Source: Rhodococcoides fascians A25f (lineage in GTDB: Bacteria; Actinomycetota; Actinomycetes; Mycobacteriales; Mycobacteriaceae). From it: a stretch of 64,000 bases of DNA. The stretch is from positions 1,763,501 through 1,827,500 of the forward strand of contig NZ_CP049744.1 in assembly GCF_000760935.2 (NCBI RefSeq). The letters are read 5' to 3'. A program made the position numbers and the translations under genes. Below the pieces are notes generated by a model. It was not told the DNA's origin. It ran no database searches and saw only the letters and a program-made list of their open reading frames with translations. Shown here one piece after another: positions 1 to 64,000 of the stretch (its first letter is position 1; every line of letters begins with the position of its first letter).

Positions 1-44
1 TGGTTCTTTCCGACGCTACCCAGTTCGGAGCCTCCTCAACCGGG

Positions 45-788
45 TCAGGGTCGAACCGCAGCCGTGTGGCACACGCCGATTTCGGTGTATCCCAGCCGCG
101 CGGCGAGGCGTCGGGCAATGGAGTTCTCGGGTCGCGAGCGCCACTGCGGGATCAAGCCCTCGTCGATGGCGTCGTTGGTGGCCAGTCGGCCGACCACCTG
201 AGCGTGACCCCGTCGGCGATGATCCGGGTCGGTCAGGACGCGCATGTCGGCCAGAATCAGCTGCTCTTCCGAGTAGCCGGCCGCGGCGAGGGACCGCGCC
301 GAGTCCGCTGGTCTGTCGTCGCCGAGCAGCGTGAACCAGTTCCGTGAGACGGATTCTCCGAATGCCTCGGCAACGTCGGCATCACTGCACTGCGCCGCCA
401 GGTTGCGGACGTGCACAGCATCGTGGGAGATCAGCGGATCGTGCACATCGATGGAGTGGCCGATGTCCGAGCCGTACGCCAGCGAGTGGGTGCCGATCTC
501 GTAGCGCTCCGAACGGTCGCCGAGAATCGAGGACATCCAGGTTCGGTCCGCACCGGGCCGGCCGGTCATCGAGCGGGAAGCATCCACCGCCCAGGACGGC
601 CCTGCGGTCACAGTGGTCCCGGCCAGTTGCAGCACGGTGATGTTCTCCGTCGACACGAGATGTTCGACGCGGTCGGCGTCGGTGTCGAGGGCCGTGTCGT
701 CCAGGCCCAGTTGTCGACACCAGGCCAGGCGAACGATGTCGAGTTTGTGGGGGTCGAATCGGACGTCGTCGAAGAGGGGGAGATCCAC
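45..788 (-). CDS. GNAT-family N-acetyltransferase
   Basis: A 247-residue protein with a C-terminal GNAT acetyltransferase domain. The acetyl-CoA pyrophosphate-binding signature RRRGHA lies at about residues 191-196 and is followed by the helix expected for motif A; the end (LARLGY-like segment near 230) is typical of motif B. The N-terminal ~140 residues are not recognised and may form a second, degenerate GNAT half, as in double-GNAT proteins. The start is GTG at 788; no better upstream start was seen. It is divergent from the cold-shock gene. The substrate cannot be inferred. Family fairly sure, role unknown. Confidence 0.75.
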   Translation of the reverse strand: MDLPLFDDVRFDPHKLDIVRLAWCRQLGLDDTALDTDADRVEHLVSTENITVLQLAGTTVTAGPSWAVDASRSMTGRPGADRTWMSSILGDRSERYEIGTHSLAYGSDIGHSIDVHDPLISHDAVHVRNLAAQCSDADVAEAFGESVSRNWFTLLGDDRPADSARSLAAAGYSEEQLILADMRVLTDPDHRRRGHAQVVGRLATNDAIDEGLIPQWRSRPENSIARRLAARLGYTEIGVCHTAAVRP

Positions 789-961
789 ATATCGAGACTA
801 GCCATCACGCCTGTGGGCGACGTTCTGGTTTCACCGTCCAAAAGCAATCTTTCGAACTTTTTTGCCCCCGGTGTTTCGCTCAGCGCCGATAGATGGCAGA
901 CTCGCATTTGAGATTAGAGCTTCGACGTGAAGATCTAGCTCGCTTACAGAAGGTTTACAGA

Positions 962-1165
962 ATGACGCAGGGCAGTGTGAAGTGGTTCAACGGCGAAAAG
1001 GGCTTCGGCTTCATCGAGCAGGATGGTGGCGGACCGGACGTTTTCGTTCATTACTCGGAGATTCAGGGTAGCGGCTTCAAGTCGCTCGACGAGGGCCAGC
1101 GCGTGGAGTTCGAGGTGGGCCAGGGTCAGAAGGGCCCCCAGGCTACCGGCGTCCGCGCCATCTGA
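962..1165 (+). CDS. cspA: Cold-shock protein (CspA family)
   Basis: A 67-residue single cold-shock domain that binds single-stranded RNA/DNA and is expected to melt mRNA secondary structure in the cytoplasm. RNP1 is KGFGFI (residues 13-18) and RNP2 is VFVHY (27-31); both are intact. Length matches the family. The ATG at 962 follows an AAGG-type ribosome site; an in-frame ATG at 893 would add 23 unrelated residues and is rejected. The roughly 170-nt gap to the divergent GNAT gene leaves room for a long 5' leader of the kind common for csp mRNAs. A hairpin terminator follows at 1239. Confidence 0.95.
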
Positions 1166-1238
1166 TTCAAGCTTCGTAACCCGATTTCTCCTGGCGGAGT
1201 GACCTTCTCGAAGTAATCTCCACCAGAAACTCGGTGAC

Positions 1239-1278
1239 AAGGCCGGATACACGGAAGAAATTCCGAGTATCCGGCCTT
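1239..1278 (+). terminator. Intrinsic terminator-like hairpin after cspA
   Basis: Perfect 12-bp inverted repeat: AAGGCCGGATAC at 1239-1250 and its complement at 1267-1278, with a 16-nt loop, about 75 nt downstream of the cspA stop. A clear U-tract is lacking, as is usual in actinobacteria. Confidence 0.7.
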
Positions 1279-1410
1279 CGTCTGTTCTAGCGGGACATCG
1301 ACTACGGTCGGTGTCCTTTTGCGTTCTCGATAGTGCATGTGTGCAGTATGTCCGTTTGATGCCCAGGTCAGAGCATTGTCCGGGTTGCTCTTCATCGAAC
1401 CATCACCGTA

Positions 1411-1426
1411 TATTCCAACTGGAATA
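1411..1426. promoter_or_regulatory. Palindrome upstream of padR (candidate operator)
   Basis: TATTCCA-AC-TGGAATA: 7-bp arms with a 2-bp centre, AT-rich in a GC-rich background, 30 bp before the padR start. PadR dimers usually bind such dyads and repress their own gene and an adjacent transporter. Binding here is inferred. Confidence 0.5.
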
Positions 1427-1455
1427 ATTCGATTGGGATATCGAGATGGGGGGCG

Positions 1456-2091
1456 ATGCGAGGGGATGCAGTGAATCCGCTGGGGGTCTCGGTCCTCGCC
1501 CTGCTCTCGGAGGGGCCGATGCATCCCTACGAGATGTATCAGCTCCTTCTCGAGCGCAAAGAGGACCGAATCGTCAAGATCCGCCCCGGTTCGCTGTATC
1601 ACGCAGTTGCTCGACTCCACGGGCGGGAGTTGATCACCGAGGTCGGCACCGACCGCGGGGGAAATCGTCCCGAGCGCACGACCTACGAGATCACCCCCGC
1701 CGGTAGGCGGGTCCTCGTCGATCGGCTCGCCGAGATCCTTCGCTCCCCGGTGCGCGAATATCCACAGTTCACCCTCGGCCTGTCCGAGATGCACAACCTA
1801 CCGGCGTCCGAGGCGATCGCGTTGCTCCGTGGGCGCATCGAAGACCTGTCGCTCGAGATCGAGGAACTGTCCGGATTCCAGCTCCTGGCGCGAGAACGCA
1901 AGTCGTCCGAAATCTACTGGGCTGGAATCGATTACACGTACCACATGCTGGCCGCTGAAGTGAAGTGGTTGACGAGCTACATCGATCGCCTCGACAGCGG
2001 CGAGCTCGAGTGGCCGCATGCCATTTCCGCACAGCACGCCACCCTGACCGATCGGCACCGACCACACGACCCCGACACCTCGGGGCACTAG
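1456..2091 (+). CDS. PadR-family transcriptional regulator
   Basis: A 211-residue PadR regulator. The N-terminal winged helix (about residues 8-90) carries the family features: the HPYEMYQLL helix, the PGSLYHAVARL recognition region, and the ERTTYEITPAGRR wing. The C-terminal half (about 100-190) is the helical dimerisation region of PadR-s2 type. Its stop is 9 nt before the start of the MFS pump gene, so the two are almost certainly co-transcribed and PadR probably represses the pump until a toxic ligand releases it. A palindrome at 1411-1426 is a likely operator. The ligand is unknown. Confidence 0.9.
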   Translation: MRGDAVNPLGVSVLALLSEGPMHPYEMYQLLLERKEDRIVKIRPGSLYHAVARLHGRELITEVGTDRGGNRPERTTYEITPAGRRVLVDRLAEILRSPVREYPQFTLGLSEMHNLPASEAIALLRGRIEDLSLEIEELSGFQLLARERKSSEIYWAGIDYTYHMLAAEVKWLTSYIDRLDSGELEWPHAISAQHATLTDRHRPHDPDTSGH

Positions 2092-2100
2092 GAGAGCACA

Positions 2101-3555
2101 ATGAACGCCGTCGAGACCGCGCCGTTGCACAACGACATCAGACCGTGGCCCGCCCTGTGGGCGCTGTGCCTGGGATTCTTCATGATTCTGGTGGACACCA
2201 CCATCGTGGCCGTCGCTCAGCCCGCGATTCTCGCCGGTCTGAACACGGACATCAACAACGTCATCTGGGTCACCAGTGCGTACCTCCTGGCCTACGCCGT
2301 TCCATTACTGGTCACGGGTCGGATGGGTGACAAGTTCGGCCCGAAGAACCTGTACATCGCCGGCCTCGTGCTCTTCACCCTCGCGTCCGTGTGGTGTGGA
2401 CTGTCGGGATCGATCGAGATGCTCATCGCGGCGCGTGCGGTTCAGGGTCTCGGCGCGGCGATGATCACCCCGCAGACGATGGCCGTGATCACTCGTGTGT
2501 TTCCGGCGGAGAAGCGCGGAACTGCGATGGGAGCATGGGGCGCAGTCGCAGGCGTCGCGACGCTCGTCGGGCCGATTCTCGGCGGTGTACTGGTCGACTC
2601 GCTCGGCTGGGAGTGGATCTTCTTCATCAACGTGCCGGTCGGAATTATCGCAATTGCGTTGGCGCTGAAGTTCGTTCCGGTGTTGCCGACCCACGATCAC
2701 AAGTTCGATCTACTGGGCGTTGCGCTCAGTGCCATCGGGCTCTTCTGCATCGTCTTCGGCATTCAGGAAGGTCAGAAGTACGACTGGGGTACCGGCGTCT
2801 GGGTCCTCATCGGTGTGGGGTTGCTCGTCTTCGCGGGGTTCGTCTACTGGCAGTCCGTGAACACCAGCGAGCCGCTGGTGCCTTTGGCACTGTTCCGCGA
2901 CCGGAACTTCTCGCTGTCCAACATCGGTATCGCAGCCATGGGCTTCGCGATGTCCGGCATGATGCTGCCGATCATGTTCTACGCGCAGAGTGTCACCGGT
3001 TTGACGCCTACCCGATCGGCGCTGCTGTTCGTGCCGATGGCGCTGCTCACCGGAATCCTCGCGCCCAATGTCGGCAAGCTCGTCGACAAGACGCATCCCC
3101 GCTACATCGCCGGATCCGGATTGTTCATCCTGGCGGCCGCGCTGCTGTGGTTCGCGTACGAGATGACGCCCACCACCGCGATCTGGAAGCTGCTTCTGCC
3201 CATCGCGGCGATGGGCGTGGCGAACGCGCTGATCTGGTCTCCGTTGGCGGCCACCGCAACTCGTAACCTGCCGATGAGTCAGGCGGGCGCGGGCTCGGGC
3301 ATCTACAACACCACCCGCATGATCGGCTCGGTACTCGGTAGCGCCGGCATCGGCGCGCTCATCCAATCGCGCTTGGCCGCCGAACTACCTACCGGTGGAT
3401 CAGCTTCGGGCGCAAACGAATTCGCCGGCCGCGTCCCCGAAATGCTGCGCGACGGATTCACCACCGCCATGTCGCAGTCGCTGATTCTGCCCGCCGCCGT
3501 GCTGATCGTCGGCATGATCGCGGTCTGCTTCTACGCCCGGCCCGCGTTCAAGTAA
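2101..3555 (+). CDS. DHA2-family MFS drug:H+ antiporter
   Basis: A 484-residue membrane transporter of the 14-helix EmrB/QacA (DHA2) type, exporting drugs or toxic organics in exchange for protons. Visible motifs: D1-like MILVDTTIVAVAQPAI (about 28-43), motif A GRMGDKFGPK (73-82), motif B with RAVQGLGAA (112-120), and motif C GPILGGVLVDSLGW (157-170). Length fits the family. An AGGAGAG ribosome site overlaps the padR stop and ATG 2101 is the obvious start. It is the second gene of a padR-pump operon and likely PadR-repressed. The substrate cannot be read from sequence. Confidence 0.92.
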   Translation: MNAVETAPLHNDIRPWPALWALCLGFFMILVDTTIVAVAQPAILAGLNTDINNVIWVTSAYLLAYAVPLLVTGRMGDKFGPKNLYIAGLVLFTLASVWCGLSGSIEMLIAARAVQGLGAAMITPQTMAVITRVFPAEKRGTAMGAWGAVAGVATLVGPILGGVLVDSLGWEWIFFINVPVGIIAIALALKFVPVLPTHDHKFDLLGVALSAIGLFCIVFGIQEGQKYDWGTGVWVLIGVGLLVFAGFVYWQSVNTSEPLVPLALFRDRNFSLSNIGIAAMGFAMSGMMLPIMFYAQSVTGLTPTRSALLFVPMALLTGILAPNVGKLVDKTHPRYIAGSGLFILAAALLWFAYEMTPTTAIWKLLLPIAAMGVANALIWSPLAATATRNLPMSQAGAGSGIYNTTRMIGSVLGSAGIGALIQSRLAAELPTGGSASGANEFAGRVPEMLRDGFTTAMSQSLILPAAVLIVGMIAVCFYARPAFK

Positions 3556-3564
3556 GTGCCTGCG

Positions 3565-3645
3565 GCAGTGGTGTGGCTCCGATCCCTGGTCGCTCCGCAG
3601 GCTCCGCTCCTGTGTGCCCCTTGCGGCACATAACCACACCACTGC
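3565..3645. repeat. Inverted-repeat-bounded intergenic element after the MFS gene
   Basis: Perfect 12-bp arms, GCAGTGGTGTGG (3565-3576) and CCACACCACTGC (3634-3645), bracket 57 nt that contain a diverged copy of the dispersed GGTCG-CTCCGCAGGCTCC repeat (3588-3610) and an inner TGTGCC/GGCACA hairpin (3613-3630). It may serve as a terminator for the convergent MFS and acyl-CoA dehydrogenase genes, or be a small mobile-type element. No target duplication is evident. Confidence 0.5.
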
Positions 3646-3679
3646 TCATCGGGTCGTTCCGCAGGCTCCACTCCTACGC
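3646..3679. repeat. Dispersed intergenic repeat, copy 2
   Basis: A 34-bp stretch identical to 51507-51540; its 23-bp core, starting GGTCGTTCCGCAGG at 3652, also recurs exactly at 9635-9657 and in diverged form at 3588-3610. All copies are intergenic. Function unknown. Confidence 0.8.
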
Positions 3680-3687
3680 GAAGTGCA

Positions 3688-4833
3688 CTACAGGCCCAGA
3701 TCCCGGCCGATCAGTTCCTTCATGATTTCGTTCGATCCGGCCCAGATCTTCGTCACGCGAGCGTCTTTCCAGGCGCGGGCGGCGCGGTATTCGTTCATGA
3801 ATCCGTAGCCGCCGTGCAACTGGACGCAGTGGTCGAGGATTTCGTTCTGCACCTGCGAGCTCCACCACTTCGCCTTGGCTGCGTCGATGGCGGTCAGCTC
3901 TCCGATTCCGTGGGCGGCGATGCAGTTGTCGATGTACGCCTGTGCCACATCGAGTTTGGTGACGAGCTCGGCGAGCAGAAACTTGTTCCACTGCAACGAG
4001 CCGATCTGCTGACCGAATGCCTTGCGGTCCTTGGCGTACTGCAGCGTCTCCTCCAGAATGGGGCGGACGTGTCCGAGGTTGGCCACCGAGCAGCTGATGC
4101 GTTCCTGGGGGAGCAGCTGCATCATGTGGATGAAGCCGCCGTCGAATTCGCCGATCATGTTCGAGCTCGGCACCCGCACGTTCTCGAAGAACAATTCGGC
4201 AGTGTCGGATTCGGGCTGACCGACCTTGTCGAGCTTGCGGCCGCGAGAGAACCCTTCGGTGCCGTTCTCGACGGCGAAGAGCGTGATGCCCTTGGCCTTC
4301 TTCTCCGGCGTCGTACGAGTCGCGACGATGACGAGATCGGCGGAGTTGCCGTTGGTGATGAAGGTCTTGGATCCGTTGATGATGAAGTCGTCGCCGTCCT
4401 TGACGGCGGTGGTCTTCAGCGCGGCCAGGTCGGAGCCACCGGACGGCTCAGTCATGGCGATCGCGGTGAGGATCTCGCCGCTGCAGAAGCCGGGCAGCCA
4501 ACGCTTCTTCTGCTCCTCGGTGGTGAGCTTGACGAGATACGGAGCCACGATGTCCACGTGAATACCGAAGCACGACGCCACCGCGGCACTCGAGCGGGCG
4601 AGTTCCTCGGCGAGGACGGCGTTGAATCGGTAGTCCTCGGCTCCACTGCCGCCGTATTCCTCCGGTACTTCGAGCCCGAGGAAGCCGTTGCGTCCTGCTT
4701 CGAGCCAGATCTCGCGGTCGATGTACCGCTGTTCGACGAGCTTCTCCTCGACCGGGGTGATGGTTCGGGTGACGAACTCGCGCACCGATGCACGGAAGTC
4801 CTCGTGATCGGCCTCGAACAGGCTGCGCTTCAT
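3688..4833 (-). CDS. Acyl-CoA dehydrogenase
   Basis: A complete 381-residue flavoenzyme that oxidises an acyl-CoA to the trans-2-enoyl-CoA, passing electrons to ETF. The first signature segment (AMTEPSGGSDLAAL, about 127-139) and the C-terminal HGGYGFMNEY region are intact. The MCAD-type catalytic Glu near the C-terminus is replaced (KIWAGSNE), but a Glu at about 244 (LPQERIS) sits where isovaleryl- and long-chain enzymes keep their base, so it is probably active on branched or long chains. ATG 4833 has a GAGAGGAA ribosome site. It is divergent from an enoyl-CoA hydratase, sharing an 89-bp promoter region with a TACC-type dyad. Confidence 0.9.
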   Translation of the reverse strand: MKRSLFEADHEDFRASVREFVTRTITPVEEKLVEQRYIDREIWLEAGRNGFLGLEVPEEYGGSGAEDYRFNAVLAEELARSSAAVASCFGIHVDIVAPYLVKLTTEEQKKRWLPGFCSGEILTAIAMTEPSGGSDLAALKTTAVKDGDDFIINGSKTFITNGNSADLVIVATRTTPEKKAKGITLFAVENGTEGFSRGRKLDKVGQPESDTAELFFENVRVPSSNMIGEFDGGFIHMMQLLPQERISCSVANLGHVRPILEETLQYAKDRKAFGQQIGSLQWNKFLLAELVTKLDVAQAYIDNCIAAHGIGELTAIDAAKAKWWSSQVQNEILDHCVQLHGGYGFMNEYRAARAWKDARVTKIWAGSNEIMKELIGRDLGL

Positions 4834-4874
4834 GTATGTGTTCCTCTCGGTAACGGTGACTTACCTGCGCACAA

Positions 4875-4886
4875 TACTCGCTGGTA
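4875..4886. promoter_or_regulatory. 12-bp TACC...GTA dyad between fatty-acid genes
   Basis: TACTCGCTGGTA; the other strand reads TACCAGCGAGTA. It fits the consensus TACC-N-G-N-S-R-GTA also found at 26786, 51681, 51702, 51758 and 51773. It lies between the divergent acyl-CoA dehydrogenase and enoyl-CoA hydratase starts. Probably a TetR-type operator; the regulator is not identified. Confidence 0.6.
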
Positions 4887-4922
4887 ACAACCGTCCGAGA
4901 CGGGTGTGGCACTATGCGAACC

Positions 4923-5714
4923 ATGGCTGACGCACCCACTTCGCTCGTCCGATCCACCACCGATGCCGGCGCAGAGATCGCTGTGCTCACCTTCGACCAC
5001 GGTCCGCTCAACCTCTTCGACCAGGCCATGTTCGACGCGGTGGCCGCCGATATCGCCGATCTCGTCGCCAGTCCGCCCCGTGCAGTGCTGCTGCGCGCCG
5101 AGGGCAAGGTGAACTCGGCGGGCGTCGACGTGCACGTGTTCCAGGGTCTGTCCGCTGCGCAGGGTGCCGATCTGTGGCGTGGTTTGTTTGCCGACATCGC
5201 GCATCCGCTCGAAGCTCTGCCCTGCCCGGTGATCTACGCCGCGCACGGGTTGACGCTCACCGCGGCGTTCGAGATCTCGTTGGCCTGCGACATCATCCTC
5301 GCCGGTCCCAAGGCCAAGTTCGGTCTGGTCGAGACCGTCGTCGGGTTGACGCCGTCGATGGGTGGACCGCAGCGTCTGGCCGAGCGTGCCGGTTCGGGTC
5401 GGGCTCGCGAGCTCGTCATGACCGGAGATCTGTACGACGCGCAGACGCTGAAGGAGTGGGGCGTGGTCAATCAGATCCACGACGACGTCGACGCGGCGGC
5501 CCTCGCGCTGACCCATCGACTGGCCGACGGCCCCACCGTCGCGCACGCGGCAACCAAACAGATTGTGGCAGCGTGGCGTTCCGGTGGCGTGGCCCACGCG
5601 GACGAGATCACCTCGGAGGTCTCGGGCGCATTGTTCGAGACCGAGGATCTGCGCGGCGCGGTCGCGAGCTTCCTCGAGGTCGGCCCGGGTAAGGCGACGT
5701 ACACGGGCAAGTAG
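4923..5714 (+). CDS. Enoyl-CoA hydratase/isomerase family protein
   Basis: A crotonase-fold protein of 263 residues from ATG 4923 (an in-frame ATG at 4914 would add three). Numbered from 4914, the two glutamates that act in hydratases are present: E120 in TAAFEISLACD and E140 in GLVETVVGLTP. The oxyanion-hole segment at 68-73 reads NSAGVD. The usual glycine-rich GxxxGGG loop is changed to HGLTLTAAFE, so substrate or activity may be atypical. Probably hydrates or isomerises an enoyl-CoA made by the divergent acyl-CoA dehydrogenase. The downstream deaminase gene starts 10 nt later and could be co-transcribed. Confidence 0.85.
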   Translation: MADAPTSLVRSTTDAGAEIAVLTFDHGPLNLFDQAMFDAVAADIADLVASPPRAVLLRAEGKVNSAGVDVHVFQGLSAAQGADLWRGLFADIAHPLEALPCPVIYAAHGLTLTAAFEISLACDIILAGPKAKFGLVETVVGLTPSMGGPQRLAERAGSGRARELVMTGDLYDAQTLKEWGVVNQIHDDVDAAALALTHRLADGPTVAHAATKQIVAAWRSGGVAHADEITSEVSGALFETEDLRGAVASFLEVGPGKATYTGK

Positions 5715-5724
5715 AATCGTATGA

Positions 5725-6666
5725 GTGAGTAACGATCAGCTGGCCGAACTGCACCTGCACATCGAAGGGTCGCTCGAACCTCCGCTGATCTTCGATCTTG
5801 CCGAGCGCAACGCAATCACGCTGCCGTACAACGATATAGACGAACTACGCGCGAAGTACGAGTTCACGGACCTGCAGTCCTTCCTCGATCTGTACTACGC
5901 GAACATGGCCGTGTTGCAGACCGCCGAGGATTTCGCCGATCTGGCCCGGGCGTACTTCCGCCGCACCGCGCAGGCCGGGGTGACGCACGCGGAGATCTTC
6001 TTCGACCCGCAGGCGCACACCGAGCGCGGTGTACCGCTCCAGGCCGTCGTCGAGGGATTGGCCGACGCGTGTGCGACCAGTGAGCGCGAATTCGGCGTCA
6101 CCAGTGGGCTGATCGCGTCGATTCTGCGCGACAAGCCGGTACTGCACGCGAATCAACTGCTCGACGACCTGTTGGCGATGCAGGCTCCGATCATCGGCCT
6201 CGGTCTCGATTCCGCCGAAGTGGGCTACCCGCCGTCGCTGTTCGTCGATGTGTTCGCCAAGGCACGCGCCGAGGGTTTGCACGTGGTGGCTCACGCCGGT
6301 GAGGAAGGCCCGCCCGACTACATCTGGCAGGCACTGGATCTGCTGAAGGTCGAGCGCATCGATCATGGGGTTCGGTGCCTGGAAGACGAGGCACTGGTGA
6401 ATCGACTTGTCGAGGAACAGATTCCGCTCACCGTCTGCCCGCTGTCCAATGTCCGGCTCAAGGTGATCGACAACGTCGAGCAGCTGCCGTTGCGGCAGAT
6501 GCTCGAGCGCGGCCTGTCGGTGTCGATCAATTCCGACGATCCCGCCTACTTCGGCGGCTACGTCGACGACAACTTCTCTGCCCTCGAAGCGGGAATGGGC
6601 CTCACCGCGGCCGAGCGAAAGCAATTGGCCGAGAACTCGATTCGCGCGAGCTTCAGCACCTTGTAG
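5725..6666 (+). CDS. Adenine/adenosine deaminase-like amidohydrolase
   Basis: A 313-residue zinc TIM-barrel deaminase expected to convert adenine to hypoxanthine or adenosine to inosine (purine salvage, cytoplasm). Metal and catalytic residues: H10 and H12 (HLHIEG), H190 with the following AGEEGPP, H214 (RIDHGVR), and D271-D272 (NSDDPAYFGGY). The FFDPQAHTERGVP and SDDPAYFGGY segments resemble the bacterial type-2 subgroup, several members of which prefer adenine. The C-terminus stops at ...RASFSTL, some 15-20 residues earlier than usual. Start is GTG 5725. Its stop is one nucleotide from the convergent molybdoenzyme stop. Confidence 0.85.
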   Translation: MSNDQLAELHLHIEGSLEPPLIFDLAERNAITLPYNDIDELRAKYEFTDLQSFLDLYYANMAVLQTAEDFADLARAYFRRTAQAGVTHAEIFFDPQAHTERGVPLQAVVEGLADACATSEREFGVTSGLIASILRDKPVLHANQLLDDLLAMQAPIIGLGLDSAEVGYPPSLFVDVFAKARAEGLHVVAHAGEEGPPDYIWQALDLLKVERIDHGVRCLEDEALVNRLVEEQIPLTVCPLSNVRLKVIDNVEQLPLRQMLERGLSVSINSDDPAYFGGYVDDNFSALEAGMGLTAAERKQLAENSIRASFSTL

Positions 6667-6667
6667 A

Positions 6668-8155
6668 TCAGTTCGCCGTCACCGAGATCTTCGGGTAGCC
6701 GGTGGCTCCGTCGGGAACGGTGTCGGCGGTCTTGTTGGTCTGCAGTTCTCCGGCAGAGTTGGTGGCGCGGGCTCGGATGGAATGCTGGCCCGCAGCCAGA
6801 TCGAGCTCGACCGTCCATTGCCGCCAGGTGTCCTTGGAGTACTCCTCCGAGAGCGTGGCCGGCACCCAATTGCCCTCGTCCACCTGCACTTCCACGCCCT
6901 CGATACCGGTGTGCTGATTCCAGGCGACGCCCGCGACTACCGACTTCCCGGCGGGCACCGAGCTGCCCGATCGCGGGGTGTCGATGCGCGAGGCGGTCTT
7001 GATCGGTCCTAGAGCGCCCCAGCCTCGATCGGTCCAATACGCCGTCACCGTGTCGAAGCGGGTGATCTCGATGTCGGTGACCCATTTGGTCGCCGAGACG
7101 TATCCGTACAGACCCGGAACGACGAGCCGCGCCGGGTAGCCGTGCTCGACGGGCAGCGGTGCACCGTTCATCCCCACCGCCAGTAAGGCATCGCGGCCGT
7201 CGAGCAGAACCTCCAGGGGAGTGCCCGCGGTGAAGGCGTCACTGCTCGACGACAGAGCCATGTCGGCATCCGGCGAAATGCCTGCTTCCTCGAGAATGTC
7301 CTCGAGCGGGTAGCCGATCCACGTCGCGTTGCCCACGAGGTCGCCGCCGACGATGTTCGACACACAGGTCAGGGTGACCGTCTTCTCGACGGCCTGGCGC
7401 TGCGCCAGATCGGCGAACGTCAGCTCGATCTCGCGGTCGACCATGCCGTGTATCCGCAGCGACCACGTATCCGACGCCACCCGCGGCACGACCAACGCGG
7501 TATCGATGCGGTAGAAGTCCTCGTTCGGGGTGATGTACGACGCGAGGCCGTCGATCTGCAGATCTGCCCCGGCCGGTATCGGGGGCTGCGGCGTCGGGGT
7601 CGGAAGCATGAAGCCGAGTCGATCGGCGGTGACGGCGCGCGCCGAGGTGAGCATCCGTCCGGCCGTCCCGGCGACCACACCGAGTACCGCGGCACCGGCG
7701 GCGAGGGTCAGGAAGCTGCGACGGTTCATGCCCTCGGTCGCCGGGGTGGCGGCTCCGATGAGGGCGTGCAGCACGACGATGGCGACGATGACGCCGCCGA
7801 TGGTCGGGACTGCGTAGAAGGCCGTTGCGTCGGGTCGCGTCACCGCCGCGAGTACGCCGAGAACGCCCAGTGCTGCGAACACCACAGCACCGATCGGTTT
7901 GCGGGCGATGCCTGCTGCGGCGGCGATAGCAGCGATCACCACGGCCATGCCGACGAACAGGGCGAGCTTGTCGGAGGTGCCGAACGTGTCGATGGCCCAT
8001 TCACGGATCGGGGCCGGACTGTTGTCGACGGCCGAGGACCCGACGGCCGTCAGTGGCGACGAGTTCGGTCCGATGGGGACGGCGATCAATTCACCGACAC
8101 CGAGGACGACTCCGGCGGCGATGATGCCGGACAGCGCGCGTTTACCTGTGCTCAC
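6668..8155 (-). CDS. Membrane sulfite-oxidase-family molybdopterin oxidoreductase
   Basis: A 495-residue fusion of a multi-helix membrane region with a sulfite-oxidase-fold molybdopterin domain. About four hydrophobic segments (residues ~6-25, 60-80, 88-106, 112-132) precede a twin-arginine-like NRRSFLTLAAG stretch near 145 and a further hydrophobic segment. The molybdenum-ligating Cys is in TLTCVSN near 264, followed by GYPARLVVPGLYGY, and a C-terminal Mo-co dimerisation domain (about 390-495). Likely an extracytoplasmic oxidoreductase anchored in the membrane; the substrate is unknown. GTG 8155 is chosen because GGAGCGA lies just upstream; an in-frame extension to 8233 lacks such support. 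Confidence 0.85.
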   Translation of the reverse strand: MSTGKRALSGIIAAGVVLGVGELIAVPIGPNSSPLTAVGSSAVDNSPAPIREWAIDTFGTSDKLALFVGMAVVIAAIAAAAGIARKPIGAVVFAALGVLGVLAAVTRPDATAFYAVPTIGGVIVAIVVLHALIGAATPATEGMNRRSFLTLAAGAAVLGVVAGTAGRMLTSARAVTADRLGFMLPTPTPQPPIPAGADLQIDGLASYITPNEDFYRIDTALVVPRVASDTWSLRIHGMVDREIELTFADLAQRQAVEKTVTLTCVSNIVGGDLVGNATWIGYPLEDILEEAGISPDADMALSSSSDAFTAGTPLEVLLDGRDALLAVGMNGAPLPVEHGYPARLVVPGLYGYVSATKWVTDIEITRFDTVTAYWTDRGWGALGPIKTASRIDTPRSGSSVPAGKSVVAGVAWNQHTGIEGVEVQVDEGNWVPATLSEEYSKDTWRQWTVELDLAAGQHSIRARATNSAGELQTNKTADTVPDGATGYPKISVTAN

Positions 8156-8290
8156 TCGCTCCAATGTAAGCGTGCGCGGAGTGGCTGCGTGCACGGGACG
8201 CTCCACTCGAGGCGTTGGCCTGGGGAAACCCACTCCGAGGTCGCAGGAGTGGAGCAGAAATTGCGCCGCAACGTTACGCCGGTCGACCGC

Positions 8291-9604
8291 TCAGGACAGC
8301 AGGTGTTCGAGGTACTCGCTGCCGAACACCTTGTGCGGGTCCATCGAATCGCGGATGCGGAGGAAATCGTCGAAGTGCTCGCAGGAATCACGCAGTTGGT
8401 CGCCGCCGAGGGAGTGCAGTTTGCCCCAGTGTGGCCGGCCGCCGACGCTGCGGCAGATGTCCTCGACGGCGTCGAAGTAGTCGCGGTGATCGCGGCGGTG
8501 GTACTGGTGCACGGCGATGTAGGCCGTCGGGCGCCCGTAGGCCGTGGAGAGCCAGATGTCGTCGGCGGCGGCGAATCGTACTTCGACGGGAAACGCGATG
8601 GACATCGAAGACTGCTCGAGCCAGCGATCCACCTCGCGCAGCACCCGGCCGATCTCGGATGCCGGCACCGCATACTCCATCTCGACGAATCTGACCGTCC
8701 GCGAGGATGCGAACACTCGGTACGAGCGATCGGTGTACTCGCGGGCCGACAGTGCCCGGGCCGAGACCGCGTTGAGTCGAGGAATCAGGGCCGGCACCCG
8801 CGTCACCATGCGGTTGAGCCCCTCGAAGACCGTGTTGGACAGCAGCTCGTCGTCGAGGTACGAGCGCACCTTTCCCAGCGGGCGCAGCACGGCGTCTCCG
8901 GGCATGCGGGTGTTGCGTTTGGTCAGCACACGGTCGGTGTGTGGAAACCAGTAGAACTCGAAGTGGTCGACGGCAGCAACGGTGGTTTCGAGCTCGGCGA
9001 GCGTTGCCGTCAGCGTCGACGGTTCCTCGACGGCCCGCAGGGCGAACGCCGGAACGCAGTCGAGCGTGACTCGGGTGATGACGCCGAGCGCACCGAGGCC
9101 GATGCGGGCCGCGTCGAACAGCTCCGTGTTCTCGTCGCGGGAGCACCGGACGAGCCGGCCGTCCGCGGTCATCAGCTCCAGCGCATGCACCTGAGTGGCG
9201 ATGCCGCCGAAGCGGGCACCGGTTCCGTGGGTGCCCGTGGAGATGGCTCCCGCAACGGACTGTTCGTCGATGTCGCCGAGGTTGGTCATGGCCAGGCCGA
9301 GATCCCACAGCCGCGCGGTCAGCTCGCGCAGCCGAGTGCCGGCGAGCACCGTCACCCGGGCGGAACCGTCGTCGTCGCGGACGACCGATTCGATCCCACG
9401 CAAGGAATCGAGGCTGATCTGAACGCCGTCGGTGACAGCGATCGGAGTGAAGGAGTGACCGGCCCCGACGCATCGCACCGACCGAGACCGATCGACGGCG
9501 CCCCGAAGAACGCTGCGCACTTCGTCCACCGATGCGGGCTCGGCACGATGCGCCGGATATGCCTGCTGATTGCCCGCCCAGTTCTGCCACGACCGCTCGA
9601 TCAT
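8291..9604 (-). CDS. FAD-linked aldonolactone oxidoreductase (gulono/arabinono-lactone type)
   Basis: A 437-residue flavoprotein: a VAO/PCMH-type FAD domain (about 15-180, with VGAGHSFTPIAV) followed by an ALO domain ending with the family's HWGK near residue 389. Such enzymes oxidise L-gulono-1,4-lactone or D-arabinono-1,4-lactone; the M. tuberculosis homologue Rv1771 is a gulonolactone dehydrogenase of similar size. ATG 9604 begins MIERSWQNW; the longer frame to 9766 runs through the repeat-bearing intergenic region and across the divergent TetR start, so it is rejected. The ribosome site is weak. It is divergent from the TetR gene, with a PLP aldolase gene beyond, a neighbourhood I recall from mycobacteria. 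Confidence 0.88.
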   Translation of the reverse strand: MIERSWQNWAGNQQAYPAHRAEPASVDEVRSVLRGAVDRSRSVRCVGAGHSFTPIAVTDGVQISLDSLRGIESVVRDDDGSARVTVLAGTRLRELTARLWDLGLAMTNLGDIDEQSVAGAISTGTHGTGARFGGIATQVHALELMTADGRLVRCSRDENTELFDAARIGLGALGVITRVTLDCVPAFALRAVEEPSTLTATLAELETTVAAVDHFEFYWFPHTDRVLTKRNTRMPGDAVLRPLGKVRSYLDDELLSNTVFEGLNRMVTRVPALIPRLNAVSARALSAREYTDRSYRVFASSRTVRFVEMEYAVPASEIGRVLREVDRWLEQSSMSIAFPVEVRFAAADDIWLSTAYGRPTAYIAVHQYHRRDHRDYFDAVEDICRSVGGRPHWGKLHSLGGDQLRDSCEHFDDFLRIRDSMDPHKVFGSEYLEHLLS

Positions 9605-9634
9605 CGAATCACTATCGCACTCCCGAAACCGCAG

Positions 9635-9657
9635 GGTCGTTCCGCAGGCTCCACTCC
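9635..9657. repeat. Dispersed intergenic repeat, copy 3
   Basis: The exact 23-bp core also found at 3652-3674 and 51513-51535. Here it is flanked on both sides by the same short word CACTCCCGAAACC (9619-9631 and 9653-9665), overlapping the repeat's 3' end. It lies between the divergent lactone dehydrogenase and TetR genes. Function unknown. Confidence 0.75.
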
Positions 9658-9727
9658 CGAAACCTCGGGTTCGCGCCCCGTGGATCAATATGGGGCACAG
9701 ACTTCGGCAGCCCCCTAGTATCGGGTC

Positions 9728-10369
9728 ATGCAATCGAGGCTGCCCGCGGATGTGCGACGCGCACAACTGGTGCAGTCGGCGATCGACGTCGCCGAGCGGG
9801 TGGGTATCGAGTCCCTGACGGTGCGCGCGCTCTCAGAGTACGCCGACGTCACCAAGGGCATCGTGCAGTACCACTTCGAGACCAAGCAGGATTTGGTGAT
9901 CGCGATGGGGGAGCACCTCATCGTCGACGTCACCGAGATTCTCCACGCGGCGCTGGACAGCGCTGTCGGTACCCGAGAATTGCCAGGAGTTCGGGGTCTG
10001 CGCGAGCTGGTGCACGGCGGGCTGAGCGCAGTGTGGTTGTTGATCGAGAAGTCGCCGGATCGGCAGTTGCTCGCATACGAGATCAAGACCTACCTGCTGC
10101 GGCATCGCGCGCTCGGGTCCGCCACCGCGGCCGAGATCGCCAATGGTCAGTACCGGATTCGGGACTCCGAGGCCCGGTTGTTCTTCGAGAAGTGCTCCGA
10201 TCACACCGGCACGAGATGGCTCGAGCCGGTGGAGTCGATCGCGCGTTTCGGGATGGCGACGCTCGACGGGCTGGTGCTGCGGTGGCTGGTCGACGGTGAC
10301 GACCTCGAGGTGCTGGCTCAGATCGACGACCTGTCCGGGCTGATCGCGGGCAAAGCCCTGGACCGTTGA
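9728..10369 (+). CDS. TetR-family transcriptional regulator
   Basis: A 213-residue TetR repressor. The N-terminal helix-turn-helix (about 10-56) has the usual SLTVRALSEYADVTKGIVQYHF recognition architecture, with IVQYHFETKQDL closing it. The C-terminal ligand/dimerisation region is not assigned. Start is ATG 9728. It is divergent from the aldonolactone dehydrogenase and 76 nt upstream of the PLP aldolase gene, so it may regulate either. No convincing operator was seen apart from an imperfect CGAAACC/GGGTTCG dyad around 9658-9673 next to the dispersed repeat. Confidence 0.88.
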   Translation: MQSRLPADVRRAQLVQSAIDVAERVGIESLTVRALSEYADVTKGIVQYHFETKQDLVIAMGEHLIVDVTEILHAALDSAVGTRELPGVRGLRELVHGGLSAVWLLIEKSPDRQLLAYEIKTYLLRHRALGSATAAEIANGQYRIRDSEARLFFEKCSDHTGTRWLEPVESIARFGMATLDGLVLRWLVDGDDLEVLAQIDDLSGLIAGKALDR

Positions 10370-10445
10370 GTGCTCGCCGGGACTTCTCGGCTGCGGAGTG
10401 TTTGACTGTGTGGGCCCGGCAACGACGACGAAGGAATGTTGAAGT

Positions 10446-11660
10446 ATGAGTTCGATCGCCGGTGTCGTCACCTCCGACACGACACCACTCTCTCGGATAG
10501 CCGCTGCCACCGAGGGTCTCGAATCTCCCTTGGCTGCAGTCGATTCGGTCGCTCTCGATGCCAATGCGGCGGCGCTGCGAGCGCGAGCGAAGGGGGTGCC
10601 GATTCGGATCGCCAGCAAGTCAGTGCGCTGCCGAGCCGTCCTCGATCGGGTGCTCGCAACAGAAGGCGTGAGCGGGGTCATGGCGTACTCGCTGCGTGAG
10701 GCGGTGTGGCTCGCGCGCCAGGGGGTCGAGGACATCCTGATGGGCTATCCGAGTGTCGACCGCACGGCTCTCGCCGAGGTCGTCAACGATCGAGTTCTGT
10801 CGGGTCGCATCACACTGATGGTCGACGACGTCGCGCAATTGGACATCGTGCGCGACGCCACCCGCAGCGACCTTCTCAAGCCCCGTATCTGTATCGATGT
10901 CGATGCCTCGCTGCGGATCGGGCCGCTGCACATCGGGGTCAGGCGTTCTCCGCTGCGCGATCCCGAGCAGGTTGCCGCCTTCGCGCGGGTGGCGCACTCG
11001 CGGGGGTTCCGGGTCGTCGGTCTGATGTTCTACGAGGCGCAGATCGCCGGTGTGCCTGATTCCAATGTCGCGGTGGAGTGGATGAAGTCGCTGTCGTCCC
11101 GTGAGATCTCCACGCGCAGAAGGGCAGTGGTCGAGGCGGTGTCCGCGGCGGTGGGTCACATCGAGATCGTCAACAGCGGCGGCACCGGGTCGATCGACTT
11201 CTCGGCCGCCGATCCGGTCGTCACCGAGGTCACCGCCGGATCGGGTCTGTTCGCGCCGACGCTGTTCGACCGGTATCGCGCCTTCTCTGCCGAGCCGTCG
11301 CTGTTCTTCGCTCTGTCCGCGGTGCGCAAGCCGACCCCGCAGATCGCAACGTTGTTCGGTGGTGGCTACATCGCGTCGGGTCCTGCGTCGGGGTCCCGAT
11401 CCCCGAGGCCGGTGGCGTGGTCGAGAAAGGCCGCCGGAGTAGTGACGTCCGGGCTGAAGCTACTGCGCAACGAGGGTGCCGGTGAGGTGCAGACTCCGGT
11501 GAGCGGGGCCGACGAGGTGCACATCGGTGATCGCGTCTGGTTCCGGCACGCCAAGGCGGGCGAGCTGTGCGAGCGATTCGACACCCTGCATCTGGTGCAC
11601 GCCGACGGATCTGTCGAGCCGGTCCCCACCTACCGCGGCGAGGGTATGGCGTTCGGCTGA
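10446..11660 (+). CDS. PLP-dependent amino acid aldolase/deaminase (D-threonine aldolase-like)
   Basis: A 404-residue fold-type III PLP enzyme: an alanine-racemase-like barrel with the PLP lysine in RIASKSVRC (near residue 58) and a C-terminal beta domain with the family's RHAKAGELCERF segment (His and Cys typical of the D-serine dehydratase/D-threonine aldolase metal site). It probably cleaves or deaminates a D-beta-hydroxy amino acid; the actual substrate is unknown. ATG 10446 has a GAAGGAA site. A homologue sits near the gulonolactone dehydrogenase gene in mycobacteria (Rv1769 region, from memory). Its 3' end overlaps the convergent helicase-nuclease gene by 31 nt. Confidence 0.85.
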   Translation: MSSIAGVVTSDTTPLSRIAAATEGLESPLAAVDSVALDANAAALRARAKGVPIRIASKSVRCRAVLDRVLATEGVSGVMAYSLREAVWLARQGVEDILMGYPSVDRTALAEVVNDRVLSGRITLMVDDVAQLDIVRDATRSDLLKPRICIDVDASLRIGPLHIGVRRSPLRDPEQVAAFARVAHSRGFRVVGLMFYEAQIAGVPDSNVAVEWMKSLSSREISTRRRAVVEAVSAAVGHIEIVNSGGTGSIDFSAADPVVTEVTAGSGLFAPTLFDRYRAFSAEPSLFFALSAVRKPTPQIATLFGGGYIASGPASGSRSPRPVAWSRKAAGVVTSGLKLLRNEGAGEVQTPVSGADEVHIGDRVWFRHAKAGELCERFDTLHLVHADGSVEPVPTYRGEGMAFG

Positions 11661-14600
11661 ATTCCGTTCTCGCACAGGCTCATGAACGTGCCTAGGGTGA
11701 CGAGCCCGGCCGGGGTCGACGGCAAGTACTGAGTCAGTGCTCGCGATCGGATCAGGATCGCGGCCCACTGACCGCGTGAGACGGCGACGTTGAGTCGGTT
11801 GCGCGAGAGCAGAAACGACATGCCACGCGGAACGTCCTCGATCGCCGATGCCGCCATCGAGATCAACACCACCGGGGCCTGTCGGCCCTGGAACTTGTCG
11901 ACGGTTCCGACCGAGACGTCACCCAGTCCGGCGGCCGCGAGACGCTCGAGGATGACGGCGACCTGAGCGTTGTAGGCCGCGACGACGAGAAAGTCGGACT
12001 GCTCCATCGGCCGCACGCCGTCGAACGACTCGGGGTTGCTCCACGATCGACCCAGGAGACCCTGCACTCGTGCGACGATCTCGTCGGCCTCTTCCACCGA
12101 GTCCGTGGAGTTACCGTGATGGTCCAGATAGACGGTGTGCAGGCCGGGCTCCAGCCCTGACAGCGACCGAGACTGTGTGACAGCCTTGTTGGACTGCAGT
12201 TTGCCCTCGTACGACAGCGCCGAGACGGGCGCGCACAGATCCGGATGCATCCGCCACGTCGTCGCCAGGAAGTACCCGCGATCGGCGGGCAGCGTCGGGT
12301 GACCGTCGGTGATCCAGCCCAGGGCGGATTCGTCGACGAGTTCGGGGTGGGTGCCCTGACTGACCTGCGGCAGCTGTGCCGGGTCGCCGAGCAGCAACAG
12401 GTTGCGGGCAGACACCGAGACGGCGATGGTGTTGGCCAGCGAGAACTGCCCGGCCTCGTCGACGACCAGCAGATCCAGGGCCCCGCGCGGTATCCGGCCG
12501 GGGTTGGAGAAGTCCCAGGCGGTCCCGCCGATGACGCAGCCCTGCTCGGCGTCGGTGACGAAACGGGCGTAGTCGGTGGGTTCGACGACGGTGTGAGCGG
12601 TCGGGGCCTTCTTGCCCACCTTGGCCGGGTCCACCCCGGCGGCCACGATGGTGTCCAACAGATTGTTCACCACGTGATGAGACTGGCCCACCACGCCGAT
12701 GCGCCAGTGATGGACGTCGACCAGTTCGGCGATCACTCGCGCGGCGGTGTAGGTCTTCCCGGTCCCGGGTGGGCCCTGAACGGCCACGTAGGAGTTCGCC
12801 AGATCCAGCAGCGCTGCGGTGACCGCAGCTGCGTAGTCGTGGCCCCGGACCGCGGGAAGGCCTTTGCCGGAACGGGTTCGGGGCGCAGACAGCGTCAGCA
12901 GATCGGCGATGGCCGTACGCGGAAGGTGGGGCAGCGCAGCGCTGACCTCGGTGGCCGCTGCGACGATCGCCTCTTCGAGGTATTTGGTCGCGGGCGGCGG
13001 CTCGGGCGCCGTCGCGATGGGAAAGTCGGTGTATTCGGTCACACCCTTGCGTAGGTTCTCCTGCACGACGACCATGTCGAGGGTGCCCTCGTAGCCGGTC
13101 TGCACGATCTCGACCGATGTCGTCGCGCGATGGGTAGGTTGCTGTTTCGGCAGCCCTTCCGGGGCCGGTTCTGCGTAGAGGAGTTTGACCTTCGAGCCCC
13201 CGAGCACGCCGTTGCTCAGATGTCCCAGCAGCTTGATCTGTCGTCGTCGAACACGCTGTGTGGGTGCCGTTTTCATCCAGTCGTGCACCAGTTCCGCGCG
13301 TTCGACTTTCAACACGTCTGCCGCGTCGGCCCATTCGTCCAGTGGGTGGGTCAAGCGATCGAAGTGGGCCCACCAGAACGGCTTTCGCTCGCGGCGGTGG
13401 TAGCCGATGGCACCGGCGAACAGGGCCACGGCCTGCTGCGTCGGGGTGCGGTCCCAGGGCAGTCCCGCGTACTCGGCAAGGTCGAGTTCCAGCGGGCTCG
13501 CGGTGTCGGAGGCGCTCTTGTCGAGGTCGAGCTCCTGGTTCACCCGCGGCGGAACACCGGCGTCCGATGCGCGTTCGAGCAACCAATCGCGAAGTCGCAG
13601 AGTCGATTCGCAGTCGGTGCGGTTGTACTCGGCAATATCCGCCAGAAGAGAGGCGGCCTCGTCGTCCTTGCCCTGATCCCGCAGATCGCACCAGTTCGCG
13701 TATTCGACGATCGATGCGGCGGCGTCGGTGACGTCTCCGTCGCGGGAGGCGGGCATGTACAGCGGTTCGAGTTTCTTGATGCTGTAGGACCGAGCTCCGA
13801 TGCGTACTGCAGACCGGACAACGGGATACAGGTCTACCAATACGTTGTCCCGCAGCAGGTTGTCGACGGCGTCCTCGCCCACTCCGTAGCGCCCGGCGAG
13901 ACGCAGCAGCGCGGTCTTCTCGTACGGCGCGTAGTGGTAGACGTGCATGTGGGGGTAGGCGGCGCGGCGTGCGGAGACGTAGTCGAGGAAGTCGATCAGG
14001 GCACGGCGTTCCTGTGCGCGATCGTGCGCCCAGAACGGAAGGAACTCGCCGTCGGCGGTGTAGACGCCGAACAGGTACTCGAGCCCCCACTCGCTACTCC
14101 CGGCTTCGGCCCACAGTGGATCGCCCTCGAAGTCGAATAAGATGTCGCCCGGATCGGGTTCGGGGATCACCCCGAGGGCGTCGGCGTCGAAGATCTCGAA
14201 TTCCGGTTCGCCGCTGTGCTCCTGGCGAACTTGCAGCGCCGCCTGAGCGCGCAGGTTCGCCGCTGTACGAGTGGACATCCCGTCGACGATCCCTGTCGAC
14301 GAGGCCAGCTCGTCCACCGTGGTGATTCCCGCGTCGAGCAGCTTCTCGCGGGTACTCGCGCGCATGCCGGCGACGAGAACCAGATCGCGATGCTGCTCCA
14401 CTTCGACAACGCAGGCCTCGCACTGCCCGCAACCGGAGTAGCGCGCATCGAACCAATCGACGACGGTGCCCTCGGCGTGGTGCTCGTCGAGGATGTGTTG
14501 GAGATGGTCTCGGGACTGCCGGTAGACGGGAAGTATCTCGGCGAGAGCGTGAACGGAGTCGCTGCCGTCACCGAGCACGAGGTGTACATCGTTGCTCGGA

Positions 14601-15079
14601 GTCACTCCGCCGGCCCGCAGCGCATCTGCGTACGCCGCCAACTGGAGCAGAGCCGGCACCTTCGCGTGCCGCGACAGCTTGGTGTCGTACACGCCGTAGC
14701 CCGAACCCTCAGCCACCAGAAAGTCGCAGAAGCCGAGGAACCGGCCGTCGAAGAAGGTCGCTTGGTACACCACGGGGGTGCGTGCGGTCAGCGCGGTGAA
14801 GGTTGCCCACGCGGCGTCGGCCAGTTCCTGGGCGGTGCGTCCCGGTCTGTCCATCGTCAGGACGCCGCCGGGGTAGCGCAGCTCGAAGGCTGCGAGTTGA
14901 CGCCGTTCGTGTTCGAATCCGAGTGCGGACGTGCGGTCGAGCATGGGGTCCGGTTCGGCGGCGGCGCGCGGGATCAGTCCGGTCAACCCGTCGAGTCGGC
15001 GAAGCAACGCGAATTCGCAGGACGCCGCCGCTGCGAGGTCGCTGGCGCTGTAGACGACCCGATCGCCGAGGAGGAACAC
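11630..15079 (-). CDS. TM0106-family Cas4/RecB-like nuclease - RNase H-like - SF1 helicase fusion
   Basis: A 1149-residue DNA-processing enzyme with four visible parts. (1) A Cas4/AddB-type RecB nuclease: C21 plus the C-x2-C-x2-C cluster in SGCGQCEAC (a probable 4Fe-4S site), GFCDF and VYDTKLSR active-site strands, and a QLAAYA helix. (2) A short helix-hairpin-helix (STREKLLDAGITTVDELA). (3) An RNase H-like domain starting FDFEGDPLW and closing with YNRTDCESTLRL. (4) A Dna2/Upf1-type SF1 helicase with Walker A GPPGTGKTYTAA (near 773), Walker B LLVVDEAGQF, and motif V/VI VDKFQG and VAVSRGQ. The start is probably GTG 15079. Likely a repair or recombination enzyme; its substrate is unknown. Confidence 0.88.
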   Translation of the reverse strand: MFLLGDRVVYSASDLAAAASCEFALLRRLDGLTGLIPRAAAEPDPMLDRTSALGFEHERRQLAAFELRYPGGVLTMDRPGRTAQELADAAWATFTALTARTPVVYQATFFDGRFLGFCDFLVAEGSGYGVYDTKLSRHAKVPALLQLAAYADALRAGGVTPSNDVHLVLGDGSDSVHALAEILPVYRQSRDHLQHILDEHHAEGTVVDWFDARYSGCGQCEACVVEVEQHRDLVLVAGMRASTREKLLDAGITTVDELASSTGIVDGMSTRTAANLRAQAALQVRQEHSGEPEFEIFDADALGVIPEPDPGDILFDFEGDPLWAEAGSSEWGLEYLFGVYTADGEFLPFWAHDRAQERRALIDFLDYVSARRAAYPHMHVYHYAPYEKTALLRLAGRYGVGEDAVDNLLRDNVLVDLYPVVRSAVRIGARSYSIKKLEPLYMPASRDGDVTDAAASIVEYANWCDLRDQGKDDEAASLLADIAEYNRTDCESTLRLRDWLLERASDAGVPPRVNQELDLDKSASDTASPLELDLAEYAGLPWDRTPTQQAVALFAGAIGYHRRERKPFWWAHFDRLTHPLDEWADAADVLKVERAELVHDWMKTAPTQRVRRRQIKLLGHLSNGVLGGSKVKLLYAEPAPEGLPKQQPTHRATTSVEIVQTGYEGTLDMVVVQENLRKGVTEYTDFPIATAPEPPPATKYLEEAIVAAATEVSAALPHLPRTAIADLLTLSAPRTRSGKGLPAVRGHDYAAAVTAALLDLANSYVAVQGPPGTGKTYTAARVIAELVDVHHWRIGVVGQSHHVVNNLLDTIVAAGVDPAKVGKKAPTAHTVVEPTDYARFVTDAEQGCVIGGTAWDFSNPGRIPRGALDLLVVDEAGQFSLANTIAVSVSARNLLLLGDPAQLPQVSQGTHPELVDESALGWITDGHPTLPADRGYFLATTWRMHPDLCAPVSALSYEGKLQSNKAVTQSRSLSGLEPGLHTVYLDHHGNSTDSVEEADEIVARVQGLLGRSWSNPESFDGVRPMEQSDFLVVAAYNAQVAVILERLAAAGLGDVSVGTVDKFQGRQAPVVLISMAASAIEDVPRGMSFLLSRNRLNVAVSRGQWAAILIRSRALTQYLPSTPAGLVTLGTFMSLCENGIQPNAIPSPR

Positions 15080-15160
15080 AAGTGCCCACCCTAGCCATCG
15101 ACGACAGCGGCGCCGGTCACGTTGCGCGCGAATGCCGACGAGAGGAGGCAAAATGATCGA

Positions 15161-15778
15161 ATGCCATTTTTCGACGGAGCCACCGGTGCTGTCCATTACC
15201 GAAACTGGACCGTTCCCGATGCTCGTTTCGGTCTTGTCTTCCTCCACGGTCTCGGTCAGAACAGCGGCCACTATCACCGGTTCGCCCGGGTGCTGAACGG
15301 TCGCGGAGTGGACGTGTGGGCGGTCGACCATGTCGGCCACGGTCTCACCGAAGGGGAGTTGACCGACGCGGCTCAGATACCTGGCCTGGCTCAGAATGCG
15401 CTGCAGCTGCTCGACATCGCCGAGGCCGAGCATCCCGAATTGTCGTTCGCGCTGATGGGGCACTCGCTGGGTGCCGCGACGGCCATCGCAGCGCTCGGCG
15501 CGCATCCGGAGGCGGTCCGCTGCGCTGTGCTGTGCGGCACTCCGAAGTCGGTGACGGGCGCTTCCGACGACCTCTCCGACAATGTGATTCCGATCCTCGC
15601 CGTGCACGGTGTCGACGACCGCCTGGCTCCGATCGATGCGGTCCGCGAGTGGATCGGCGGTGTGCCCGACGCGTCCCTGCACGAGTTCGACGACGGCGGC
15701 CACGACCTGCTGCACGAGAAGATCCACCTGCAGGTGACGTTGGCGGTCGCGGAGTTTCTCGACGAGCACATGTCCTGA
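15161..15778 (+). CDS. Alpha/beta hydrolase (monoglyceride-lipase-like)
   Basis: A 205-residue serine hydrolase. Visible: oxyanion strand VFLHGLGQNSGHY (about 27-39), nucleophile elbow GHSLGAA, an Asp in HGVDDRLAP, and the catalytic His in DDGGHDLLHE. The DHVGHGLTEG segment resembles monoacylglycerol lipases and lysophospholipases. It is short for the family, so the lid is small. AGGAGG at 15145-15150 precedes ATG 15161; the in-frame TTG at 15122 is less likely. Divergent from the helicase-nuclease gene. A strong bidirectional terminator follows. No signal peptide, so cytoplasmic. Confidence 0.85.
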   Translation: MPFFDGATGAVHYRNWTVPDARFGLVFLHGLGQNSGHYHRFARVLNGRGVDVWAVDHVGHGLTEGELTDAAQIPGLAQNALQLLDIAEAEHPELSFALMGHSLGAATAIAALGAHPEAVRCAVLCGTPKSVTGASDDLSDNVIPILAVHGVDDRLAPIDAVREWIGGVPDASLHEFDDGGHDLLHEKIHLQVTLAVAEFLDEHMS

Positions 15779-15790
15779 CCCGAGAACCGA

Positions 15791-15822
15791 GAAAGGGCCC
15801 GGCGTGCACGCCGGGCCCTTTC
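15791..15822. terminator. Strong bidirectional intrinsic terminator
   Basis: A perfect 14-bp stem: GAAAGGGCCCGGCG at 15791-15804, loop TGCA, complement at 15809-15822, then TTTT on the plus strand and AAAG-rich sequence that gives a T-run on the minus strand. It separates the convergent hydrolase and acyl-CoA synthetase genes. Confidence 0.92.
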
Positions 15823-15835
15823 TTTTGTGTTCGAT

Positions 15836-17623
15836 CTACGAGTAGATGGCCTCGATGTCGCTGCCACGCTCGGAGTGGATGATGTTGCGCTTGAGCTTCA
15901 TCGTCGGGGTGAGCTCTCCGGTTTCGACGGTGAAGTCGTTCTCGAGGATCGTGTACTTCTTGATCTGCTCGGGGTTCGAGACCTTCTTGTTGGCCTCGGC
16001 CACGGCCTTGTCGATCTCGGCGACGAGGTCGGCGTTCTTCGACAGCTCCGAGAACGGGATGTCGGCAGAGAGGCTGTGGCGTTCGAGCCAGCCCGGCAGT
16101 GCCTCGGGATCGAGGGTGATCAGCGCACCGATGAACGGCTTGGCGTCGCCGACGACGAGGCACTGACTGATGATCGCGTTGGCGCGCAGGGCGTCCTCGA
16201 GCACCGCGGGAGCGACGTTCTTGCCACCCGCGGTGACGATGATTTCCTTCTTGCGGCCGGTGATCGAGACGAAGCCCTCCTGGTCGATCGATCCGAGATC
16301 GCCGGTGTGGAACCAGCCGTCGACGATCGCTTCGGCGGTGGCCTTCTCGTTGTGCCAGTAGCCGCTGAACACCACCGGGCCCTTGAGCAGCAGTTCGCCG
16401 TCCTCGGCGACCTTGACCGCGTGGCCGTCGATGGGCTTGCCGACGGTGCCGACGCGCTGTTCCTTGGTGGTGTTGACGGTGACTGCCGCGCTGGTCTCGG
16501 TCAGTCCGTAGCCCTCGTAGACCGGGACGCCCGCGCCGCGGAAGAAGTGGCCGAGGCGAGCGCCGAGCGGGCCGCCGCCCGAGACCGCACGATCGCAGTT
16601 GCCGCCGAGGGCGGCCCGCAACTTGGAGTAGACGAGCTTGTCGAACACCGTGTGCTTGAGGTTCAGGACCAGGCCTGCGCCGCCCTTCTCCTGGGCCTCA
16701 CTCCACTCGATGGCCGTCGCGGCGGCCTTGTCGAAGATGCTGCCCTTGCCGCCGTCGTGTGCCTTCTGCTTGGCCGAGTTGTAGACCTTCTCGAACACGC
16801 GCGGCACCGAGAGAATGAAGTTCGGCTTGAAGACGGCGAACTGATCCACCAGTGTCGATACGTCCGAGGTGTGGCCCACGGTCACCTTCGACTCGAACGA
16901 GCCGAACGACACCGCGCGGGCGAACACGTGCGCCATCGGGAGGAACATCAGTGTGCGGTTGCCCTCGCGCATGGAGTCGTGCAGGGCGATCTGGGTGGCC
17001 TGGACCTCGGCGTAGAAGTTCGCATGCGTGAGCTGCACACCCTTGGGGCGGCCGGTGGTGCCCGAGGTGTAGATCAGGGTGGCGGGGGAGGCGGCGGTGA
17101 CCTGGTGCCGACGGGTGTGCACGTCCTCGTCGCTGACTCCCGCGCCGCGGGTGGTCAGCTCGTCGATGGCACCGTCGTCGATCTGGAGTACCTCACGCAG
17201 GTCGGCGGCACCGTCGGTGACGTCCTTCAGGTTGGAGACGTGGGACGCGGTCTCGACGATCAGCAACTTGGTCGCCGAGTCCTCGAGGATCCACTGGGCC
17301 TGATCGGCCGACGAGGTCTCGTAGATCGCGACGGTGCATCCGCCCGCGGTCCAGATGGCGTAGTCGAGAACGACCCATTCGTAGCGCGTCGCGCTGAGAA
17401 TCGCGACGCGGTCGCCGAGTTCGATGCCCGATGCGATCAGGCCTTTGGCTACGGCGGTGACCTCTTTGGCGAACTGGCCCGCTGTGACGTCGGTCCAGGT
17501 GCCGTTCACGAGTCGCTGGAACGGTACGAGGTTCGGCGATTCTTTTTCGTACCGGAAAACGGTGTCGGCCATGGAAGCGTCGTCGGGAATGGTGAACGAC
17601 GCCGGCACAGAATATTCGCGCAC
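15836..17623 (-). CDS. fadD15: Long-chain fatty-acid--CoA ligase (FadD15-like)
   Basis: A 595-residue ANL-superfamily adenylating enzyme that activates long-chain fatty acids as acyl-AMP and then acyl-CoA. The P-loop YTSGTTGRPKG (about 190-200), the VYEGYGLTE motif, the GWFHTGD motif and the C-terminal GRKKEIIVTAGGKN hinge/lysine region are all present. Length and sequence style match FadD15 of mycobacteria, a housekeeping long-chain acyl-CoA synthetase. Start is GTG 17623 (MREYSVPASF). It stands alone between a terminator and the divergent RNA helicase gene; the 276-bp upstream region shows no TACC-type dyad. Confidence 0.92.
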   Translation of the reverse strand: MREYSVPASFTIPDDASMADTVFRYEKESPNLVPFQRLVNGTWTDVTAGQFAKEVTAVAKGLIASGIELGDRVAILSATRYEWVVLDYAIWTAGGCTVAIYETSSADQAQWILEDSATKLLIVETASHVSNLKDVTDGAADLREVLQIDDGAIDELTTRGAGVSDEDVHTRRHQVTAASPATLIYTSGTTGRPKGVQLTHANFYAEVQATQIALHDSMREGNRTLMFLPMAHVFARAVSFGSFESKVTVGHTSDVSTLVDQFAVFKPNFILSVPRVFEKVYNSAKQKAHDGGKGSIFDKAAATAIEWSEAQEKGGAGLVLNLKHTVFDKLVYSKLRAALGGNCDRAVSGGGPLGARLGHFFRGAGVPVYEGYGLTETSAAVTVNTTKEQRVGTVGKPIDGHAVKVAEDGELLLKGPVVFSGYWHNEKATAEAIVDGWFHTGDLGSIDQEGFVSITGRKKEIIVTAGGKNVAPAVLEDALRANAIISQCLVVGDAKPFIGALITLDPEALPGWLERHSLSADIPFSELSKNADLVAEIDKAVAEANKKVSNPEQIKKYTILENDFTVETGELTPTMKLKRNIIHSERGSDIEAIYS

Positions 17624-17899
17624 TGCTGGACCCCTTACGGAAAAATAGCGTGGTAGTTGTGCATTTCATCACACCCCGGTCCGTAACGCACCACCGAGGG
17701 TGTCCGGTTTGTGAATTTTTGGTCGGCTCAGGGGGAGTTGAGTGTGACTCGGAGTACAACTTAACCGTCCGCAGCCGCCCCTCGCCGCCGGGTCGTGTCT
17801 GTGAGGCTGCTCGCACGAGGTGTCGGTGGCACCGTTTTCGTCACCTGATCAGCGTAGAAGGGGTCGCTGGGGTCGAGCAGGTACTAAACTCGGCGATAT

Positions 17900-19708
17900 A
17901 TGAGCACTTCAGAATCTGATCAGGATGCCGCCGTGACGTCTGACGAGACGAGTTCGACCCCTCCCGTCCAGGGCCACGCAGGTGAGTCGCCTTCGACGAC
18001 GGATGACGACATCACCTTTGCCGATCTCGGAATAGACGAGCGGGTCCTGAAGGCCCTGCGCGACGTCGGTTACGAGAGCCCGTCGCCGATTCAGGCGGCC
18101 ACCATTCCACCGTTGATGGCGGGCAACGACGTCGTCGGCCTCGCGCAGACCGGAACCGGTAAGACCGCGGCGTTCGCGGTGCCGATCCTGTCTCGTCTCG
18201 ACGTCTCGCGTCGGGTGCCGCAGGCATTGGTGCTCGCCCCGACGCGCGAGCTGGCACTCCAGGTCGCCGAGGCGTTCGGCAAATACGCCACCCATATCCC
18301 CGGCCTGCACATTCTGCCGATCTACGGCGGCCAGGCGTACGGCATTCAGCTGTCCGGCCTGCGCAAGGGTGCCCAGATCATCGTCGGTACACCGGGCCGT
18401 GTGATCGACCACCTCGAGAAGGGCACGCTCGACCTGTCCGGGCTCGAATACCTCGTGCTCGACGAGGCCGACGAGATGCTCAAGATGGGTTTCCAGGAGG
18501 ACGTCGAGCGCATCCTGTCCGACACTCCCGAGTACAAGCAGGTCGCGTTGTTCTCGGCGACGATGCCGGCAGCGATTCGCAAGATCTCCAAGCAGTATCT
18601 GCACGACCCGGTGGAGATCACCGTCAAGACCAAGACGTCGACGGCACCGAACATCACCCAGCGCTACGTGCAGGTTGCCCATCAGCGCAAGCTCGAGGCG
18701 CTGACTCGAATCTTCGAGGTCGAAGAGTTCGAGGCCATGATCATGTTCGTGCGCACCAAGCAGGCCACCGAGGAGCTCGCCGAGAAACTGCGCGCACGGG
18801 GCTTCTCGGCCGCGGCAATCAACGGTGACATCGTGCAGGCTCAGCGTGAGCGCACCATCGGCCAGCTCAAGAACGGCCAGATCGACATTCTGGTGGCCAC
18901 CGACGTGGCTGCTCGCGGTCTCGACGTCGACCGGATCTCGCACGTCATCAACTACGACATCCCGCACGACACCGAGTCCTACGTGCACCGCATCGGTCGC
19001 ACCGGCCGAGCGGGTCGCGCCGGTCAGGCTCTGTTGTTCGTCGCGCCCCGGGAGCGTCACCTGCTCAAGGCCATCGAACGTGCGACGCGTCAGCCCATCA
19101 CCGAGATGCAGTTACCCAGCGTCGACGACGTCAATGCGCAGCGCGTGACGAAGTTCAAGGACTCCATCACCGAGAGCCTCGGCAACGAGAATCTGGCTCT
19201 GTTCCGCCGTCTCATCGAGGACTACGAGCGCGAGCACGACGTGCCGTTGGTCGACATCGCAGCAGCGCTGGCCATCCAGTCGCGCGACGGCGAAGCGTTC
19301 CTGCTCAAGCCCGAGCCGCCTGCCCCGCCGCGGGCACCCCGTGAGCCTCGCGAACCGCGTCCCCCTCGCACGTTCGACGAGGATGCGGCCAGCTCGCATC
19401 ACCGCAAGACGGGCCAGGAGATGGCGACGTACCGCATCAGCGTCGGAAAGCGTCATCACGTCGCTCCCGGTGCCATCGTCGGTGCCATCGCCAACGAAGG
19501 CGGACTGCGCCGAAGCGACTTCGGGCACATCAGCATTCGCCCCGATCACTCGCTGGTCGAGCTACCGGCCGACCTCGCCGACGAGACGGTCGAGGCATTG
19601 CGCCGAACCCGCATCAGTGGCGTGCTGATTCAGTTGCAGCCCGACTCCGGTCCTCCCGGACGCAGCGGCGGGCCGCGCGGCGGCGGGAAGTTCAAGGGTA
19701 GGCGCTAG
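17900..19708 (+). CDS. deaD: DEAD-box RNA helicase (DeaD/CsdA-like)
   Basis: A 602-residue ATP-dependent RNA helicase. After a ~35-residue acidic Ser/Thr-rich head come the Q motif (SPSPIQ near 60-65), Walker A AQTGTGK (82-88), DEAD near 188, SAT (LFSATMP), motif V TDVAARGLDVD and motif VI HRIGRTGRAG. A C-terminal DbpA-type RNA-binding domain (about 505-585, RISVGKRHHVAPG...VLIQL) and a basic Gly/Arg tail suggest binding to rRNA or structured mRNA, in ribosome assembly or cold adaptation. ATG 17900 is used; the ribosome site is weak. A palindromic hairpin follows at 19716. Confidence 0.94.
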   Translation: MSTSESDQDAAVTSDETSSTPPVQGHAGESPSTTDDDITFADLGIDERVLKALRDVGYESPSPIQAATIPPLMAGNDVVGLAQTGTGKTAAFAVPILSRLDVSRRVPQALVLAPTRELALQVAEAFGKYATHIPGLHILPIYGGQAYGIQLSGLRKGAQIIVGTPGRVIDHLEKGTLDLSGLEYLVLDEADEMLKMGFQEDVERILSDTPEYKQVALFSATMPAAIRKISKQYLHDPVEITVKTKTSTAPNITQRYVQVAHQRKLEALTRIFEVEEFEAMIMFVRTKQATEELAEKLRARGFSAAAINGDIVQAQRERTIGQLKNGQIDILVATDVAARGLDVDRISHVINYDIPHDTESYVHRIGRTGRAGRAGQALLFVAPRERHLLKAIERATRQPITEMQLPSVDDVNAQRVTKFKDSITESLGNENLALFRRLIEDYEREHDVPLVDIAAALAIQSRDGEAFLLKPEPPAPPRAPREPREPRPPRTFDEDAASSHHRKTGQEMATYRISVGKRHHVAPGAIVGAIANEGGLRRSDFGHISIRPDHSLVELPADLADETVEALRRTRISGVLIQLQPDSGPPGRSGGPRGGGKFKGRR

Positions 19709-19715
19709 CGCGCAC

Positions 19716-19755
19716 GTGCGCGGCAACTCGTAGCCCACTACGAGTTTCCGCGCAC
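19716..19755. terminator. Palindromic hairpin after deaD (dispersed element, copy 1)
   Basis: Arms GTGCGCGG-C-AACTCGTAG (19716-19733) and CTACGAGTT-T-CCGCGCAC (19738-19755) pair with one C/T mismatch around a CCCA loop. Placed 8 nt after the deaD stop, it can terminate deaD. Its inner AACTCG...CTACGA...GTTT layout is shared with the hairpin at 23380-23425. Confidence 0.75.
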
Positions 19756-19806
19756 GACCTCGAGGTCGAGCGTTTGGTGGCCGAGGCCGCGGGTATCCAG
19801 CCGCAC

Positions 19807-20307
19807 ATGACCCACGTCACTCTGCGTGTCAACGGCACCGATCGCGAGATCGACTGCGACACCCGAACCACCCTGCTCGACGCATTGCGAGAGAACCTCG
19901 ATCTCATCGGGGCCAAGAAGGGGTGCGATCACGGGCAGTGCGGTGCCTGCACCGTTCTGGTCGAGGGTCGCCGGATCAATAGCTGCCTGACGTTCGCTGT
20001 CGCGCAGCAGGATCGCGAGATCACCACGGTCGAGGGGTTGTCCGACGGCGACACGCTGCACCCGGTGCAACAGGCCTTCGTCGATCGTGACGCGTTCCAG
20101 TGCGGGTACTGCACGTCCGGGCAGATCTGCTCGGCGGTCGCGGTGATCGAAGAGGCCAAGCAGGGATGGCCCAGTGCCGTCACCGAGGACCTCGAGGCCA
20201 CCGACGTCGAACTCGATTCCGGCGAAGTACGAGAACGTATGAGCGGCAACCTCTGTCGCTGCGGTGCGTACGCCAACATCGTTCCGGCCGTCCAGGACGC
20301 ATCGTGA
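19807..20307 (+). CDS. Molybdenum aldehyde/xanthine dehydrogenase, 2Fe-2S subunit
   Basis: A 166-residue iron-sulfur subunit of a three-subunit xanthine-oxidase-family enzyme. The plant-ferredoxin-type cluster ligands are C40, C45, C48 and C60; the second cluster uses C99, C102, C150 and C152. It relays electrons from the molybdenum site to FAD. ATG 19807 (MTHVTLRVNG) is preferred over an in-frame GTG-like start 33 nt upstream. Unlike E. coli PaoA it has no Tat signal, so the complex should be cytoplasmic. The stop overlaps the GTG start of the next subunit by 4 nt. Confidence 0.93.
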   Translation: MTHVTLRVNGTDREIDCDTRTTLLDALRENLDLIGAKKGCDHGQCGACTVLVEGRRINSCLTFAVAQQDREITTVEGLSDGDTLHPVQQAFVDRDAFQCGYCTSGQICSAVAVIEEAKQGWPSAVTEDLEATDVELDSGEVRERMSGNLCRCGAYANIVPAVQDAS

Positions 20308-21317
20308 AGACCTTCGAGTACGACGCCGCTACCGCGGTCGACGACGCAGTGGCCCGCCTCGCCCGGGACGAGCACGCGATGGTGCTCGGCGGAGGAACCA
20401 ACCTCGTCGATCTGATGAAGCTCGGGGTGTCGAGCCCGTCGACTCTGATCGATGTGACGCGATTGCCGTTGCACGACATCGAGGTGATCGCCGACGGTTC
20501 CCTGCGTATCGGTGCGGCCGTGACCAACAGCGACCTCGCCGTGCATCCGGTGGTGCGCCAGCGCTACCCGGTGCTCTCGCGGGCGGTGCTCTCCGGTGCG
20601 TCGGGTCAACTACGCAACATGGCGACCACCGGCGGAAACCTGTTCCAGCGCACTCGGTGTGTGTATTTCATGGACTCTTCGAAGCCGTGCAACAAGCGCG
20701 AACCAGGCTCGGGCTGCCCTGCGCGCACGGGTGAACACCGAAACCTGGCCATTCTCGGGGCTTCGCAGGCCTGCGTGGCGACGCACCCCTCGGATATGGC
20801 GGTTGCGCTGTCGGCACTCGATGCGAGCATCGTCGTTCGCGGAGTCGACGGCGAACGTGTTCTCGCGATCGACGACTTCTTCAGGCTCCCAGGGGACGAG
20901 CCTGAGCGCGACAACACGGTGGCTCGGGACGAGATCGTCACGGCGATAGAGATTCCGAAGCCGGCCGACACCGCCGTCTCCACCTACCGCAAGGTGCGGG
21001 ATCGGCAGTCCTACGCATTCGCGGTCGCCTCGGTTGCCGCTGTTCTCGACGTCGAGGACGGAATCGTGCGCGGAGTGTCGATCGCGTTGGGCGGCGTCGC
21101 GCACAAGCCGTGGCGAGCGCACACCGCCGAACACGCGCTGTTGGGCACGGCCGCCGAGGAGGCGTCGTTCCGGCGGGCCGTGGCGCTCGAGCTCGATGCA
21201 GCAGAGCCGTTACGCGACAACGCGTTCAAGATTCCGCTGGTGATCAATCTGGTTGCCCGCACTCTGGTCGAACTCGTGGAATCGAGCGCTACGAAAGAAA
21301 TGGGAGACCGATCATGA
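20304..21317 (+). CDS. Molybdenum aldehyde/xanthine dehydrogenase, FAD subunit
   Basis: A 337-residue FAD-binding subunit with FAD-contact segments VLGGGTNLVDLMK (27-39) and ATTGGNLFQRTRC (near 105-117), and the CO-dehydrogenase flavoprotein C-terminal domain. A stretch with RCVYFMDSSKPC and GSGCPA contains the extra cysteines that bind a 4Fe-4S cluster in PaoB-type subunits, placing this enzyme with the YagTSR/PaoABC class rather than classical xanthine dehydrogenases. GTG 20304 overlaps the previous stop (GTGA) and its own stop overlaps the next ATG (ATGA), so the three genes are translationally coupled. Confidence 0.92.
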   Translation: MKTFEYDAATAVDDAVARLARDEHAMVLGGGTNLVDLMKLGVSSPSTLIDVTRLPLHDIEVIADGSLRIGAAVTNSDLAVHPVVRQRYPVLSRAVLSGASGQLRNMATTGGNLFQRTRCVYFMDSSKPCNKREPGSGCPARTGEHRNLAILGASQACVATHPSDMAVALSALDASIVVRGVDGERVLAIDDFFRLPGDEPERDNTVARDEIVTAIEIPKPADTAVSTYRKVRDRQSYAFAVASVAAVLDVEDGIVRGVSIALGGVAHKPWRAHTAEHALLGTAAEEASFRRAVALELDAAEPLRDNAFKIPLVINLVARTLVELVESSATKEMGDRS

Positions 21318-23386
21318 CGGCCTCGATCGGACAGTCGATTCGGCGTACCGAGTCCATCGCCAAGGTCACCGGTAGGGCGCGCTACGCCGCCGAACAGCCG
21401 CCGGCCGTCGGGCAGTTGTATGCCTGGTACGTGCCCGCAACAGTTCCCGCCGGGACGGTCGAACACGTCGAACTCGGTGCCGACTCCTCGGTGCACGCCG
21501 TCCTGTGGCACGGCAACGCCGAGAAGCTCGGCGAGGTCGAGGACGCCGAACTGCATGTGCTGCAGTCGAATACCGTTGCCTATCGCGGTCAGATCGTGGC
21601 CGTCGTCGTGGCCGACACCCTCCAGGATGCCCGCGCCGCCGCAGCCGGCGTGCAGGTGCGGTACGGCGATGTTCGCTCACCCGACAACACGCTGACCGCC
21701 GAGCACAGCTCGCTGTACGCGCCCGAATCCGTCAACGCAGGGTTCCCCACCGATGTCACGGTCGGCGATCCGGATGCTGCGTTGGGGACGGCCGAGCACG
21801 TGATCGACAGCTGGTACTCGACGGCTCCGATGCACAACAGTCCTATGGAGCCGCATGCCACCACGGCGCAGTGGTCCGATGACGTTCTGACACTGTGGGA
21901 TTCGACGCAGGCACCGTCGGGCGTTCAAGGTGATCTGGCTACGGCGTTCGGTCTCGAACCCGAGAACGTTCGCGTGATCGCAGAGAACGTCGGCGGCGGA
22001 TTCGGAGCGAAGGGCAGCACTCGGCCCAATGCGGTCCTCGCCGCGATGGCTGCGCGGGCCACCGGCAAGACCGTCAAGCTGGTCCTGCCGAGGCAGGCGC
22101 TGTTCGATGTCGTCGGATACCGCACCCCGACGCTCAATCATGTTCGCCTGGGTGCTGATTCGAGCGGCGCACTGACGGCGATCGCGCACGATTCGTTTCA
22201 GCAGACCAGTACGATCTTCGAGTTCTGCGAGCAGACCTCGGAATCGACTCGGCACATCTACGCGGCGCCGAACCGTCGCACAACCCACCGACTCGCGAAG
22301 CTGGACGTCGGAACGCCGCGATGGATGCGGGCACCCGGCGAAGCGCCCGGCATGTTCGCCGTCGAAACGGCCATCGACGAGCTGGCCGAGGCCACCGGAA
22401 TCGACCCGATCGAGTTGCGCATTCGCAACGAGCCCGCCGTCGACCCTGCGAGCGGGAACCCGTTCAGCTCACGCAGCGTGGTGCAATGCCTACGCGAGGG
22501 TGCCGAGAAGTTCGGCTGGGACCGTCGGGTCTCGACGCCGGGACAGCGTAGAGAAGACAACGTCCTGGTGGGCATGGGGGTCGCGACGGCCAGCTACCCG
22601 GTGCTGATTTCGCCGAGTACTGCGGCGGCGCGAGTGGAGCAGGACGGCACGATCACGGTGTCCGTCGCTGCGTCGGACATCGGTACCGGTGCGCGGACCG
22701 TGCTGCGACAGATTGCCGCCGACGCTCTCGAAGTCGACGCGGATACCGTCACACTCGAACTCGGCGACAGCGCACTGCCGAAAGCGCCTGGTGCCGGCGG
22801 CTCCTCGGGTACCTCGTCGTGGGGCTGGGCCGTCACCAAGGTGTGTCACGAGCTGAAATCCCAGGGTTCCTACGAGCCGGGCAACTCGGCCGAGGCCGAT
22901 ACGACCGATGACGTGGAGGGGCAGAAGGAGCTGGCGCGCATGGCTTTCGGCGCTCAGTTCGCCGAGGTTGCCGTGGACATCGACACCGGTGAGGTACGGG
23001 TGCGTCGGATGCTCGGGGTGTTCGGCATCGGCGCGGTGATGAATCCACGGCTGGCTCGGTCTCAGCTCATCGGCGGCATGACGTTCGGGCTCGGGATGGC
23101 GCTGATGGAAAGTGGCATCGTCGATCACGAGTTCGGCGGGTTCGCCAACCACGATCTCGCCGAGTATCACATCCCGGCGTGTGCGGACGTCACCGATCTC
23201 GAGGCCGTGTGGATCGACGAGGTCGATACGGAACTCGCGCCGATGGGCGGCAAGGGAATCGGTGAGATCGGTGCGGTCGGTTCCTCGGCGGCCATCGGTA
23301 ATGCGGTCTACAACGCCACCGGCGTCCGAGTCCGCGACCTGCCGATCACCCTGGACAAGGTGCTAGAGCGGCTTCGCCGCATGTGA
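21314..23386 (+). CDS. Molybdenum aldehyde/xanthine dehydrogenase, catalytic Mo subunit
   Basis: A 690-residue molybdopterin subunit. Expected features are present: the N-terminal aldehyde oxidase a/b hammerhead, NVGGGFGAKG for cofactor contacts (near 220), RAPGEAPGMFAVE (near 340), and the catalytic Glu in GGKGIGEIGAVGSSAAIGNAV close to the C-terminus. It hydroxylates an aldehyde or N-heterocycle using water; the PaoC-like character favours aromatic aldehydes, but the substrate is not proven. No XdhC/PaoD-type chaperone is encoded in the operon. ATG 21314 overlaps the previous stop. A hairpin overlaps its own stop codon. Confidence 0.92.
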   Translation: MTASIGQSIRRTESIAKVTGRARYAAEQPPAVGQLYAWYVPATVPAGTVEHVELGADSSVHAVLWHGNAEKLGEVEDAELHVLQSNTVAYRGQIVAVVVADTLQDARAAAAGVQVRYGDVRSPDNTLTAEHSSLYAPESVNAGFPTDVTVGDPDAALGTAEHVIDSWYSTAPMHNSPMEPHATTAQWSDDVLTLWDSTQAPSGVQGDLATAFGLEPENVRVIAENVGGGFGAKGSTRPNAVLAAMAARATGKTVKLVLPRQALFDVVGYRTPTLNHVRLGADSSGALTAIAHDSFQQTSTIFEFCEQTSESTRHIYAAPNRRTTHRLAKLDVGTPRWMRAPGEAPGMFAVETAIDELAEATGIDPIELRIRNEPAVDPASGNPFSSRSVVQCLREGAEKFGWDRRVSTPGQRREDNVLVGMGVATASYPVLISPSTAAARVEQDGTITVSVAASDIGTGARTVLRQIAADALEVDADTVTLELGDSALPKAPGAGGSSGTSSWGWAVTKVCHELKSQGSYEPGNSAEADTTDDVEGQKELARMAFGAQFAEVAVDIDTGEVRVRRMLGVFGIGAVMNPRLARSQLIGGMTFGLGMALMESGIVDHEFGGFANHDLAEYHIPACADVTDLEAVWIDEVDTELAPMGGKGIGEIGAVGSSAAIGNAVYNATGVRVRDLPITLDKVLERLRRM

Positions 23387-23425
23387 GTGGAAACTCGACC
23401 CCTGCTACGAAGTTTTACTCACATG
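23380..23425. terminator. Palindromic hairpin after the Mo operon (dispersed element, copy 2)
   Basis: CATGTGAGT (23380-23388) pairs with ACTCACATG (23417-23425), and AAACT (23391-23395) with AGTTT (23411-23415); a 15-nt loop contains CTACGA. It overlaps the dehydrogenase stop and lies 12 nt from the convergent ATPase stop, so it can act on both strands. Core words resemble the 19716 hairpin. Confidence 0.7.
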
Positions 23426-23436
23426 CGCGTAGCGCT

Positions 23437-24183
23437 CTAGGCCAATATCCGCTGCAGGAACTGCCGGGTACGGGGCTCCGTCGGATTCACGAGCACCTGC
23501 TCCGGCGTGCCGCGTTCGAGGACGACGCCGTTCTCGATGAACAGCACCTGATCGGCGACCTGCTGCGCGAAGCGGATTTCGTGCGTCACGATCACCATCG
23601 TCCAGCCTTCGGCGGCAAGGCTTTTGATGACGGCCAGCACTTCGCCCACGAGTTCGGGATCGAGGGCCGAGGTGGGCTCGTCGAACAGCATTAGTTTGGG
23701 GTGCAGGGCGAGGGCGCGAGCAATTCCGACGCGCTGTTGCTGGCCGCCGGAGAGCTGGAACGGGTATTGATCGGACTTGGCGTCGAGGCCGATCTGGTCG
23801 AGGATTGCGTGTGCATCGCGAATGGCGTCGTCCTTGGCGCGCTTCTGCACGATCACCGGTCCCTCGATGATGTTCTGCAGCACCGTCTTGTGCGGAAACA
23901 GGTTGTGGCTCTGGAACACCATGCCACTCTGGGCGCGGAAGTGACGCAGTTGCGGCGCGCCGACGGGCTGAGCGAAATCCACCGACACGTCGCCGATTCG
24001 GATGACCCCTGCGTCGGCTCGGTCGAGTGCGTTCAACGTGCGAAGCACCGTGGTCTTGCCGGATCCGGACGGCCCGATGATGACGGTGACCGTCCCGGAC
24101 GGAACGGTGAACGAGATGTCCTTCAGCACCTCGAGTGGCCCGAACGACTTCTTCAGAGCGGAAACTTCCAGCAGGTCTGTCAT
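23437..24183 (-). CDS. Polar amino acid ABC transporter, ATP-binding protein
   Basis: A 248-residue ABC ATPase of the GlnQ/HisP type. Walker [10 protein letters not shown], signature [15 protein letters not shown], Walker [15 protein letters not shown] and the switch His (VIVTHE) are intact. It energises import through the adjoining binding protein-permease fusion. ATG 24183 overlaps the permease stop by 4 nt; the longer frame to 24810 is a shadow inside the permease gene. It is the last gene of a four-gene minus-strand unit: phosphatase, RidA, permease fusion, ATPase. Confidence 0.94.
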
Positions 24184-25670
24184 TTCGCCACGTACCTGTC
24201 GAGTCGGACTTCGAGCTTGCCTTGGAAGAACGAGAGAACGATGCAGATCAGCCAGTAGTAGAGCGCTGCAACGGAGTAGAGGGTGAAGAAGTCGAAGGTC
24301 GGTGCCGCCGCGAGTTGCGCGACGCGCAGCAGCTCGGTCACCAGGATGGTCGACGCGAGCGAGGTGTCCTTGACCAGCGAGATCAGCGTGTTCGACAACG
24401 GTGGTACCGCGGTGCGTAGTGCTTGCGGAAGCACGATGCGCTGCAACGTGGTTCGGTATCCCATGCCGATGGTCTGCGCGGCCTCCCATTGTCCCTTGGG
24501 CACGCTCAGTATCGCGGCACGGATGACCTCGGCGGCATAACCACCGACGTTCAACGAGAACGCGACCACTGCGGCCGGGAACGGTGAGATCACGATGCCG
24601 AACTGCGGTAGCCCGTAGAAGATGATGAACAGTTGCAGCAGTAGGGGAGTGCCGCGAATGATCGAGACGTAGAACCGAGCGACTGCGGCGAGCGGCTTCA
24701 TCGACGAGATTCGAGCCAACGCGACCGCGAGGGCGATGACGAGTCCGACGACAAAACTGATGGCCGTCAACGGAATGGTCATGGTGACAGTGGCTTTCAG
24801 CATCGGCCACAGGTTGTCGAGCACCAACTGCATTTTCGACGGTGCAGTGGTTCCCGCGTCCTCGCTCACGGGGACCTCGGTGTCGGCCGTCGGAGCGGCG
24901 ACGTCGCTACCGAAGTACTTGTTCGAGATCTCGGCGATGGTGCCGTTCTCGCGCAGCGTGTCGACGGCCGTATCGACCTCGTCCATCAGGCCGCTGTTCT
25001 TGCGGGCCACGAAGGATTGCAGTGTCGTGTCCCCGGTCTCGCCGGCGATTTTCACACCGGTATCGCCGGTCTGCTGTAGGTATTCGGCGATCGCAAGGGA
25101 GTCGTTGACGGTGGCGTCGACGCGGCCGTCCTTGACGAGGGTGACGGCCTGGACGAATCCCTCGACGGCTTCGACGTTGGCTCCTGCGTTCGCCGCGACC
25201 TCGGCCCAGTTGCTCGTCGAGGATTGGGCGGTGGTCTTGCCTGCCAGGTCGGCCAGAGTCGAAATAGTGGAGTCGTCTGCAGCGGTGAGGATCTGACCTT
25301 CCGACACCGTGTAGGGCGTGGACAGGTCGTATGCCGATTGCCGGGCCGGGGTGATCGAGACCTGGTTGGCGATGAGGTCGAATCGCTGGGATTGCAGGCC
25401 GGCGAATATCGAATCGAACGGGGTCTGCACGAAGTCGACACGCACCCCCAATTCGGCACCGACTGCGGTGATCACGTCGATGTCGTACCCGGTGAGCTGC
25501 CCGTCCGCGCCCTGATAGCTGAACGGGCTGTAGGTGCCTTCGGTGCCGACCACCAGCACCCCGTCGTCGCGGACGCGGTCCAGCAACGACTGCGAGGACG
25601 AGCTGCATCCGGACAACCCCAGTATGGCGATCAGAATCGCGACCAGAGCAAGGGTAGATCTGCGCACCAT
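24180..25670 (-). CDS. Amino acid ABC transporter: fused substrate-binding lipoprotein and permease
   Basis: A 496-residue single chain carrying two normally separate parts. Residues 1-22 form a lipoprotein signal with lipobox LSGC (C22). Residues ~30-255 are a family-3 periplasmic binding domain ([16 protein letters not shown], then GYDIDVI) for polar or sulfur amino acids. After a Thr/Pro-rich linker, residues ~275-496 are a HisM/GlnP-type permease with about five helices and the EAA-like loop [25 protein letters not shown]. The lipid anchor plus helices would keep the binding domain tethered to the pore. Start is ATG 25670. Confidence 0.93.
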
Positions 25671-25709
25671 CCGCGCCTGCTTTCACCGTAACTACGAGTG
25701 CTCCGAAAC

Positions 25710-26192
25710 CTACCCGTCGATCTCCAATTCCGCTGACACCACCACGGTGTTGTTCATCGGTAGTGCCGCCACCCCGAGTGCAGTGCGTGCGTGCGCACCG
25801 ATTTCGGGACCGAAGATCGCCAGCACCAGATCGGAGAAGCCGTTGACGACCGTTGTGGTCTGGGTGAAGCCGTGATCGGCATTGACCGAACCGGTGACGG
25901 TGAGCCACGCGCTGATTCGATCGAGATCGCCGACGGCGCGGGCGACGCTACCGAGGAGAGCCAATGCGGTGTCGCGCGCGGCATCGGTGGCTGCGTCCAG
26001 ACTCACCTGGGACGGAACTGCACCGAAGGGTCCCGCCAGTGTTCCGTCGGGTGCCAGTGGCGAGTGGCCGGAGGCGAACACTCTATTGCCCCGTACCCGC
26101 ACCCACTCGAACGAGAACTCGAAACCAGGCGGCGCGGTCGGTTCCCCGGGCAACGTGAAACCGAGTTCGGTGATGCGACGTTCGATCTCCAT
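25710..26192 (-). CDS. RidA (YjgF/YER057c/UK114) family protein
   Basis: A 160-residue RidA-like protein, somewhat longer than the 130-residue archetype and closer to the long Rid subgroup. The GNRVFASGHSPLAPDG strand and the C-terminal ARTALGVAALPMN segment with its conserved Arg are visible. Archetypal members hydrolyse reactive enamine/imine intermediates from PLP enzymes. ATG 26192 (MEIERRITELG) is used; a longer frame overlaps the phosphatase gene. It starts 14 nt after the phosphatase stop and ends 39 nt before the amino-acid transporter, so it probably acts in amino-acid metabolism. Confidence 0.87.
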   Translation of the reverse strand: MEIERRITELGFTLPGEPTAPPGFEFSFEWVRVRGNRVFASGHSPLAPDGTLAGPFGAVPSQVSLDAATDAARDTALALLGSVARAVGDLDRISAWLTVTGSVNADHGFTQTTTVVNGFSDLVLAIFGPEIGAHARTALGVAALPMNNTVVVSAELEIDG

Positions 26193-26206
26193 GAACGAAA
26201 ATCCTG

Positions 26207-26761
26207 TCAGACCGCAACACCGTTGATGGTGCGAACGGTCCAGCGAGAACCGTCGTGCTCGAGGGTGGACACTCCGGCGTTGAGGATGCGTGGGGAGTGC
26301 CGCCGTCGGATCGCGTCGAAGATCGCCCGAATGACGCCGCCGTGTGCCACGGCGATCACCGCCGAGTCCGGGTAGCGCGACGCGATGTCGTCGACGGCGC
26401 GCACGCCTCGCACGATCAGATCCGAGCGGGGCTCCAAGCCTGGGTACATGCCGTTCGGCCAGTGCGAATACGCATCCCAGTCGGTGAATCCTTCGGCCTC
26501 GCCGAAGTGTCGTTCGGCCAGATCGGGGAACTCGGCGGTGCGTGTCAGGCCGAGGTGCGTACCGATGATGTCGGCGGTTTCGGCTGCTCGGATCAACGGT
26601 GAACTGACCAGGTGGTCCCACTGGCGGTACTCGAGTTCGTAGCCGGCCTCGCGGGCCTGAGCACGGCCGGTGTCGTTGAGCGGAATGTCCGACGAGCCCT
26701 GCAGACGCCCGTGCAGATTCCAGTTCGTTTCACCGTGCCGAACCAGTGCCAGAAAAGTCAT
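26207..26761 (-). CDS. Histidine phosphatase family protein (phosphoglycerate mutase-like)
   Basis: A 184-residue histidine phosphatase. The phospho-accepting His is in LVRHGETNWN (about residues 6-15); the second catalytic His is in AVAHGGVIRAIF (near 150). LQGSSDIPLNDTGRAQA and SSPLIRAAETA match the family. It likely dephosphorylates a small phosphate ester. ATG 26761 is the start; the long frame to 28093 is antisense to acyl-CoA dehydrogenase. First gene of the minus-strand operon and divergent from the dehydrogenase pair across a 78-bp promoter region with a TACC dyad. Confidence 0.9.
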   Translation of the reverse strand: MTFLALVRHGETNWNLHGRLQGSSDIPLNDTGRAQAREAGYELEYRQWDHLVSSPLIRAAETADIIGTHLGLTRTAEFPDLAERHFGEAEGFTDWDAYSHWPNGMYPGLEPRSDLIVRGVRAVDDIASRYPDSAVIAVAHGGVIRAIFDAIRRRHSPRILNAGVSTLEHDGSRWTVRTINGVAV

Positions 26762-26785
26762 AGTGAGCGGAGAATATCCCAGAGT

Positions 26786-26797
26786 TACCAGGGAGTA
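26786..26797. promoter_or_regulatory. 12-bp TACC...GTA dyad upstream of dehydrogenase pair
   Basis: TACCAGGGAGTA, fitting TACC-N-G-N-S-R-GTA and one base different from the reverse strand of the 4875 site. It lies 43 bp before the acyl-CoA dehydrogenase ATG and 25 bp before the divergent phosphatase start, a position suitable for repression. Inferred operator. Confidence 0.6.
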
Positions 26798-26839
26798 CGG
26801 TCGATACGAAGATACGTGAACGAGCTTGGAGGATTGTCG

Positions 26840-28015
26840 ATGAATCTTGCCCTGACAGAAGAAGAGGCCGCGTTCCGTGACGAGATGCGGACGTTCTTCA
26901 CTACGAAGTTCCCCGCCGAGATTCGCGAGAAGAGCGCGACGGGTCAGGAGTTGAGCAAGGACGAGGTGGTCACGACCATGCGAATCCTCAACGAGAACGG
27001 CCTGGCGGTGCCGCACTGGCCCACCGAGTTCGGTGGCCGCGACTGGACCGCCGTGCAGCGCCACATCTGGCTCGACGAAATGCAGCTGGCGTCGGTGCCC
27101 GAGCCCCTGGCCTTCAACGCCTCGATGGTCGGCCCGGTCATCGCGACGTTCGGCTCTCAGGAGCTCAAGGAGAAGTTCCTGCCGAAGACGGCGAACCTCG
27201 ACATCTGGTGGTGCCAGGGCTTCTCCGAGCCCGAGGCCGGATCGGACCTGGCGTCGCTGCGCACCACCGCTATTCGAGACGGTGACGACTACATCGTCAA
27301 CGGGCAGAAGACGTGGACCACGCTCGGCCAGTACGCCGACTGGATCTTCGCGCTCGTGCGGACCAACCCGGACGCGCCGAAGAAACAGGCCGGAATCTCC
27401 TTCCTGCTCATCGATCTGAACACCCCCGGCATCGAGATGCGGCCCATCAAGCTGATCGACGGCAGCGTCGAGGTCAACGAGGTCTTCTTCGACAACGTTC
27501 GCGTTCCGGCCGAGAACCTCGTCGGCGAGGAGAACCAGGGTTGGAGCTACGCCAAGTTCCTGCTCGGTAACGAGCGCACCGGCGTCGCCCGGGCCGGACA
27601 CACCAAAGTGCATCTGGGACAGGCGAAGAAGCACGCCGCGCAGACCAAGGTGGGCAGCGGCACGCTGCTCGAGGATCCACTGTTCGCGGCCAAGATGGCC
27701 GAGGTCGAGAACGAACTGCTCGCCCTCGAGCTGACTCAGCTGCGCCTGGTGTCCAGCTCGGACGACGGCAAGCCGAATCCGGCCTCGTCCATTCTCAAGC
27801 TGCGGGGATCGGAATTGCAGCAAGCCACAACCGAATTGCTGATGGACGTCGCCGGCCCGGACTCGCTGCCCTACGAGGCGGGCGAGGACATCGAGAGCGA
27901 AGGCTGGGCGCAGCGCTCGGTACCGGGGTATCTCAACTACCGCAAGGTGTCGATCTACGGCGGCTCGAACGAGGTTCAGCGCACCATCATCGCCTCGGCG
28001 ATTCTCGGACTGTAA
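26840..28015 (+). CDS. Acyl-CoA dehydrogenase, catalytic-type subunit
   Basis: A 391-residue acyl-CoA dehydrogenase. The FAD/substrate signature QGFSEPEAGSDLASLRT (about 126-142) and the C-terminal SIYGGSNEVQRTII are present. The MCAD-position Glu is replaced (YGGSNE), but E245 in LGNERTG sits where mycobacterial heteromeric enzymes (FadE26/FadE28 type) have their base. Together with the next gene it probably forms an alpha2-beta2 dehydrogenase like those acting on steroid side chains or other bulky acyl-CoAs. TTGGAGGAT precedes ATG 26840. A TACC-type operator candidate lies upstream. Confidence 0.9.
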   Translation: MNLALTEEEAAFRDEMRTFFTTKFPAEIREKSATGQELSKDEVVTTMRILNENGLAVPHWPTEFGGRDWTAVQRHIWLDEMQLASVPEPLAFNASMVGPVIATFGSQELKEKFLPKTANLDIWWCQGFSEPEAGSDLASLRTTAIRDGDDYIVNGQKTWTTLGQYADWIFALVRTNPDAPKKQAGISFLLIDLNTPGIEMRPIKLIDGSVEVNEVFFDNVRVPAENLVGEENQGWSYAKFLLGNERTGVARAGHTKVHLGQAKKHAAQTKVGSGTLLEDPLFAAKMAEVENELLALELTQLRLVSSSDDGKPNPASSILKLRGSELQQATTELLMDVAGPDSLPYEAGEDIESEGWAQRSVPGYLNYRKVSIYGGSNEVQRTIIASAILGL

Positions 28016-28031
28016 GGGAGCATCTGAAGAC

Positions 28032-29159
28032 ATGGATTTCGAACTCAACGAAGAGCAGAAGCTGCTGCGCGACACCACTCGTGAGGTCCTCACGCGGGCC
28101 TACGACACCGAGAAGCGCAACAAGATCGTTGCCGGTGAGCTGGGTTGGAGCACCGACGTCTGGAAGCAGCTGGCCGAGGTCGGCCTGCTGGGTCTGACGT
28201 TCAGCGAGGAAGACGGCGGCATGGACGCCGGTCCCGTGGAGATCATGGCGGTGATGACCGAGGTCGGACGACGCCTCGCACCCGAGCCGATTCTCGATGC
28301 CGTCCTCGTTCCGGGCGGGTTGATCTCCGAGCTCGGCAGTGCCGAGCAGCGCTCGCGGCTCCTGCCGCCGGTGGCCGAGGGATCGTCGATGCTGGCGTTC
28401 GCGCACAACGAATCCGGCAGTCGCTGGCCCAACATCGAGGTCGCCACCACGGCCACCGAGGACGGTGGGTCCTGGTCGATCAACGGTGTCAAGAATCCGG
28501 TACCGCACGGCGGTAGCGCCGACGTGATCGTCGTCAGTGCAGTGCTTCCCGCCGGAGGAACCGGACTGTTCGTCGTCGACGCCGACGCGACGGGTCTCAC
28601 GCGCAAGTCCTACGCCACGCACGACGGTCAGCGCGCCGCACAGATCGAATTCGTGGACGTCGCGGCCGAGCCGCTCGGCACCGCCGAGAACGCAGCTGCC
28701 GCGATCACCGGTGCCGAGGTGCGGGCGCAGGCTGCGCTGTGTGCAGAGGCAATCGGTGCGATGGAAGAAGCGCTGCGCCTGACCACCGATTACCTCAAGG
28801 CGCGCAAGCAGTTCGGGGTTCCGCTGGCCAAGTTCCAGGCGCTCACGTTCCGCGCTGCGGACATGTACGTGCTGCTCGAGCTCGCCCGCAGCATGAGCCT
28901 TTACGCCACGATGTCACTGTCCGACGGCAACGTGGACACGACGATCGCGTCGCGGGCGAAGCTGCAGATCTCGCGGTCCGGGCGCAAGCTCGGCCAAGAG
29001 GCGATTCAGTTGCACGGCGGCATCGGCGTCACCGCCGAGTATCCGGTCGGGCACTACACCAGTCGGCTCGTGGCCATCGAGCACACTCTCGGTGGTGCCG
29101 ACGAGCACCTGCGCATCCTGGCGTCGAAGGTCTCCGATCACGATCTCATCGGGATCTGA
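28032..29159 (+). CDS. Acyl-CoA dehydrogenase, partner subunit
   Basis: A 375-residue acyl-CoA dehydrogenase homologue starting 16 nt after the previous gene. It keeps FAD/dimer segments (KARKQFGVPLAKFQA near 257-271, QLHGGIGVTAEY near 330) but lacks both usual catalytic glutamates, and its first signature is degenerate (FAHNESGSRWPN). That matches the non-catalytic partner in mycobacterial heterotetrameric FadE pairs, which contributes FAD contacts across the interface. So it should function only with its neighbour. A very strong terminator follows. Confidence 0.88.
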   Translation: MDFELNEEQKLLRDTTREVLTRAYDTEKRNKIVAGELGWSTDVWKQLAEVGLLGLTFSEEDGGMDAGPVEIMAVMTEVGRRLAPEPILDAVLVPGGLISELGSAEQRSRLLPPVAEGSSMLAFAHNESGSRWPNIEVATTATEDGGSWSINGVKNPVPHGGSADVIVVSAVLPAGGTGLFVVDADATGLTRKSYATHDGQRAAQIEFVDVAAEPLGTAENAAAAITGAEVRAQAALCAEAIGAMEEALRLTTDYLKARKQFGVPLAKFQALTFRAADMYVLLELARSMSLYATMSLSDGNVDTTIASRAKLQISRSGRKLGQEAIQLHGGIGVTAEYPVGHYTSRLVAIEHTLGGADEHLRILASKVSDHDLIGI

Positions 29160-29172
29160 CGCTCCTCGGAAA

Positions 29173-29226
29173 GACACGACTCGGGCCCGGCCACCTTCGA
29201 AAAGGTGACCGGGCCCGAGTCGTGTC
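29173..29226. terminator. Bidirectional terminator after the dehydrogenase pair
   Basis: A perfect 18-bp inverted repeat (29173-29190 with 29209-29226, GACACGACTCGGGCCCGG on the left arm) encloses an inner CACCTT/AAGGTG stem with a CGAA tetraloop. It lies between convergent stops at 29159 and 29237. Confidence 0.9.
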
Positions 29227-29236
29227 CAGAGATGCG

Positions 29237-30046
29237 TCAGCTGCCTGAATCAGCCTGGACCACAAGGTCGGCCACGGCTGCGGGGTTGGAGACCAGGATC
29301 GCGTGCGAGCCCGGTACCTCGGTCACCGTCGCCCCGGCCCGTTGCGCCATGAAGCGCTCCGCCGAGGTCGGGATGATCTGATCCTGCTGGGGGATCAACG
29401 CCCAGGACGGGGTGTGCGCCCACGACGGTGGGCCGCTCGGCTCGAGCAGTGCACCGGCGGCGATGGTCTTCTGGTGAGCGACCATGCGCGCAGCCTGCTC
29501 CTCGCTCACGTCGGGCGCGAAGAACGGGCGGAACAGCGCGGGCGTGATGTACGAGTCGACGTTCTTGCCGATCAGGTTGGACGAGTCGTCGACGATCGAC
29601 AGGCCGATCACCGGCGGAACCAGGGCCGTCACGGGGAATCGGAACGGATCGAGTTCGAGCGCGACGGGTTCACCTTCGACGGGCATGAATGCGGCGACGT
29701 AGACGAGCGCCTCCACATTGTCGGCGTGCACATTGCTGATCACCGTGCCGCCGTACGAATGGCCCACCAGGACCACCGGGCCGTCGATGCTCTCGACAAC
29801 ATCGGTCACGGAGGCCGCGTCGATTGCGGGCCCGCGCAGCGAGTTCTCTGCGGTCACCACCGGGTAGCCGCGGCCGCGCAGGTTCGCTGCGACGCCGTCC
29901 CAGCTGGTGCTGTCGGCGAAGGCTCCGTGCACGAGAACCACGGTAGGGAGGCCCTGCGCAGCGGCCGGGGCCACGCCGATACCGACCATCGTGCCCACGG
30001 TCAATGCTGCGGCCGTGAGCAGTGAAGTCCACTTCGGTTTCGTCAT
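29237..30046 (-). CDS. Secreted alpha/beta hydrolase
   Basis: A 269-residue hydrolase with an N-terminal Sec signal peptide (basic TKPKW, hydrophobic 8-26, likely cut after APAAA near 30). The fold signs are [14 protein letters not shown] (36-49), nucleophile elbow GHSYGG (S97), and a C-terminal PGSHAIL with the catalytic His. It resembles small exported esterases of the salicylate-esterase/hydroxynitrile-lyase-like alpha/beta group. Substrate unknown. ATG 30046. Divergent from the phosphodiesterase gene. Confidence 0.87.
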
Positions 30047-30148
30047 GCTCTCAACCTGTCACACGCTCAAAGTTTCCGCGGTGTTCACCGCCAAGATTCG
30101 ACCAGCTTTTTCTCAGTGAACGCTCGTATGCTTGGCTTGCAGCAGTGG

Positions 30149-30170
30149 CGTTCGCCCGGCCGGGCGAACG
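30149..30170. promoter_or_regulatory. 22-bp perfect palindrome before the phosphodiesterase gene
   Basis: A perfect dyad with half-site CGTTCGCCCGG occupies 30149-30170, 19 bp upstream of the GTG start at 30190. It could be a repressor operator or a leader hairpin. No second copy was noticed. Confidence 0.5.
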
Positions 30171-30189
30171 TGAAACGGTAGGTCCGATC

Positions 30190-31116
30190 GTGAGCGAGAG
30201 TTCGATGAAGTCTCGGATGGCCGAGTACCCACGTCCCCATCACTGCTTACTGCATATCAGTGACACGCATCTCGTCGACGGAGACGGCCGGTTGTACGGC
30301 GGCGTGGACAGCGAGTTGCGGCTCGAACAGGTGATGACCGACGTATGCAACTCCGGAGTGCGGCCCGACGCGTTGGTGTTCACCGGAGATCTGACCGACA
30401 AGGGCGAGGCGGGTGCCTACGAAAAGCTCCGTGCGCTGGTCGAGCCGGTTGCCGAGGAGCTCGGCGCACGGATCGTGTGGGCGATGGGTAATCACGACGA
30501 CCGCGCAACGTTCCGTCGGACGCTGCTCGACGCCGAACCGAGTGGGCAGTCCATCGATCGCGTGCACGATGTCGACGGTCTTCGCATCGTCACCCTGGAC
30601 ACCACGGTTCCGGGCAAACACCACGGCGAGCTCGGCGACGATCAATTGGCCTGGCTGGCCGACACTCTCGCAACCCCCGCCGAGTTCGGGACGATCCTGG
30701 CGATGCACCATCCGCCGGTGCCGACCGTGCTCGATCTCGCAGTGCTGGTCGAGCTGATCGATCAGCCGCGGCTCGCGGGCGTGCTCCGCGGAACCGATGT
30801 GCGCTCCATTCTGGCCGGGCACCTGCACTATTCGACTACGGCCACGTTCGCGGGCATACCCGTCTCGGTGGCATCGGCCACCTGTTACACCCAGGATCTC
30901 AACGTGCTCGCAGGCGGACTGCGCGGCCGCGACGGGGCTCAGGGATACAACCTGGTCCACGTCTACGAGAACACCGTCGTCCATTCGGTGGTGCCGACGG
31001 GGTCGTACGACACAGTGGGAGAAGCGGTCTCGGCGGAGGAGACGGCACGCAGGCTCGATGCGGCGGGAGTCACCATCGCAGACAGCGCCCGACGAAAGAC
31101 GTTCAGCGACGCCTAG
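30190..31116 (+). CDS. Class III cyclic-nucleotide phosphodiesterase (Rv0805-like)
   Basis: A 308-residue metallophosphoesterase. Metal ligands D25, H27, D67, N101, H173, H211 and H213 (motifs SDTHL, GDLTDKG, GNHDD, MHHPP, GHLHYS) fall at the positions I recall for M. tuberculosis Rv0805 with a constant offset of four, implying an ungapped orthologue. Rv0805 hydrolyses cAMP weakly and 2',3'-cNMPs better. GTG 30190 is the preferred start; ATG 30205 is possible. Its TAG stop shares the palindrome CTAG with the convergent Stealth gene stop. A 22-bp palindrome lies just upstream. Confidence 0.92.
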
Positions 31117-32594
31117 CGCTGTTCGCGTTCCCAGGGTGCGACGATGGGGAAGTACTTGTCCAGGAACTGCGTCACGGTGCGGGTGCGCAGATCCAGGTCG
31201 ACTTCCGGGAAGCTGCCGTCGTTGAGGCAGAAGAAGTCGACAGATCGCTTGGGGAGCAGCTTCTCCATCAAGTCGAGGCCCGCTACCGACGTGGTGTCGA
31301 TGTACCGAACCTTCGCGTCCTTCTGCACCACCGCGCGTCCACTCATCAATGCGTAGTAGTGGTACAGCGAGTTCGTCACCGAGATGTTGGTACTCGCGCG
31401 AAATGCGCTCGCCGCTGTGGAGGCGAACTCGTCCGGAAACTCGTTCTCCATTTCCTGCATCACGCTGCGGCGCAACGGAGTTGCTGCGTGTTCCAGATGT
31501 CGGGTGGTGGTCATTCCGAATCTGTCCTGCAGGATTCGACGGTTCACCCGCGCCGCGTTCTCGAAGCCGCTGCGGTCGGCGTCGCTGTAGCCCAACCCGA
31601 TTCGCGTCGTCGCCTCGATGAACATGCTGATTCCGCCGGGGGAGAAGAACATCGACGGGCTGACCGGACGACCGAAGAACATGTCGTCGTTCGAGTACAG
31701 GAAGTGCTCGGACAAGCCGGGGATGTGGTGCAGCTGGCTTTCGACGGCCTGCGAGTTGTGTGTCGGCAGAACCGAGGTGTCCACGAAGAACGCCTCGTTC
31801 GGCACGAATGTCACCTTGGGATGGTCGGCGAGCCACGCCGGCCTCGGGGAGTCGGTGGCCACGAAGATGCGTCTGATCCACGGTGCGTACAGGTGAACCG
31901 ACCGCAGGGCGTACTTCAGTTCGTCGATCTGCCGGTAGCGGGCCGCTGAATCGTCGCCCTCACCGACGACGTAGTTCGCCATCCGCCGCGCACGCTGAGC
32001 CTGGAACTCTGCTGACGAGCCGTCGACCCAGGAGAACACGATGTCGATGTCGAAATTGATGTCCGACGCGTGGTCGGCAAACATGTTCTCGATGGTCGGC
32101 CACGTTCTACCGAAGCGTTCGACGGTGCCGCGGACGGCCTCGTCGGGCCGAATGTTGCGGCGGGTCAAGGAGTTCTCGATCGGCAGCACGATCTCGGACG
32201 GGGAGAAGGACCACAGTTCGATCTGCACAGCCGTCGACGCGCCGTAGTACAACCCACTGAACGGCTCGACGCGCGGTCGGTAGAGACGGACGATCCGCGC
32301 GTTCGCAGACGGCGAGAGGGTGCCGTCGGCAACCAGCACGGCTTTTCCGCGGGCGTCGACGGTCTTGGAGTAGAACGGCTCGGCGCGGCAGGCGTGCACG
32401 AGCGCTGTGGTGAGCGCGTCCCGGGCCGCCAGTTCGATGGCGATGACGGGTCGTTCGTCGTTGCCGCGAACGAGCAGGTATTTGATTCGTGCGGCTTCGA
32501 GGACGGCGCGGACGAACAGTAGATCCTCGACCATCGCCTGATGTGGGGTGGTGGAGGTGATCGTCAGTGCGTAGCGGCCGTCGTGGCTGACCAC
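31113..32594 (-). CDS. cpsY: Stealth-family sugar-phosphate transferase (CpsY-like)
   Basis: A 493-residue Stealth protein, a family that transfers sugar-1-phosphates to build phosphodiester-linked surface polysaccharides. The conserved regions appear in order: CR1 [14 protein letters not shown]2 [21 protein letters not shown] with IFVATD, a middle part with [15 protein letters not shown]3 [14 protein letters not shown], and CR4 near FFCLNDGS. The N-terminal ~180 residues are as in mycobacterial CpsY, which also neighbours the phosphodiesterase gene. Start GTG 32594 is provisional because no good ribosome site is seen. No membrane segment. Confidence 0.88.
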
Positions 32595-32765
32595 GTCGGA
32601 TCGTTCGCTCAGGCGTGCTGCGGACGCTGCAGATTCCCGGGTGACGGCATCATTTGTCTCGTGCTCCGGTGGAACGAGGTAGATATCGTGCGGGGCAGAA
32701 GACGAGGTGATGGCGTTCCTTCCTGAGTGCGCGCGCTGGCCGGGGAAACCCGGTGCAGACTCAGT

Positions 32766-33128
32766 CTAGTGCAGGTCCGGGGCTTTCTTGACGCGCTGCG
32801 GTAGAACCCAGTTCGCCGCGACCAGGCCCACCACAACTCCGGCAGTGTCGGCGAGAGCGTCGGCGACCGATCCCGAGCGTCCCAGGGGCAGGATCGCCTG
32901 CAGGAACTCCGAGAGCGCCGCGAACGCCAGTACCCACGAAGCCGTCCGGCCCCAGCCGATGTCGGCCACACGCGAGGTGTAGGCGAGGGCCGCGAACAGC
33001 GTGAAGTGAATGATCTTGTCGCTGTGCTGAAATCCGGAAGGCACCCCCGACGCGGGGGTGAAGAGAACGATCAGCGCGACGACGAACGTGACGGCCAGGG
33101 GAATTCGATACGTCGACGGCGAGAGCAC
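32766..33128 (-). CDS. VanZ-like small membrane protein
   Basis: A 120-residue integral membrane protein of the VanZ-like family with about four hydrophobic segments. The conserved DKIIHFTLFAALAY, SEFLQAILPLGRSGSVADALADTAG and VGLV pieces are clear; the acidic/His residues in DKIIHF and SEFLQ are typical. Function of non-VanZ members is unknown. GTG 33128 is the start. It precedes the Stealth gene by about 170 bp on the same strand and follows the methyltransferase gene by 10 nt, so it may be co-transcribed with the latter. Confidence 0.85.
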   Translation of the reverse strand: MLSPSTYRIPLAVTFVVALIVLFTPASGVPSGFQHSDKIIHFTLFAALAYTSRVADIGWGRTASWVLAFAALSEFLQAILPLGRSGSVADALADTAGVVVGLVAANWVLPQRVKKAPDLH

Positions 33129-33138
33129 CGCGAAGAGT

Positions 33139-33807
33139 TTACCGGCGTTGCAGCACCACCACCGTGTCGATTCGCTCGTCGCCGTCCGGCGTCGTACGGG
33201 TGCGGTGTTCGGCGTGGATCACCTCGAACCCGTCGCCTGCCGCAGCGACCACCGGTTCCGGTGCGAACAGCCGGTTCTTGGCCGGATGCTGCGAGGCATG
33301 GCTGTCGCTGGGACTGTGGCCGACGATCAGCAGACGCCCCTTCGGTGCGACCGCTGCGGCGAACCTGCGGGTGGTCAGTTCGAGTTCGTCCGGTGGCACC
33401 TGCAGGAAGTGCACCGACACCAGATCGAACGCCGCGGCCGGGGGAGTCCAGTCCAGAACGTCTTCCTGTTGCCAGTTCACTGCGAATGTCAGCGGCTCGA
33501 GTGCCTGTTGTGCTGCGCGAGCGCGGCCGAGGGCGACATCGGAGATGTCGACGCCGGTCACGTGCCATCCTTCACCGGCCAGCCACAGGGAGTCGGCACC
33601 TTCTCCGCAGCCGATATCCAGGGCGCGGCCTGCAGTCAGCTCGGACGCTTCCTGCACCAACACGGCATTGGGATTGCCGCTCCAGATGGCGGTGCGTTGG
33701 TTGTAGAGGTCGTCCCAGAATGCTTCGTCGAAGGCACCGTTCTCGAAATCCGGTTCTGCGCCGGTCCGGTCGGCGGGAGGAGTGTGAGCGTGTGTGTGGT
33801 CGGCCAT
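33139..33807 (-). CDS. Class I SAM-dependent methyltransferase
   Basis: A 222-residue methyltransferase. Motif I is LDIGCGEGADSLWLA and motif II VTGVDISDVALGRA; FDLVSVHFLQVP is motif IV. The N-terminal WDDLYNQRTAIWSGNPN segment is typical of the TehB/UbiE-like small-molecule subgroup. It begins with a His-rich MADHTHAHTPP stretch. ATG 33807 is chosen over a longer GTG frame to 33846. It is divergent from the phosphoribosyltransferase, with a TTTGCCG/CGGCAAA dyad between. Substrate unknown. Confidence 0.85.
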   Translation of the reverse strand: MADHTHAHTPPADRTGAEPDFENGAFDEAFWDDLYNQRTAIWSGNPNAVLVQEASELTAGRALDIGCGEGADSLWLAGEGWHVTGVDISDVALGRARAAQQALEPLTFAVNWQQEDVLDWTPPAAAFDLVSVHFLQVPPDELELTTRRFAAAVAPKGRLLIVGHSPSDSHASQHPAKNRLFAPEPVVAAAGDGFEVIHAEHRTRTTPDGDERIDTVVVLQRR

Positions 33808-33847
33808 GCTTCGAGACTGCCCGCTCACGGCCGTGGACGCAAACAAA

Positions 33848-33864
33848 TTTGCCGTTTCGGCAAA
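33848..33864. promoter_or_regulatory. Dyad between methyltransferase and phosphoribosyltransferase
   Basis: TTTGCCG-TTT-CGGCAAA, 7-bp arms with a 3-bp centre in an 83-bp divergent intergenic region. Candidate operator for one or both genes. Confidence 0.4.
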
Positions 33865-33890
33865 AGCGAGTCTGGGTAGAGTGGCTTGTC

Positions 33891-34364
33891 ATGACCGAAC
33901 AGGAACGTGAAGTACTGACGTGGGCGACGTTCGGAGACGCCTCGCGCGATCTGACCAGGAAGATCGTCGACGACGGGTTCGTTCCGGACATCGTCATCGC
34001 GATCGCCCGTGGCGGACTCATTCCCGCGGGTGCAATCGCCTATGCGATGGGCGTCAAGGCTGCGGGCACCCTCAATGTCGAGTTCTACTCCGACATCGAG
34101 GAGACTCTGCCCGATCCTGTTGTCCTCGAGCCACTTCTGGACACCGATGCGATCGTCGGCAAGAAGTTGCTCGTGGTCGACGATGTCGCCGATTCCGGCC
34201 GCACCCTGGCTCTGGTGATCGACCTGCTGAAGGCGCATACGCCCGACGTGCGGTCGGCCGTGATCTATACCAAGCCCAGAACCATTGTGCAGCCGGATTA
34301 TTCGTGGCGAGAGACCGACAAGTGGATCAATTTTCCGTGGTCCACGTTGCCGGTCATCACCTGA
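33891..34364 (+). CDS. Phosphoribosyltransferase
   Basis: A 157-residue type I phosphoribosyltransferase, probably for a hypoxanthine/xanthine/guanine-like base in purine salvage. The PRPP loop LLVVDDVADSGRTLAL lies near 92-107; the early ARGGLIPAGAIAYA segment and the late WINFPW tip match archaeal and actinobacterial Gpt-like enzymes. ATG 33891 is the start. It converges on the quinone reductase gene with a single-nucleotide gap. The adenine/adenosine deaminase at 5.7 kb could supply hypoxanthine, but the genes are not linked. Confidence 0.88.
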   Translation: MTEQEREVLTWATFGDASRDLTRKIVDDGFVPDIVIAIARGGLIPAGAIAYAMGVKAAGTLNVEFYSDIEETLPDPVVLEPLLDTDAIVGKKLLVVDDVADSGRTLALVIDLLKAHTPDVRSAVIYTKPRTIVQPDYSWRETDKWINFPWSTLPVIT

Positions 34365-34365
34365 G

Positions 34366-35400
34366 TTACTCGCTGGAGACGTCGATCAGCACCTTGCCGA
34401 CGGTTCCGTTCTCGACGGCGTCGTGGGCGGCAGCGGTCTCGCTCAGCGAGAACCGGTGCAGCGGTAGACCGGTTTCTTCGCCCACCTCCAGCACGCCTGC
34501 GGCCGCTGCGGCGCTGACGTCGGCCTCGGCGTTACGAAGAGCCTCGTCGCCCACGGTGTAGAGGAGGACGAACTGGTAGCGGGTGTTGAGCACCATGTTC
34601 GGCCGGACATCGAGGGTCACGGTGTCGCCGCCGTTGTTGGCGTAGACGGCAACCGATGCGCGGTTCGCTCCCACGGCAGCGTTGAGTGCGGCGTTCTGTG
34701 CGGGAGCAACCTCGACGACGAGATCGATTCCGGCAGGCACCAATTCACGAATCTCGGCGGCGGCGTCGCCGGCCTTGTAGTTCACCACGTGATGCGCGCC
34801 TGCGGCGGTCGCAAGTGCACCCTTCTCTGGTCCGCTGACCGTCGTCACCACGGTCGCGCCTGCCCAGCGGGCCAGTTGGATCGCGGCATGGCCGACGGCA
34901 CCGGCACCACCGGCGACGAGTACCGACTTGCCTTCCAGTGCGCCCGGGTGCAGCCGCGCGGGTCCGTCCTCGGACACCGTGAGTGCGCGGTGCGCCGTCA
35001 TCGCGGGCACCCCGAGGCTTGCGCCCACGTCGAATCCGACGCCGTCGGGCAGAGGAACCACCCGGGTGGCGGGCAGGATTGCAAACGACTGTGCCGTTCC
35101 GGAGGGACGCTGGTGCTGGGCCAGGTACACCCAGACACGATCTCCGACGGAGACGCCATCGACGCCGGGGCCGACAGCGTCGACCACTCCGGCACCATCC
35201 TGGTTCGGCACCACCTCGTCGAATGCCAGCTTCTCACCCGGCCCGGAGCCGGTTCGGTTCTTCCAGTCCGTCGGGTTGACGCCCGAGACCACGATGCGGA
35301 CGCGGACTTCGCCTGCGGCCGGCTCGGTCACCTCGCGGTCCTTCAACTCGAGGACGGACGAATCGCCGGTGCGGGTGTACACAATTGCTGGAGCAGTCAT
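34366..35400 (-). CDS. NADPH:quinone reductase / zeta-crystallin-like MDR oxidoreductase
   Basis: A 344-residue medium-chain dehydrogenase/reductase without the zinc ligands of alcohol dehydrogenases. GroES-like N-terminal half with VSGVNPTDWKNR; nucleotide-binding AGGAGAVGHAAIQLAR (near 155-170); VVTTVSG closes the second strand. It likely reduces quinones or enones with NADPH. ATG 35400 has GGAACGGA upstream; the longer frame to 35460 is rejected. Divergent from the DinB-like gene; the shared 100-bp region shows no clear dyad. Confidence 0.88.
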   Translation of the reverse strand: MTAPAIVYTRTGDSSVLELKDREVTEPAAGEVRVRIVVSGVNPTDWKNRTGSGPGEKLAFDEVVPNQDGAGVVDAVGPGVDGVSVGDRVWVYLAQHQRPSGTAQSFAILPATRVVPLPDGVGFDVGASLGVPAMTAHRALTVSEDGPARLHPGALEGKSVLVAGGAGAVGHAAIQLARWAGATVVTTVSGPEKGALATAAGAHHVVNYKAGDAAAEIRELVPAGIDLVVEVAPAQNAALNAAVGANRASVAVYANNGGDTVTLDVRPNMVLNTRYQFVLLYTVGDEALRNAEADVSAAAAAGVLEVGEETGLPLHRFSLSETAAAHDAVENGTVGKVLIDVSSE

Positions 35401-35500
35401 ATCCGTTCCAACGCGCTCGGCCCGCCCCGATGTTCCCTCCGGCCCCATCGGGGTATGCATGAGTGGTCATCAGTGCTGTCAGAGAAGAGATGGATCTTTC

Positions 35501-36010
35501 ATGAATCACAACGACCTGCTCACCGACGCGTTCGGCCGGATCAAGGAACTCGTCCACTCGGTGCTGGACGATATCCCCACTGCCGCGTTGACGTATCGAC
35601 CCGACGCCGACGCCAACAGCATCGCGTGGTTGCTGTGGCACCTGACGCGGGTGCAGGACGACCACATTGCGGGTGTGGCCGGGAGCGAACAGGTCTGGAC
35701 GTCGGACTCGTGGTTCGAGCGTTTCGGACTACCGTTCGACAAGTCCGACATCGGCTACGGCCAATCGTCCTCCGACGTCGCTCAGGTCACCTCGAGCGCC
35801 GAGTTGCTGCGTGAGTACCACGACGCCGTGCACTCGAAAACCGTTGCGTACGTGAGCAGTATCTCGACCGACGATCTGGACCGGATCGTCGACGAGAACT
35901 GGGATCCGCCGGTCACATTGGGTGCGCGACTGGTATCGGTGGTGTCCGACGACCTGCAGCATGCCGGGCAGGCCTCGTACGTTCTCGGCCTGTACACCCG
36001 GCAGACCTAG
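35501..36010 (+). CDS. DinB-like / mycothiol-dependent maleylpyruvate isomerase-fold protein
   Basis: A 169-residue helical-bundle protein of the DinB/DUF664 superfamily. Potential metal-binding histidines occur in LLWHLTRVQDDHIAG (near 47-61) and VSDDLQHAGQ (near 150). In actinobacteria such proteins are often mycothiol-dependent transferases or isomerases; the specific role is unknown. GAGAAGAG precedes ATG 35501. It ends 3 nt from the convergent SRPBCC gene stop. Confidence 0.82.
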   Translation: MNHNDLLTDAFGRIKELVHSVLDDIPTAALTYRPDADANSIAWLLWHLTRVQDDHIAGVAGSEQVWTSDSWFERFGLPFDKSDIGYGQSSSDVAQVTSSAELLREYHDAVHSKTVAYVSSISTDDLDRIVDENWDPPVTLGARLVSVVSDDLQHAGQASYVLGLYTRQT

Positions 36011-36013
36011 CCG

Positions 36014-36508
36014 TCAGGCGTAACGCTTCTGAAGGTTCTCCAGCGTCTTACGGATGTTTCGACGCTGGAACTGCGGGAACGTCTTGCCGCTGGTGACGAT
36101 CTTGTCGAACACGAGGGCCAGGGCGTCTGGCCATTTCGTTCGGTCGTCGGTCCAGGTTTCGGTGACTTTTGTGCCGTCCGCGACCTGCTCGAAGTCGTAT
36201 CGCCAGGTTGCGTTCGCGCCCTTGATTTTCGGAGTGCTCTTGCCGATCGCGTGGACGCGGAACTCGAAGGTCTTGCCCGGGTCGGCTGCCGTGACGGTAC
36301 AGCGAGTGATCCACTTCGCCCGGCCGCGCTTGTTGGTTCCGTCGAACACCATTCCCACGTAAGCACTCTCGCGAGGTTCGTGGACCGTTGCGCCGGTGTT
36401 TTCGGGGCTCCACTGCCCCATCTTGGTGGGGTCGCTGATCGCAGCGTAGAGGGTGTCTGCATCGGCGTTCACGACAATGCTGTCGGAGACCACGAGTTCG
36501 CGTTTCAT
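36014..36508 (-). CDS. SRPBCC (polyketide cyclase/START-like) family protein
   Basis: A 164-residue START-like ligand-binding protein. The opening SDSIVVNADADTLYAAISDPTKMGQWSPE is the classic family N-terminus, and WTDDRTKWPDALALVFDKIV precedes the long C-terminal helix. Role is unknown; such proteins bind hydrophobic ligands or act as cyclases. ATG 36508 overlaps the stop of the upstream SDR gene by 4 nt, so the two are translationally coupled and may act on the same compound. Confidence 0.85.
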   Translation of the reverse strand: MKRELVVSDSIVVNADADTLYAAISDPTKMGQWSPENTGATVHEPRESAYVGMVFDGTNKRGRAKWITRCTVTAADPGKTFEFRVHAIGKSTPKIKGANATWRYDFEQVADGTKVTETWTDDRTKWPDALALVFDKIVTSGKTFPQFQRRNIRKTLENLQKRYA

Positions 36509-37329
36509 GATGACGCACCGTTCTTCAGGCCGGGATGAATACGAGTGAGCATGGGCACCAACAGCGTTCGCGGGGTGATTTGGGCGAAGATCGATCCGAT
36601 GCGGTTGGCGGGCCCGGGGATCGAGACCATGCGTCCCTTGGCCATGTCGTCGACGGCAGTCCTGGCCACCGTCTCGGCAGAGACCCACATGATCGACGGA
36701 AGAGCCTTCTCTGCATCGTCTTTCGCGAAGCCTGCGGCTTCGCCGAACCCGGTCTGGACCGGTCCGGGGCACAGTGCGGTTGCGGTCACGCCGGTTCCGC
36801 GCAGTTCACCGGTCAGAGACTGGGTGTAGGAGAGTACGAACGCCTTGCATGCGCCGTATCCGGCTTGCCCGGGCAACGGTTGGAACGCGGCGGTCGACGC
36901 GACGTTGAGCAGCGCGCCGCGTCGTCGTTCGATCATGCCGGGGAGGAACCGGGTGCAGAGGTCCGCGACGGCGACCACGTCGACCTCGATCATGTGCATC
37001 TCGGAGTCGGGGTCGGATTCCGCGACGGGTCCGAGGGTGGAGAGTCCGGCGTTGTTGATCAGGATGTCCGGGACCAAGCCGAGATCGGTGATGCGGCCGA
37101 GCAGTTCGGCGCGCGCTGTGCGGTCGGAGAGATCTGCGGCCAGCACCTCGGCGCGGACGCCTCGTGCGCGGATCTCCTGTGCCAATTCTTCGAGCTTGTC
37201 AGCACGCCGGGCGACGAGCGTGACACCGTGGCCTCGGGACGCGAGTTGGCGAGCGATGGCGGCACCGATGCCGGAGGACGCTCCGGTCACGACGGCAGTC
37301 CGATCGGGTGCGGGACGAGGAAGGCTCAT
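36505..37329 (-). CDS. SDR-family oxidoreductase
   Basis: A 274-residue classical short-chain dehydrogenase. The NAD(P) motif TGASSGIG lies near 16-23, followed by LVARRADKLEEL (Arg favours NADPH); NNAG, catalytic Ser in NVASTAAF, and YGACK for the Tyr-x3-Lys pair. The C-terminus resembles the mycobacterial ketoreductase-like SDRs of lipid metabolism. ATG 37329 (MSLPRPAP) is preferred to the GTG nine bases upstream. Translationally coupled to the SRPBCC gene. Confidence 0.9.
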   Translation of the reverse strand: MSLPRPAPDRTAVVTGASSGIGAAIARQLASRGHGVTLVARRADKLEELAQEIRARGVRAEVLAADLSDRTARAELLGRITDLGLVPDILINNAGLSTLGPVAESDPDSEMHMIEVDVVAVADLCTRFLPGMIERRRGALLNVASTAAFQPLPGQAGYGACKAFVLSYTQSLTGELRGTGVTATALCPGPVQTGFGEAAGFAKDDAEKALPSIMWVSAETVARTAVDDMAKGRMVSIPGPANRIGSIFAQITPRTLLVPMLTRIHPGLKNGASS

Positions 37330-37379
37330 GTGTCCCACCGTAGCGAATGCGTGTTGTGCAGCGCATTTGAATCTCGATA

Positions 37380-37403
37380 AGAGGTTAGCCTAGTCTAACT
37401 TTA
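37380..37403. promoter_or_regulatory. IdeR/DmdR iron box (two overlapping registers)
   Basis: Two overlapping 19-bp matches to TTAGGTTAGSCTAACCTAA: 37380-37398 (15 of 19 by eye) and 37385-37403 (about 14 of 19). They lie 28-52 bp before the siderophore-binding lipoprotein start, as expected for iron-dependent repression. Confidence 0.8.
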
Positions 37404-37431
37404 ACGTCCCTTTGCTTATCGAGAGGTAACC

Positions 37432-38493
37432 ATGTTTTCTGCTCCAACGGCCGGTCGGTCTGTTCGACGGTTCTCCGCGCTGTCCGCGCTCGCCGTGTCG
37501 GTCCTCGTGGTCGGCGCATGTGGCAGCAGCGACACCGCCGATACGCAGAACGCCGACGGCGGTGACTTCGCGTCCGTGACGATCGATTCGGCTTTGGGGC
37601 AGGCGGTCATCACCGAGAAGCCGGAGCGCATCGTGACTCTCGGGCAGGGCTCGGCCGAAACCGCGATCGCGCTGGGCACCGTCCCGGTCGGTGTCGAGGA
37701 GTATTCGTGGGGTGCAGACGACACCGGCTATCTGCCGTGGGTGCACGACGCCGTGACGGACTTGGGTGCCGAACTTCCCCAACAGTTCACCGGCGGTACC
37801 GAATTGAACATCGAGGCCGTCGCGGCGCTCGAACCGGACCTGATCCTGGCACCGTGGTCCGGCATCACGCAGGATCAGTTCGACAAGCTCAGTGCCTTCG
37901 CCCCGGTGGTTGCGTACGAGGAGCAGCCGTGGACGACTACCTGGGAAGACCAGATCACCGTGATCGGCAAGGCCATGGGTGAGGAGGAGAAAGCTGCGGA
38001 GGAGATCGACAAGATCGAGAGCCGCTTCGCGGACGCCGCCGCCCAGCATCCCGAGTACGCGGACGTGAGCTTTTCGTACATCTACAACACCGGCCCCGGC
38101 ACGCTCGGCGTGTTTCTCGCCGACGAACAGCGCGTCGCGATGGTTCGCGGTCTCGGGTTGCAGGTCGATCCGGTAGTGAACACGCTCGACGAGACCGAGG
38201 GCACCGACTCGTCGGTCATCGGGTTGGAGAATGCGAATCTGCTGAACGATTCCGACTTGATCTTCACGTTCTACTCGGACCCCCAGAACCGTACCGACAC
38301 CGAGAATCAGCCTGCGTACAAGCAGATTCCGGCTGTGTCCCGGGGTTCGGTCGTTGCGCCGACGGATCAGTCGTTCGTCACGGGGTCGTCCATCATCAAT
38401 CCCCTGACGGTGCCGTGGGCACTGGAGCGATACGTGCCGATGATCGACGAGGCTGTCGCGAAGCTCGACGCCGGCACGTCGTCGGTCAATTGA
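37432..38493 (+). CDS. Iron-siderophore ABC transporter substrate-binding lipoprotein
   Basis: A 353-residue class III (FepB/FhuD-type) binding protein. A lipoprotein signal ends with lipobox VVGAC (C30). The mature part has the PERIVTLGQGSAETAIALG opening, the long inter-domain helix (TWEDQITVIGKAMG) and SFSYIYNTGPGTLGVF. It captures a ferric siderophore at the outer face of the membrane. GAGAGG precedes ATG 37432. IdeR-type boxes lie just upstream. No permease or ATPase gene is adjacent, so it must use a transporter encoded elsewhere. Confidence 0.92.
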   Translation: MFSAPTAGRSVRRFSALSALAVSVLVVGACGSSDTADTQNADGGDFASVTIDSALGQAVITEKPERIVTLGQGSAETAIALGTVPVGVEEYSWGADDTGYLPWVHDAVTDLGAELPQQFTGGTELNIEAVAALEPDLILAPWSGITQDQFDKLSAFAPVVAYEEQPWTTTWEDQITVIGKAMGEEEKAAEEIDKIESRFADAAAQHPEYADVSFSYIYNTGPGTLGVFLADEQRVAMVRGLGLQVDPVVNTLDETEGTDSSVIGLENANLLNDSDLIFTFYSDPQNRTDTENQPAYKQIPAVSRGSVVAPTDQSFVTGSSIINPLTVPWALERYVPMIDEAVAKLDAGTSSVN

Positions 38494-38680
38494 GCGCAGC
38501 GGGACAACATGGTCTCGACTCCACGCGACTCGGGCCCACCGCCGAAAGTCCACGGTCGATCTGGCAGCCTGTGTTCCGATGACCTGGCAGCCGTAGCCTG
38601 AACAGTGCTCGAAGTTGTGTTGCATCACTGCGGTGACGGCATACTGGACTCACTCGAATCAATCTGTCGAACAACCTCTT

Positions 38681-38714
38681 CCAGCCCCGCACCGTGTTCT
38701 CGGTGCGGGGCTGG
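38681..38714. terminator. Terminator hairpin between siderophore-binding and DUF222-HNH genes
   Basis: A perfect 14-bp stem, CCAGCCCCGCACCG (38681-38694) with its complement at 38701-38714, and a 6-nt loop; ATTGTTTGTGT follows on the plus strand. It can end both convergent genes. The remaining bases of the 236-bp gap show nothing recognisable. Confidence 0.8.
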
Positions 38715-38729
38715 ATTGTTTGTGTGGGC

Positions 38730-40169
38730 TTACGCGATGTGGGGGCCGGCTCGGGCGTGGGATTGTCGGGGTTCTCGGTACGGGTCGACGGTGGCGGGTG
38801 GGACGAACCACGGGTGGTTGTCGGCGGCGATGAACACTTCCCAGTCACTGTGGTGGATGAGTCGGTGGTGGAATCCGCACAGGAGGACGAGGTTGTTCAT
38901 GTCTGTGGGTCCACCGTCGGTCCAATGCCAGATGTGATGACCCTCGGTCCACGCTGCGGGTTTGCCGCAACCAGGGAACGCGCACCCGTGATCGCGTGCA
39001 GTGAGGGCCCGCTTCTGTTTCGCGTTCACGGTGCGGGCGGTGCGGGCGAGGTTGATCGGCGATCCGTTCTCGTCCATGACGATCGCGGTGAGAAGACAAT
39101 CGCAGGCGAGCTGCCGGGACGTCTCACGGGAGAGCGGTCCCATCCAGGGCAGCCACCCGACGGTGGTGCCGTCGCCGAACAGATCGCGATATGCGCCCCG
39201 ATCGGAGGCCGGTCCACTGTCACAACCATCAGCATCATCGCCGCTGGTGCTGCTGCTCGCGCTATCGGATCTGGTTGCCGTACCTGTGTTCTCGTCATTG
39301 CCGCTGCCGCTGCCGCTGCCGCTGCCGCTGCCGCTGCCGCTGCCGCTGCCGCTGCCGCTGCCGCTGCCGCTGCCGCTGTCACCGGAGCCTGCGCCTGCTG
39401 CAGTGCCGCGGAGGTCGGTGAGATCTTTCAGGCTGATGTGCAGGTTGACGTGCGGTTTTTCGCCGCCCTCGGTGGGGCGATTACTCGACGCGAGGTAGCG
39501 GTCGAGGATGTGTCCGAACGCGTCGGCGCGGCGTAGAGCGGGGCTGCGTTCATCCTGGGTGCCGTCGGCCGCGGGTCGAGGTTCGGTCAGGGGCGAGAGA
39601 GCGGCGAGGAGTTTTTCTCCGGTGATCGCGTCGAAATCACCTTTCAACGCCAACCGCCCGTTCAAGGTCTTCGAGGCAAAGAGTTCGTTGCGGTCGGTGT
39701 CCTCGGGTGGTGGCTTGTTGCCACCGTAGGTGTCTTTCAGTTTGGTGATCGCTTCACGGATGCGGTCGGTGCGCGCGCCGGGTCCGGTGGCGGCGGTGAT
39801 CATCGCTTTGCGCGCGATATCGCGACCCTCCTGCGGGAGGTTCTTCGGTGGTGTTTCGGCGAAGGCGAGGATCAACGCGGCATGGTCGACGGACATGACA
39901 CCGGTGTTCACGGCGTCGGCGATATCGGGGAAGTTCTTCAGTCCCCGGGCGAGGGCAACGATCTTGGTCGCTTTGCTGGGGGTGAGCAGGGTGGTGGAGG
40001 TCAGCCAGCCGGCGGGTCCGGGAAATCCGAGTTTCTCGCGGGCCACACGGGTGTCGATCTCGCCGACGAGAGCGATGCGCCGGGCTTCCATCAACTGGAT
40101 CTGGTGGGAGACATCAGCAGCGTCGGCGAGGAGTTCTGCCTCGCTCAGTTGCCAGATCTCTGTGGTCAT
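38730..40169 (-). CDS. DUF222 / HNH endonuclease domain protein (13E12-like)
   Basis: A 479-residue protein: a DUF222 domain (about 10-270), a Gly-Ser repeat linker (about 265-290) with an acidic Ser-rich stretch, and a C-terminal HNH nuclease domain (CAFPGCGKPAAWTEGHH, then WTDGGPTDMNNLVLLCGFHHRLIHH). It belongs to the 13E12 repeat family of mycobacteria, which is often multicopy. The gene appears to be leaderless: the -10 box ends 6 nt before ATG 40169 and a perfect LexA box fills the spacer. Induction by DNA damage is expected. Biological role of the family is unsettled. Confidence 0.92.
   Translation of the reverse strand: MTTEIWQLSEAELLADAADVSHQIQLMEARRIALVGEIDTRVAREKLGFPGPAGWLTSTTLLTPSKATKIVALARGLKNFPDIADAVNTGVMSVDHAALILAFAETPPKNLPQEGRDIARKAMITAATGPGARTDRIREAITKLKDTYGGNKPPPEDTDRNELFASKTLNGRLALKGDFDAITGEKLLAALSPLTEPRPAADGTQDERSPALRRADAFGHILDRYLASSNRPTEGGEKPHVNLHISLKDLTDLRGTAAGAGSGDSGSGSGSGSGSGSGSGSGSGSGSGSGNDENTGTATRSDSASSSTSGDDADGCDSGPASDRGAYRDLFGDGTTVGWLPWMGPLSRETSRQLACDCLLTAIVMDENGSPINLARTARTVNAKQKRALTARDHGCAFPGCGKPAAWTEGHHIWHWTDGGPTDMNNLVLLCGFHHRLIHHSDWEVFIAADNHPWFVPPATVDPYREPRQSHARAGPHIA
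39301..39378. repeat. Hexanucleotide microsatellite, 13 units
   Basis: Thirteen perfect copies of CCGCTG (78 bp), encoding alternating Gly-Ser on the minus strand inside the DUF222-HNH gene, between the two domains. The unit length preserves frame, so slippage would lengthen or shorten the linker without breaking the protein. Absolute uniformity of codons suggests recent expansion. Confidence 0.95.
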
Positions 40170-40175
40170 GGGGTA

Positions 40176-40204
40176 AGTGTATCGAACGTGCGTTCGAGTG
40201 GCAA
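40176..40204 (-). promoter_or_regulatory. SOS promoter: LexA box between -35 and -10
   Basis: On the minus strand: -35 TTGCCA (40204-40199), 17-nt spacer, -10 TACACT (40181-40176). The spacer contains TCGAACGCACGTTCGA (40197-40182), a perfect TCGAAC-N4-GTTCGA match to the mycobacterial LexA box. Predicted +1 coincides with the ATG at 40169. Confidence 0.85.
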
Positions 40205-40540
40205 TGATAGTCGAATCGAAAACTACTGCCGTGCATAAGGATTCGTGAAGCGGGACCTGTCGGTAGCCTGTGGTAGGAGCTACGGAGCCCGTTTCCAGAT
40301 GGTGATCGCCGCAGCGATTTCAGTCCGAGCAGCGCGGTGACTGATTCGATTTCTGACGCGTAATCGACCAGCACCAACTCGTTCCCATCCGCCGCTGGCG
40401 TTACTTGGGTGTCTTCGTGGCGGTTCATCTCTTGCGCATGCAGATTCGCCCAACGTACGGCCATCGGACCGACGCGGCGATCCGTCACCGAGTGCGACGC
40501 TCTCGAAGTTCGGAAATCCGCGGTGCAGGCATCCGACGCG
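40205..40540. other. Gene-poor stretch, possible decayed coding remnant
   Basis: No confident gene lies between the SOS promoter and the photolyase stop. A minus-strand frame from about 40488 begins plausibly (VTDRRVGPMAVRWANLHAQ...) and has coding-like composition for some 60 codons to about 40300, then runs as nonsense-like sequence into the DUF222 promoter. It may be a fragment of a lost gene. I do not recognise it. Confidence 0.3.
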
Positions 40541-42013
40541 TCAGTACACCTCGCGCCGATGTTCCTGTTCCAACACCTGCTCGAGGTCGCTCAATCGGTT
40601 CATCGACGACACCTGACGCGCCGTGCGGTGATTGAGCGCCAACATCTCGCGGTGCCTGTGTACGAAGGCCCAGTAGCCGGCGGTGAAGGGGCATGCGTCG
40701 TCGCCCAGTCGCTTTTTCGGGTTGAATTCGCACGGCTTGCAGTAGTCGGTCATGCGATTGAGGTACGCCCCGCCCGAGGCGTAGGGCTTGGTGGCGATCA
40801 CTCCGCCGTCCGCGTGCTGGCTCATGCCGATCACATTCACCGGCATCACCCAGGCGAACCCGTCGACGAAAGCCGTTGCGAACCAGTCGGTCAGCGCTCG
40901 CGGGTCCCAAGCATGTTGCAGCGCAAAGTTTCCCAGAATCATCAGTCGAGGAATGTGGTGCACCCAGCCGCGGTCGCGTACGCCGTCGACGGTGCTGGAC
41001 AGGCATTTCGCCACCACGGCATCACCGTCCAACTCCGTCAGCCAACTCGGAAGGGGCTCATGGGCTTCGAGTTTGTTGCGCTCGAGGTACTCCGGCCCCA
41101 GATGCCAGTACAGGTGCCACACGTATTCGCGCCAGCCGAGGATCTGCCGAACGAAACCCTCCACGCTCGCCAGCGGGGTGCCGTCTCGATGGGCGTCCTC
41201 GGCAGCGTGCGCCACGTCCAGCGGTTGCAGCAGGCCGAGGTTCAGGGGGACCGAGAGCAGTGAGTGCGACATCGTCCAGTCATCGGCCATCACCGCGTCC
41301 TCGTACTTGCCGAAGTCGTCCAAGCGGTAATTCACGAAGTGCGCCAACGCGTCCGACGCCTCGGCCGCCGTCACCGCGAACACTCGGGGCCCGTCGACTC
41401 CGACGGTGTCGAGGTCCCACTCGTCTAGGTCGGCGCGCACCTGATCGTCGACGGCATCCTCGGTCGGCCACCACGGTTCCTCCACACCGAGGGTCAGCCG
41501 TCCCTTCGGCGGTGGCGACTGATTCTCGGCGTCGAGGTTCCACTTCCCCGAGACGGGATCGGCACCGTCCATCAGCACGTCGAATCGCTTGCGCTGCTCG
41601 CGGTAGAACGTCTCCATTCGAAAGGTCCCACGCTCGGCCGCCCAGTCGGCGAACTCTGCCCGGGGAAGCGCGAACATCGGCGTCGGCAGAATCTCCGAGA
41701 CCAGGCCCTCCTCGTGCAAGGCGGCGACGAACTTCTCCGCCGCGTGCGAGGTGGGCTCGTACACCACCACGGGCTTGCCGTACTCGGCCAACCCCTCGCG
41801 GTACGTCTCGGTCTGCAGGTAGGTGACGCGATCACCCAGCTCGTCGGCCAGATGACGCATCCCCGACAACACGAGGTGCAGCTTTTGCCGGTGGTATCTC
41901 CGACGCCGGAACACGCGACGGGACTCGATCATCAGCACGTCTCGCTCGGCATGCTCGTCCACCGAGTGGAAGTGCGGGCCGAGCTGATCACCGAACAACC
42001 ACAGAGCGTCCAT
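40541..42013 (-). CDS. Fe-S cryptochrome/photolyase (PhrB/CryB-type)
   Basis: A 490-residue deoxyribodipyrimidine photolyase-related flavoprotein. It opens MDALWLFGDQLGPHF and has the FeS-BCP hallmarks: cysteines near 336 (AKCLSS), 423 and 426 (YCKPC) and 439 (DACPF) for a 4Fe-4S cluster, plus the FAD-contact region GWREYVWHLYWHLGP. Homologous PhrB repairs (6-4) photoproducts with light energy; repair is likely here though unproven. ATG 42013 is chosen over a long upstream frame that is antisense to the phosphatase leader. Next to an SOS-controlled HNH gene. Confidence 0.9.
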   Translation of the reverse strand: MDALWLFGDQLGPHFHSVDEHAERDVLMIESRRVFRRRRYHRQKLHLVLSGMRHLADELGDRVTYLQTETYREGLAEYGKPVVVYEPTSHAAEKFVAALHEEGLVSEILPTPMFALPRAEFADWAAERGTFRMETFYREQRKRFDVLMDGADPVSGKWNLDAENQSPPPKGRLTLGVEEPWWPTEDAVDDQVRADLDEWDLDTVGVDGPRVFAVTAAEASDALAHFVNYRLDDFGKYEDAVMADDWTMSHSLLSVPLNLGLLQPLDVAHAAEDAHRDGTPLASVEGFVRQILGWREYVWHLYWHLGPEYLERNKLEAHEPLPSWLTELDGDAVVAKCLSSTVDGVRDRGWVHHIPRLMILGNFALQHAWDPRALTDWFATAFVDGFAWVMPVNVIGMSQHADGGVIATKPYASGGAYLNRMTDYCKPCEFNPKKRLGDDACPFTAGYWAFVHRHREMLALNHRTARQVSSMNRLSDLEQVLEQEHRREVY

Positions 42014-42140
42014 TATCGGAGTGTTCTCCCGCAGCGACGAAGGCAAACCCGCGTCCGGAGCATGGCCGGCTGGTGAACACTGTGGCCGACCCAGGCGCGC
42101 CTTACTTGACCACCGACCATCCATCGCATGGACTGACCCG

Positions 42141-43793
42141 ATGCACGCTGAGTCTGCGCTTTCCAGAAGGACGTTTCTTCGCTCGTCGTCGGTGGCCGTC
42201 GCGGTGGCCGGAGTCGCCACGACACTGCCTGCCACTGCTCACGCACAGGGCAGCGACCGAGGCTTCCTCCACGGCGTCGCATCGGGAGATCCGTTACCCG
42301 ACGCGATCGTTCTCTGGACCCGCATCACCCCCACGCCCGACGCCACCCCGGGCTCCGGCGTCGGCCCGCAGGTGTCGGTGACGTGGCGGATCTCCCGTAG
42401 TGCAGACATGGGTGACGTCGTCTCCTCCGGCACCGTCTCGACCGGCCCCGATACCGATCACACCGTCAAGGTCGACGTCGACGCCCTCAGCGCAGGCACC
42501 ACGTACTTCTACGACTTCCGGACGAGCGACGCGGCATCGGCCGTCGGGACCACGCACACCGCACCGGCCAACAATGCCGACATCGATGCGATGCGATTCG
42601 GCGTCGTCTCGTGCTCCAACTGGGAGTCGGGCTACTTCGGTGCCTACCGGCATTTGGCCGCCAGGACGGACTTGGACGCCATCGTGCACCTCGGCGACTA
42701 CATCTACGAGTACGAGACGGGCGGCTTCCCGGGGCGCGACGGCGTCGTGCGGCAGCATTCGCCCACGCACGAGATAGTCACGCTCGCCGATTACCGCCAG
42801 CGGCACGGCCAGTACAAGTCCGACCCGGATCTGCAGGCCGCCCACGTCGACGTCCCGTGGATCTGCACGTGGGACGACCACGAGTCGGCCAACGATGCGT
42901 ACGACGGCGGCGCCGAGAACCACACTCCGGCCACCGAGGGTGATTGGTACACGCGCAAGGCCAATTCGGAGCAGGCCTACTACGAGTGGATGCCGGTACG
43001 CGCGGCAGGAACCGCGACCAACCGTCACCTGTACCGCAGGCTCCGGTTCGGCAACTTGCTCGAACTCTCGATGCTGGACCTGCGGACCTACCGCTCGCAG
43101 CAGGTGTTGCCGTTCAACGGCCCCGAGGTCGATTCGCCGAACCGGACCATCACCGGTGCCGAGCAGATGCAGTGGCTCACCGACGGCATCGTCTCGTCGC
43201 CGACGCAGTGGAAGATCGTCGGCAATCCGGTGATGATCACGCCCACCCTGATCCCGCCGCTCGACCGGGACGCAGCCAGGGCGGTCACCTCGCTGCTCGG
43301 CATTCCCGAGGGCGGTCTGCCCTACAACGCCGATCCATGGGACGGATACACCGCCGACCGCCGCAAGCTGCTCGGAGCGATCGTCGATGCAGGCGTCGAC
43401 AACACGGTCTTCATCACCGGCGACATCCACTCGGCCTGGGCCTGCGAGGTGCCTCTCGACGCGGCGCACTACGCAACGACGGAGCCTGCTGCCACCGAGC
43501 TGGTCGTCACCTCGGTGAGCTCGGCCAACATCGACGATCTGACGCAAGCTCCGCCGCACACGCTGGGCCGGGTCGCCGAGGAAGCATTCAAGGCACTCAA
43601 CCACCACGTGAAGTTCGTAGACCTCGACAGCCACGGGTTCGGCGTCTTCGAGGTCACCAAGACGGCGGCTCGGATGGACCACTGGTTCCTCACCGCCAAG
43701 GAGGATCCGCAGACCGCGGTGTACTGGGGAGCGGGCTTCACCGTCGACTCCGGCACTCAGCGCGTTCGGGCGGCAGCGCCACCATTGGGCTGA
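42141..43793 (+). CDS. phoD: PhoD-family alkaline phosphatase/phosphodiesterase
   Basis: A 550-residue secreted metallophosphatase. A twin-arginine signal (SRRTFLRSSSVAVAVAG, near 8-24, cleaved around ATAHA-Q) exports the folded enzyme. An N-terminal Fn3-like PhoD domain (about 40-150) precedes the catalytic domain with VHLGDYIYEYE, CTWDDHESANDAY and ITGDIHSAW, the metal-binding Asp/Asn/His set for the Fe/Ca centre of PhoD enzymes. It releases phosphate from mono- and diesters. ATG 42141 is used; an ATG at 42128 stops at once. No obvious Pho box was found. Divergent from the photolyase. Confidence 0.92.
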   Translation: MHAESALSRRTFLRSSSVAVAVAGVATTLPATAHAQGSDRGFLHGVASGDPLPDAIVLWTRITPTPDATPGSGVGPQVSVTWRISRSADMGDVVSSGTVSTGPDTDHTVKVDVDALSAGTTYFYDFRTSDAASAVGTTHTAPANNADIDAMRFGVVSCSNWESGYFGAYRHLAARTDLDAIVHLGDYIYEYETGGFPGRDGVVRQHSPTHEIVTLADYRQRHGQYKSDPDLQAAHVDVPWICTWDDHESANDAYDGGAENHTPATEGDWYTRKANSEQAYYEWMPVRAAGTATNRHLYRRLRFGNLLELSMLDLRTYRSQQVLPFNGPEVDSPNRTITGAEQMQWLTDGIVSSPTQWKIVGNPVMITPTLIPPLDRDAARAVTSLLGIPEGGLPYNADPWDGYTADRRKLLGAIVDAGVDNTVFITGDIHSAWACEVPLDAAHYATTEPAATELVVTSVSSANIDDLTQAPPHTLGRVAEEAFKALNHHVKFVDLDSHGFGVFEVTKTAARMDHWFLTAKEDPQTAVYWGAGFTVDSGTQRVRAAAPPLG

Positions 43794-43811
43794 CACGCCA
43801 TACTGGACAGC

Positions 43812-44654
43812 GTGGCTGTACCGAAAATCGTCCTGTTCTACGTGTTCACTCCGCTGCCCGATCCCGAAGCGATCAGGCTGTGGCAACAGTCGCTGGCCGC
43901 GTCGAACAACCTGACCGGACGCATCCTCATCTCCGAACACGGCATCAACGCGACGGTGGGCGGCGACGTCGACGACGTCAAGAGGTACGTCCGCGGCACC
44001 CGCAGCTATCCGGCCTTCAATGCGGCCGACATCAAGTGGTCCGACGGCCTCGGCAACGACTTCCCGCGGTTGTCCGTCCGAGTCCGGGACGAGGTCGTCA
44101 CGTTCGGAGCCCCCGGGGAACTGAAGGTCGACGCCGACGGCGTGGTCGGCGGTGGCACTCATCTGAGCCCGGAGCAGGTGCACGAGCTCGTCGATTCCCG
44201 GGGCGACGACGTCGTCTTCTTCGACGGCCGCAACGCTTTCGAAGCCGAGATCGGAAAGTTCAAGAATGCTGTCGTCCCCGACGTCGAGACGACGAAGGAC
44301 TTCGTCTCGCAGCTCGATTCCGGTGCGTACGACCATCTGAAGAAGTCCCCGGTGGTCACGTACTGCACAGGAGGAGTGCGGTGTGAGGTGCTGTCTTCGC
44401 TGATGGTGGCCCGTGGGTTCGAGGAGGTCTATCAGCTCGACGGCGGAATCGTCCGATACGCAGAGACTTTCGGTGACGACGCGCTCTGGGAGGGCTCGCT
44501 GTTCGTCTTCGACAAGCGGATGGCGCAGAATTTCTCCGACCACACCGCCGTCATCGGTCGGTGCAGTGCCTGCGGCAATCCGACGTCGCGGTATCAGGAC
44601 TTCGACGGTGATGCCGGCCGTGGTTTGCGGTTGATCTGTCTCGATTGCGCCTGA
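43812..44654 (+). CDS. trhO: tRNA uridine(34) hydroxylase (rhodanese-fold TrhO/YceA)
   Basis: A 280-residue TrhO-family protein that uses O2 to hydroxylate U34 of certain tRNAs on the way to 5-oxyacetyl/methoxyuridine. An N-terminal acylphosphatase-like domain (about 1-95) precedes a rhodanese domain with [11 protein letters not shown] (C185, C191). The C-terminal C-x2-C-type cysteines (RCSACGNP and ICLDCA) add a probable zinc site. Start is GTG 43812, 18 nt after the PhoD stop. It abuts the RluA gene with no gap (tgaGTG), so the two RNA-modification genes are co-transcribed. Confidence 0.92.
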
Positions 44655-45533
44655 GTGATGCTGCCTTTTCGGGACGGTCTCGCGCCTCTGAGACTGCTTC
44701 TACCGCATGGTGATCCGGCTACCACGATCGCGGAGTATCTGGAACGTGAGATGCCCGAGGACGACTGGCGGCGGGCCATGCGCGACGCCGAAGTGGTCGA
44801 CGAGAAGAGCAGACCGATCTCCGACGCGACGCGGTACCGCGCAGGCAGTCAGGTGTACTTCTATCGCGTGCCAGCGCAAGAGGTTTCGGTTCCGTTCGAG
44901 ATCGGCATCCTGCACGAGGACGACGATCTGCTGGTGGTCGACAAGCCGCACTTCCTCGCCACCATCCCGCGTGGTCGGCACGTCACCCAAACCGCGACCG
45001 TGCGGTTACGCAACCAGTTCGACTGCCCCGACCTCACGCCGGCGCACCGACTCGATCGTGCCACCGCTGGGGTGCTGCTCTTCACCAAGACCAAGCATGC
45101 CCGACGGCCGTATCAGGAACTCTTCTCGACGCGAAACGTCATCAAGGAATACGAGGCGATCGCGGGATTCGATGCGGCGCTGCAGTTTCCGCGCATCGTA
45201 CGGAGTCGAATACTCAAGGAGCACGGGGTCATGACGGCGTACGAGGAGCCGGGGGAGTCGAACAGCGAGACGCGTATCGAACTCGTCGAAACGTTCGGTG
45301 ATCGCGCCCGCTATCGACTGTTTCCCGAGACGGGCAAGACCCATCAGCTACGGATTCACCTGTCCTCGTTGGGAATTCCGATCGAGAACGACCCGTACTA
45401 TCCGGTGTTCACCTCGGTTCCGGCCGATGACTTCACCAGACCCTTGCAGCTCCTCGCCCGGGCACTGAACTTCACGGACCCGCTGACCGGTGGGGCCAGG
45501 CGCTTCGTCAGCGCCCGCGTACTCGAGGTCTGA
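44655..45533 (+). CDS. RluA-family pseudouridine synthase
   Basis: A 292-residue RNA pseudouridine synthase. The catalytic Asp lies in HRLDRATAGVLLFTK (near 132-146); KEYEAI and TGKTHQLRIHLSSLGIPI follow as expected. The N-terminal ~80 residues are S4-less and resemble the RluC/RluD-like actinobacterial members. The target uridine (rRNA or tRNA) cannot be told. GTG 44655 or ATG 44658 are equally possible starts immediately after the trhO stop; both give the same protein within one residue. Confidence 0.9.
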   Translation: MMLPFRDGLAPLRLLLPHGDPATTIAEYLEREMPEDDWRRAMRDAEVVDEKSRPISDATRYRAGSQVYFYRVPAQEVSVPFEIGILHEDDDLLVVDKPHFLATIPRGRHVTQTATVRLRNQFDCPDLTPAHRLDRATAGVLLFTKTKHARRPYQELFSTRNVIKEYEAIAGFDAALQFPRIVRSRILKEHGVMTAYEEPGESNSETRIELVETFGDRARYRLFPETGKTHQLRIHLSSLGIPIENDPYYPVFTSVPADDFTRPLQLLARALNFTDPLTGGARRFVSARVLEV

Positions 45534-45631
45534 CGGGCTTCGAATCGTTCGTTCGGACGATTGTGACGATTCGGGCGCGAGACTAGCGTCGCGTTCGGAA
45601 CGTGTTCGACGGAATCGAAGAGGAGTACAGC

Positions 45632-45844
45632 GTGAAGCGTCGTATTGCTGTCGTGTTGGGAGCCGCAGTCATCGCCGTAGCATCGCCTGCGGTCGCGGTA
45701 GCCGATACCGGAAGCGCAAGCACCGGTAGCTCGAGCGGAGCGATTTCGGATCTGTCTCGGTTGTGGGAGGCCTGCGCGCTCACCATCTTCACGGGACAGT
45801 GCACCGGAATCGTGGCCACGATTCCTCAGTACAACCTCCCCTGA
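45632..45844 (+). CDS. Small secreted protein of unknown function
   Basis: A 70-residue protein from GTG 45632, preceded by GAAGAGGAG. It has a classical Sec signal (KRR, hydrophobic 5-20, likely cut after PAVAVA near 24) leaving a mature peptide of about 46 residues with a Ser/Gly-rich start and two cysteines in EACALTIFTGQCTG, able to form one disulfide. Mycolic-acid actinomycetes encode many such short exported peptides of unknown role. The in-frame GTG at 45602 would add ten residues ahead of the signal and is less likely. Confidence 0.7.
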   Translation: MKRRIAVVLGAAVIAVASPAVAVADTGSASTGSSSGAISDLSRLWEACALTIFTGQCTGIVATIPQYNLP

Positions 45845-45877
45845 ACCGACAAACGCGCGCGCATTCGCCAGACGCTT

Positions 45878-45927
45878 GCGGAATGGGTAACCATTCCGCG
45901 AGCATCCAGCAAACGCGCGCGCGTTTG
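45878..45927. terminator. Tandem palindromes between convergent genes
   Basis: First hairpin GCGGAATGG-GTAA-CCATTCCGC (45878-45899); second an 18-bp perfect palindrome built from CAAACGCGC (45910-45927). The word AAACGCGCGCGC also occurs at 45851-45862. They lie between the small secreted protein and the carboxylase stop and probably terminate both. Confidence 0.7.
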
Positions 45928-45941
45928 CGTCGAGCCAGGCC

Positions 45942-48900
45942 CTACTTTGCCAGCGACCGCGCCATTCCGCGTTCGATGGCGGCGACCAGCTGCGGGCGCA
46001 GTTCGGCGGCGGGGACGATGTGGTGCACCGATCCGACGTTCTGCGCGCGCTGGATGTTGTGGATGGCCTCGAATTCGGCTGCCACTTCACCCAGTTTGGC
46101 GTTGCGGGCGTTCGCTCGCACGGTGCCGAGCTCGACGCGCAGGGCCGAGCGGGTGGCGTCGTCCTCGGCTGCGTTCAGTCGTGCTTCGAGTTCCTTGACC
46201 TCGGAGTCGGCTGCGGTGCGGGCGTTGACGTCGCGGGTGAACACCACTGCTGCTGCCGGGGCACCGCCGAGTACGGAGGCGAAGGACCCCTCGACGGCGA
46301 GGACTTCCATGTTGTCGTTGAGCGCTCCGGAGAACACCACGAACGCGCCGCCGTGGTAGCGCGAGACGACACAGAACACGACCGGTCCGTCGAAGTTGAC
46401 GATGGCGCGGCCGATTTCGGCTCCGTATTCGAGCTGGATGTTGCGCAGCGATTCCGGTGATCCGTCGAAGCCGGAGAGGTTTGCCAGCACCACGATCGGC
46501 CGGCTTCCGCTGGCGGCGTTGATGGCGCGAGCGGTCTTCTTCGACGAGTTCGGGAACAGGGTGCCCGAGGTCCACTGATCGGGGCCGTCGGAGGGGAACC
46601 AGCCCTTGCGGGGGATGGCCCGTGACTCGATACCGATGACGGACACCGGGATTCCGGCGAGGTGGGCGTCGAACACCACGGAGGTGTCGGCGTCGGCCAT
46701 GTCGGCCCAACGCTCGAGCACCGAGTGGTCCTGGTCCACCACGGCGCGCATCACGGTGCGAATGTCGAACGGCTTCTTGCGGTCGGGGTTGGTGACCGAG
46801 GAGAAGATGTCGCCGACGGTGGTGAAGTCGCTCGACGGGTGCACGTGCGGGTAGGTGCGCACGTCGCGCTCGGTCGGGTCCGCGGTGGCTGCTCGACGTG
46901 GGAAGCGTTCTCCCGGAGCCGCATACGCGTGGTCGTAGTGCGCGAACAGGATGTCGCACGCGGCCCGCAGGTTCGGTGCCCAGTACTGCGCCTGGCCGTT
47001 GGGGCCCATGACGCGGTCGTAGCCGCCGATACCGAAGTTGTCCTCGGCCGAGACGCCACCGGAGTAGTCCAGGGACTGCTTTCCGGTGAGCACCATCGCA
47101 CTGTCGGGGGTCATCACCAGGATGCCCTTGGTGTGGGTGAGCATGGTGGCTTCGGCGTTCCAGTACGGCTGTGCGCCGACGTTGATGCCCGCGACCACGA
47201 TGTTGATCTCACCGCCGGCCTGGGTGAAGGTGATGATGCGACGCAGGCCGCGCGAGACCCAGTCCATGTTCTCGGTGCCCGATTCCATGGAAATCGTTGC
47301 ACCGGAGGACAATGCGAACCACTCGACAGGTGCGCCGAGTTGCTCGGCGAGGTCGATGGCCGCGACGATCCGCGAGCACTCGGCTTCGGCGACGGTGCCG
47401 AGTGCCTTGGTCGGGTCGCCGAACAGTGCGACGCGGGTGATGCCCTCGGGGTACTTGGCGGTCGGTGTGGTCGCGAGACCGACGATGACGCCTGCGGTGT
47501 TGCGGCCGTACGGACGATCGACCGGTGCGAGTACGCCGTCGGCGTCGAAGTCGTACTCGGTGAACGTGCCACCGTTGCTGCTCAGCAACGGAATCAACTC
47601 GTACGGGTACACGGTGCCGCGGGCTTGGGAGCGTTGCACCTTCTGGGTGTACTCGTCGAGTGGACGCATCGGCTCGGTCGGCGGCGGGGTGATCTTGGCG
47701 ACGATGCCTGCGCCGGATCGATACGACAGGCGCAACGCGACCTCGCGCGGTGTTGCGCCGGGTGTTTCGGCCAGGCGAGCGATGAGAGTGATCTCCTCGA
47801 GGCCTGCCCCGATCGTCAGCGGCGCGATGTGCCGGGCGATGGTGGCGATGCGGTCGGCAGGCACGTTCAGTACCGGCCAGACGTAGAGCACGACGCGGTT
47901 GGCGTCGAGGCGTTTCTTGCCGCGTCCGGCCTGGGCGCGGCGGATTCCGTCGAGGCAGGCTGCGACGGTGCGTTCGATCTCGGGTACGGCGACGATGTTG
48001 CCTGCGTCATCCAACTGTGTTGTGACACCGCGGATCTCGGCCAGGGCAACCAGTCGCTCGTCGGAGGGGTTGGCCTTCGACGTCAGGTGGAACAGGTACG
48101 TTCCGGCACTGGCAGGCAGGCGAACTCCGTCGAAGTTCTTCAGTCGCCACAGGTCCAGTCGCTGACCGGTCAGCGGGTGCATGTCCCGGATGATCGTGTC
48201 CTCGGCGAGGGGCTCGGATCCCTCGACCGTGGTGCGGCGGTAGGTCATCTTTCGGGTCGCGGATCCGAAGGCGGTCACGGTGACGCGACGCCAGCGGCCG
48301 GTGCTCGGGTGCGCGGCCAGTGCAGCCTGGAGTTGTTCCGAGAGGGCGTCGCCGTCCGTCGGCGCGTCCGGCCAGGACAGGTAGAGGTCCACGGCCAGGT
48401 GCTCCGGTGACGGCCCGGCGATGTCCTCGACAGCGTCGAGAGTGGCTGCGAGAGAATCGAAGTCGGTAGCCGTGGAGACAAGGTGCAGTCGCTCGCCCGA
48501 GAGCTCGAAGTTACCGGTGACGAAGTGCTTGCCGTCGCGGTCGAAGGCCTTGACGTCTTCGAGGGTGCGGATCTCGTAGTACTGGCGGGTGATCACCTCG
48601 AGCAGGGCACCGGGATCGGTGATCCGTTGTGCCAGCAGCTCGATCAACGGTTCCGGGGTAGCGACGAGAGCGGCAACGCGCGCCGAGTAATCGGCGGCGT
48701 CGGGGTTCTCGGCGAGGTACTGCAGGCTGCCGCGGACTCCGTCGTAGATCTTCTCTCGTGCGGTGCGGATCTGCGGCTCGTCGAACAGTCGGAAGCGCAG
48801 GTTGCGGGCGACGTCGCCGATGACGGGGTAGCGGGCCTGGGTGGCACCGATGAGTCGTTCGAGTACCTCGGCCATGGCCGGGGTGGCGTCGGGTTGTTCC

Positions 48901-51419
48901 GAGCAATCGCTGAGCCAGTGGCCGAGCAGAGCGGCGATGACCGGAACCTGGTTCTCCATGCGCTGCAGGGCGAGGAAGACGCGGTAGACGGCTTCTTCGA
49001 GCTCGGGTGTGCGACCTTCGTCGATGGCGGCGTCGTAGTGCGCCAGGGCGCGAGTGAGCTTGCCCCGGAACGATTCCGGCAGTCCCTGCACGTCTGCGTC
49101 GAGCGACTGCATGAACGAGTGGAAGTGCTCGCGAGGGGAGTGGACGCGCTCGTCGTTGCTCTCCTCGTCCATCGTCGGTCGGTTGCGCGAGAGTTCGCAG
49201 ATATCGGCGAATGTGTTCAGCAACGACAGTTCGGCACCGACGAGCTCCGAGTCGTTCCGCGGCACGTCGGCACGCAGAGTCTCGTAGGTGGACAACAGGT
49301 TTCGTGCGCGGGCTCCGCTGACGTCGAAACCGGTGATGAGTGCTGCGAGCTCGTCGAGGCGGTCCAGGGCGCGGCGTTGCGGCGAGCGCTGCGCGGCGTC
49401 GTCGATGCCACGGAACTGCACGCGCGGTGCCTGCTCGGAGACCTTCTGCTCACCGGCTTGATCGACGCGCAGCAGGGCCGCTCCCGCGTCGACCTGTCCG
49501 TTGACCGAGGCCAGCACCTCACGCACGGTGCCCGCGTACGGGGACCGGACGGCAGTTTCCATTTTCATCGACTCGAGGACGACGAGGGTCTGTCCCGCTT
49601 CGACGTCGTCTCCGACGGCGACCGGGACGGCGACGACGACGGCGGGGGCCGGTGCGCGGACCAGCCCGGCCTCGTCCTGGGAGATCTGGTGGCTGATGCC
49701 GTCGACCTCGACGAGGAAGTGGGCGGCTCCGGCGACGGTGACGACCTGGTAGCGACGGTCGCCGATGACCAGACGGCTCTCGTAGGTGCCGAGGCGTTCG
49801 ACGTCGACCTGCAACTCCCCGATGGCATCTCCGTCGATGCTGTAGCGGTGCGTGCCGGTCTGGCCTACTTCGATCTTGTAGGCCTGGCCCTGGTAGTTCA
49901 GTTCGACGGTGCGGCCGATGGCATGGGTGGCGCGCGGACGACCACCGCGAGCGGAGTTGAGGAACGCGGTGCGCTCGCGGCCCTCCTCGGCGTCGTAGGC
50001 ATCGATGGCCGCGGCGATGATGGCGATGTCCGCGACGGCCGTCGGGCCCACCTGGGAGCCGGCCTCGGTGCGGTCGAGCCAGCCGGTGTCGGCGGAGGCG
50101 GAGATGACTTCCTCGCGGTCGAGCAGGCTCAGCAGGAACGACTTGGTGGTGGTGCCGCCGTCGATGACGACGGTGGTCTCGCGTAGTGCGTTCCGCAACC
50201 GTGCGAGAGCTTCGCTGCGGTCGCGGCCCCAGGCGATCACCTTGGCGACCATCGAGTCGTAGTCGGGCGGGATCACGTCGCCCTGGGCGATACCGGTGTC
50301 GACGCGGATGCCGGTGCCGAGCGGGAACTTGAGCAGCTCGACCGTGCCGGGGGCCGGCGCGAAGCCGTTGTCGGCGTCCTCGGCGTTGAGGCGGGCCTCG
50401 ACGGCGTGACCGAACTCGGTGGGGCACTCGCCGGGCAGTGCTTGACCGTCGGCGACGAGGATCTGCAGCTTCACCAGGTCTATGCCGGTGGTGTACTCGG
50501 TGATGGGGTGCTCGACCTGGAGGCGGGTGTTGACCTCGAGGAACGTGAAGATCTTCTGCTCGGGCTGGTACAGGTACTCGACGGTGCCTGCGCCCTGGTA
50601 GCCGGCGGCTTTGACGAGCTCGGCGGACGCGGTGCGGAGCTGATCGGCCTGTTCCTTGGTCAGCAGCGGCGAGGAGGACTCCTCGATGACCTTCTGATTG
50701 CGGCGCTGGATCGAGCAGTCGCGCACACCCGGAGCCCAGACGTTGCCGTGGCTGTCGGCGATGACCTGTACCTCGACGTGGCGGGCATCGGTGACCAGAC
50801 GCTCCAGGAAGACGACCGGGTCGCCGAACGAACGCTCGGCCTCGCCCTGGGTGCGTTCGAGGGAGAGTTCGAGTTCGTCCTCGTGGAAGACCTTGCGGAT
50901 ACCGCGGCCACCGCCGCCGGAGCGGGCCTTGATGATCAGCGGGTAGCCGATCGCCGCTGCGTGACGACGGGCATCGGCGCGGGTCTCGACCGGTCCACCG
51001 GACCACGGTGCGACGGGGACGCCGACCTTTTCGGCGAGGATCTTCGCTTCGACCTTGTCGCCGAGCAGACGCATCGCGTCCGCGGACGGGCCGATGAAGG
51101 TGATGTTCAGTCGGGCGACGAGATCTGCGAACGTCGGGTCCTCGGCGACGAAGCCCCAGCCGACCCACACCGCGTCGGCACCGGACTCCACCAGCGCCGC
51201 CTCGAGGACGCTGTAGTCGAGGTACGCCGAGCCGCTTGCGGGCTTACGCAGCGTGACGGCCTCGTCGGCCTGGCGGACGAACATGGCCCGCTTCTCCGCC
51301 TCGGTGTGCAGCGCTACGGTGCGGATGCCGTAATCGTGTTCGGCGTTGAGCTCTCGGACGGCTCGGATCAGCCGTACTGCTGCCTCGCCTCGGTTGACTA
51401 CTGCAATCCGCTTGAACAA
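45942..51419 (-). CDS. Single-chain multidomain acyl-CoA carboxylase
   Basis: A 1825-residue biotin-dependent carboxylase carrying all activities in one chain. Residues 1-460 are biotin carboxylase (RIAVVNRGEAAVRLIRA, ATP-grasp loop with ARSGGGGRGIRK, ERLVTDARHVEVQ). A BCCP domain has the biotin lysine in ESMKMET near 618. About 450 residues of central helical region follow, then carboxyltransferase N and C halves (about 1230-1825; YPYELI, ATISMESGTENMDW, GRAIVNFDGPVVFCV, LNDNMEVLAVEGS). The order and central insert recall eukaryotic ACC. The product is malonyl-CoA or a longer carboxyacyl-CoA. Start is TTG 51419 with AAGAGAGA upstream. Confidence 0.9.
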   Translation of the reverse strand: MFKRIAVVNRGEAAVRLIRAVRELNAEHDYGIRTVALHTEAEKRAMFVRQADEAVTLRKPASGSAYLDYSVLEAALVESGADAVWVGWGFVAEDPTFADLVARLNITFIGPSADAMRLLGDKVEAKILAEKVGVPVAPWSGGPVETRADARRHAAAIGYPLIIKARSGGGGRGIRKVFHEDELELSLERTQGEAERSFGDPVVFLERLVTDARHVEVQVIADSHGNVWAPGVRDCSIQRRNQKVIEESSSPLLTKEQADQLRTASAELVKAAGYQGAGTVEYLYQPEQKIFTFLEVNTRLQVEHPITEYTTGIDLVKLQILVADGQALPGECPTEFGHAVEARLNAEDADNGFAPAPGTVELLKFPLGTGIRVDTGIAQGDVIPPDYDSMVAKVIAWGRDRSEALARLRNALRETTVVIDGGTTTKSFLLSLLDREEVISASADTGWLDRTEAGSQVGPTAVADIAIIAAAIDAYDAEEGRERTAFLNSARGGRPRATHAIGRTVELNYQGQAYKIEVGQTGTHRYSIDGDAIGELQVDVERLGTYESRLVIGDRRYQVVTVAGAAHFLVEVDGISHQISQDEAGLVRAPAPAVVVAVPVAVGDDVEAGQTLVVLESMKMETAVRSPYAGTVREVLASVNGQVDAGAALLRVDQAGEQKVSEQAPRVQFRGIDDAAQRSPQRRALDRLDELAALITGFDVSGARARNLLSTYETLRADVPRNDSELVGAELSLLNTFADICELSRNRPTMDEESNDERVHSPREHFHSFMQSLDADVQGLPESFRGKLTRALAHYDAAIDEGRTPELEEAVYRVFLALQRMENQVPVIAALLGHWLSDCSEQPDATPAMAEVLERLIGATQARYPVIGDVARNLRFRLFDEPQIRTAREKIYDGVRGSLQYLAENPDAADYSARVAALVATPEPLIELLAQRITDPGALLEVITRQYYEIRTLEDVKAFDRDGKHFVTGNFELSGERLHLVSTATDFDSLAATLDAVEDIAGPSPEHLAVDLYLSWPDAPTDGDALSEQLQAALAAHPSTGRWRRVTVTAFGSATRKMTYRRTTVEGSEPLAEDTIIRDMHPLTGQRLDLWRLKNFDGVRLPASAGTYLFHLTSKANPSDERLVALAEIRGVTTQLDDAGNIVAVPEIERTVAACLDGIRRAQAGRGKKRLDANRVVLYVWPVLNVPADRIATIARHIAPLTIGAGLEEITLIARLAETPGATPREVALRLSYRSGAGIVAKITPPPTEPMRPLDEYTQKVQRSQARGTVYPYELIPLLSSNGGTFTEYDFDADGVLAPVDRPYGRNTAGVIVGLATTPTAKYPEGITRVALFGDPTKALGTVAEAECSRIVAAIDLAEQLGAPVEWFALSSGATISMESGTENMDWVSRGLRRIITFTQAGGEINIVVAGINVGAQPYWNAEATMLTHTKGILVMTPDSAMVLTGKQSLDYSGGVSAEDNFGIGGYDRVMGPNGQAQYWAPNLRAACDILFAHYDHAYAAPGERFPRRAATADPTERDVRTYPHVHPSSDFTTVGDIFSSVTNPDRKKPFDIRTVMRAVVDQDHSVLERWADMADADTSVVFDAHLAGIPVSVIGIESRAIPRKGWFPSDGPDQWTSGTLFPNSSKKTARAINAASGSRPIVVLANLSGFDGSPESLRNIQLEYGAEIGRAIVNFDGPVVFCVVSRYHGGAFVVFSGALNDNMEVLAVEGSFASVLGGAPAAAVVFTRDVNARTAADSEVKELEARLNAAEDDATRSALRVELGTVRANARNAKLGEVAAEFEAIHNIQRAQNVGSVHHIVPAAELRPQLVAAIERGMARSLAK

Positions 51420-51506
51420 CGTATCTCTCTTCGCTCGGTATGGGCGCACTTCGTCGGTGCACTCTCGATGGAACGTGGATTGGTGCTGAGCATGTCCGTT
51501 CATGTG

Positions 51507-51540
51507 TCATCGGGTCGTTCCGCAGGCTCCACTCCTACGC
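51507..51540. repeat. Dispersed intergenic repeat, copy 4
   Basis: 34 bp identical to 3646-3679, sharing the 23-bp core with 9635-9657. It lies 88-121 bp upstream of the carboxylase start, in the predicted leader. Confidence 0.8.
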
Positions 51541-51680
51541 TCATGCAGCACTCCGACCGACCTATTCTAACTGCAATGCGCCCCCGTGCATCGCCAACGA
51601 CGTTCGGCGTGAGTGTGATTGATCACCAAGATCGGAATTATCCTCTGTGACAACCTATTTCGACTCCCTTCGGACGGTGC

Positions 51681-51713
51681 TACCGGGCAGTAACACTCTC
51701 GTACCCGCGAGTA
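51681..51713. promoter_or_regulatory. Pair of TACC...GTA dyads (sites A and B)
   Basis: TACCGGGCAGTA (51681-51692) and TACCCGCGAGTA (51702-51713), 21 bp start to start, about two helical turns. They lie just upstream of the -10-like box at 51638-51643 on the carboxylase strand. Inferred operators. Confidence 0.6.
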
Positions 51714-51757
51714 GCGTTGGCGTAACAGCTAATTCGCTGTTCGGACACCCACGTTCC

Positions 51758-51784
51758 TACCGGCGAGTACATTACCGGTGGGTA
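51758..51784. promoter_or_regulatory. Pair of TACC...GTA dyads (sites C and D)
   Basis: TACCGGCGAGTA (51758-51769) and TACCGGTGGGTA (51773-51784), 15 bp start to start. Same consensus as sites A and B and as 4875 and 26786. Spacing differs from the A/B pair. Confidence 0.6.
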
Positions 51785-51834
51785 CAACTCGGCCGAGCCC
51801 CCTCGAGCTAGCCGACACGTCGCGCATCCAGCCC

Positions 51835-52509
51835 TCACTCGGCGTCCCCGTCGTCGGTGTACGGCAGCCGCAGTGCGTTGACCCACAGCCTCGTCGCGGT
51901 CTCGAGCAGACCCTCGTAGTCCGCCGCGGCCCGACCGCCGGCGGCGTCGACGACGAAGTGATTGAACGCGAGCCGACTGATCATCGAAGAGAGGGCTCGG
52001 GAGGCGAGAAGTGGATCGAGTTCGGTGTCGGCCAGGCCTCGGTTCTGCAGGCTCTCGATGCTGCGAGCATTGCGTCTGACGAAGGCGTCGGCGCGCTCGC
52101 GGCGTAGCCGGCGAAATTCGGGATCGATGTTCGAGACCTGCTCGAGCAGGGCCATCAGCTTCGCGTTGCGCTGGTACGCCTCGAAGTATGCGCGATTGCT
52201 CGCTGCGATCACGGCTACCGGGTTTTCGCGGGGATCCACCCGTTCCGTACCGGGGTGCAGCATGTCGTCCCTGGCCTGTTCGAGCACCGCGGCCAGGATT
52301 TCTTCTTTGCTGGTGAAATACGTGTAGAAGGTTCCGGCGGAGCACCGAGCAGCGCGGGTGATGTCGATCAGTCGGGAGTCCAGGTATCCGCTCTCCTCGA
52401 AGACGCGTCGTGCGGCCGCGACGAGCGAGGATCGAGTTCGTAGCCCGCGTGGGGTGATCGGCAGCTCCCGATTCGGAAGGTCGCCATCGGACTCCGGCGC
52501 AGCAGGCAT
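51835..52509 (-). CDS. TetR/AcrR-family regulator
   Basis: A 224-residue TetR repressor. The helix-turn-helix spans about 22-68 (SLVAAARRVFEESGYLD, then CSAGTFYTYFTSKEEIL). The C-terminal domain (about 85-215) resembles regulators of lipid metabolism in actinobacteria, but the ligand is unknown. It is encoded upstream of and in line with the acyl-CoA carboxylase, making it a candidate to read the TACC dyads there. Its own promoter carries a different dyad (52532-52547). ATG 52509 appears leaderless. Confidence 0.88.
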   Translation of the reverse strand: MPAAPESDGDLPNRELPITPRGLRTRSSLVAAARRVFEESGYLDSRLIDITRAARCSAGTFYTYFTSKEEILAAVLEQARDDMLHPGTERVDPRENPVAVIAASNRAYFEAYQRNAKLMALLEQVSNIDPEFRRLRRERADAFVRRNARSIESLQNRGLADTELDPLLASRALSSMISRLAFNHFVVDAAGGRAAADYEGLLETATRLWVNALRLPYTDDGDAE

Positions 52510-52515
52510 TCAGTC

Positions 52516-52547
52516 TTTATACGTCATTGTGCGCACGGTTCCGTGCG
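52516..52547 (-). promoter_or_regulatory. Leaderless promoter and dyad upstream of tetR
   Basis: A -10-like TATAAA (52521-52516, minus strand) ends 6 nt before the ATG at 52509, and CGCACGG-TT-CCGTGCG (52532-52547) overlies the -35 region. This is a natural arrangement for autorepression. The rest of the 293-bp gap to the helicase gene shows nothing else clear. Confidence 0.45.
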
Positions 52548-52802
52548 GATGAACCTGCGAATCTCACCCCGCTGCGGAACTCGCGTGATCGTGCGGATTC
52601 GAGCGGGCGCCGAGGGAGTGGAGCGGGGTGTTCCGCTGTGGTGCATACGGCCACCGAAACTCGGACTTTGTGACCGGGCACTAGAACGCATTCTGTGTGC
52701 TCAGCACGCGGTGAACAACTGCTGTCGAGCGGCTAGTGTGGCCGGGGTGCGCAAGCACTGTCCCTGAAATGGGACGACCATTCGAGTATCTGTGGGGAAA
52801 CT

Positions 52803-55800
52803 GTGACGGCTGCAGCGGCTACCGGTCGTGAACACGACGACGAGCTCAAGAGCAGGGTGCAACGCCTGCTGCGCTTCCTTCGCGAGATCGTCGAGGCGAG
52901 ATCGAACCCTGTGCTGCGATTCGACGATCACGTCCAGGTCGAGTGGGTGCATTCCGGTGACGTGCCCATGCAGCTCGACCTGCTGGCCAAGCAGGGTGGC
53001 GTGGTGCTCCGTGCGCCGCGCATCGCGGTCGACGAGCCGCCCGCACCTCCCGAGCTGCTGTCGGGGTGGCTCGATCCTCAGATCGTCGCCGACAGCCGCT
53101 ACCGCGAGCTGGAGCTGGCCGATGCGGCGTCGGTGACGTCCCGCCGTCGTGCGGAGGCGCAGGAATCCGATGCCGACTTCGACATCCGCAAGGCGTACGA
53201 GATCAAGAAGGCTTTCGAGGAGTACTCGCAGTCGTGGAAGGAATGGGCGCAGGAGGACCGGGAGCGGCGCCCCCAGGCTGCGATCTACCAGGCCCTGCAG
53301 TTGATGATGCAAGAGCTTGCGTCGCGGCCCGAGTCGATCGAACTGGTGGTGGCGTCGGGGTTGCTGACGTCGAGCAACGTCGATCCGCAGCGCAGTGTGC
53401 GCACCCACCTGGTCACGCAGCCGGCCAACATCGAGCGGGATGTTCGTACCGGTGACCTGCTGGTACGTCTCGCGGCGAACACAACCCCGCGGCTCGAGGA
53501 CGGGCAGCTGCTGACGGGCTCGAACGAATTCGATACTTCCGGATCGGTTGACCTGGCGCAGCAACTTCACGACTCGGTCACCTCGCCCGTCGGAGCCGGA
53601 GTGGAGCAGTTCCTCCGAACCTGGGCTGCGCGAGTTCCGCGGCACGAGATCGAGGTACTCGATCGGGTCGGACCGCCCGGAGCTCTCGCCTACATCGACG
53701 ACGACCGAACACTGACCATCTCGCCTGCCCTCGTGCTCCGTACCCGCAACTCGTTTGCGTTGGTCGAGTACTACGAGCAGATGATCGCCGATCTCGAGTT
53801 CGCCGACTCCCCGGTACCGCTGGGTCTCGCGCAGCTCGTCGATGCCATCGAACCGGCCGATCGGTTGGCGTGGCTCGAGCGCACCGGAGCGGGTGAGTCG
53901 GCGGTACTGGCCGAGGATCCTCTGTTTCCGTTGCCGGCGAACGCGGAGCAGTCGCAGATCATCGAACGTCTCGGACGCGACAGCGGTGTCGTGGTCGAGG
54001 GGCCACCCGGTACGGGCAAGACCCACACCATCGCGAACCTGATGTCAGGTCTGCTGGCGCGCGGTCAGCGGGTTTTGGTGACTAGTGAAAAGTCACAAGC
54101 TTTGCGGGTGCTGCGTGACAAACTGCCGCCGGAGCTGCAGGAGCTCTGCGTGTCCATCACCGACCTCTCCCGTGGTGGTTCGGACGAGCTCAACCGCAGC
54201 GTCGCGAAGATAGCCGAACGCAAGACCTCGTTCGACGAGGCCAGCGAGGTGCAGAAGATCGAGGCGCTGACGACGCAGCGTGCGGCGGCTCTTGCTCGGC
54301 GAGCCGAGCTGCTGGACCGCGTCAGCGCGCTCCGTGAGTCCGAAACTGTTGTGCACGAGTATGTTTCGGACGGATATGACGGCACGGTGTCGTCGATCGT
54401 GCGCAAGGTCAAAGCGGCCGAGAGCTCACACGAGTGGCTGCCGGGCCCGCTGCTGGCCGACCGGCCACCACTCGACGGTGCCCAGGTCGATCGTTTGCGC
54501 ACGTTGATCGCGACCTCGGACGAGAATCGTGAGCTGCGCTCTCGCCAGGTGCTGCCCCGCCCGGAGACGATGCTGCCGAATTCGGCCGAACTCGCGGCGC
54601 TCTGCCAGCGTGCAGGCGCGCAGATCGACGCTGTCTCGCCCCAGGCCCAGTCCCTCATCGCGCTGCTCGACGGCGTGCAGCCGGCGGTGTCCGCCGAGAT
54701 CAGGCAACTGTGCGAAGAACTTGCCGCCCGAGTTCGAGCGGTGGTCGAACTCGACGATTCCTATTCGCGCCTGACCGATTCGGTGCTGTCCGGCGAAGCC
54801 GCGCACCTGTGGTCCCGGGTCAGCGGACTGGACCTGATGGTGGAGACGGCAGCTGCGTCGGATCGCTACGTCGGTGCACACGACGTGCAGTGTTCGTCGA
54901 GTTCGTCGGCGGCGCTGGCGGCGATGGATGCGCTCGCCGGAGCGCTGGAGTCGGGTGTCGAATGGAAGCCGCGGTTCCGTCGCAGCGAGGAACAGAAAGC
55001 CGTCGAGGCTCTCGACATCGTGGCCACGGTCGACGGACAGCCCGCGACAACGGCGATGGCGGCGCGTCTGGTGGCCGAACACCTCCGCGCGCTGGACTCC
55101 GTGCAGAGCGCAGCGGTGCTGCTGGCCGACCTTGCGATCATCGTTCCGCTCGACGGAACGCGTTCGATTCGTGTGAACGACGTAGCGCGCATCGCCGATC
55201 GGCTCGGCCTGGTGGCGCAGGTGGTGTCCGCACGTGACGCTCTGGTGCACCGTCTCTACGCCATTTCCCCTGCGGCACCGTGGATTCGAAGCCTGGCCGA
55301 GGCTCACGAGGTCGCCGGAGCTGCCGACGCCATCGCCCAGCGAGCGGACATCGACGCCGCGCGTGCCGAACTCGAGGCCCTGCAGTTTTCGGTCGCCACT
55401 CGCATCGATGCCGGGCCGTCGCCCGAGGGCTCGACCCTGGTGAGTGCGTTGAGCACCGCCGATCCGGTGGAATTGGCTGCCGCCGTTGCCTCGTATTCGC
55501 AGGCATGTGCCGAGCAAGAAGATCAACTCCTGCTCGAATCGATGTCGGCGTCGTTGTCCGCGGTGGCACCCGCCCTGTTCGATCTGGTCGAGGACACCGC
55601 CGCCGACCTCGAATGGGACGAGCTCAGTTGGCAGATGTCGAAGGCCTGGGCGTGGCGTCGTGCTCGCGAGTGGGTCGGCGAGCAGCATCATGGCGGTCTC
55701 GAACAGCAACTCGAAGCGGAATTGGCCGCTGCCGATACCGATATCGCTTATCTCACTACCCGTCTCGCTGCCGCGAGTGCGTGGCGCAACAGTCTCGAGC

Positions 55801-57866
55801 GCATGACAGCCGTCGAGGTCCGTGCGTTGCAGACCTACCGCGAGCACATCTCCAGCATCGGATCCGGGGCCGGCAAGTACGCCGAAACCTACCGCAGTGC
55901 AGCACGATCGGCGATGCGCGAGGCGCAGAGCGCGGTGCCTGCCTGGGTCATGCCGCTCTCGCAGGTGCTGTCGTCGATTCCGCCGGTACCGGGTAGCTTC
56001 GACGTCGTCATCGTCGACGAGGCCAGCCAGGCCGACATCACCAGCCTCTTCCTGCTGTATCTCGCGCCTCGCGTGATCGTGGTGGGTGACGACCGGCAGT
56101 GCGCCCCCGCCGACGTCATGCAGACCGGCACCCTCGAGGACGTGTTCGATCGCTTGGACGTCTACCTGCCCGATCTACCCGAACACGTACGGGCGACTCT
56201 GACGCCGAGGTCGAGTCTGTTCTCCATGCTGCGCACCAGGTTCGGCCAGGTGGTGCGGTTACGCGAGCACTTCCGGTCGATGCCCGAGATCATCAATTGG
56301 TCGAGCCAGCAGTTCTACGGAGACTCACCGCTCGTTCCCGTGCGGCAATTCGGGGCGGATCGGTTACCGCCGTTGCGGCACACGTACGTTCGCGGTGCGA
56401 CGGTGACCGGAAAGAATGCGTCGCTCGTCAACCGCACCGAGGCCGTTGCGATCGCTCAACAGATCGCCGACTGCCTCGAGGATCCCTCGTACGACAACTT
56501 GACCTTCGGCGTCGTTGTGCTGCAAGGACAGTCGCAGGTCGACGAGATTCGCAACGAGTTGATCAAGCGCATCGGCATCGAACAGTGGGAGCAGCGGCGG
56601 CTGCGCGTCGGCACGCCGCCGGACTTCCAGGGAGACGAACGTAACGTCGTGTTTCTCTCGATGGTGGTGGCTCCCGACCAAAATTTCGCCACCCTCACCG
56701 CCAACCAGTACAAGCGGCGGTTCAACGTGGCGGCCTCGCGGGCACAGGATCAGTTGTGGCTCTTCCATTCGGTGACGGTCGACCGCCTCAAGCGAGCGGA
56801 CCTGCGCAACTCGTTGCTGAGCTATGTCACTTCCGTTTCGCCCGCGCCGGCCGACCCGATGCCGGTGAACGTCTCACGTGAGGTCCGGACGGCACCCTTC
56901 GAGACGCTTCTCGAACAGCAGCTGTGGAGCGACCTCGTCGAACGTGGATTTCACGTCAATCCCGGTGTGATGGTGAACAATCGGCGTCTGGGCCTCGTGG
57001 TCACCGGGGAATCCTCGCGGCTGGCGGTGGAGTGCGACGGCGACACCTTCCTGTCCACCTCGGCGCAGCGGTTGGCCGATCTGCAGCGTGAGCAGGAACT
57101 CAAGCGTTGCGGCTGGACGTTCTGGCGGGTGCGTGAATCGGAGTACTACCTCGACCGCGATGCGGCGTTGGAAAGTCTCTGGGCAACGTTGGCGCAGCTG
57201 GGAATCAAGCCCAACAGCGTTGTGGTGGACGGCGTTACGTCTTCCGACGAAGCGTGGACGCCGGTGCCGCTCGAGGCCTCGCAGTTCGACGATTCCGGTG
57301 CCTTCGACACCTCCTCCACCGACGACTCTTCGGTGCACCATCGGTCGGTGTTGTCCCTGTGGACCATGCCGCACATCGACATCCCGACCGAGGCCAACTC
57401 CGGAGACCGAGAAACATCGACTACGACGCCGACCAACGGGTCGGGAACCAACGGTGCTCACGCGACCAACGGATCCGGCGGGTCCGCTGCCTCCCGTAGC
57501 TCTGCACACCCGAACGGGTCTTCGACGCCGAGTCGATCGCCGATGACCAACGGATCCACGCAGCCCAAGCTCGAGAAGCAGGCACCCGCAGAAGCCGAAC
57601 ACACGGCCGACGCCGAAACGACATCACCTGCAGGGGAGGAGGCTGCGGCTCCGGACGAGACCACGCCGAGCGTCGTGCCGCCCGAGTCCAGCACTACCGA
57701 GTCCGGCGCTGCCGAGTCGAACGGGGCGGACGAGAGTCCGGTGGAGCCCGAGAAGACCGACGTCGAGACGAGCGTCGGTCTCGAAGAATCGGAGGACCAG
57801 AAGATCGCCGAGCACGAACTCCCGCTCAACGGACTCCGCGGCTACACCACCCGGCGTCGACCGTAG
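52803..57866 (+). CDS. Giant SF1 helicase with C-terminal Vsr/DUF559-like nuclease domain
   Basis: A 1687-residue protein. N-terminal ~390 residues are unassigned. Walker A GPPGTGKTHTIAN lies near 400; a ~600-residue helical insertion (probable coiled coils, 430-1040) follows; then Walker B VIVDEASQADI (near 1065), motif III VVGDDRQCAP, PPDFQGDERNVVFLS and RFNVAASRAQDQLW. Residues ~1360-1465 look like a PD-(D/E)xK fold (FETLLEQQL, LAVECDGD, REQELKRCGWTFWRV). The tail (1490-1687) is Ser/Thr/Gly/Glu-rich and disordered. Likely translocates on nucleic acid; the layout resembles helicase-Vsr anti-phage proteins. GTG 52803 has TGGGGAAA upstream. Confidence 0.85.
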   Translation: MTAAAATGREHDDELKSRVQRLLRFLREIVEARSNPVLRFDDHVQVEWVHSGDVPMQLDLLAKQGGVVLRAPRIAVDEPPAPPELLSGWLDPQIVADSRYRELELADAASVTSRRRAEAQESDADFDIRKAYEIKKAFEEYSQSWKEWAQEDRERRPQAAIYQALQLMMQELASRPESIELVVASGLLTSSNVDPQRSVRTHLVTQPANIERDVRTGDLLVRLAANTTPRLEDGQLLTGSNEFDTSGSVDLAQQLHDSVTSPVGAGVEQFLRTWAARVPRHEIEVLDRVGPPGALAYIDDDRTLTISPALVLRTRNSFALVEYYEQMIADLEFADSPVPLGLAQLVDAIEPADRLAWLERTGAGESAVLAEDPLFPLPANAEQSQIIERLGRDSGVVVEGPPGTGKTHTIANLMSGLLARGQRVLVTSEKSQALRVLRDKLPPELQELCVSITDLSRGGSDELNRSVAKIAERKTSFDEASEVQKIEALTTQRAAALARRAELLDRVSALRESETVVHEYVSDGYDGTVSSIVRKVKAAESSHEWLPGPLLADRPPLDGAQVDRLRTLIATSDENRELRSRQVLPRPETMLPNSAELAALCQRAGAQIDAVSPQAQSLIALLDGVQPAVSAEIRQLCEELAARVRAVVELDDSYSRLTDSVLSGEAAHLWSRVSGLDLMVETAAASDRYVGAHDVQCSSSSSAALAAMDALAGALESGVEWKPRFRRSEEQKAVEALDIVATVDGQPATTAMAARLVAEHLRALDSVQSAAVLLADLAIIVPLDGTRSIRVNDVARIADRLGLVAQVVSARDALVHRLYAISPAAPWIRSLAEAHEVAGAADAIAQRADIDAARAELEALQFSVATRIDAGPSPEGSTLVSALSTADPVELAAAVASYSQACAEQEDQLLLESMSASLSAVAPALFDLVEDTAADLEWDELSWQMSKAWAWRRAREWVGEQHHGGLEQQLEAELAAADTDIAYLTTRLAAASAWRNSLERMTAVEVRALQTYREHISSIGSGAGKYAETYRSAARSAMREAQSAVPAWVMPLSQVLSSIPPVPGSFDVVIVDEASQADITSLFLLYLAPRVIVVGDDRQCAPADVMQTGTLEDVFDRLDVYLPDLPEHVRATLTPRSSLFSMLRTRFGQVVRLREHFRSMPEIINWSSQQFYGDSPLVPVRQFGADRLPPLRHTYVRGATVTGKNASLVNRTEAVAIAQQIADCLEDPSYDNLTFGVVVLQGQSQVDEIRNELIKRIGIEQWEQRRLRVGTPPDFQGDERNVVFLSMVVAPDQNFATLTANQYKRRFNVAASRAQDQLWLFHSVTVDRLKRADLRNSLLSYVTSVSPAPADPMPVNVSREVRTAPFETLLEQQLWSDLVERGFHVNPGVMVNNRRLGLVVTGESSRLAVECDGDTFLSTSAQRLADLQREQELKRCGWTFWRVRESEYYLDRDAALESLWATLAQLGIKPNSVVVDGVTSSDEAWTPVPLEASQFDDSGAFDTSSTDDSSVHHRSVLSLWTMPHIDIPTEANSGDRETSTTTPTNGSGTNGAHATNGSGGSAASRSSAHPNGSSTPSRSPMTNGSTQPKLEKQAPAEAEHTADAETTSPAGEEAAAPDETTPSVVPPESSTTESGAAESNGADESPVEPEKTDVETSVGLEESEDQKIAEHELPLNGLRGYTTRRRP

Positions 57867-57875
57867 CGCCCGCCG

Positions 57876-59081
57876 ATGACAGATCACCAGACACAGCACC
57901 CCGACCGGTCGGCCTCACCCGGTCGTTCGCGTCGCCGCCGGATAGTGGTGCCCACCGTCGTGTTCTCGGTCTGCGCGGTACTTTTCGCGCTGCCGACGTG
58001 GACGGTTGTGTTCGCGGGCGCACAGTGGGGATCGGCTGTGCAGGTCGTCGGGACCTCGGTCGCGGTCGCCGCGTTCCTCGCGCTCCCCACGTCGATGTAC
58101 ATGGGTCACCGGCCCGGTCCCGAGGGGCGAAGCAAAGATGCCTGGGCGCGCGTGGGAGACGTGCTGCTCGGTCTGGTCTGGATCGCATTCGTGTGGTCGG
58201 CGCTGTCGTTGCTGCTGCGGCTCGGCCTGTGGTTCGCCGGAGTCGACGACCCGGTGCGGTCGCGGATCGTGTCGGTTTCGACCGTGGGAATCGTGGTGGT
58301 CCTTGCCCTGTGGGGACACTACGAGGCCATGCGCACACCGCGGGTACGGCACACGACAGTGCGGATCGATCGGCTCGGCCCTCGATTCGACGGTCTGCGA
58401 GTAGTTCTGGTGACCGACACACATTTCGGTCCGCTCGATCGGACAACGTGGTCGCACCGATTGACCGATGCGGTCAATGCGCTCGAACCCGATGTGTTGG
58501 CCCATGTGGGAGACATCGCCGACGGTTCGGTCGATCGGCGTCGACAGCAGGCAGCACCGCTGGAATCCATGCTCGCAACATCGGCGCGCGTGTACGTCAC
58601 CGGAAATCACGAGTACTTCGGCGAGGCGCAGGAGTGGCTCGATCACATGGAGAGCATCGGGTGGAACTCTCTGCACAATCGGCACGTGGTGCTCCATCGC
58701 GGTGACGATGCCCTGATCATCGCCGGCGTCGACGACGCCACGGCGAAGGGTTCCGGTGCGCCCGGCCACGGTGCCGATCTTCCTCGAGCTCTCGCAGGTA
58801 CCGATCCCTCGACGCCTGTGTTGTTGCTGGCCCATCAGCCCAAACAGATCGGCGACGCCGTCCTGGCGGGTGTCGATCTGCAGGTGTCCGGTCACACGCA
58901 CGGCGGCCAGATCTGGCCGTTCTCGGCGTTGGTCCGCCTGGATCAGCCGGTCGTACACGGACTGAGCAGTCATGGCGACCGAACTCAGCTCTACACCAGC
59001 CGCGGATCGGGCTTCTGGGGTCCGCCGTTTCGGGTGTTCGCACCGAGTGAGATTTCCGTTCTGACGTTGGTCGCCGGCTGA
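57876..59081 (+). CDS. Membrane-anchored metallophosphoesterase (YkuE/YaeI-like)
   Basis: A 401-residue protein with about four N-terminal transmembrane segments (residues ~24-48, 55-75, 90-120, 133-150) and a cytoplasmic-or-extracellular calcineurin-like domain: VLVTDTHFGPLD, HVGDIADG, TGNHEYF, LAHQPKQ and SGHTHGGQIWPF supply the full two-metal set. Homologues hydrolyse UDP-diacylglucosamine or other phosphodiesters at the membrane. ATG 57876 lies 9 nt after the helicase-nuclease stop, so co-transcription is likely, though a functional link is not obvious. Confidence 0.9.
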   Translation: MTDHQTQHPDRSASPGRSRRRRIVVPTVVFSVCAVLFALPTWTVVFAGAQWGSAVQVVGTSVAVAAFLALPTSMYMGHRPGPEGRSKDAWARVGDVLLGLVWIAFVWSALSLLLRLGLWFAGVDDPVRSRIVSVSTVGIVVVLALWGHYEAMRTPRVRHTTVRIDRLGPRFDGLRVVLVTDTHFGPLDRTTWSHRLTDAVNALEPDVLAHVGDIADGSVDRRRQQAAPLESMLATSARVYVTGNHEYFGEAQEWLDHMESIGWNSLHNRHVVLHRGDDALIIAGVDDATAKGSGAPGHGADLPRALAGTDPSTPVLLLAHQPKQIGDAVLAGVDLQVSGHTHGGQIWPFSALVRLDQPVVHGLSSHGDRTQLYTSRGSGFWGPPFRVFAPSEISVLTLVAG

Positions 59082-59109
59082 GGCAGCGACACCTGGCAGT
59101 ATCGGTGAC

Positions 59110-59949
59110 GTGAAGAGAGCCGAAGACGTCGTTGTGGTCGCAACCGATCTCGACGGCACGCTGTTGCGTTCGGACCGAACGATTTCGGCGCGCACGGCCG
59201 ACGCGATGGCCGGTGCCGACGCCGCCGGGATAAGGGTGGTGTGGGCGAGCGCACGGGCGCGGCACTCCATCGACGAACTCGCTGCGTCCTGCGGATTCCG
59301 TGGAACGGCTATCGGGGCCAACGGGGCCGTGGTTCTCGATCTGGCCGACGGTACCCCGAACATCGTCTGTACCAGATCGGTACCGGCCGACACTGTCGCG
59401 TCGGTCAAGTCGGCTGTGCGGTCTCTCGTACCCGGCGTGGCCTTCGCGACCGTCGGTGCCACTCGATTCGTGGCAGAGGCCGGGTATGCGGAACTGTGCG
59501 TGTTCGCCGACCATCATCGGCAACCCCACGAGATGGAACTCTCCGATCACGGCTTGTCGGTCGAGGTCGAGCCGACGGTCAAAATCGTTGCCCGGCACAG
59601 GGATACAAGCAGTGAGGCCCTATACGAGCTCGTCGCTGCGGCCGGCCTGACCGGGGTGGAGTTGACGCACTCGGGTGCGCCGTACATCGAGATGTCCGCT
59701 GCGGGAGTTTCGAAGGCAAGCGCGCTGCACGAGTTGTGTGAGCAGTGGGGTGTATCGGCGGATTCGGTTGCAGCAGTGGGAGATGCGCGCAACGATTTGC
59801 CGATGCTCGCCTGGGCGGGCACGGCGTTGTGTCCGTCGAATGCCGCGGCACCGGTGCTTGCCGTCGCAGATGGTGTCCTCGGATGCAACGACGACGATGC
59901 GGTCGCACGCTACCTGGAAGAACTCACCGCACTCCGCGCCGGACTGTAA
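59110..59949 (+). CDS. HAD-superfamily hydrolase (Cof type)
   Basis: A 279-residue type IIB HAD phosphatase. The nucleophile and acid/base are D13 and D15 in ATDLDGTLLRSD; a later Thr/Ser and the GVSKASALHELCEQWGV motif with its Lys precede VAAVGDARNDLPMLAWAG, the metal-binding acidic loop. These enzymes dephosphorylate sugar phosphates or flavin/PLP-type cofactors. GTG 59110 is the start, 28 nt after the metallophosphoesterase stop. Substrate unknown. Confidence 0.9.
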   Translation: MKRAEDVVVVATDLDGTLLRSDRTISARTADAMAGADAAGIRVVWASARARHSIDELAASCGFRGTAIGANGAVVLDLADGTPNIVCTRSVPADTVASVKSAVRSLVPGVAFATVGATRFVAEAGYAELCVFADHHRQPHEMELSDHGLSVEVEPTVKIVARHRDTSSEALYELVAAAGLTGVELTHSGAPYIEMSAAGVSKASALHELCEQWGVSADSVAAVGDARNDLPMLAWAGTALCPSNAAAPVLAVADGVLGCNDDDAVARYLEELTALRAGL

Positions 59950-60012
59950 CGTCCGGTCTGCTCGTTTCGACCCTGTGTGAAAGGCTGGCCCCATCATCGG
60001 CAGAAGGACACC

Positions 60013-60795
60013 ATGAGCTATCCAGGTTCGGGGGACCCCTCGCAGCGCGCCTACGGGCAGTACGGCGCGCAGCCGAATCCGTCCGATCGAGTGATTCCAC
60101 CGCCGGGGTATTCACCGGACACTGCCGACTCCGGGTCTTCCGATTCCCCGTCTCCGTCCGGTCGTCCCCTTCGCCCGCCGCGTGCCGCAATGCAGCCCAA
60201 TGTCGCGGCGCAGCCCAATGTCGCGGCGCAGCCCAATGTCGCAGCGCAGTCGGGAGGGCCCGGCGCAGTTCCCTTCCCGCCGGTGTTCGCGGGTTGTCCG
60301 CCGCAGTCGCCGCGCAATGGAAACGGCGGTCTCTGGATCGTCGTTGCCGTTCTGGTGGCGGTAGCACTGATTCTCGGGGGAGTGTTCGCCTGGTTGACGC
60401 TGCGCGACGACGCCGGTCCAGCCGTGGCGTCGGCGAGTGCCGCACCGCCGTCGGTGGAGAGCGACGGCAGCGCTTCGGGCGCGGTGCCGGGCTCCTCGTC
60501 GACGGCTGGACAGGAATCGGGCGTGACAACTCTGCCGGCGGGTGCCCAGACCTGCCCGGCCACCGTTGCGTCGACCGGCGGCCTTCGGGGTTCGGCAGTG
60601 GGGTCGACGGCAACGTCGTGCCCGTTCGCCGAGGAAGTGCGGTTGGCCTACACGCGTGGCGGCTCGGATCGTAATTCCAGAACGGTGGTGGCCAGCAGTC
60701 CTGTCACCGGCAAGCGGTACGAGATGAACTGCGTGTCGTCCGCGCAGTTGGTGACGTGCACCGGTGGCGAGAACGCTGTTGTCTACCTCTTCTAG
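60013..60795 (+). CDS. Single-pass membrane protein with proline-rich N-terminus
   Basis: A 260-residue protein of unknown function. Residues 1-105 are Pro/Ser/Gln-rich and cytoplasmic, containing three tandem copies of QPNVAA (61-78). One transmembrane helix (about 113-135, IVVAVLVAVALILGGVFAW) leads to an extracytoplasmic part with a Ser/Gly linker and a ~80-residue folded end bearing four cysteines (QTCPA, TSCPF, MNCVSS, VTCTGG), probably two disulfides. This layout is common among mycobacterial envelope proteins. ATG 60013. Followed 4 nt later by a lipoprotein gene. Confidence 0.8.
   Translation: MSYPGSGDPSQRAYGQYGAQPNPSDRVIPPPGYSPDTADSGSSDSPSPSGRPLRPPRAAMQPNVAAQPNVAAQPNVAAQSGGPGAVPFPPVFAGCPPQSPRNGNGGLWIVVAVLVAVALILGGVFAWLTLRDDAGPAVASASAAPPSVESDGSASGAVPGSSSTAGQESGVTTLPAGAQTCPATVASTGGLRGSAVGSTATSCPFAEEVRLAYTRGGSDRNSRTVVASSPVTGKRYEMNCVSSAQLVTCTGGENAVVYLF
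60193..60246. repeat. 18-bp tandem repeat, three units
   Basis: Three head-to-tail copies of an 18-bp unit beginning CAGCCCAATGTCGC (the third differs by one base), encoding QPNVAA three times in the proline-rich part of the membrane protein. Confidence 0.9.
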
Positions 60796-60799
60796 GTCG

Positions 60800-61717
60800 A
60801 TGCACCGCGGCACCGGAAGCTTCTGCGCGGTCGCACTTTCGCTTGCACTGCTGGTCTCCGGTTGCACGATTGCCACGGACGACGGCACTGCGACGGATAC
60901 GCCCAGGGTCTCCGAGTCGACGTCCCTGCCGATGCCCCGGTCGGACCGACCGACGTCGGACCCTGGAGTGTGGAGCACCGCAGTTCCGGTCGAACCGTTG
61001 CCTGTCGCCGATCTCGCTGAGGAGTTCGGCGTACTCGAATCCGCGGCAGGTGGCCCCATCGGCCTTGCTCTGGTTCCGGTCGGCGGCGGGCCGGCCACCG
61101 TGCTCGGAACGTGGACCTCCGGTGTCGCGTGGTCGACGGTCAAAGTACCGATGGCCGTCGCCGCTCTACGCAATGGCGGCGACGCGGTTCTGGCCGACGC
61201 CGCAGCGGCGATCGAAAGCTCCGATAACGCGGCGGCCGACGCGCTGTGGGGTTCGCTGGGTGATTCCGCTGCTGCGGGTGCCGCGGTCGAGTCGGTTCTG
61301 CGGCAAGGCGGCGACTCTGCCACGACGATTCAGCGGGAGCGGATCCGTCCCGAATTCAGCGCGTTCGGGCAGACCGAATGGTCCACGCAGGATCAGGCGA
61401 CGTTCGCGGCCGGTTTGTCGTGCATTCCGGATGCGGGGCCCGTGGTCGAGATGATGAACAATGTTGTGCCGGAGCAGCAATGGGGTCTGGGGCAGCTGTC
61501 CGACGCAGCGTTCAAAGGCGGCTGGGGACCGCGAGTGGACGGTGGCTACGTCGTGCGACAAGTCGGTATCGTCACCACCGTTGCTGGACGTGTCGGTGTA
61601 GCGATTGCGGCGCAACCGGATTCGGGTTCGTTCACCGACGGAACCGCCATGCTCGACGCGGTCGGTGATTGGCTGGAGTCGCGCAGTGATCGGCTTCCCG
61701 CGGGGCACTGCCTCTAG
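60800..61717 (+). CDS. Lipoprotein with serine beta-lactamase-like fold (LppW-like)
   Basis: A 305-residue lipoprotein: signal with lipobox LVSGC (C22), a Thr/Ser/Pro-rich spacer (23-65), then a domain with the serine beta-lactamase/PBP triad of motifs: S112-T-V-K115, S141-D-N143 and K239-G-G241. The segment between the first two is short and no Glu166-type ExxLN is visible, so hydrolysis of beta-lactams is doubtful. A role in the cell envelope is likelier; M. tuberculosis LppW is a comparable protein. ATG 60800 lies 4 nt after the previous stop. Confidence 0.8.
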   Translation: MHRGTGSFCAVALSLALLVSGCTIATDDGTATDTPRVSESTSLPMPRSDRPTSDPGVWSTAVPVEPLPVADLAEEFGVLESAAGGPIGLALVPVGGGPATVLGTWTSGVAWSTVKVPMAVAALRNGGDAVLADAAAAIESSDNAAADALWGSLGDSAAAGAAVESVLRQGGDSATTIQRERIRPEFSAFGQTEWSTQDQATFAAGLSCIPDAGPVVEMMNNVVPEQQWGLGQLSDAAFKGGWGPRVDGGYVVRQVGIVTTVAGRVGVAIAAQPDSGSFTDGTAMLDAVGDWLESRSDRLPAGHCL

Positions 61718-61793
61718 CGATTGTCGAGGCCCGGATCGGCGCAGGTAGCCTCTGGCGTGCCAGTGATTCGTCCGCCATCGAAAGGCCCATGCT

Positions 61794-62342
61794 GTGAACG
61801 ACGCCCAGTCGCCGGAGCCGACCGAACCCACCACGATTGCCGAGTACTTGAACGCGAACGCGATACGGGTGTCCCCGCTCGACGGTGCCGCGGCGGCAGA
61901 GCTGGGCATCACCGTGCCGGTGCCTGCAGGCTGGCAGACGCTCGATCCGGCACAGTTTCCCGGGGCCACCCAGGTGATCGTGGAACCGAATCTCGTGGAG
62001 AACGGATTCGCTCCCAATGCTGTGCTTCTCGTCGGTGCTCTCTCGCGCACGATCGATCCGGAAGCGTTGATGGCGTTGGGTTTCGGAGACGGGCGGGCGA
62101 TGCCCGGCTGGGTGGAGCGCGAGGCGAGTGCAGCGTCGTGGCTCGGTTGGCCGTCGCGATTCATTCGGGGTTCCTACGTCGCTCAGCAACTCGAAGCAGC
62201 GGTGACGACTCGGTACGTGTTGGTAGGCGTCGATACGCAGTACCTGGTGCAGTTGACGGTAACTACGTTGGCATCTCAGCTCGACGCGTTGGCCTTCGAC
62301 GTCACAGCGATCAACGACGGCTTGACGACCAGCGGATCGTAG
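61794..62342 (+). CDS. LpqN/LpqT-like protein without signal peptide
   Basis: A 182-residue protein resembling the LpqN/LpqT family: TIAEYLNANAIRVSPL, VPVPAGWQTLDPAQFPGATQVIVEP, GFAPNAVLLVGALS and a C-terminal YLVQLTVTTLASQLDALAFDVTAINDGL. Family members in mycobacteria are lipoproteins interacting with lipid and cell-wall processes; this copy has no lipobox or signal and should be cytoplasmic. Start is GTG 61794 (the only good start). It stands about 75 bp after the beta-lactamase-like lipoprotein. Confidence 0.8.
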   Translation: MNDAQSPEPTEPTTIAEYLNANAIRVSPLDGAAAAELGITVPVPAGWQTLDPAQFPGATQVIVEPNLVENGFAPNAVLLVGALSRTIDPEALMALGFGDGRAMPGWVEREASAASWLGWPSRFIRGSYVAQQLEAAVTTRYVLVGVDTQYLVQLTVTTLASQLDALAFDVTAINDGLTTSGS

Positions 62343-62451
62343 CCTCGGATCCATCGATTTCGTTTATGGCAGTAGTAGGTAATTACGATTGTCCGACGGT
62401 GAACTCTTCGCTTGGCTGGTGAGGTACCAATCGAGCGAAGGGTGATGTGTC

Positions 62452-63150
62452 ATGCGAGTACTGCTTATAGGTGGAGCGTCGGGAATCGGGCGGGCCGTTG
62501 CTGCCGAGATCGTCGACGGGGGAGGCGAGGTGATCCTCGCCGGTCGACGTCCGGATGTGCTGAACGACGCGGCCGCGGCGATGGGTCCGAGGGCAACCTC
62601 GGTGATCGTCGATCTGACCGACGAGGAATCGATCGCCGCAGCGGCCGCGGAGGTCGGATCGGTCGATCACGTGGTGAGTCTCGCGGCCGATCACGCGAAC
62701 GGTTCGGTCGCCGACCTCGACGTCGCCGACATCCGAAAGGCGTTCGACGCGAAAGTGATCGGGCCCATTGTGCTGGCCAAGCATTTCGCATCGAGTATTG
62801 CGGAGGGCGGCTCGCTACTGTTCTTCTCCGGGGTGGCCGCGTGGAAGCCGGCACCCGGTCTCTCGGTGATGGCGACGACCAACGGGGCCGTGGCGTTTCT
62901 CGTGGAGGCGCTCGCGGTCGAATTGGCTCCGATTCGGGTCAACGCGGTGTCGCCGGGCATCGTCGATTCCGGCGCGTGGGATTCGATGGGAGCAGGGAAG
63001 GACTCGTTCTTCGCCGAGACAGCGCGAGCCAATCCTGCAGGTCGGGTCGGCCGGCCGGACGACGTGGTGGCCGCGGTGCTCTTCGCACTCACCAACACAT
63101 TCGTCACCGGTACCACCCTGCACGTCGACGGCGGGGGACGGTTCGTCTGA
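62452..63150 (+). CDS. SDR-family protein lacking the catalytic Tyr-Lys pair
   Basis: A 232-residue short-chain dehydrogenase-like protein. The nucleotide motif GGASGIG (7-13) and LAGRRPD (Arg favouring NADPH) are normal, as are VNAVSPGIVDSG and the C-terminal GTTLHVDGGG. At the active site Ser is present in FFSGVAAW, but the Tyr-x3-Lys motif reads M140-A-T-T-N144, so both residues are missing, and NNAG is changed to SLAADHA. Classical oxidoreductase chemistry is therefore doubtful; the protein may bind nucleotide or use another mechanism. ATG 62452 follows a GAAGGG site. Confidence 0.85.
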   Translation: MRVLLIGGASGIGRAVAAEIVDGGGEVILAGRRPDVLNDAAAAMGPRATSVIVDLTDEESIAAAAAEVGSVDHVVSLAADHANGSVADLDVADIRKAFDAKVIGPIVLAKHFASSIAEGGSLLFFSGVAAWKPAPGLSVMATTNGAVAFLVEALAVELAPIRVNAVSPGIVDSGAWDSMGAGKDSFFAETARANPAGRVGRPDDVVAAVLFALTNTFVTGTTLHVDGGGRFV

Positions 63151-63200
63151 GGGGGGTGTCGCTCGGGTTGTCGTTGCTGGTGGGGACGAGTGGACGCATG

Positions 63201-64000
63201 TCATCGCGGCGGGCCGGCTGGAATCCCGCGGCGGAGCAGGTCGGCGACGAACCGCTGAACCAAGGCGTCACTCGGCGATCCGACCATTGCGACCACGGTG
63301 CGACGTAGGTTCGGTTGTAGGGGCTTGACGACGCCGTCGAATCGGTCAGGGAGAGCAGACGTCGGCACCAGCGCAATTCCCAAGCCGGCGCGGGCCAATT
63401 GCGCTGCGGTAGTGGCGCTTCGAGTACGTGTGCCGACCGTCGGGAAAATATCGTGCGCCGCGGCCTCGGCGTCTATCCACGCTCCGAGTCCATTCGACGG
63501 GTGGTAGTGGACCATCGGTCTACCGCGGAGGTCGTTCCACGAGATGCTCGGCTCGTCGGTGAGGTCGAGGCCTTCGGGTATCACCGCGACGATGTCCTCG
63601 GTGCCGATTTCGGTGACCTGCCCGGTGAATCGATCCGACGCTGGGCCGACGGCCAGGTCGGATGCGCCGCCGGTCACGGAATCGGCGATGGCGTCGGCGC
63701 TGCTGTGTTCGGAAAGCTCCACGTCGACGTTGCGATACTTGCGGGCCCACGTGCGCACGATCGGAGCGACCACCGGGACTGTCATCGTTTCCACACAGGC
63801 CAGCCGCAGTCGTCCGCGAGAACCGTCGGCCACGGCTCGTCCGGTCTCGACCACCCGATCGGCCGCTGCCAGTGCGGCTCCGGCGTCAGCGAGTATTGCC
63901 AAGCCGGTCGGGGTGGGACGAACACCGCGAGGTAGTCGCTCGAGAAGGGATGTGCCGATCTCGGTTTCCAACGCGGCCAACTGATGCGACAGGGCGGGTT
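63201..64000 (-). CDS. LysR-family transcriptional regulator (5' end beyond window)
   Basis: Partial: the gene runs off the right edge, with about 266 codons present and the first ~30 missing. The visible N-terminus is the second half of the LysR helix-turn-helix (PALSHQLAALETEIGTSLLERLPRG), then PTPTG and the effector-binding domain from about LRLACVETMTVP onward with the usual two lobes (GIALVPTSALPDRF near the end). Target genes are unknown. It is convergent with the SDR gene, so it more likely regulates itself and a gene outside the window. Confidence 0.88.
   Translation of the reverse strand, partial: PALSHQLAALETEIGTSLLERLPRGVRPTPTGLAILADAGAALAAADRVVETGRAVADGSRGRLRLACVETMTVPVVAPIVRTWARKYRNVDVELSEHSSADAIADSVTGGASDLAVGPASDRFTGQVTEIGTEDIVAVIPEGLDLTDEPSISWNDLRGRPMVHYHPSNGLGAWIDAEAAAHDIFPTVGTRTRSATTAAQLARAGLGIALVPTSALPDRFDGVVKPLQPNLRRTVVAMVGSPSDALVQRFVADLLRRGIPAGPPR

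Follow-up and report, generated by a model that had tools for sequence, protein, structure and literature searches.

A palindrome of the form TACY-N4-RGTA, found upstream of a single-chain acetyl-CoA carboxylase (ACC) gene and of the fatty acid synthase gene (fas) of Rhodococcoides fascians A25f, is probably the operator of the regulator FasR; we put the probability that the sites at these two promoters are FasR operators at about 0.7. Six copies of the palindrome are located in the window (the whole stretch of 64,000 nucleotides analyzed here; Table 1). Judged from sequence comparison, the motif represents a real, conserved operator family, and its conservation in orthologous promoters is the decisive evidence for the sites.

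Table 1. Genes and putative regulatory sites in the window.
Coordinates	Strand	Feature	Basis
3688..4833	-	acyl-CoA dehydrogenase; 41 bp between site 4875 and gene start	
4875..4886		putative operator flanked by divergent genes for an acyl-CoA dehydrogenase and an enoyl-CoA hydratase, TACCAGCGAGTA	28/29 promoters
4914..5714	+	enoyl-CoA hydratase/isomerase; 27 bp between site 4875 and gene start	
26786..26797		putative operator upstream of acyl-CoA dehydrogenase pair, TACCAGGGAGTA, different centre	promoter conservation
26840..28015	+	acyl-CoA dehydrogenase, PimC-like (below PimC model cut-off); 42 bp between site 26786 and gene start	
28032..29159	+	acyl-CoA dehydrogenase, second gene of the pair	
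45942..51503	-	single-chain multidomain acetyl/acyl-CoA carboxylase, 1853 aa	Pfam BC, biotinyl, ACC_central, CT
51681..51692		fourth match in ACC promoter, TACCGGGCAGTA, unconserved	promoter comparison
51702..51713		putative ACC promoter operator 3, TACCCGCGAGTA	genus conservation
51758..51769		putative ACC promoter operator 2, TACCGGCGAGTA; in ACC sense TACTCGCCGGTA	genus conservation
51773..51784		putative ACC promoter operator 1, TACCGGTGGGTA, in tandem with 51758	genus conservation
51835..52509	-	TetR-family regulator adjoining the carboxylase; rejected as motif regulator	motif kept without TetR nearby
52532..52547		palindrome CGCACGGTTCCGTGCG ahead of the TetR gene, perhaps the operator of this TetR	14/16 paired

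Six palindromic sites in the window

The initial annotation had described six 12-bp dyads next to genes for an acyl-CoA dehydrogenase and an enoyl-CoA hydratase, a dehydrogenase pair and a giant carboxylase, and had regarded their number as a notable excess. All six were detected, all of them are intergenic, and the window contains no further match to TACCNGNSRGTA. The neighboring genes were also correctly recognized, the giant carboxylase being an ACC with an ACC_central domain. The palindromes look like the type bound by TetR dimers, as had been suggested, and the context of acyl-CoA genes had also been rightly noted.

Shuffled sequences contained TACCNGNSRGTA 0.05 times on average, compared to six matches in the window, from which the pattern itself had been derived. 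The looser symmetric pattern TACYN4RGTA returned the same six places; in shuffles it had a mean of 0.31 and a maximum of 3, and none of 100 shuffles reached six. Eleven controls, palindromes built alike apart from their outer triplets, matched 0 to 9 times each and 26 times in total; only two of these matches were non-coding versus all six of the motif sites; the non-coding share of the window is 7.6%, as determined with a simple gene finder and two hand-set gene boundaries. Genome-wide, 32 strand-hits were found versus 22 for the reversed control, a modest excess, and 21 places versus 16 for TACYNGCNRGTA. Compared to random sequence the excess was confirmed, but some controls match the window equally often, and over the whole genome the excess is small. 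Position gives a clearer picture, 16 of the 21 strict places in the genome being non-coding. The site count is supported by the shuffles and is not unique given the control palindromes, and the count alone was dropped as proof because of these controls and the small genome-wide excess. No literature match to the letter strings of the 12-mers was found.

A conserved operator array upstream of the carboxylase gene

The carboxylase contains the Pfam domains in the order BC, BCCP, central and CT in one chain, which is the make-up of the SACE_4237 type. Its ACC_central match is only a partial one and scores low, at 32.5 bits against a cut-off of 23.2, and eukaryotic ACC1 chains match the protein in four stretches. 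The gene is present in all 37 genomes of the genus that were searched.

Promoter sets of at most 30 loci each were taken from these 37 genomes, the most divergent genomes being under-represented. At least three sites, a tandem pair and a third site, are located upstream of the gene in 29 of the 30 ACC loci fetched. The tandem pair (operators 1 and 2) has a spacing of 15 bp, or of 12 bp in the divergent loci L089, L090 and L281, and one of these two spacings is found in all 29 loci. Operators 2 and 3 are usually 56 bp apart (55-57), and 67 or 43 bp in divergent loci. In total, the motif occurs 90 times in these promoters versus 0-3 times for each of the 11 control palindromes. The match at 51681 is in place only in the own genome (L061) and in L063 among the 29 array-bearing promoters. 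The initial annotation had treated the six sites as one class, which does not agree with the lack of conservation at 51681 and with the differing centre of site 26786.

The exception without an array, L088, is a 93%-identical carboxylase copy truncated by a contig end in genome G165, which also has a 98%-identical copy outside the 30 fetched loci. Second copies of the giant carboxylase were seen at G159:C1:102065 and G156:C1:1063656 in addition to the one on G165:C3 (L088), the fetched L088 having no operator array. No sigma-70-like promoter was detected at the carboxylase gene by a scan.

An alignment of the arrays, into which 22 of 27 loci could be fitted without indels (the other five were dropped), showed that the columns outside the sites are 43% identical between two clades of 13 and 9 loci. 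The identity of 1.00 at the TAC and GTA columns is circular, the arrays having been selected by the pattern, and was excluded as evidence. In an order-wide draw of 29 carboxylase loci the sole member of the genus, L281, carries the array; it is absent from the 28 loci of other genera, seven of which have one strict site and 21 none. Loci from another genus (g62) contain a perfect palindrome, TACCGGCCGGTA, about 90-100 bp upstream of the matched carboxylase start in L299, L300, L302 and L304, that is in four of the five loci fetched, L303 being the one in which it is absent. A nucleotide search of plasmid records with the region gave partial matches only, none of them covering 80% of the query.

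Conserved sites elsewhere in the genome

The regulon had been proposed to be local. Conserved sites were, however, also found elsewhere in the genome, before fas, a FadE-type gene and the isocitrate lyase gene, and since such sites precede the FadE-type dehydrogenase and isocitrate lyase genes, the regulon is predicted to be genome-wide.

Downstream of one strict genomic site lies an open reading frame of more than 3,000 amino acids, which we take from its sequence to be fatty acid synthase I; its N-terminal piece yielded no NCBIfam hit at E 1e-20. All 30 fas promoters fetched from the genus contain a motif site near -200, mostly together with an imperfect second site 46 bp upstream of the strict one. 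Across genera a site was found in 57 of 79 named fas loci, a count obtained with a looser threshold and without a control, and in none of ten Aeromicrobium loci.

The FadE-type acyl-CoA dehydrogenase promoter has the motif in 30 of 30 loci, with two sites each. At the isocitrate lyase gene, the product of which scored above the family cut-off, the motif is present in 29 of 30 promoters, and control palindromes are frequent there as well (TGA-type 27, GTA-type 10, CAT-type 5). The TGA-type, TGA[CT]N4[AG]TCA, with its 27 occurrences in these 30 promoters (L370-L399), is possibly a second operator. Two matches in the own genome, both candidate sites, are located before a membrane Fe-S protein gene, and a third candidate lies between genes for a thiolase and a FabG-type reductase. 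Some of the genes discussed here presumably correspond to those named fadE5, fadA2, fabG4, etfD and Rv0238 in M. tuberculosis. The remaining places lie near genes to which we gave no name or no link to lipids, except for one beside L020, where the neighbor is an acyl-CoA-dehydrogenase-like gene without an NCBIfam name.

These data bear on the possibility that the sites are chance matches or core promoter elements without a common regulator, a view with which the frequency of some controls in the window and the small genome-wide excess agree. We consider this explanation highly improbable: six sites were not reached in any shuffle, the motif is kept in 26-30 of 29-30 orthologous promoters at seven loci, each control palindrome occurs 0-3 times per locus set (isocitrate lyase excepted), and the sites of the ACC array persist between clades with strongly differing spacers. 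As far as the promoters of the carboxylase, fas and FadE-type genes are concerned, it is refuted; 51681 alone fits chance. The comparison of orthologous promoters suggested in the initial annotation favored the motif (29/30 at the ACC gene, 28/29 at site 4875).

The TetR gene next to the carboxylase

The TetR-family protein encoded at 51835 had been named as a candidate regulator, which would bind the motif and control the carboxylase as well as both dehydrogenase loci. In 13 of the 30 genus loci a TetR gene with 86-100% identity indeed precedes the carboxylase, and all 13 bear the array. In the other 17 loci, however, the 1.5 kb fetched upstream contains no relative of this TetR, and the array is kept in all but one of them; L281 also keeps the array without such a relative. 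In a genome-wide search in which 19 candidates were scored per genome, relatives were found in 67 of 151 genomes of the family, and genomes G005, G036, G056 and G116 had no match at E 1e-20, yet they carry the three-site array (L281, L081, L082 and L084). Conversely, the motif is missing around 28 of 30 fetched TetR-family loci, and the two loci with a motif nearby are both beside the carboxylase. Since the recognition segment SAGTFYTYF is also unlike that of FasR, it is very unlikely that this TetR protein is the regulator of the motif.

The promoter of the TetR gene had been reported to contain a different palindrome, and CGCACGGTTCCGTGCG was found there. It is identical in L063 and has one change in L064, whereas the remaining 10 of the 13 loci that have a TetR gene of this type gave no match to it; it is possibly the operator of the TetR protein itself. 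At 52803-57866 (plus strand) the window encodes a large helicase-like protein that is weakly similar to the anti-phage families ProA and Hhe (169.9 bits, cut-off 1500). What by eye appears to be the N-terminal part of this protein is found, divergent, near the carboxylase in L074, L083 and L031.

FasR is the best candidate

The hint that the regulator could be encoded elsewhere seems to have been right, and FasR would be the best candidate. Its gene is located at C1:3540577-3541170, and proteins above the curated NCBIfam cut-off for FasR are encoded in all 37 genomes of the genus. Compared to FasR of M. tuberculosis, 131 of 197 aligned positions are identical; the recognition segment AGVSKPVLYQHF is identical in both proteins, and residues 77, 98, 106, 123 and 163 (tunnel, spine and helix) are the same. 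In M. tuberculosis the protein recognizes three inverted repeats at fas-acpS, from which it is displaced by long-chain acyl-CoA (PMC7652896 and PMC7382501).

The DNA co-crystallized with M. tuberculosis FasR is a 25-mer, according to part of PMC7382501. We found that this 25-mer contains two motif 12-mers, TACCCGTACGTA and AACTCGCCAGTA, 13 bp apart and each with 7 of 8 motif positions; such a pair occurred in 5 of 400,000 random 27-mers. Operator 3 of the ACC promoter reads TACTCGCCAGTA in several relatives, and most of the strongest TACY-N4-RGTA sites have a GC centre. Neighboring FasR dimers are juxtaposed on one DNA in the crystal, although disorder of the DNA there prevents base contacts from being discerned (PMC7382501). 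Tandem sites as defined by the strict test are present in 29 of 30 carboxylase loci versus none of 30 fas loci of the genus. No motif site was found in 4.6 kb around fasR of the own genome.

A precedent for the control of ACC genes by FasR comes from Corynebacterium glutamicum (parts of PMC6460773 and PMC8790568). FasR control of a single-chain ACC was not found stated in titles and abstract beginnings of the open-licence papers listed by our searches, nor in passages of PMC5356441, the one paper among them that covers both FasR and long-chain acyl-CoA carboxylase. MadR was rejected as the regulator, since its consensus differs from the motif.

The dehydrogenase sites and FasR-like paralogues

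Site 4875 recurs in all but one of 29 orthologous promoters, a 53%-identical paralogue (L167) having been left out of the 29. Its distance to the two start codons (27 and 41 bp) would suit repression, and the site probably belongs to FasR. Site 26786 was matched in 26 of 30 promoters, in 25 of them in the same register; in the promoter sets of these two sites the misaligned L192 was counted as a miss, and the match in L194 is in a shifted register. The centre of site 26786 is AGGG-like, unlike the GC centre, and the site may belong to a FasR-like paralogue.

This paralogue is encoded at C1:5354094-5354693, scores 95 bits with the FasR model and has 3f1b as its closest PDB sequence. In all 30 genus loci fetched for it, the paralogue gene itself has TTACYGTGGAGTAA-type sites in its promoter, and in L357 the 12-mer in this promoter is identical to that of site 26786. 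Because of this identity, the single motif of the initial annotation may merge the operators of two related regulators. A second FasR-like paralogue was found at G000:C1:4356417-4356983 (L277; about 104 bits), with similar-scoring matches in other genomes of the genus; the 5.5 kb fetched around it contained no motif site.

We give about even odds to a division in which FasR acts on fas and the carboxylase, and the paralogue at C1:5354094-5354693 on some or all of the beta-oxidation sites, among them 26786 and possibly also those at 4875 and in the FadE-type promoter. The sites in the paralogue's own promoter and the L357 identity agree with it, as do the position of its gene about 2.4 kb from the TACTGGCGAGTA site between the thiolase and FabG-type reductase genes and the similarity of the recognition segments (SKPVLYQHF vs SKPMLYLYY). 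Two weight matrices, one derived from the fas sites and the other from the sites in the paralogue's promoter (a weak comparison, as each was built from one locus) point in the other direction for FadE-type (18 v 9), isocitrate lyase (18 v 11) and 4875 (12 v 8), which are nearer to the fas matrix. Scored in the same way, site 26786 hardly distinguishes between the two matrices (12.1 v 11.6), ACC sites 1-3 give 10.6 v 7.1, 14.6 v 6.6 and 16.4 v 6.8, and 51681-type matches lean to the paralogue matrix (9.6 v 11.1). Two FasR-like paralogues with related recognition helices could share the motif, and such a division refines the FasR explanation, with which it is compatible.

Discussion

We propose that FasR governs a eukaryote-type single-chain ACC together with fatty acid synthase I. 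Two FasR dimers would probably bind next to each other at 51758/51773, the tandem pair, and a single dimer at the third site (51702). Through the site that both promoters share, the malonyl-CoA-making carboxylase would be coupled to fatty acid synthase I. With long-chain acyl-CoA bound, FasR would leave the DNA, and the carboxylase and fas would be turned down, as published for mycobacterial fas. Binding by FasR, activation rather than repression and the ligand response are inferred for these sites.

The regulon may join fatty acid synthesis and breakdown. It is possible, though we regard it as doubtful, that FasR, with or without the paralogue, is a FadR-like global switch that responds to the acyl-CoA level, acting as an activator of the single-chain ACC and of fatty acid synthase I and as a repressor of beta-oxidation and the glyoxylate shunt. 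The repressed set would then consist, just as tentatively, of the acyl-CoA dehydrogenase/enoyl-CoA hydratase pair, the FadE-type dehydrogenase, the thiolase/reductase pair and isocitrate lyase, with one palindrome for all. This raises the question whether mycolate-making bacteria use one acyl-CoA-sensing motif for fatty acid synthesis and breakdown. The sites provide a concrete predicted operator map for lipid control in relatives of Rhodococcus, which are studied for oil production. The kind of operator is already known; what is new is the single-chain ACC as a target, and also the possibility that synthesis and breakdown are controlled jointly.

SACE_4237 of Saccharopolyspora erythraea is a homodimeric multidomain ACC of about 200 kDa, eukaryote-like, which provides malonyl-CoA for fatty acid synthesis (PMC6491548, in part); the terms TetR, FasR and "transcriptional regulator" are absent from the main text of that paper. 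The window carboxylase is like SACE_4237 in size and in its ACC central region, a likeness by domain make-up that leaves its activity putative.

FasR of C. glutamicum, with fasO sites at accBC, accD1, fasA and fasB, is likewise a TetR-type regulator that couples acetyl-CoA carboxylase to fatty acid synthase, a likeness in function as published. It differs in being a repressor of a two-subunit ACC, and the C. glutamicum control genome matched the FasR model only below the cut-off. Closest is FasR of M. tuberculosis and M. smegmatis (Rv3208) with three operators at fas-acpS, an orthologous regulator with nearly the same operator 12-mers. The two systems share sites upstream of fas, several sites per promoter and, probably, the juxtaposition of dimers seen in the crystal. 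In contrast to the mycobacterial system, for which only fas-acpS is named as a target in the parts of the literature available, the main multi-site target here is the single-chain ACC gene, and the motif also precedes beta-oxidation and glyoxylate-shunt genes. In E. coli, a single acyl-CoA-sensing regulator, FadR, a member of the GntR family, controls both fatty acid synthesis and breakdown. FasR as proposed here would resemble FadR only if the reading of joint control holds, while protein and motif are unrelated.
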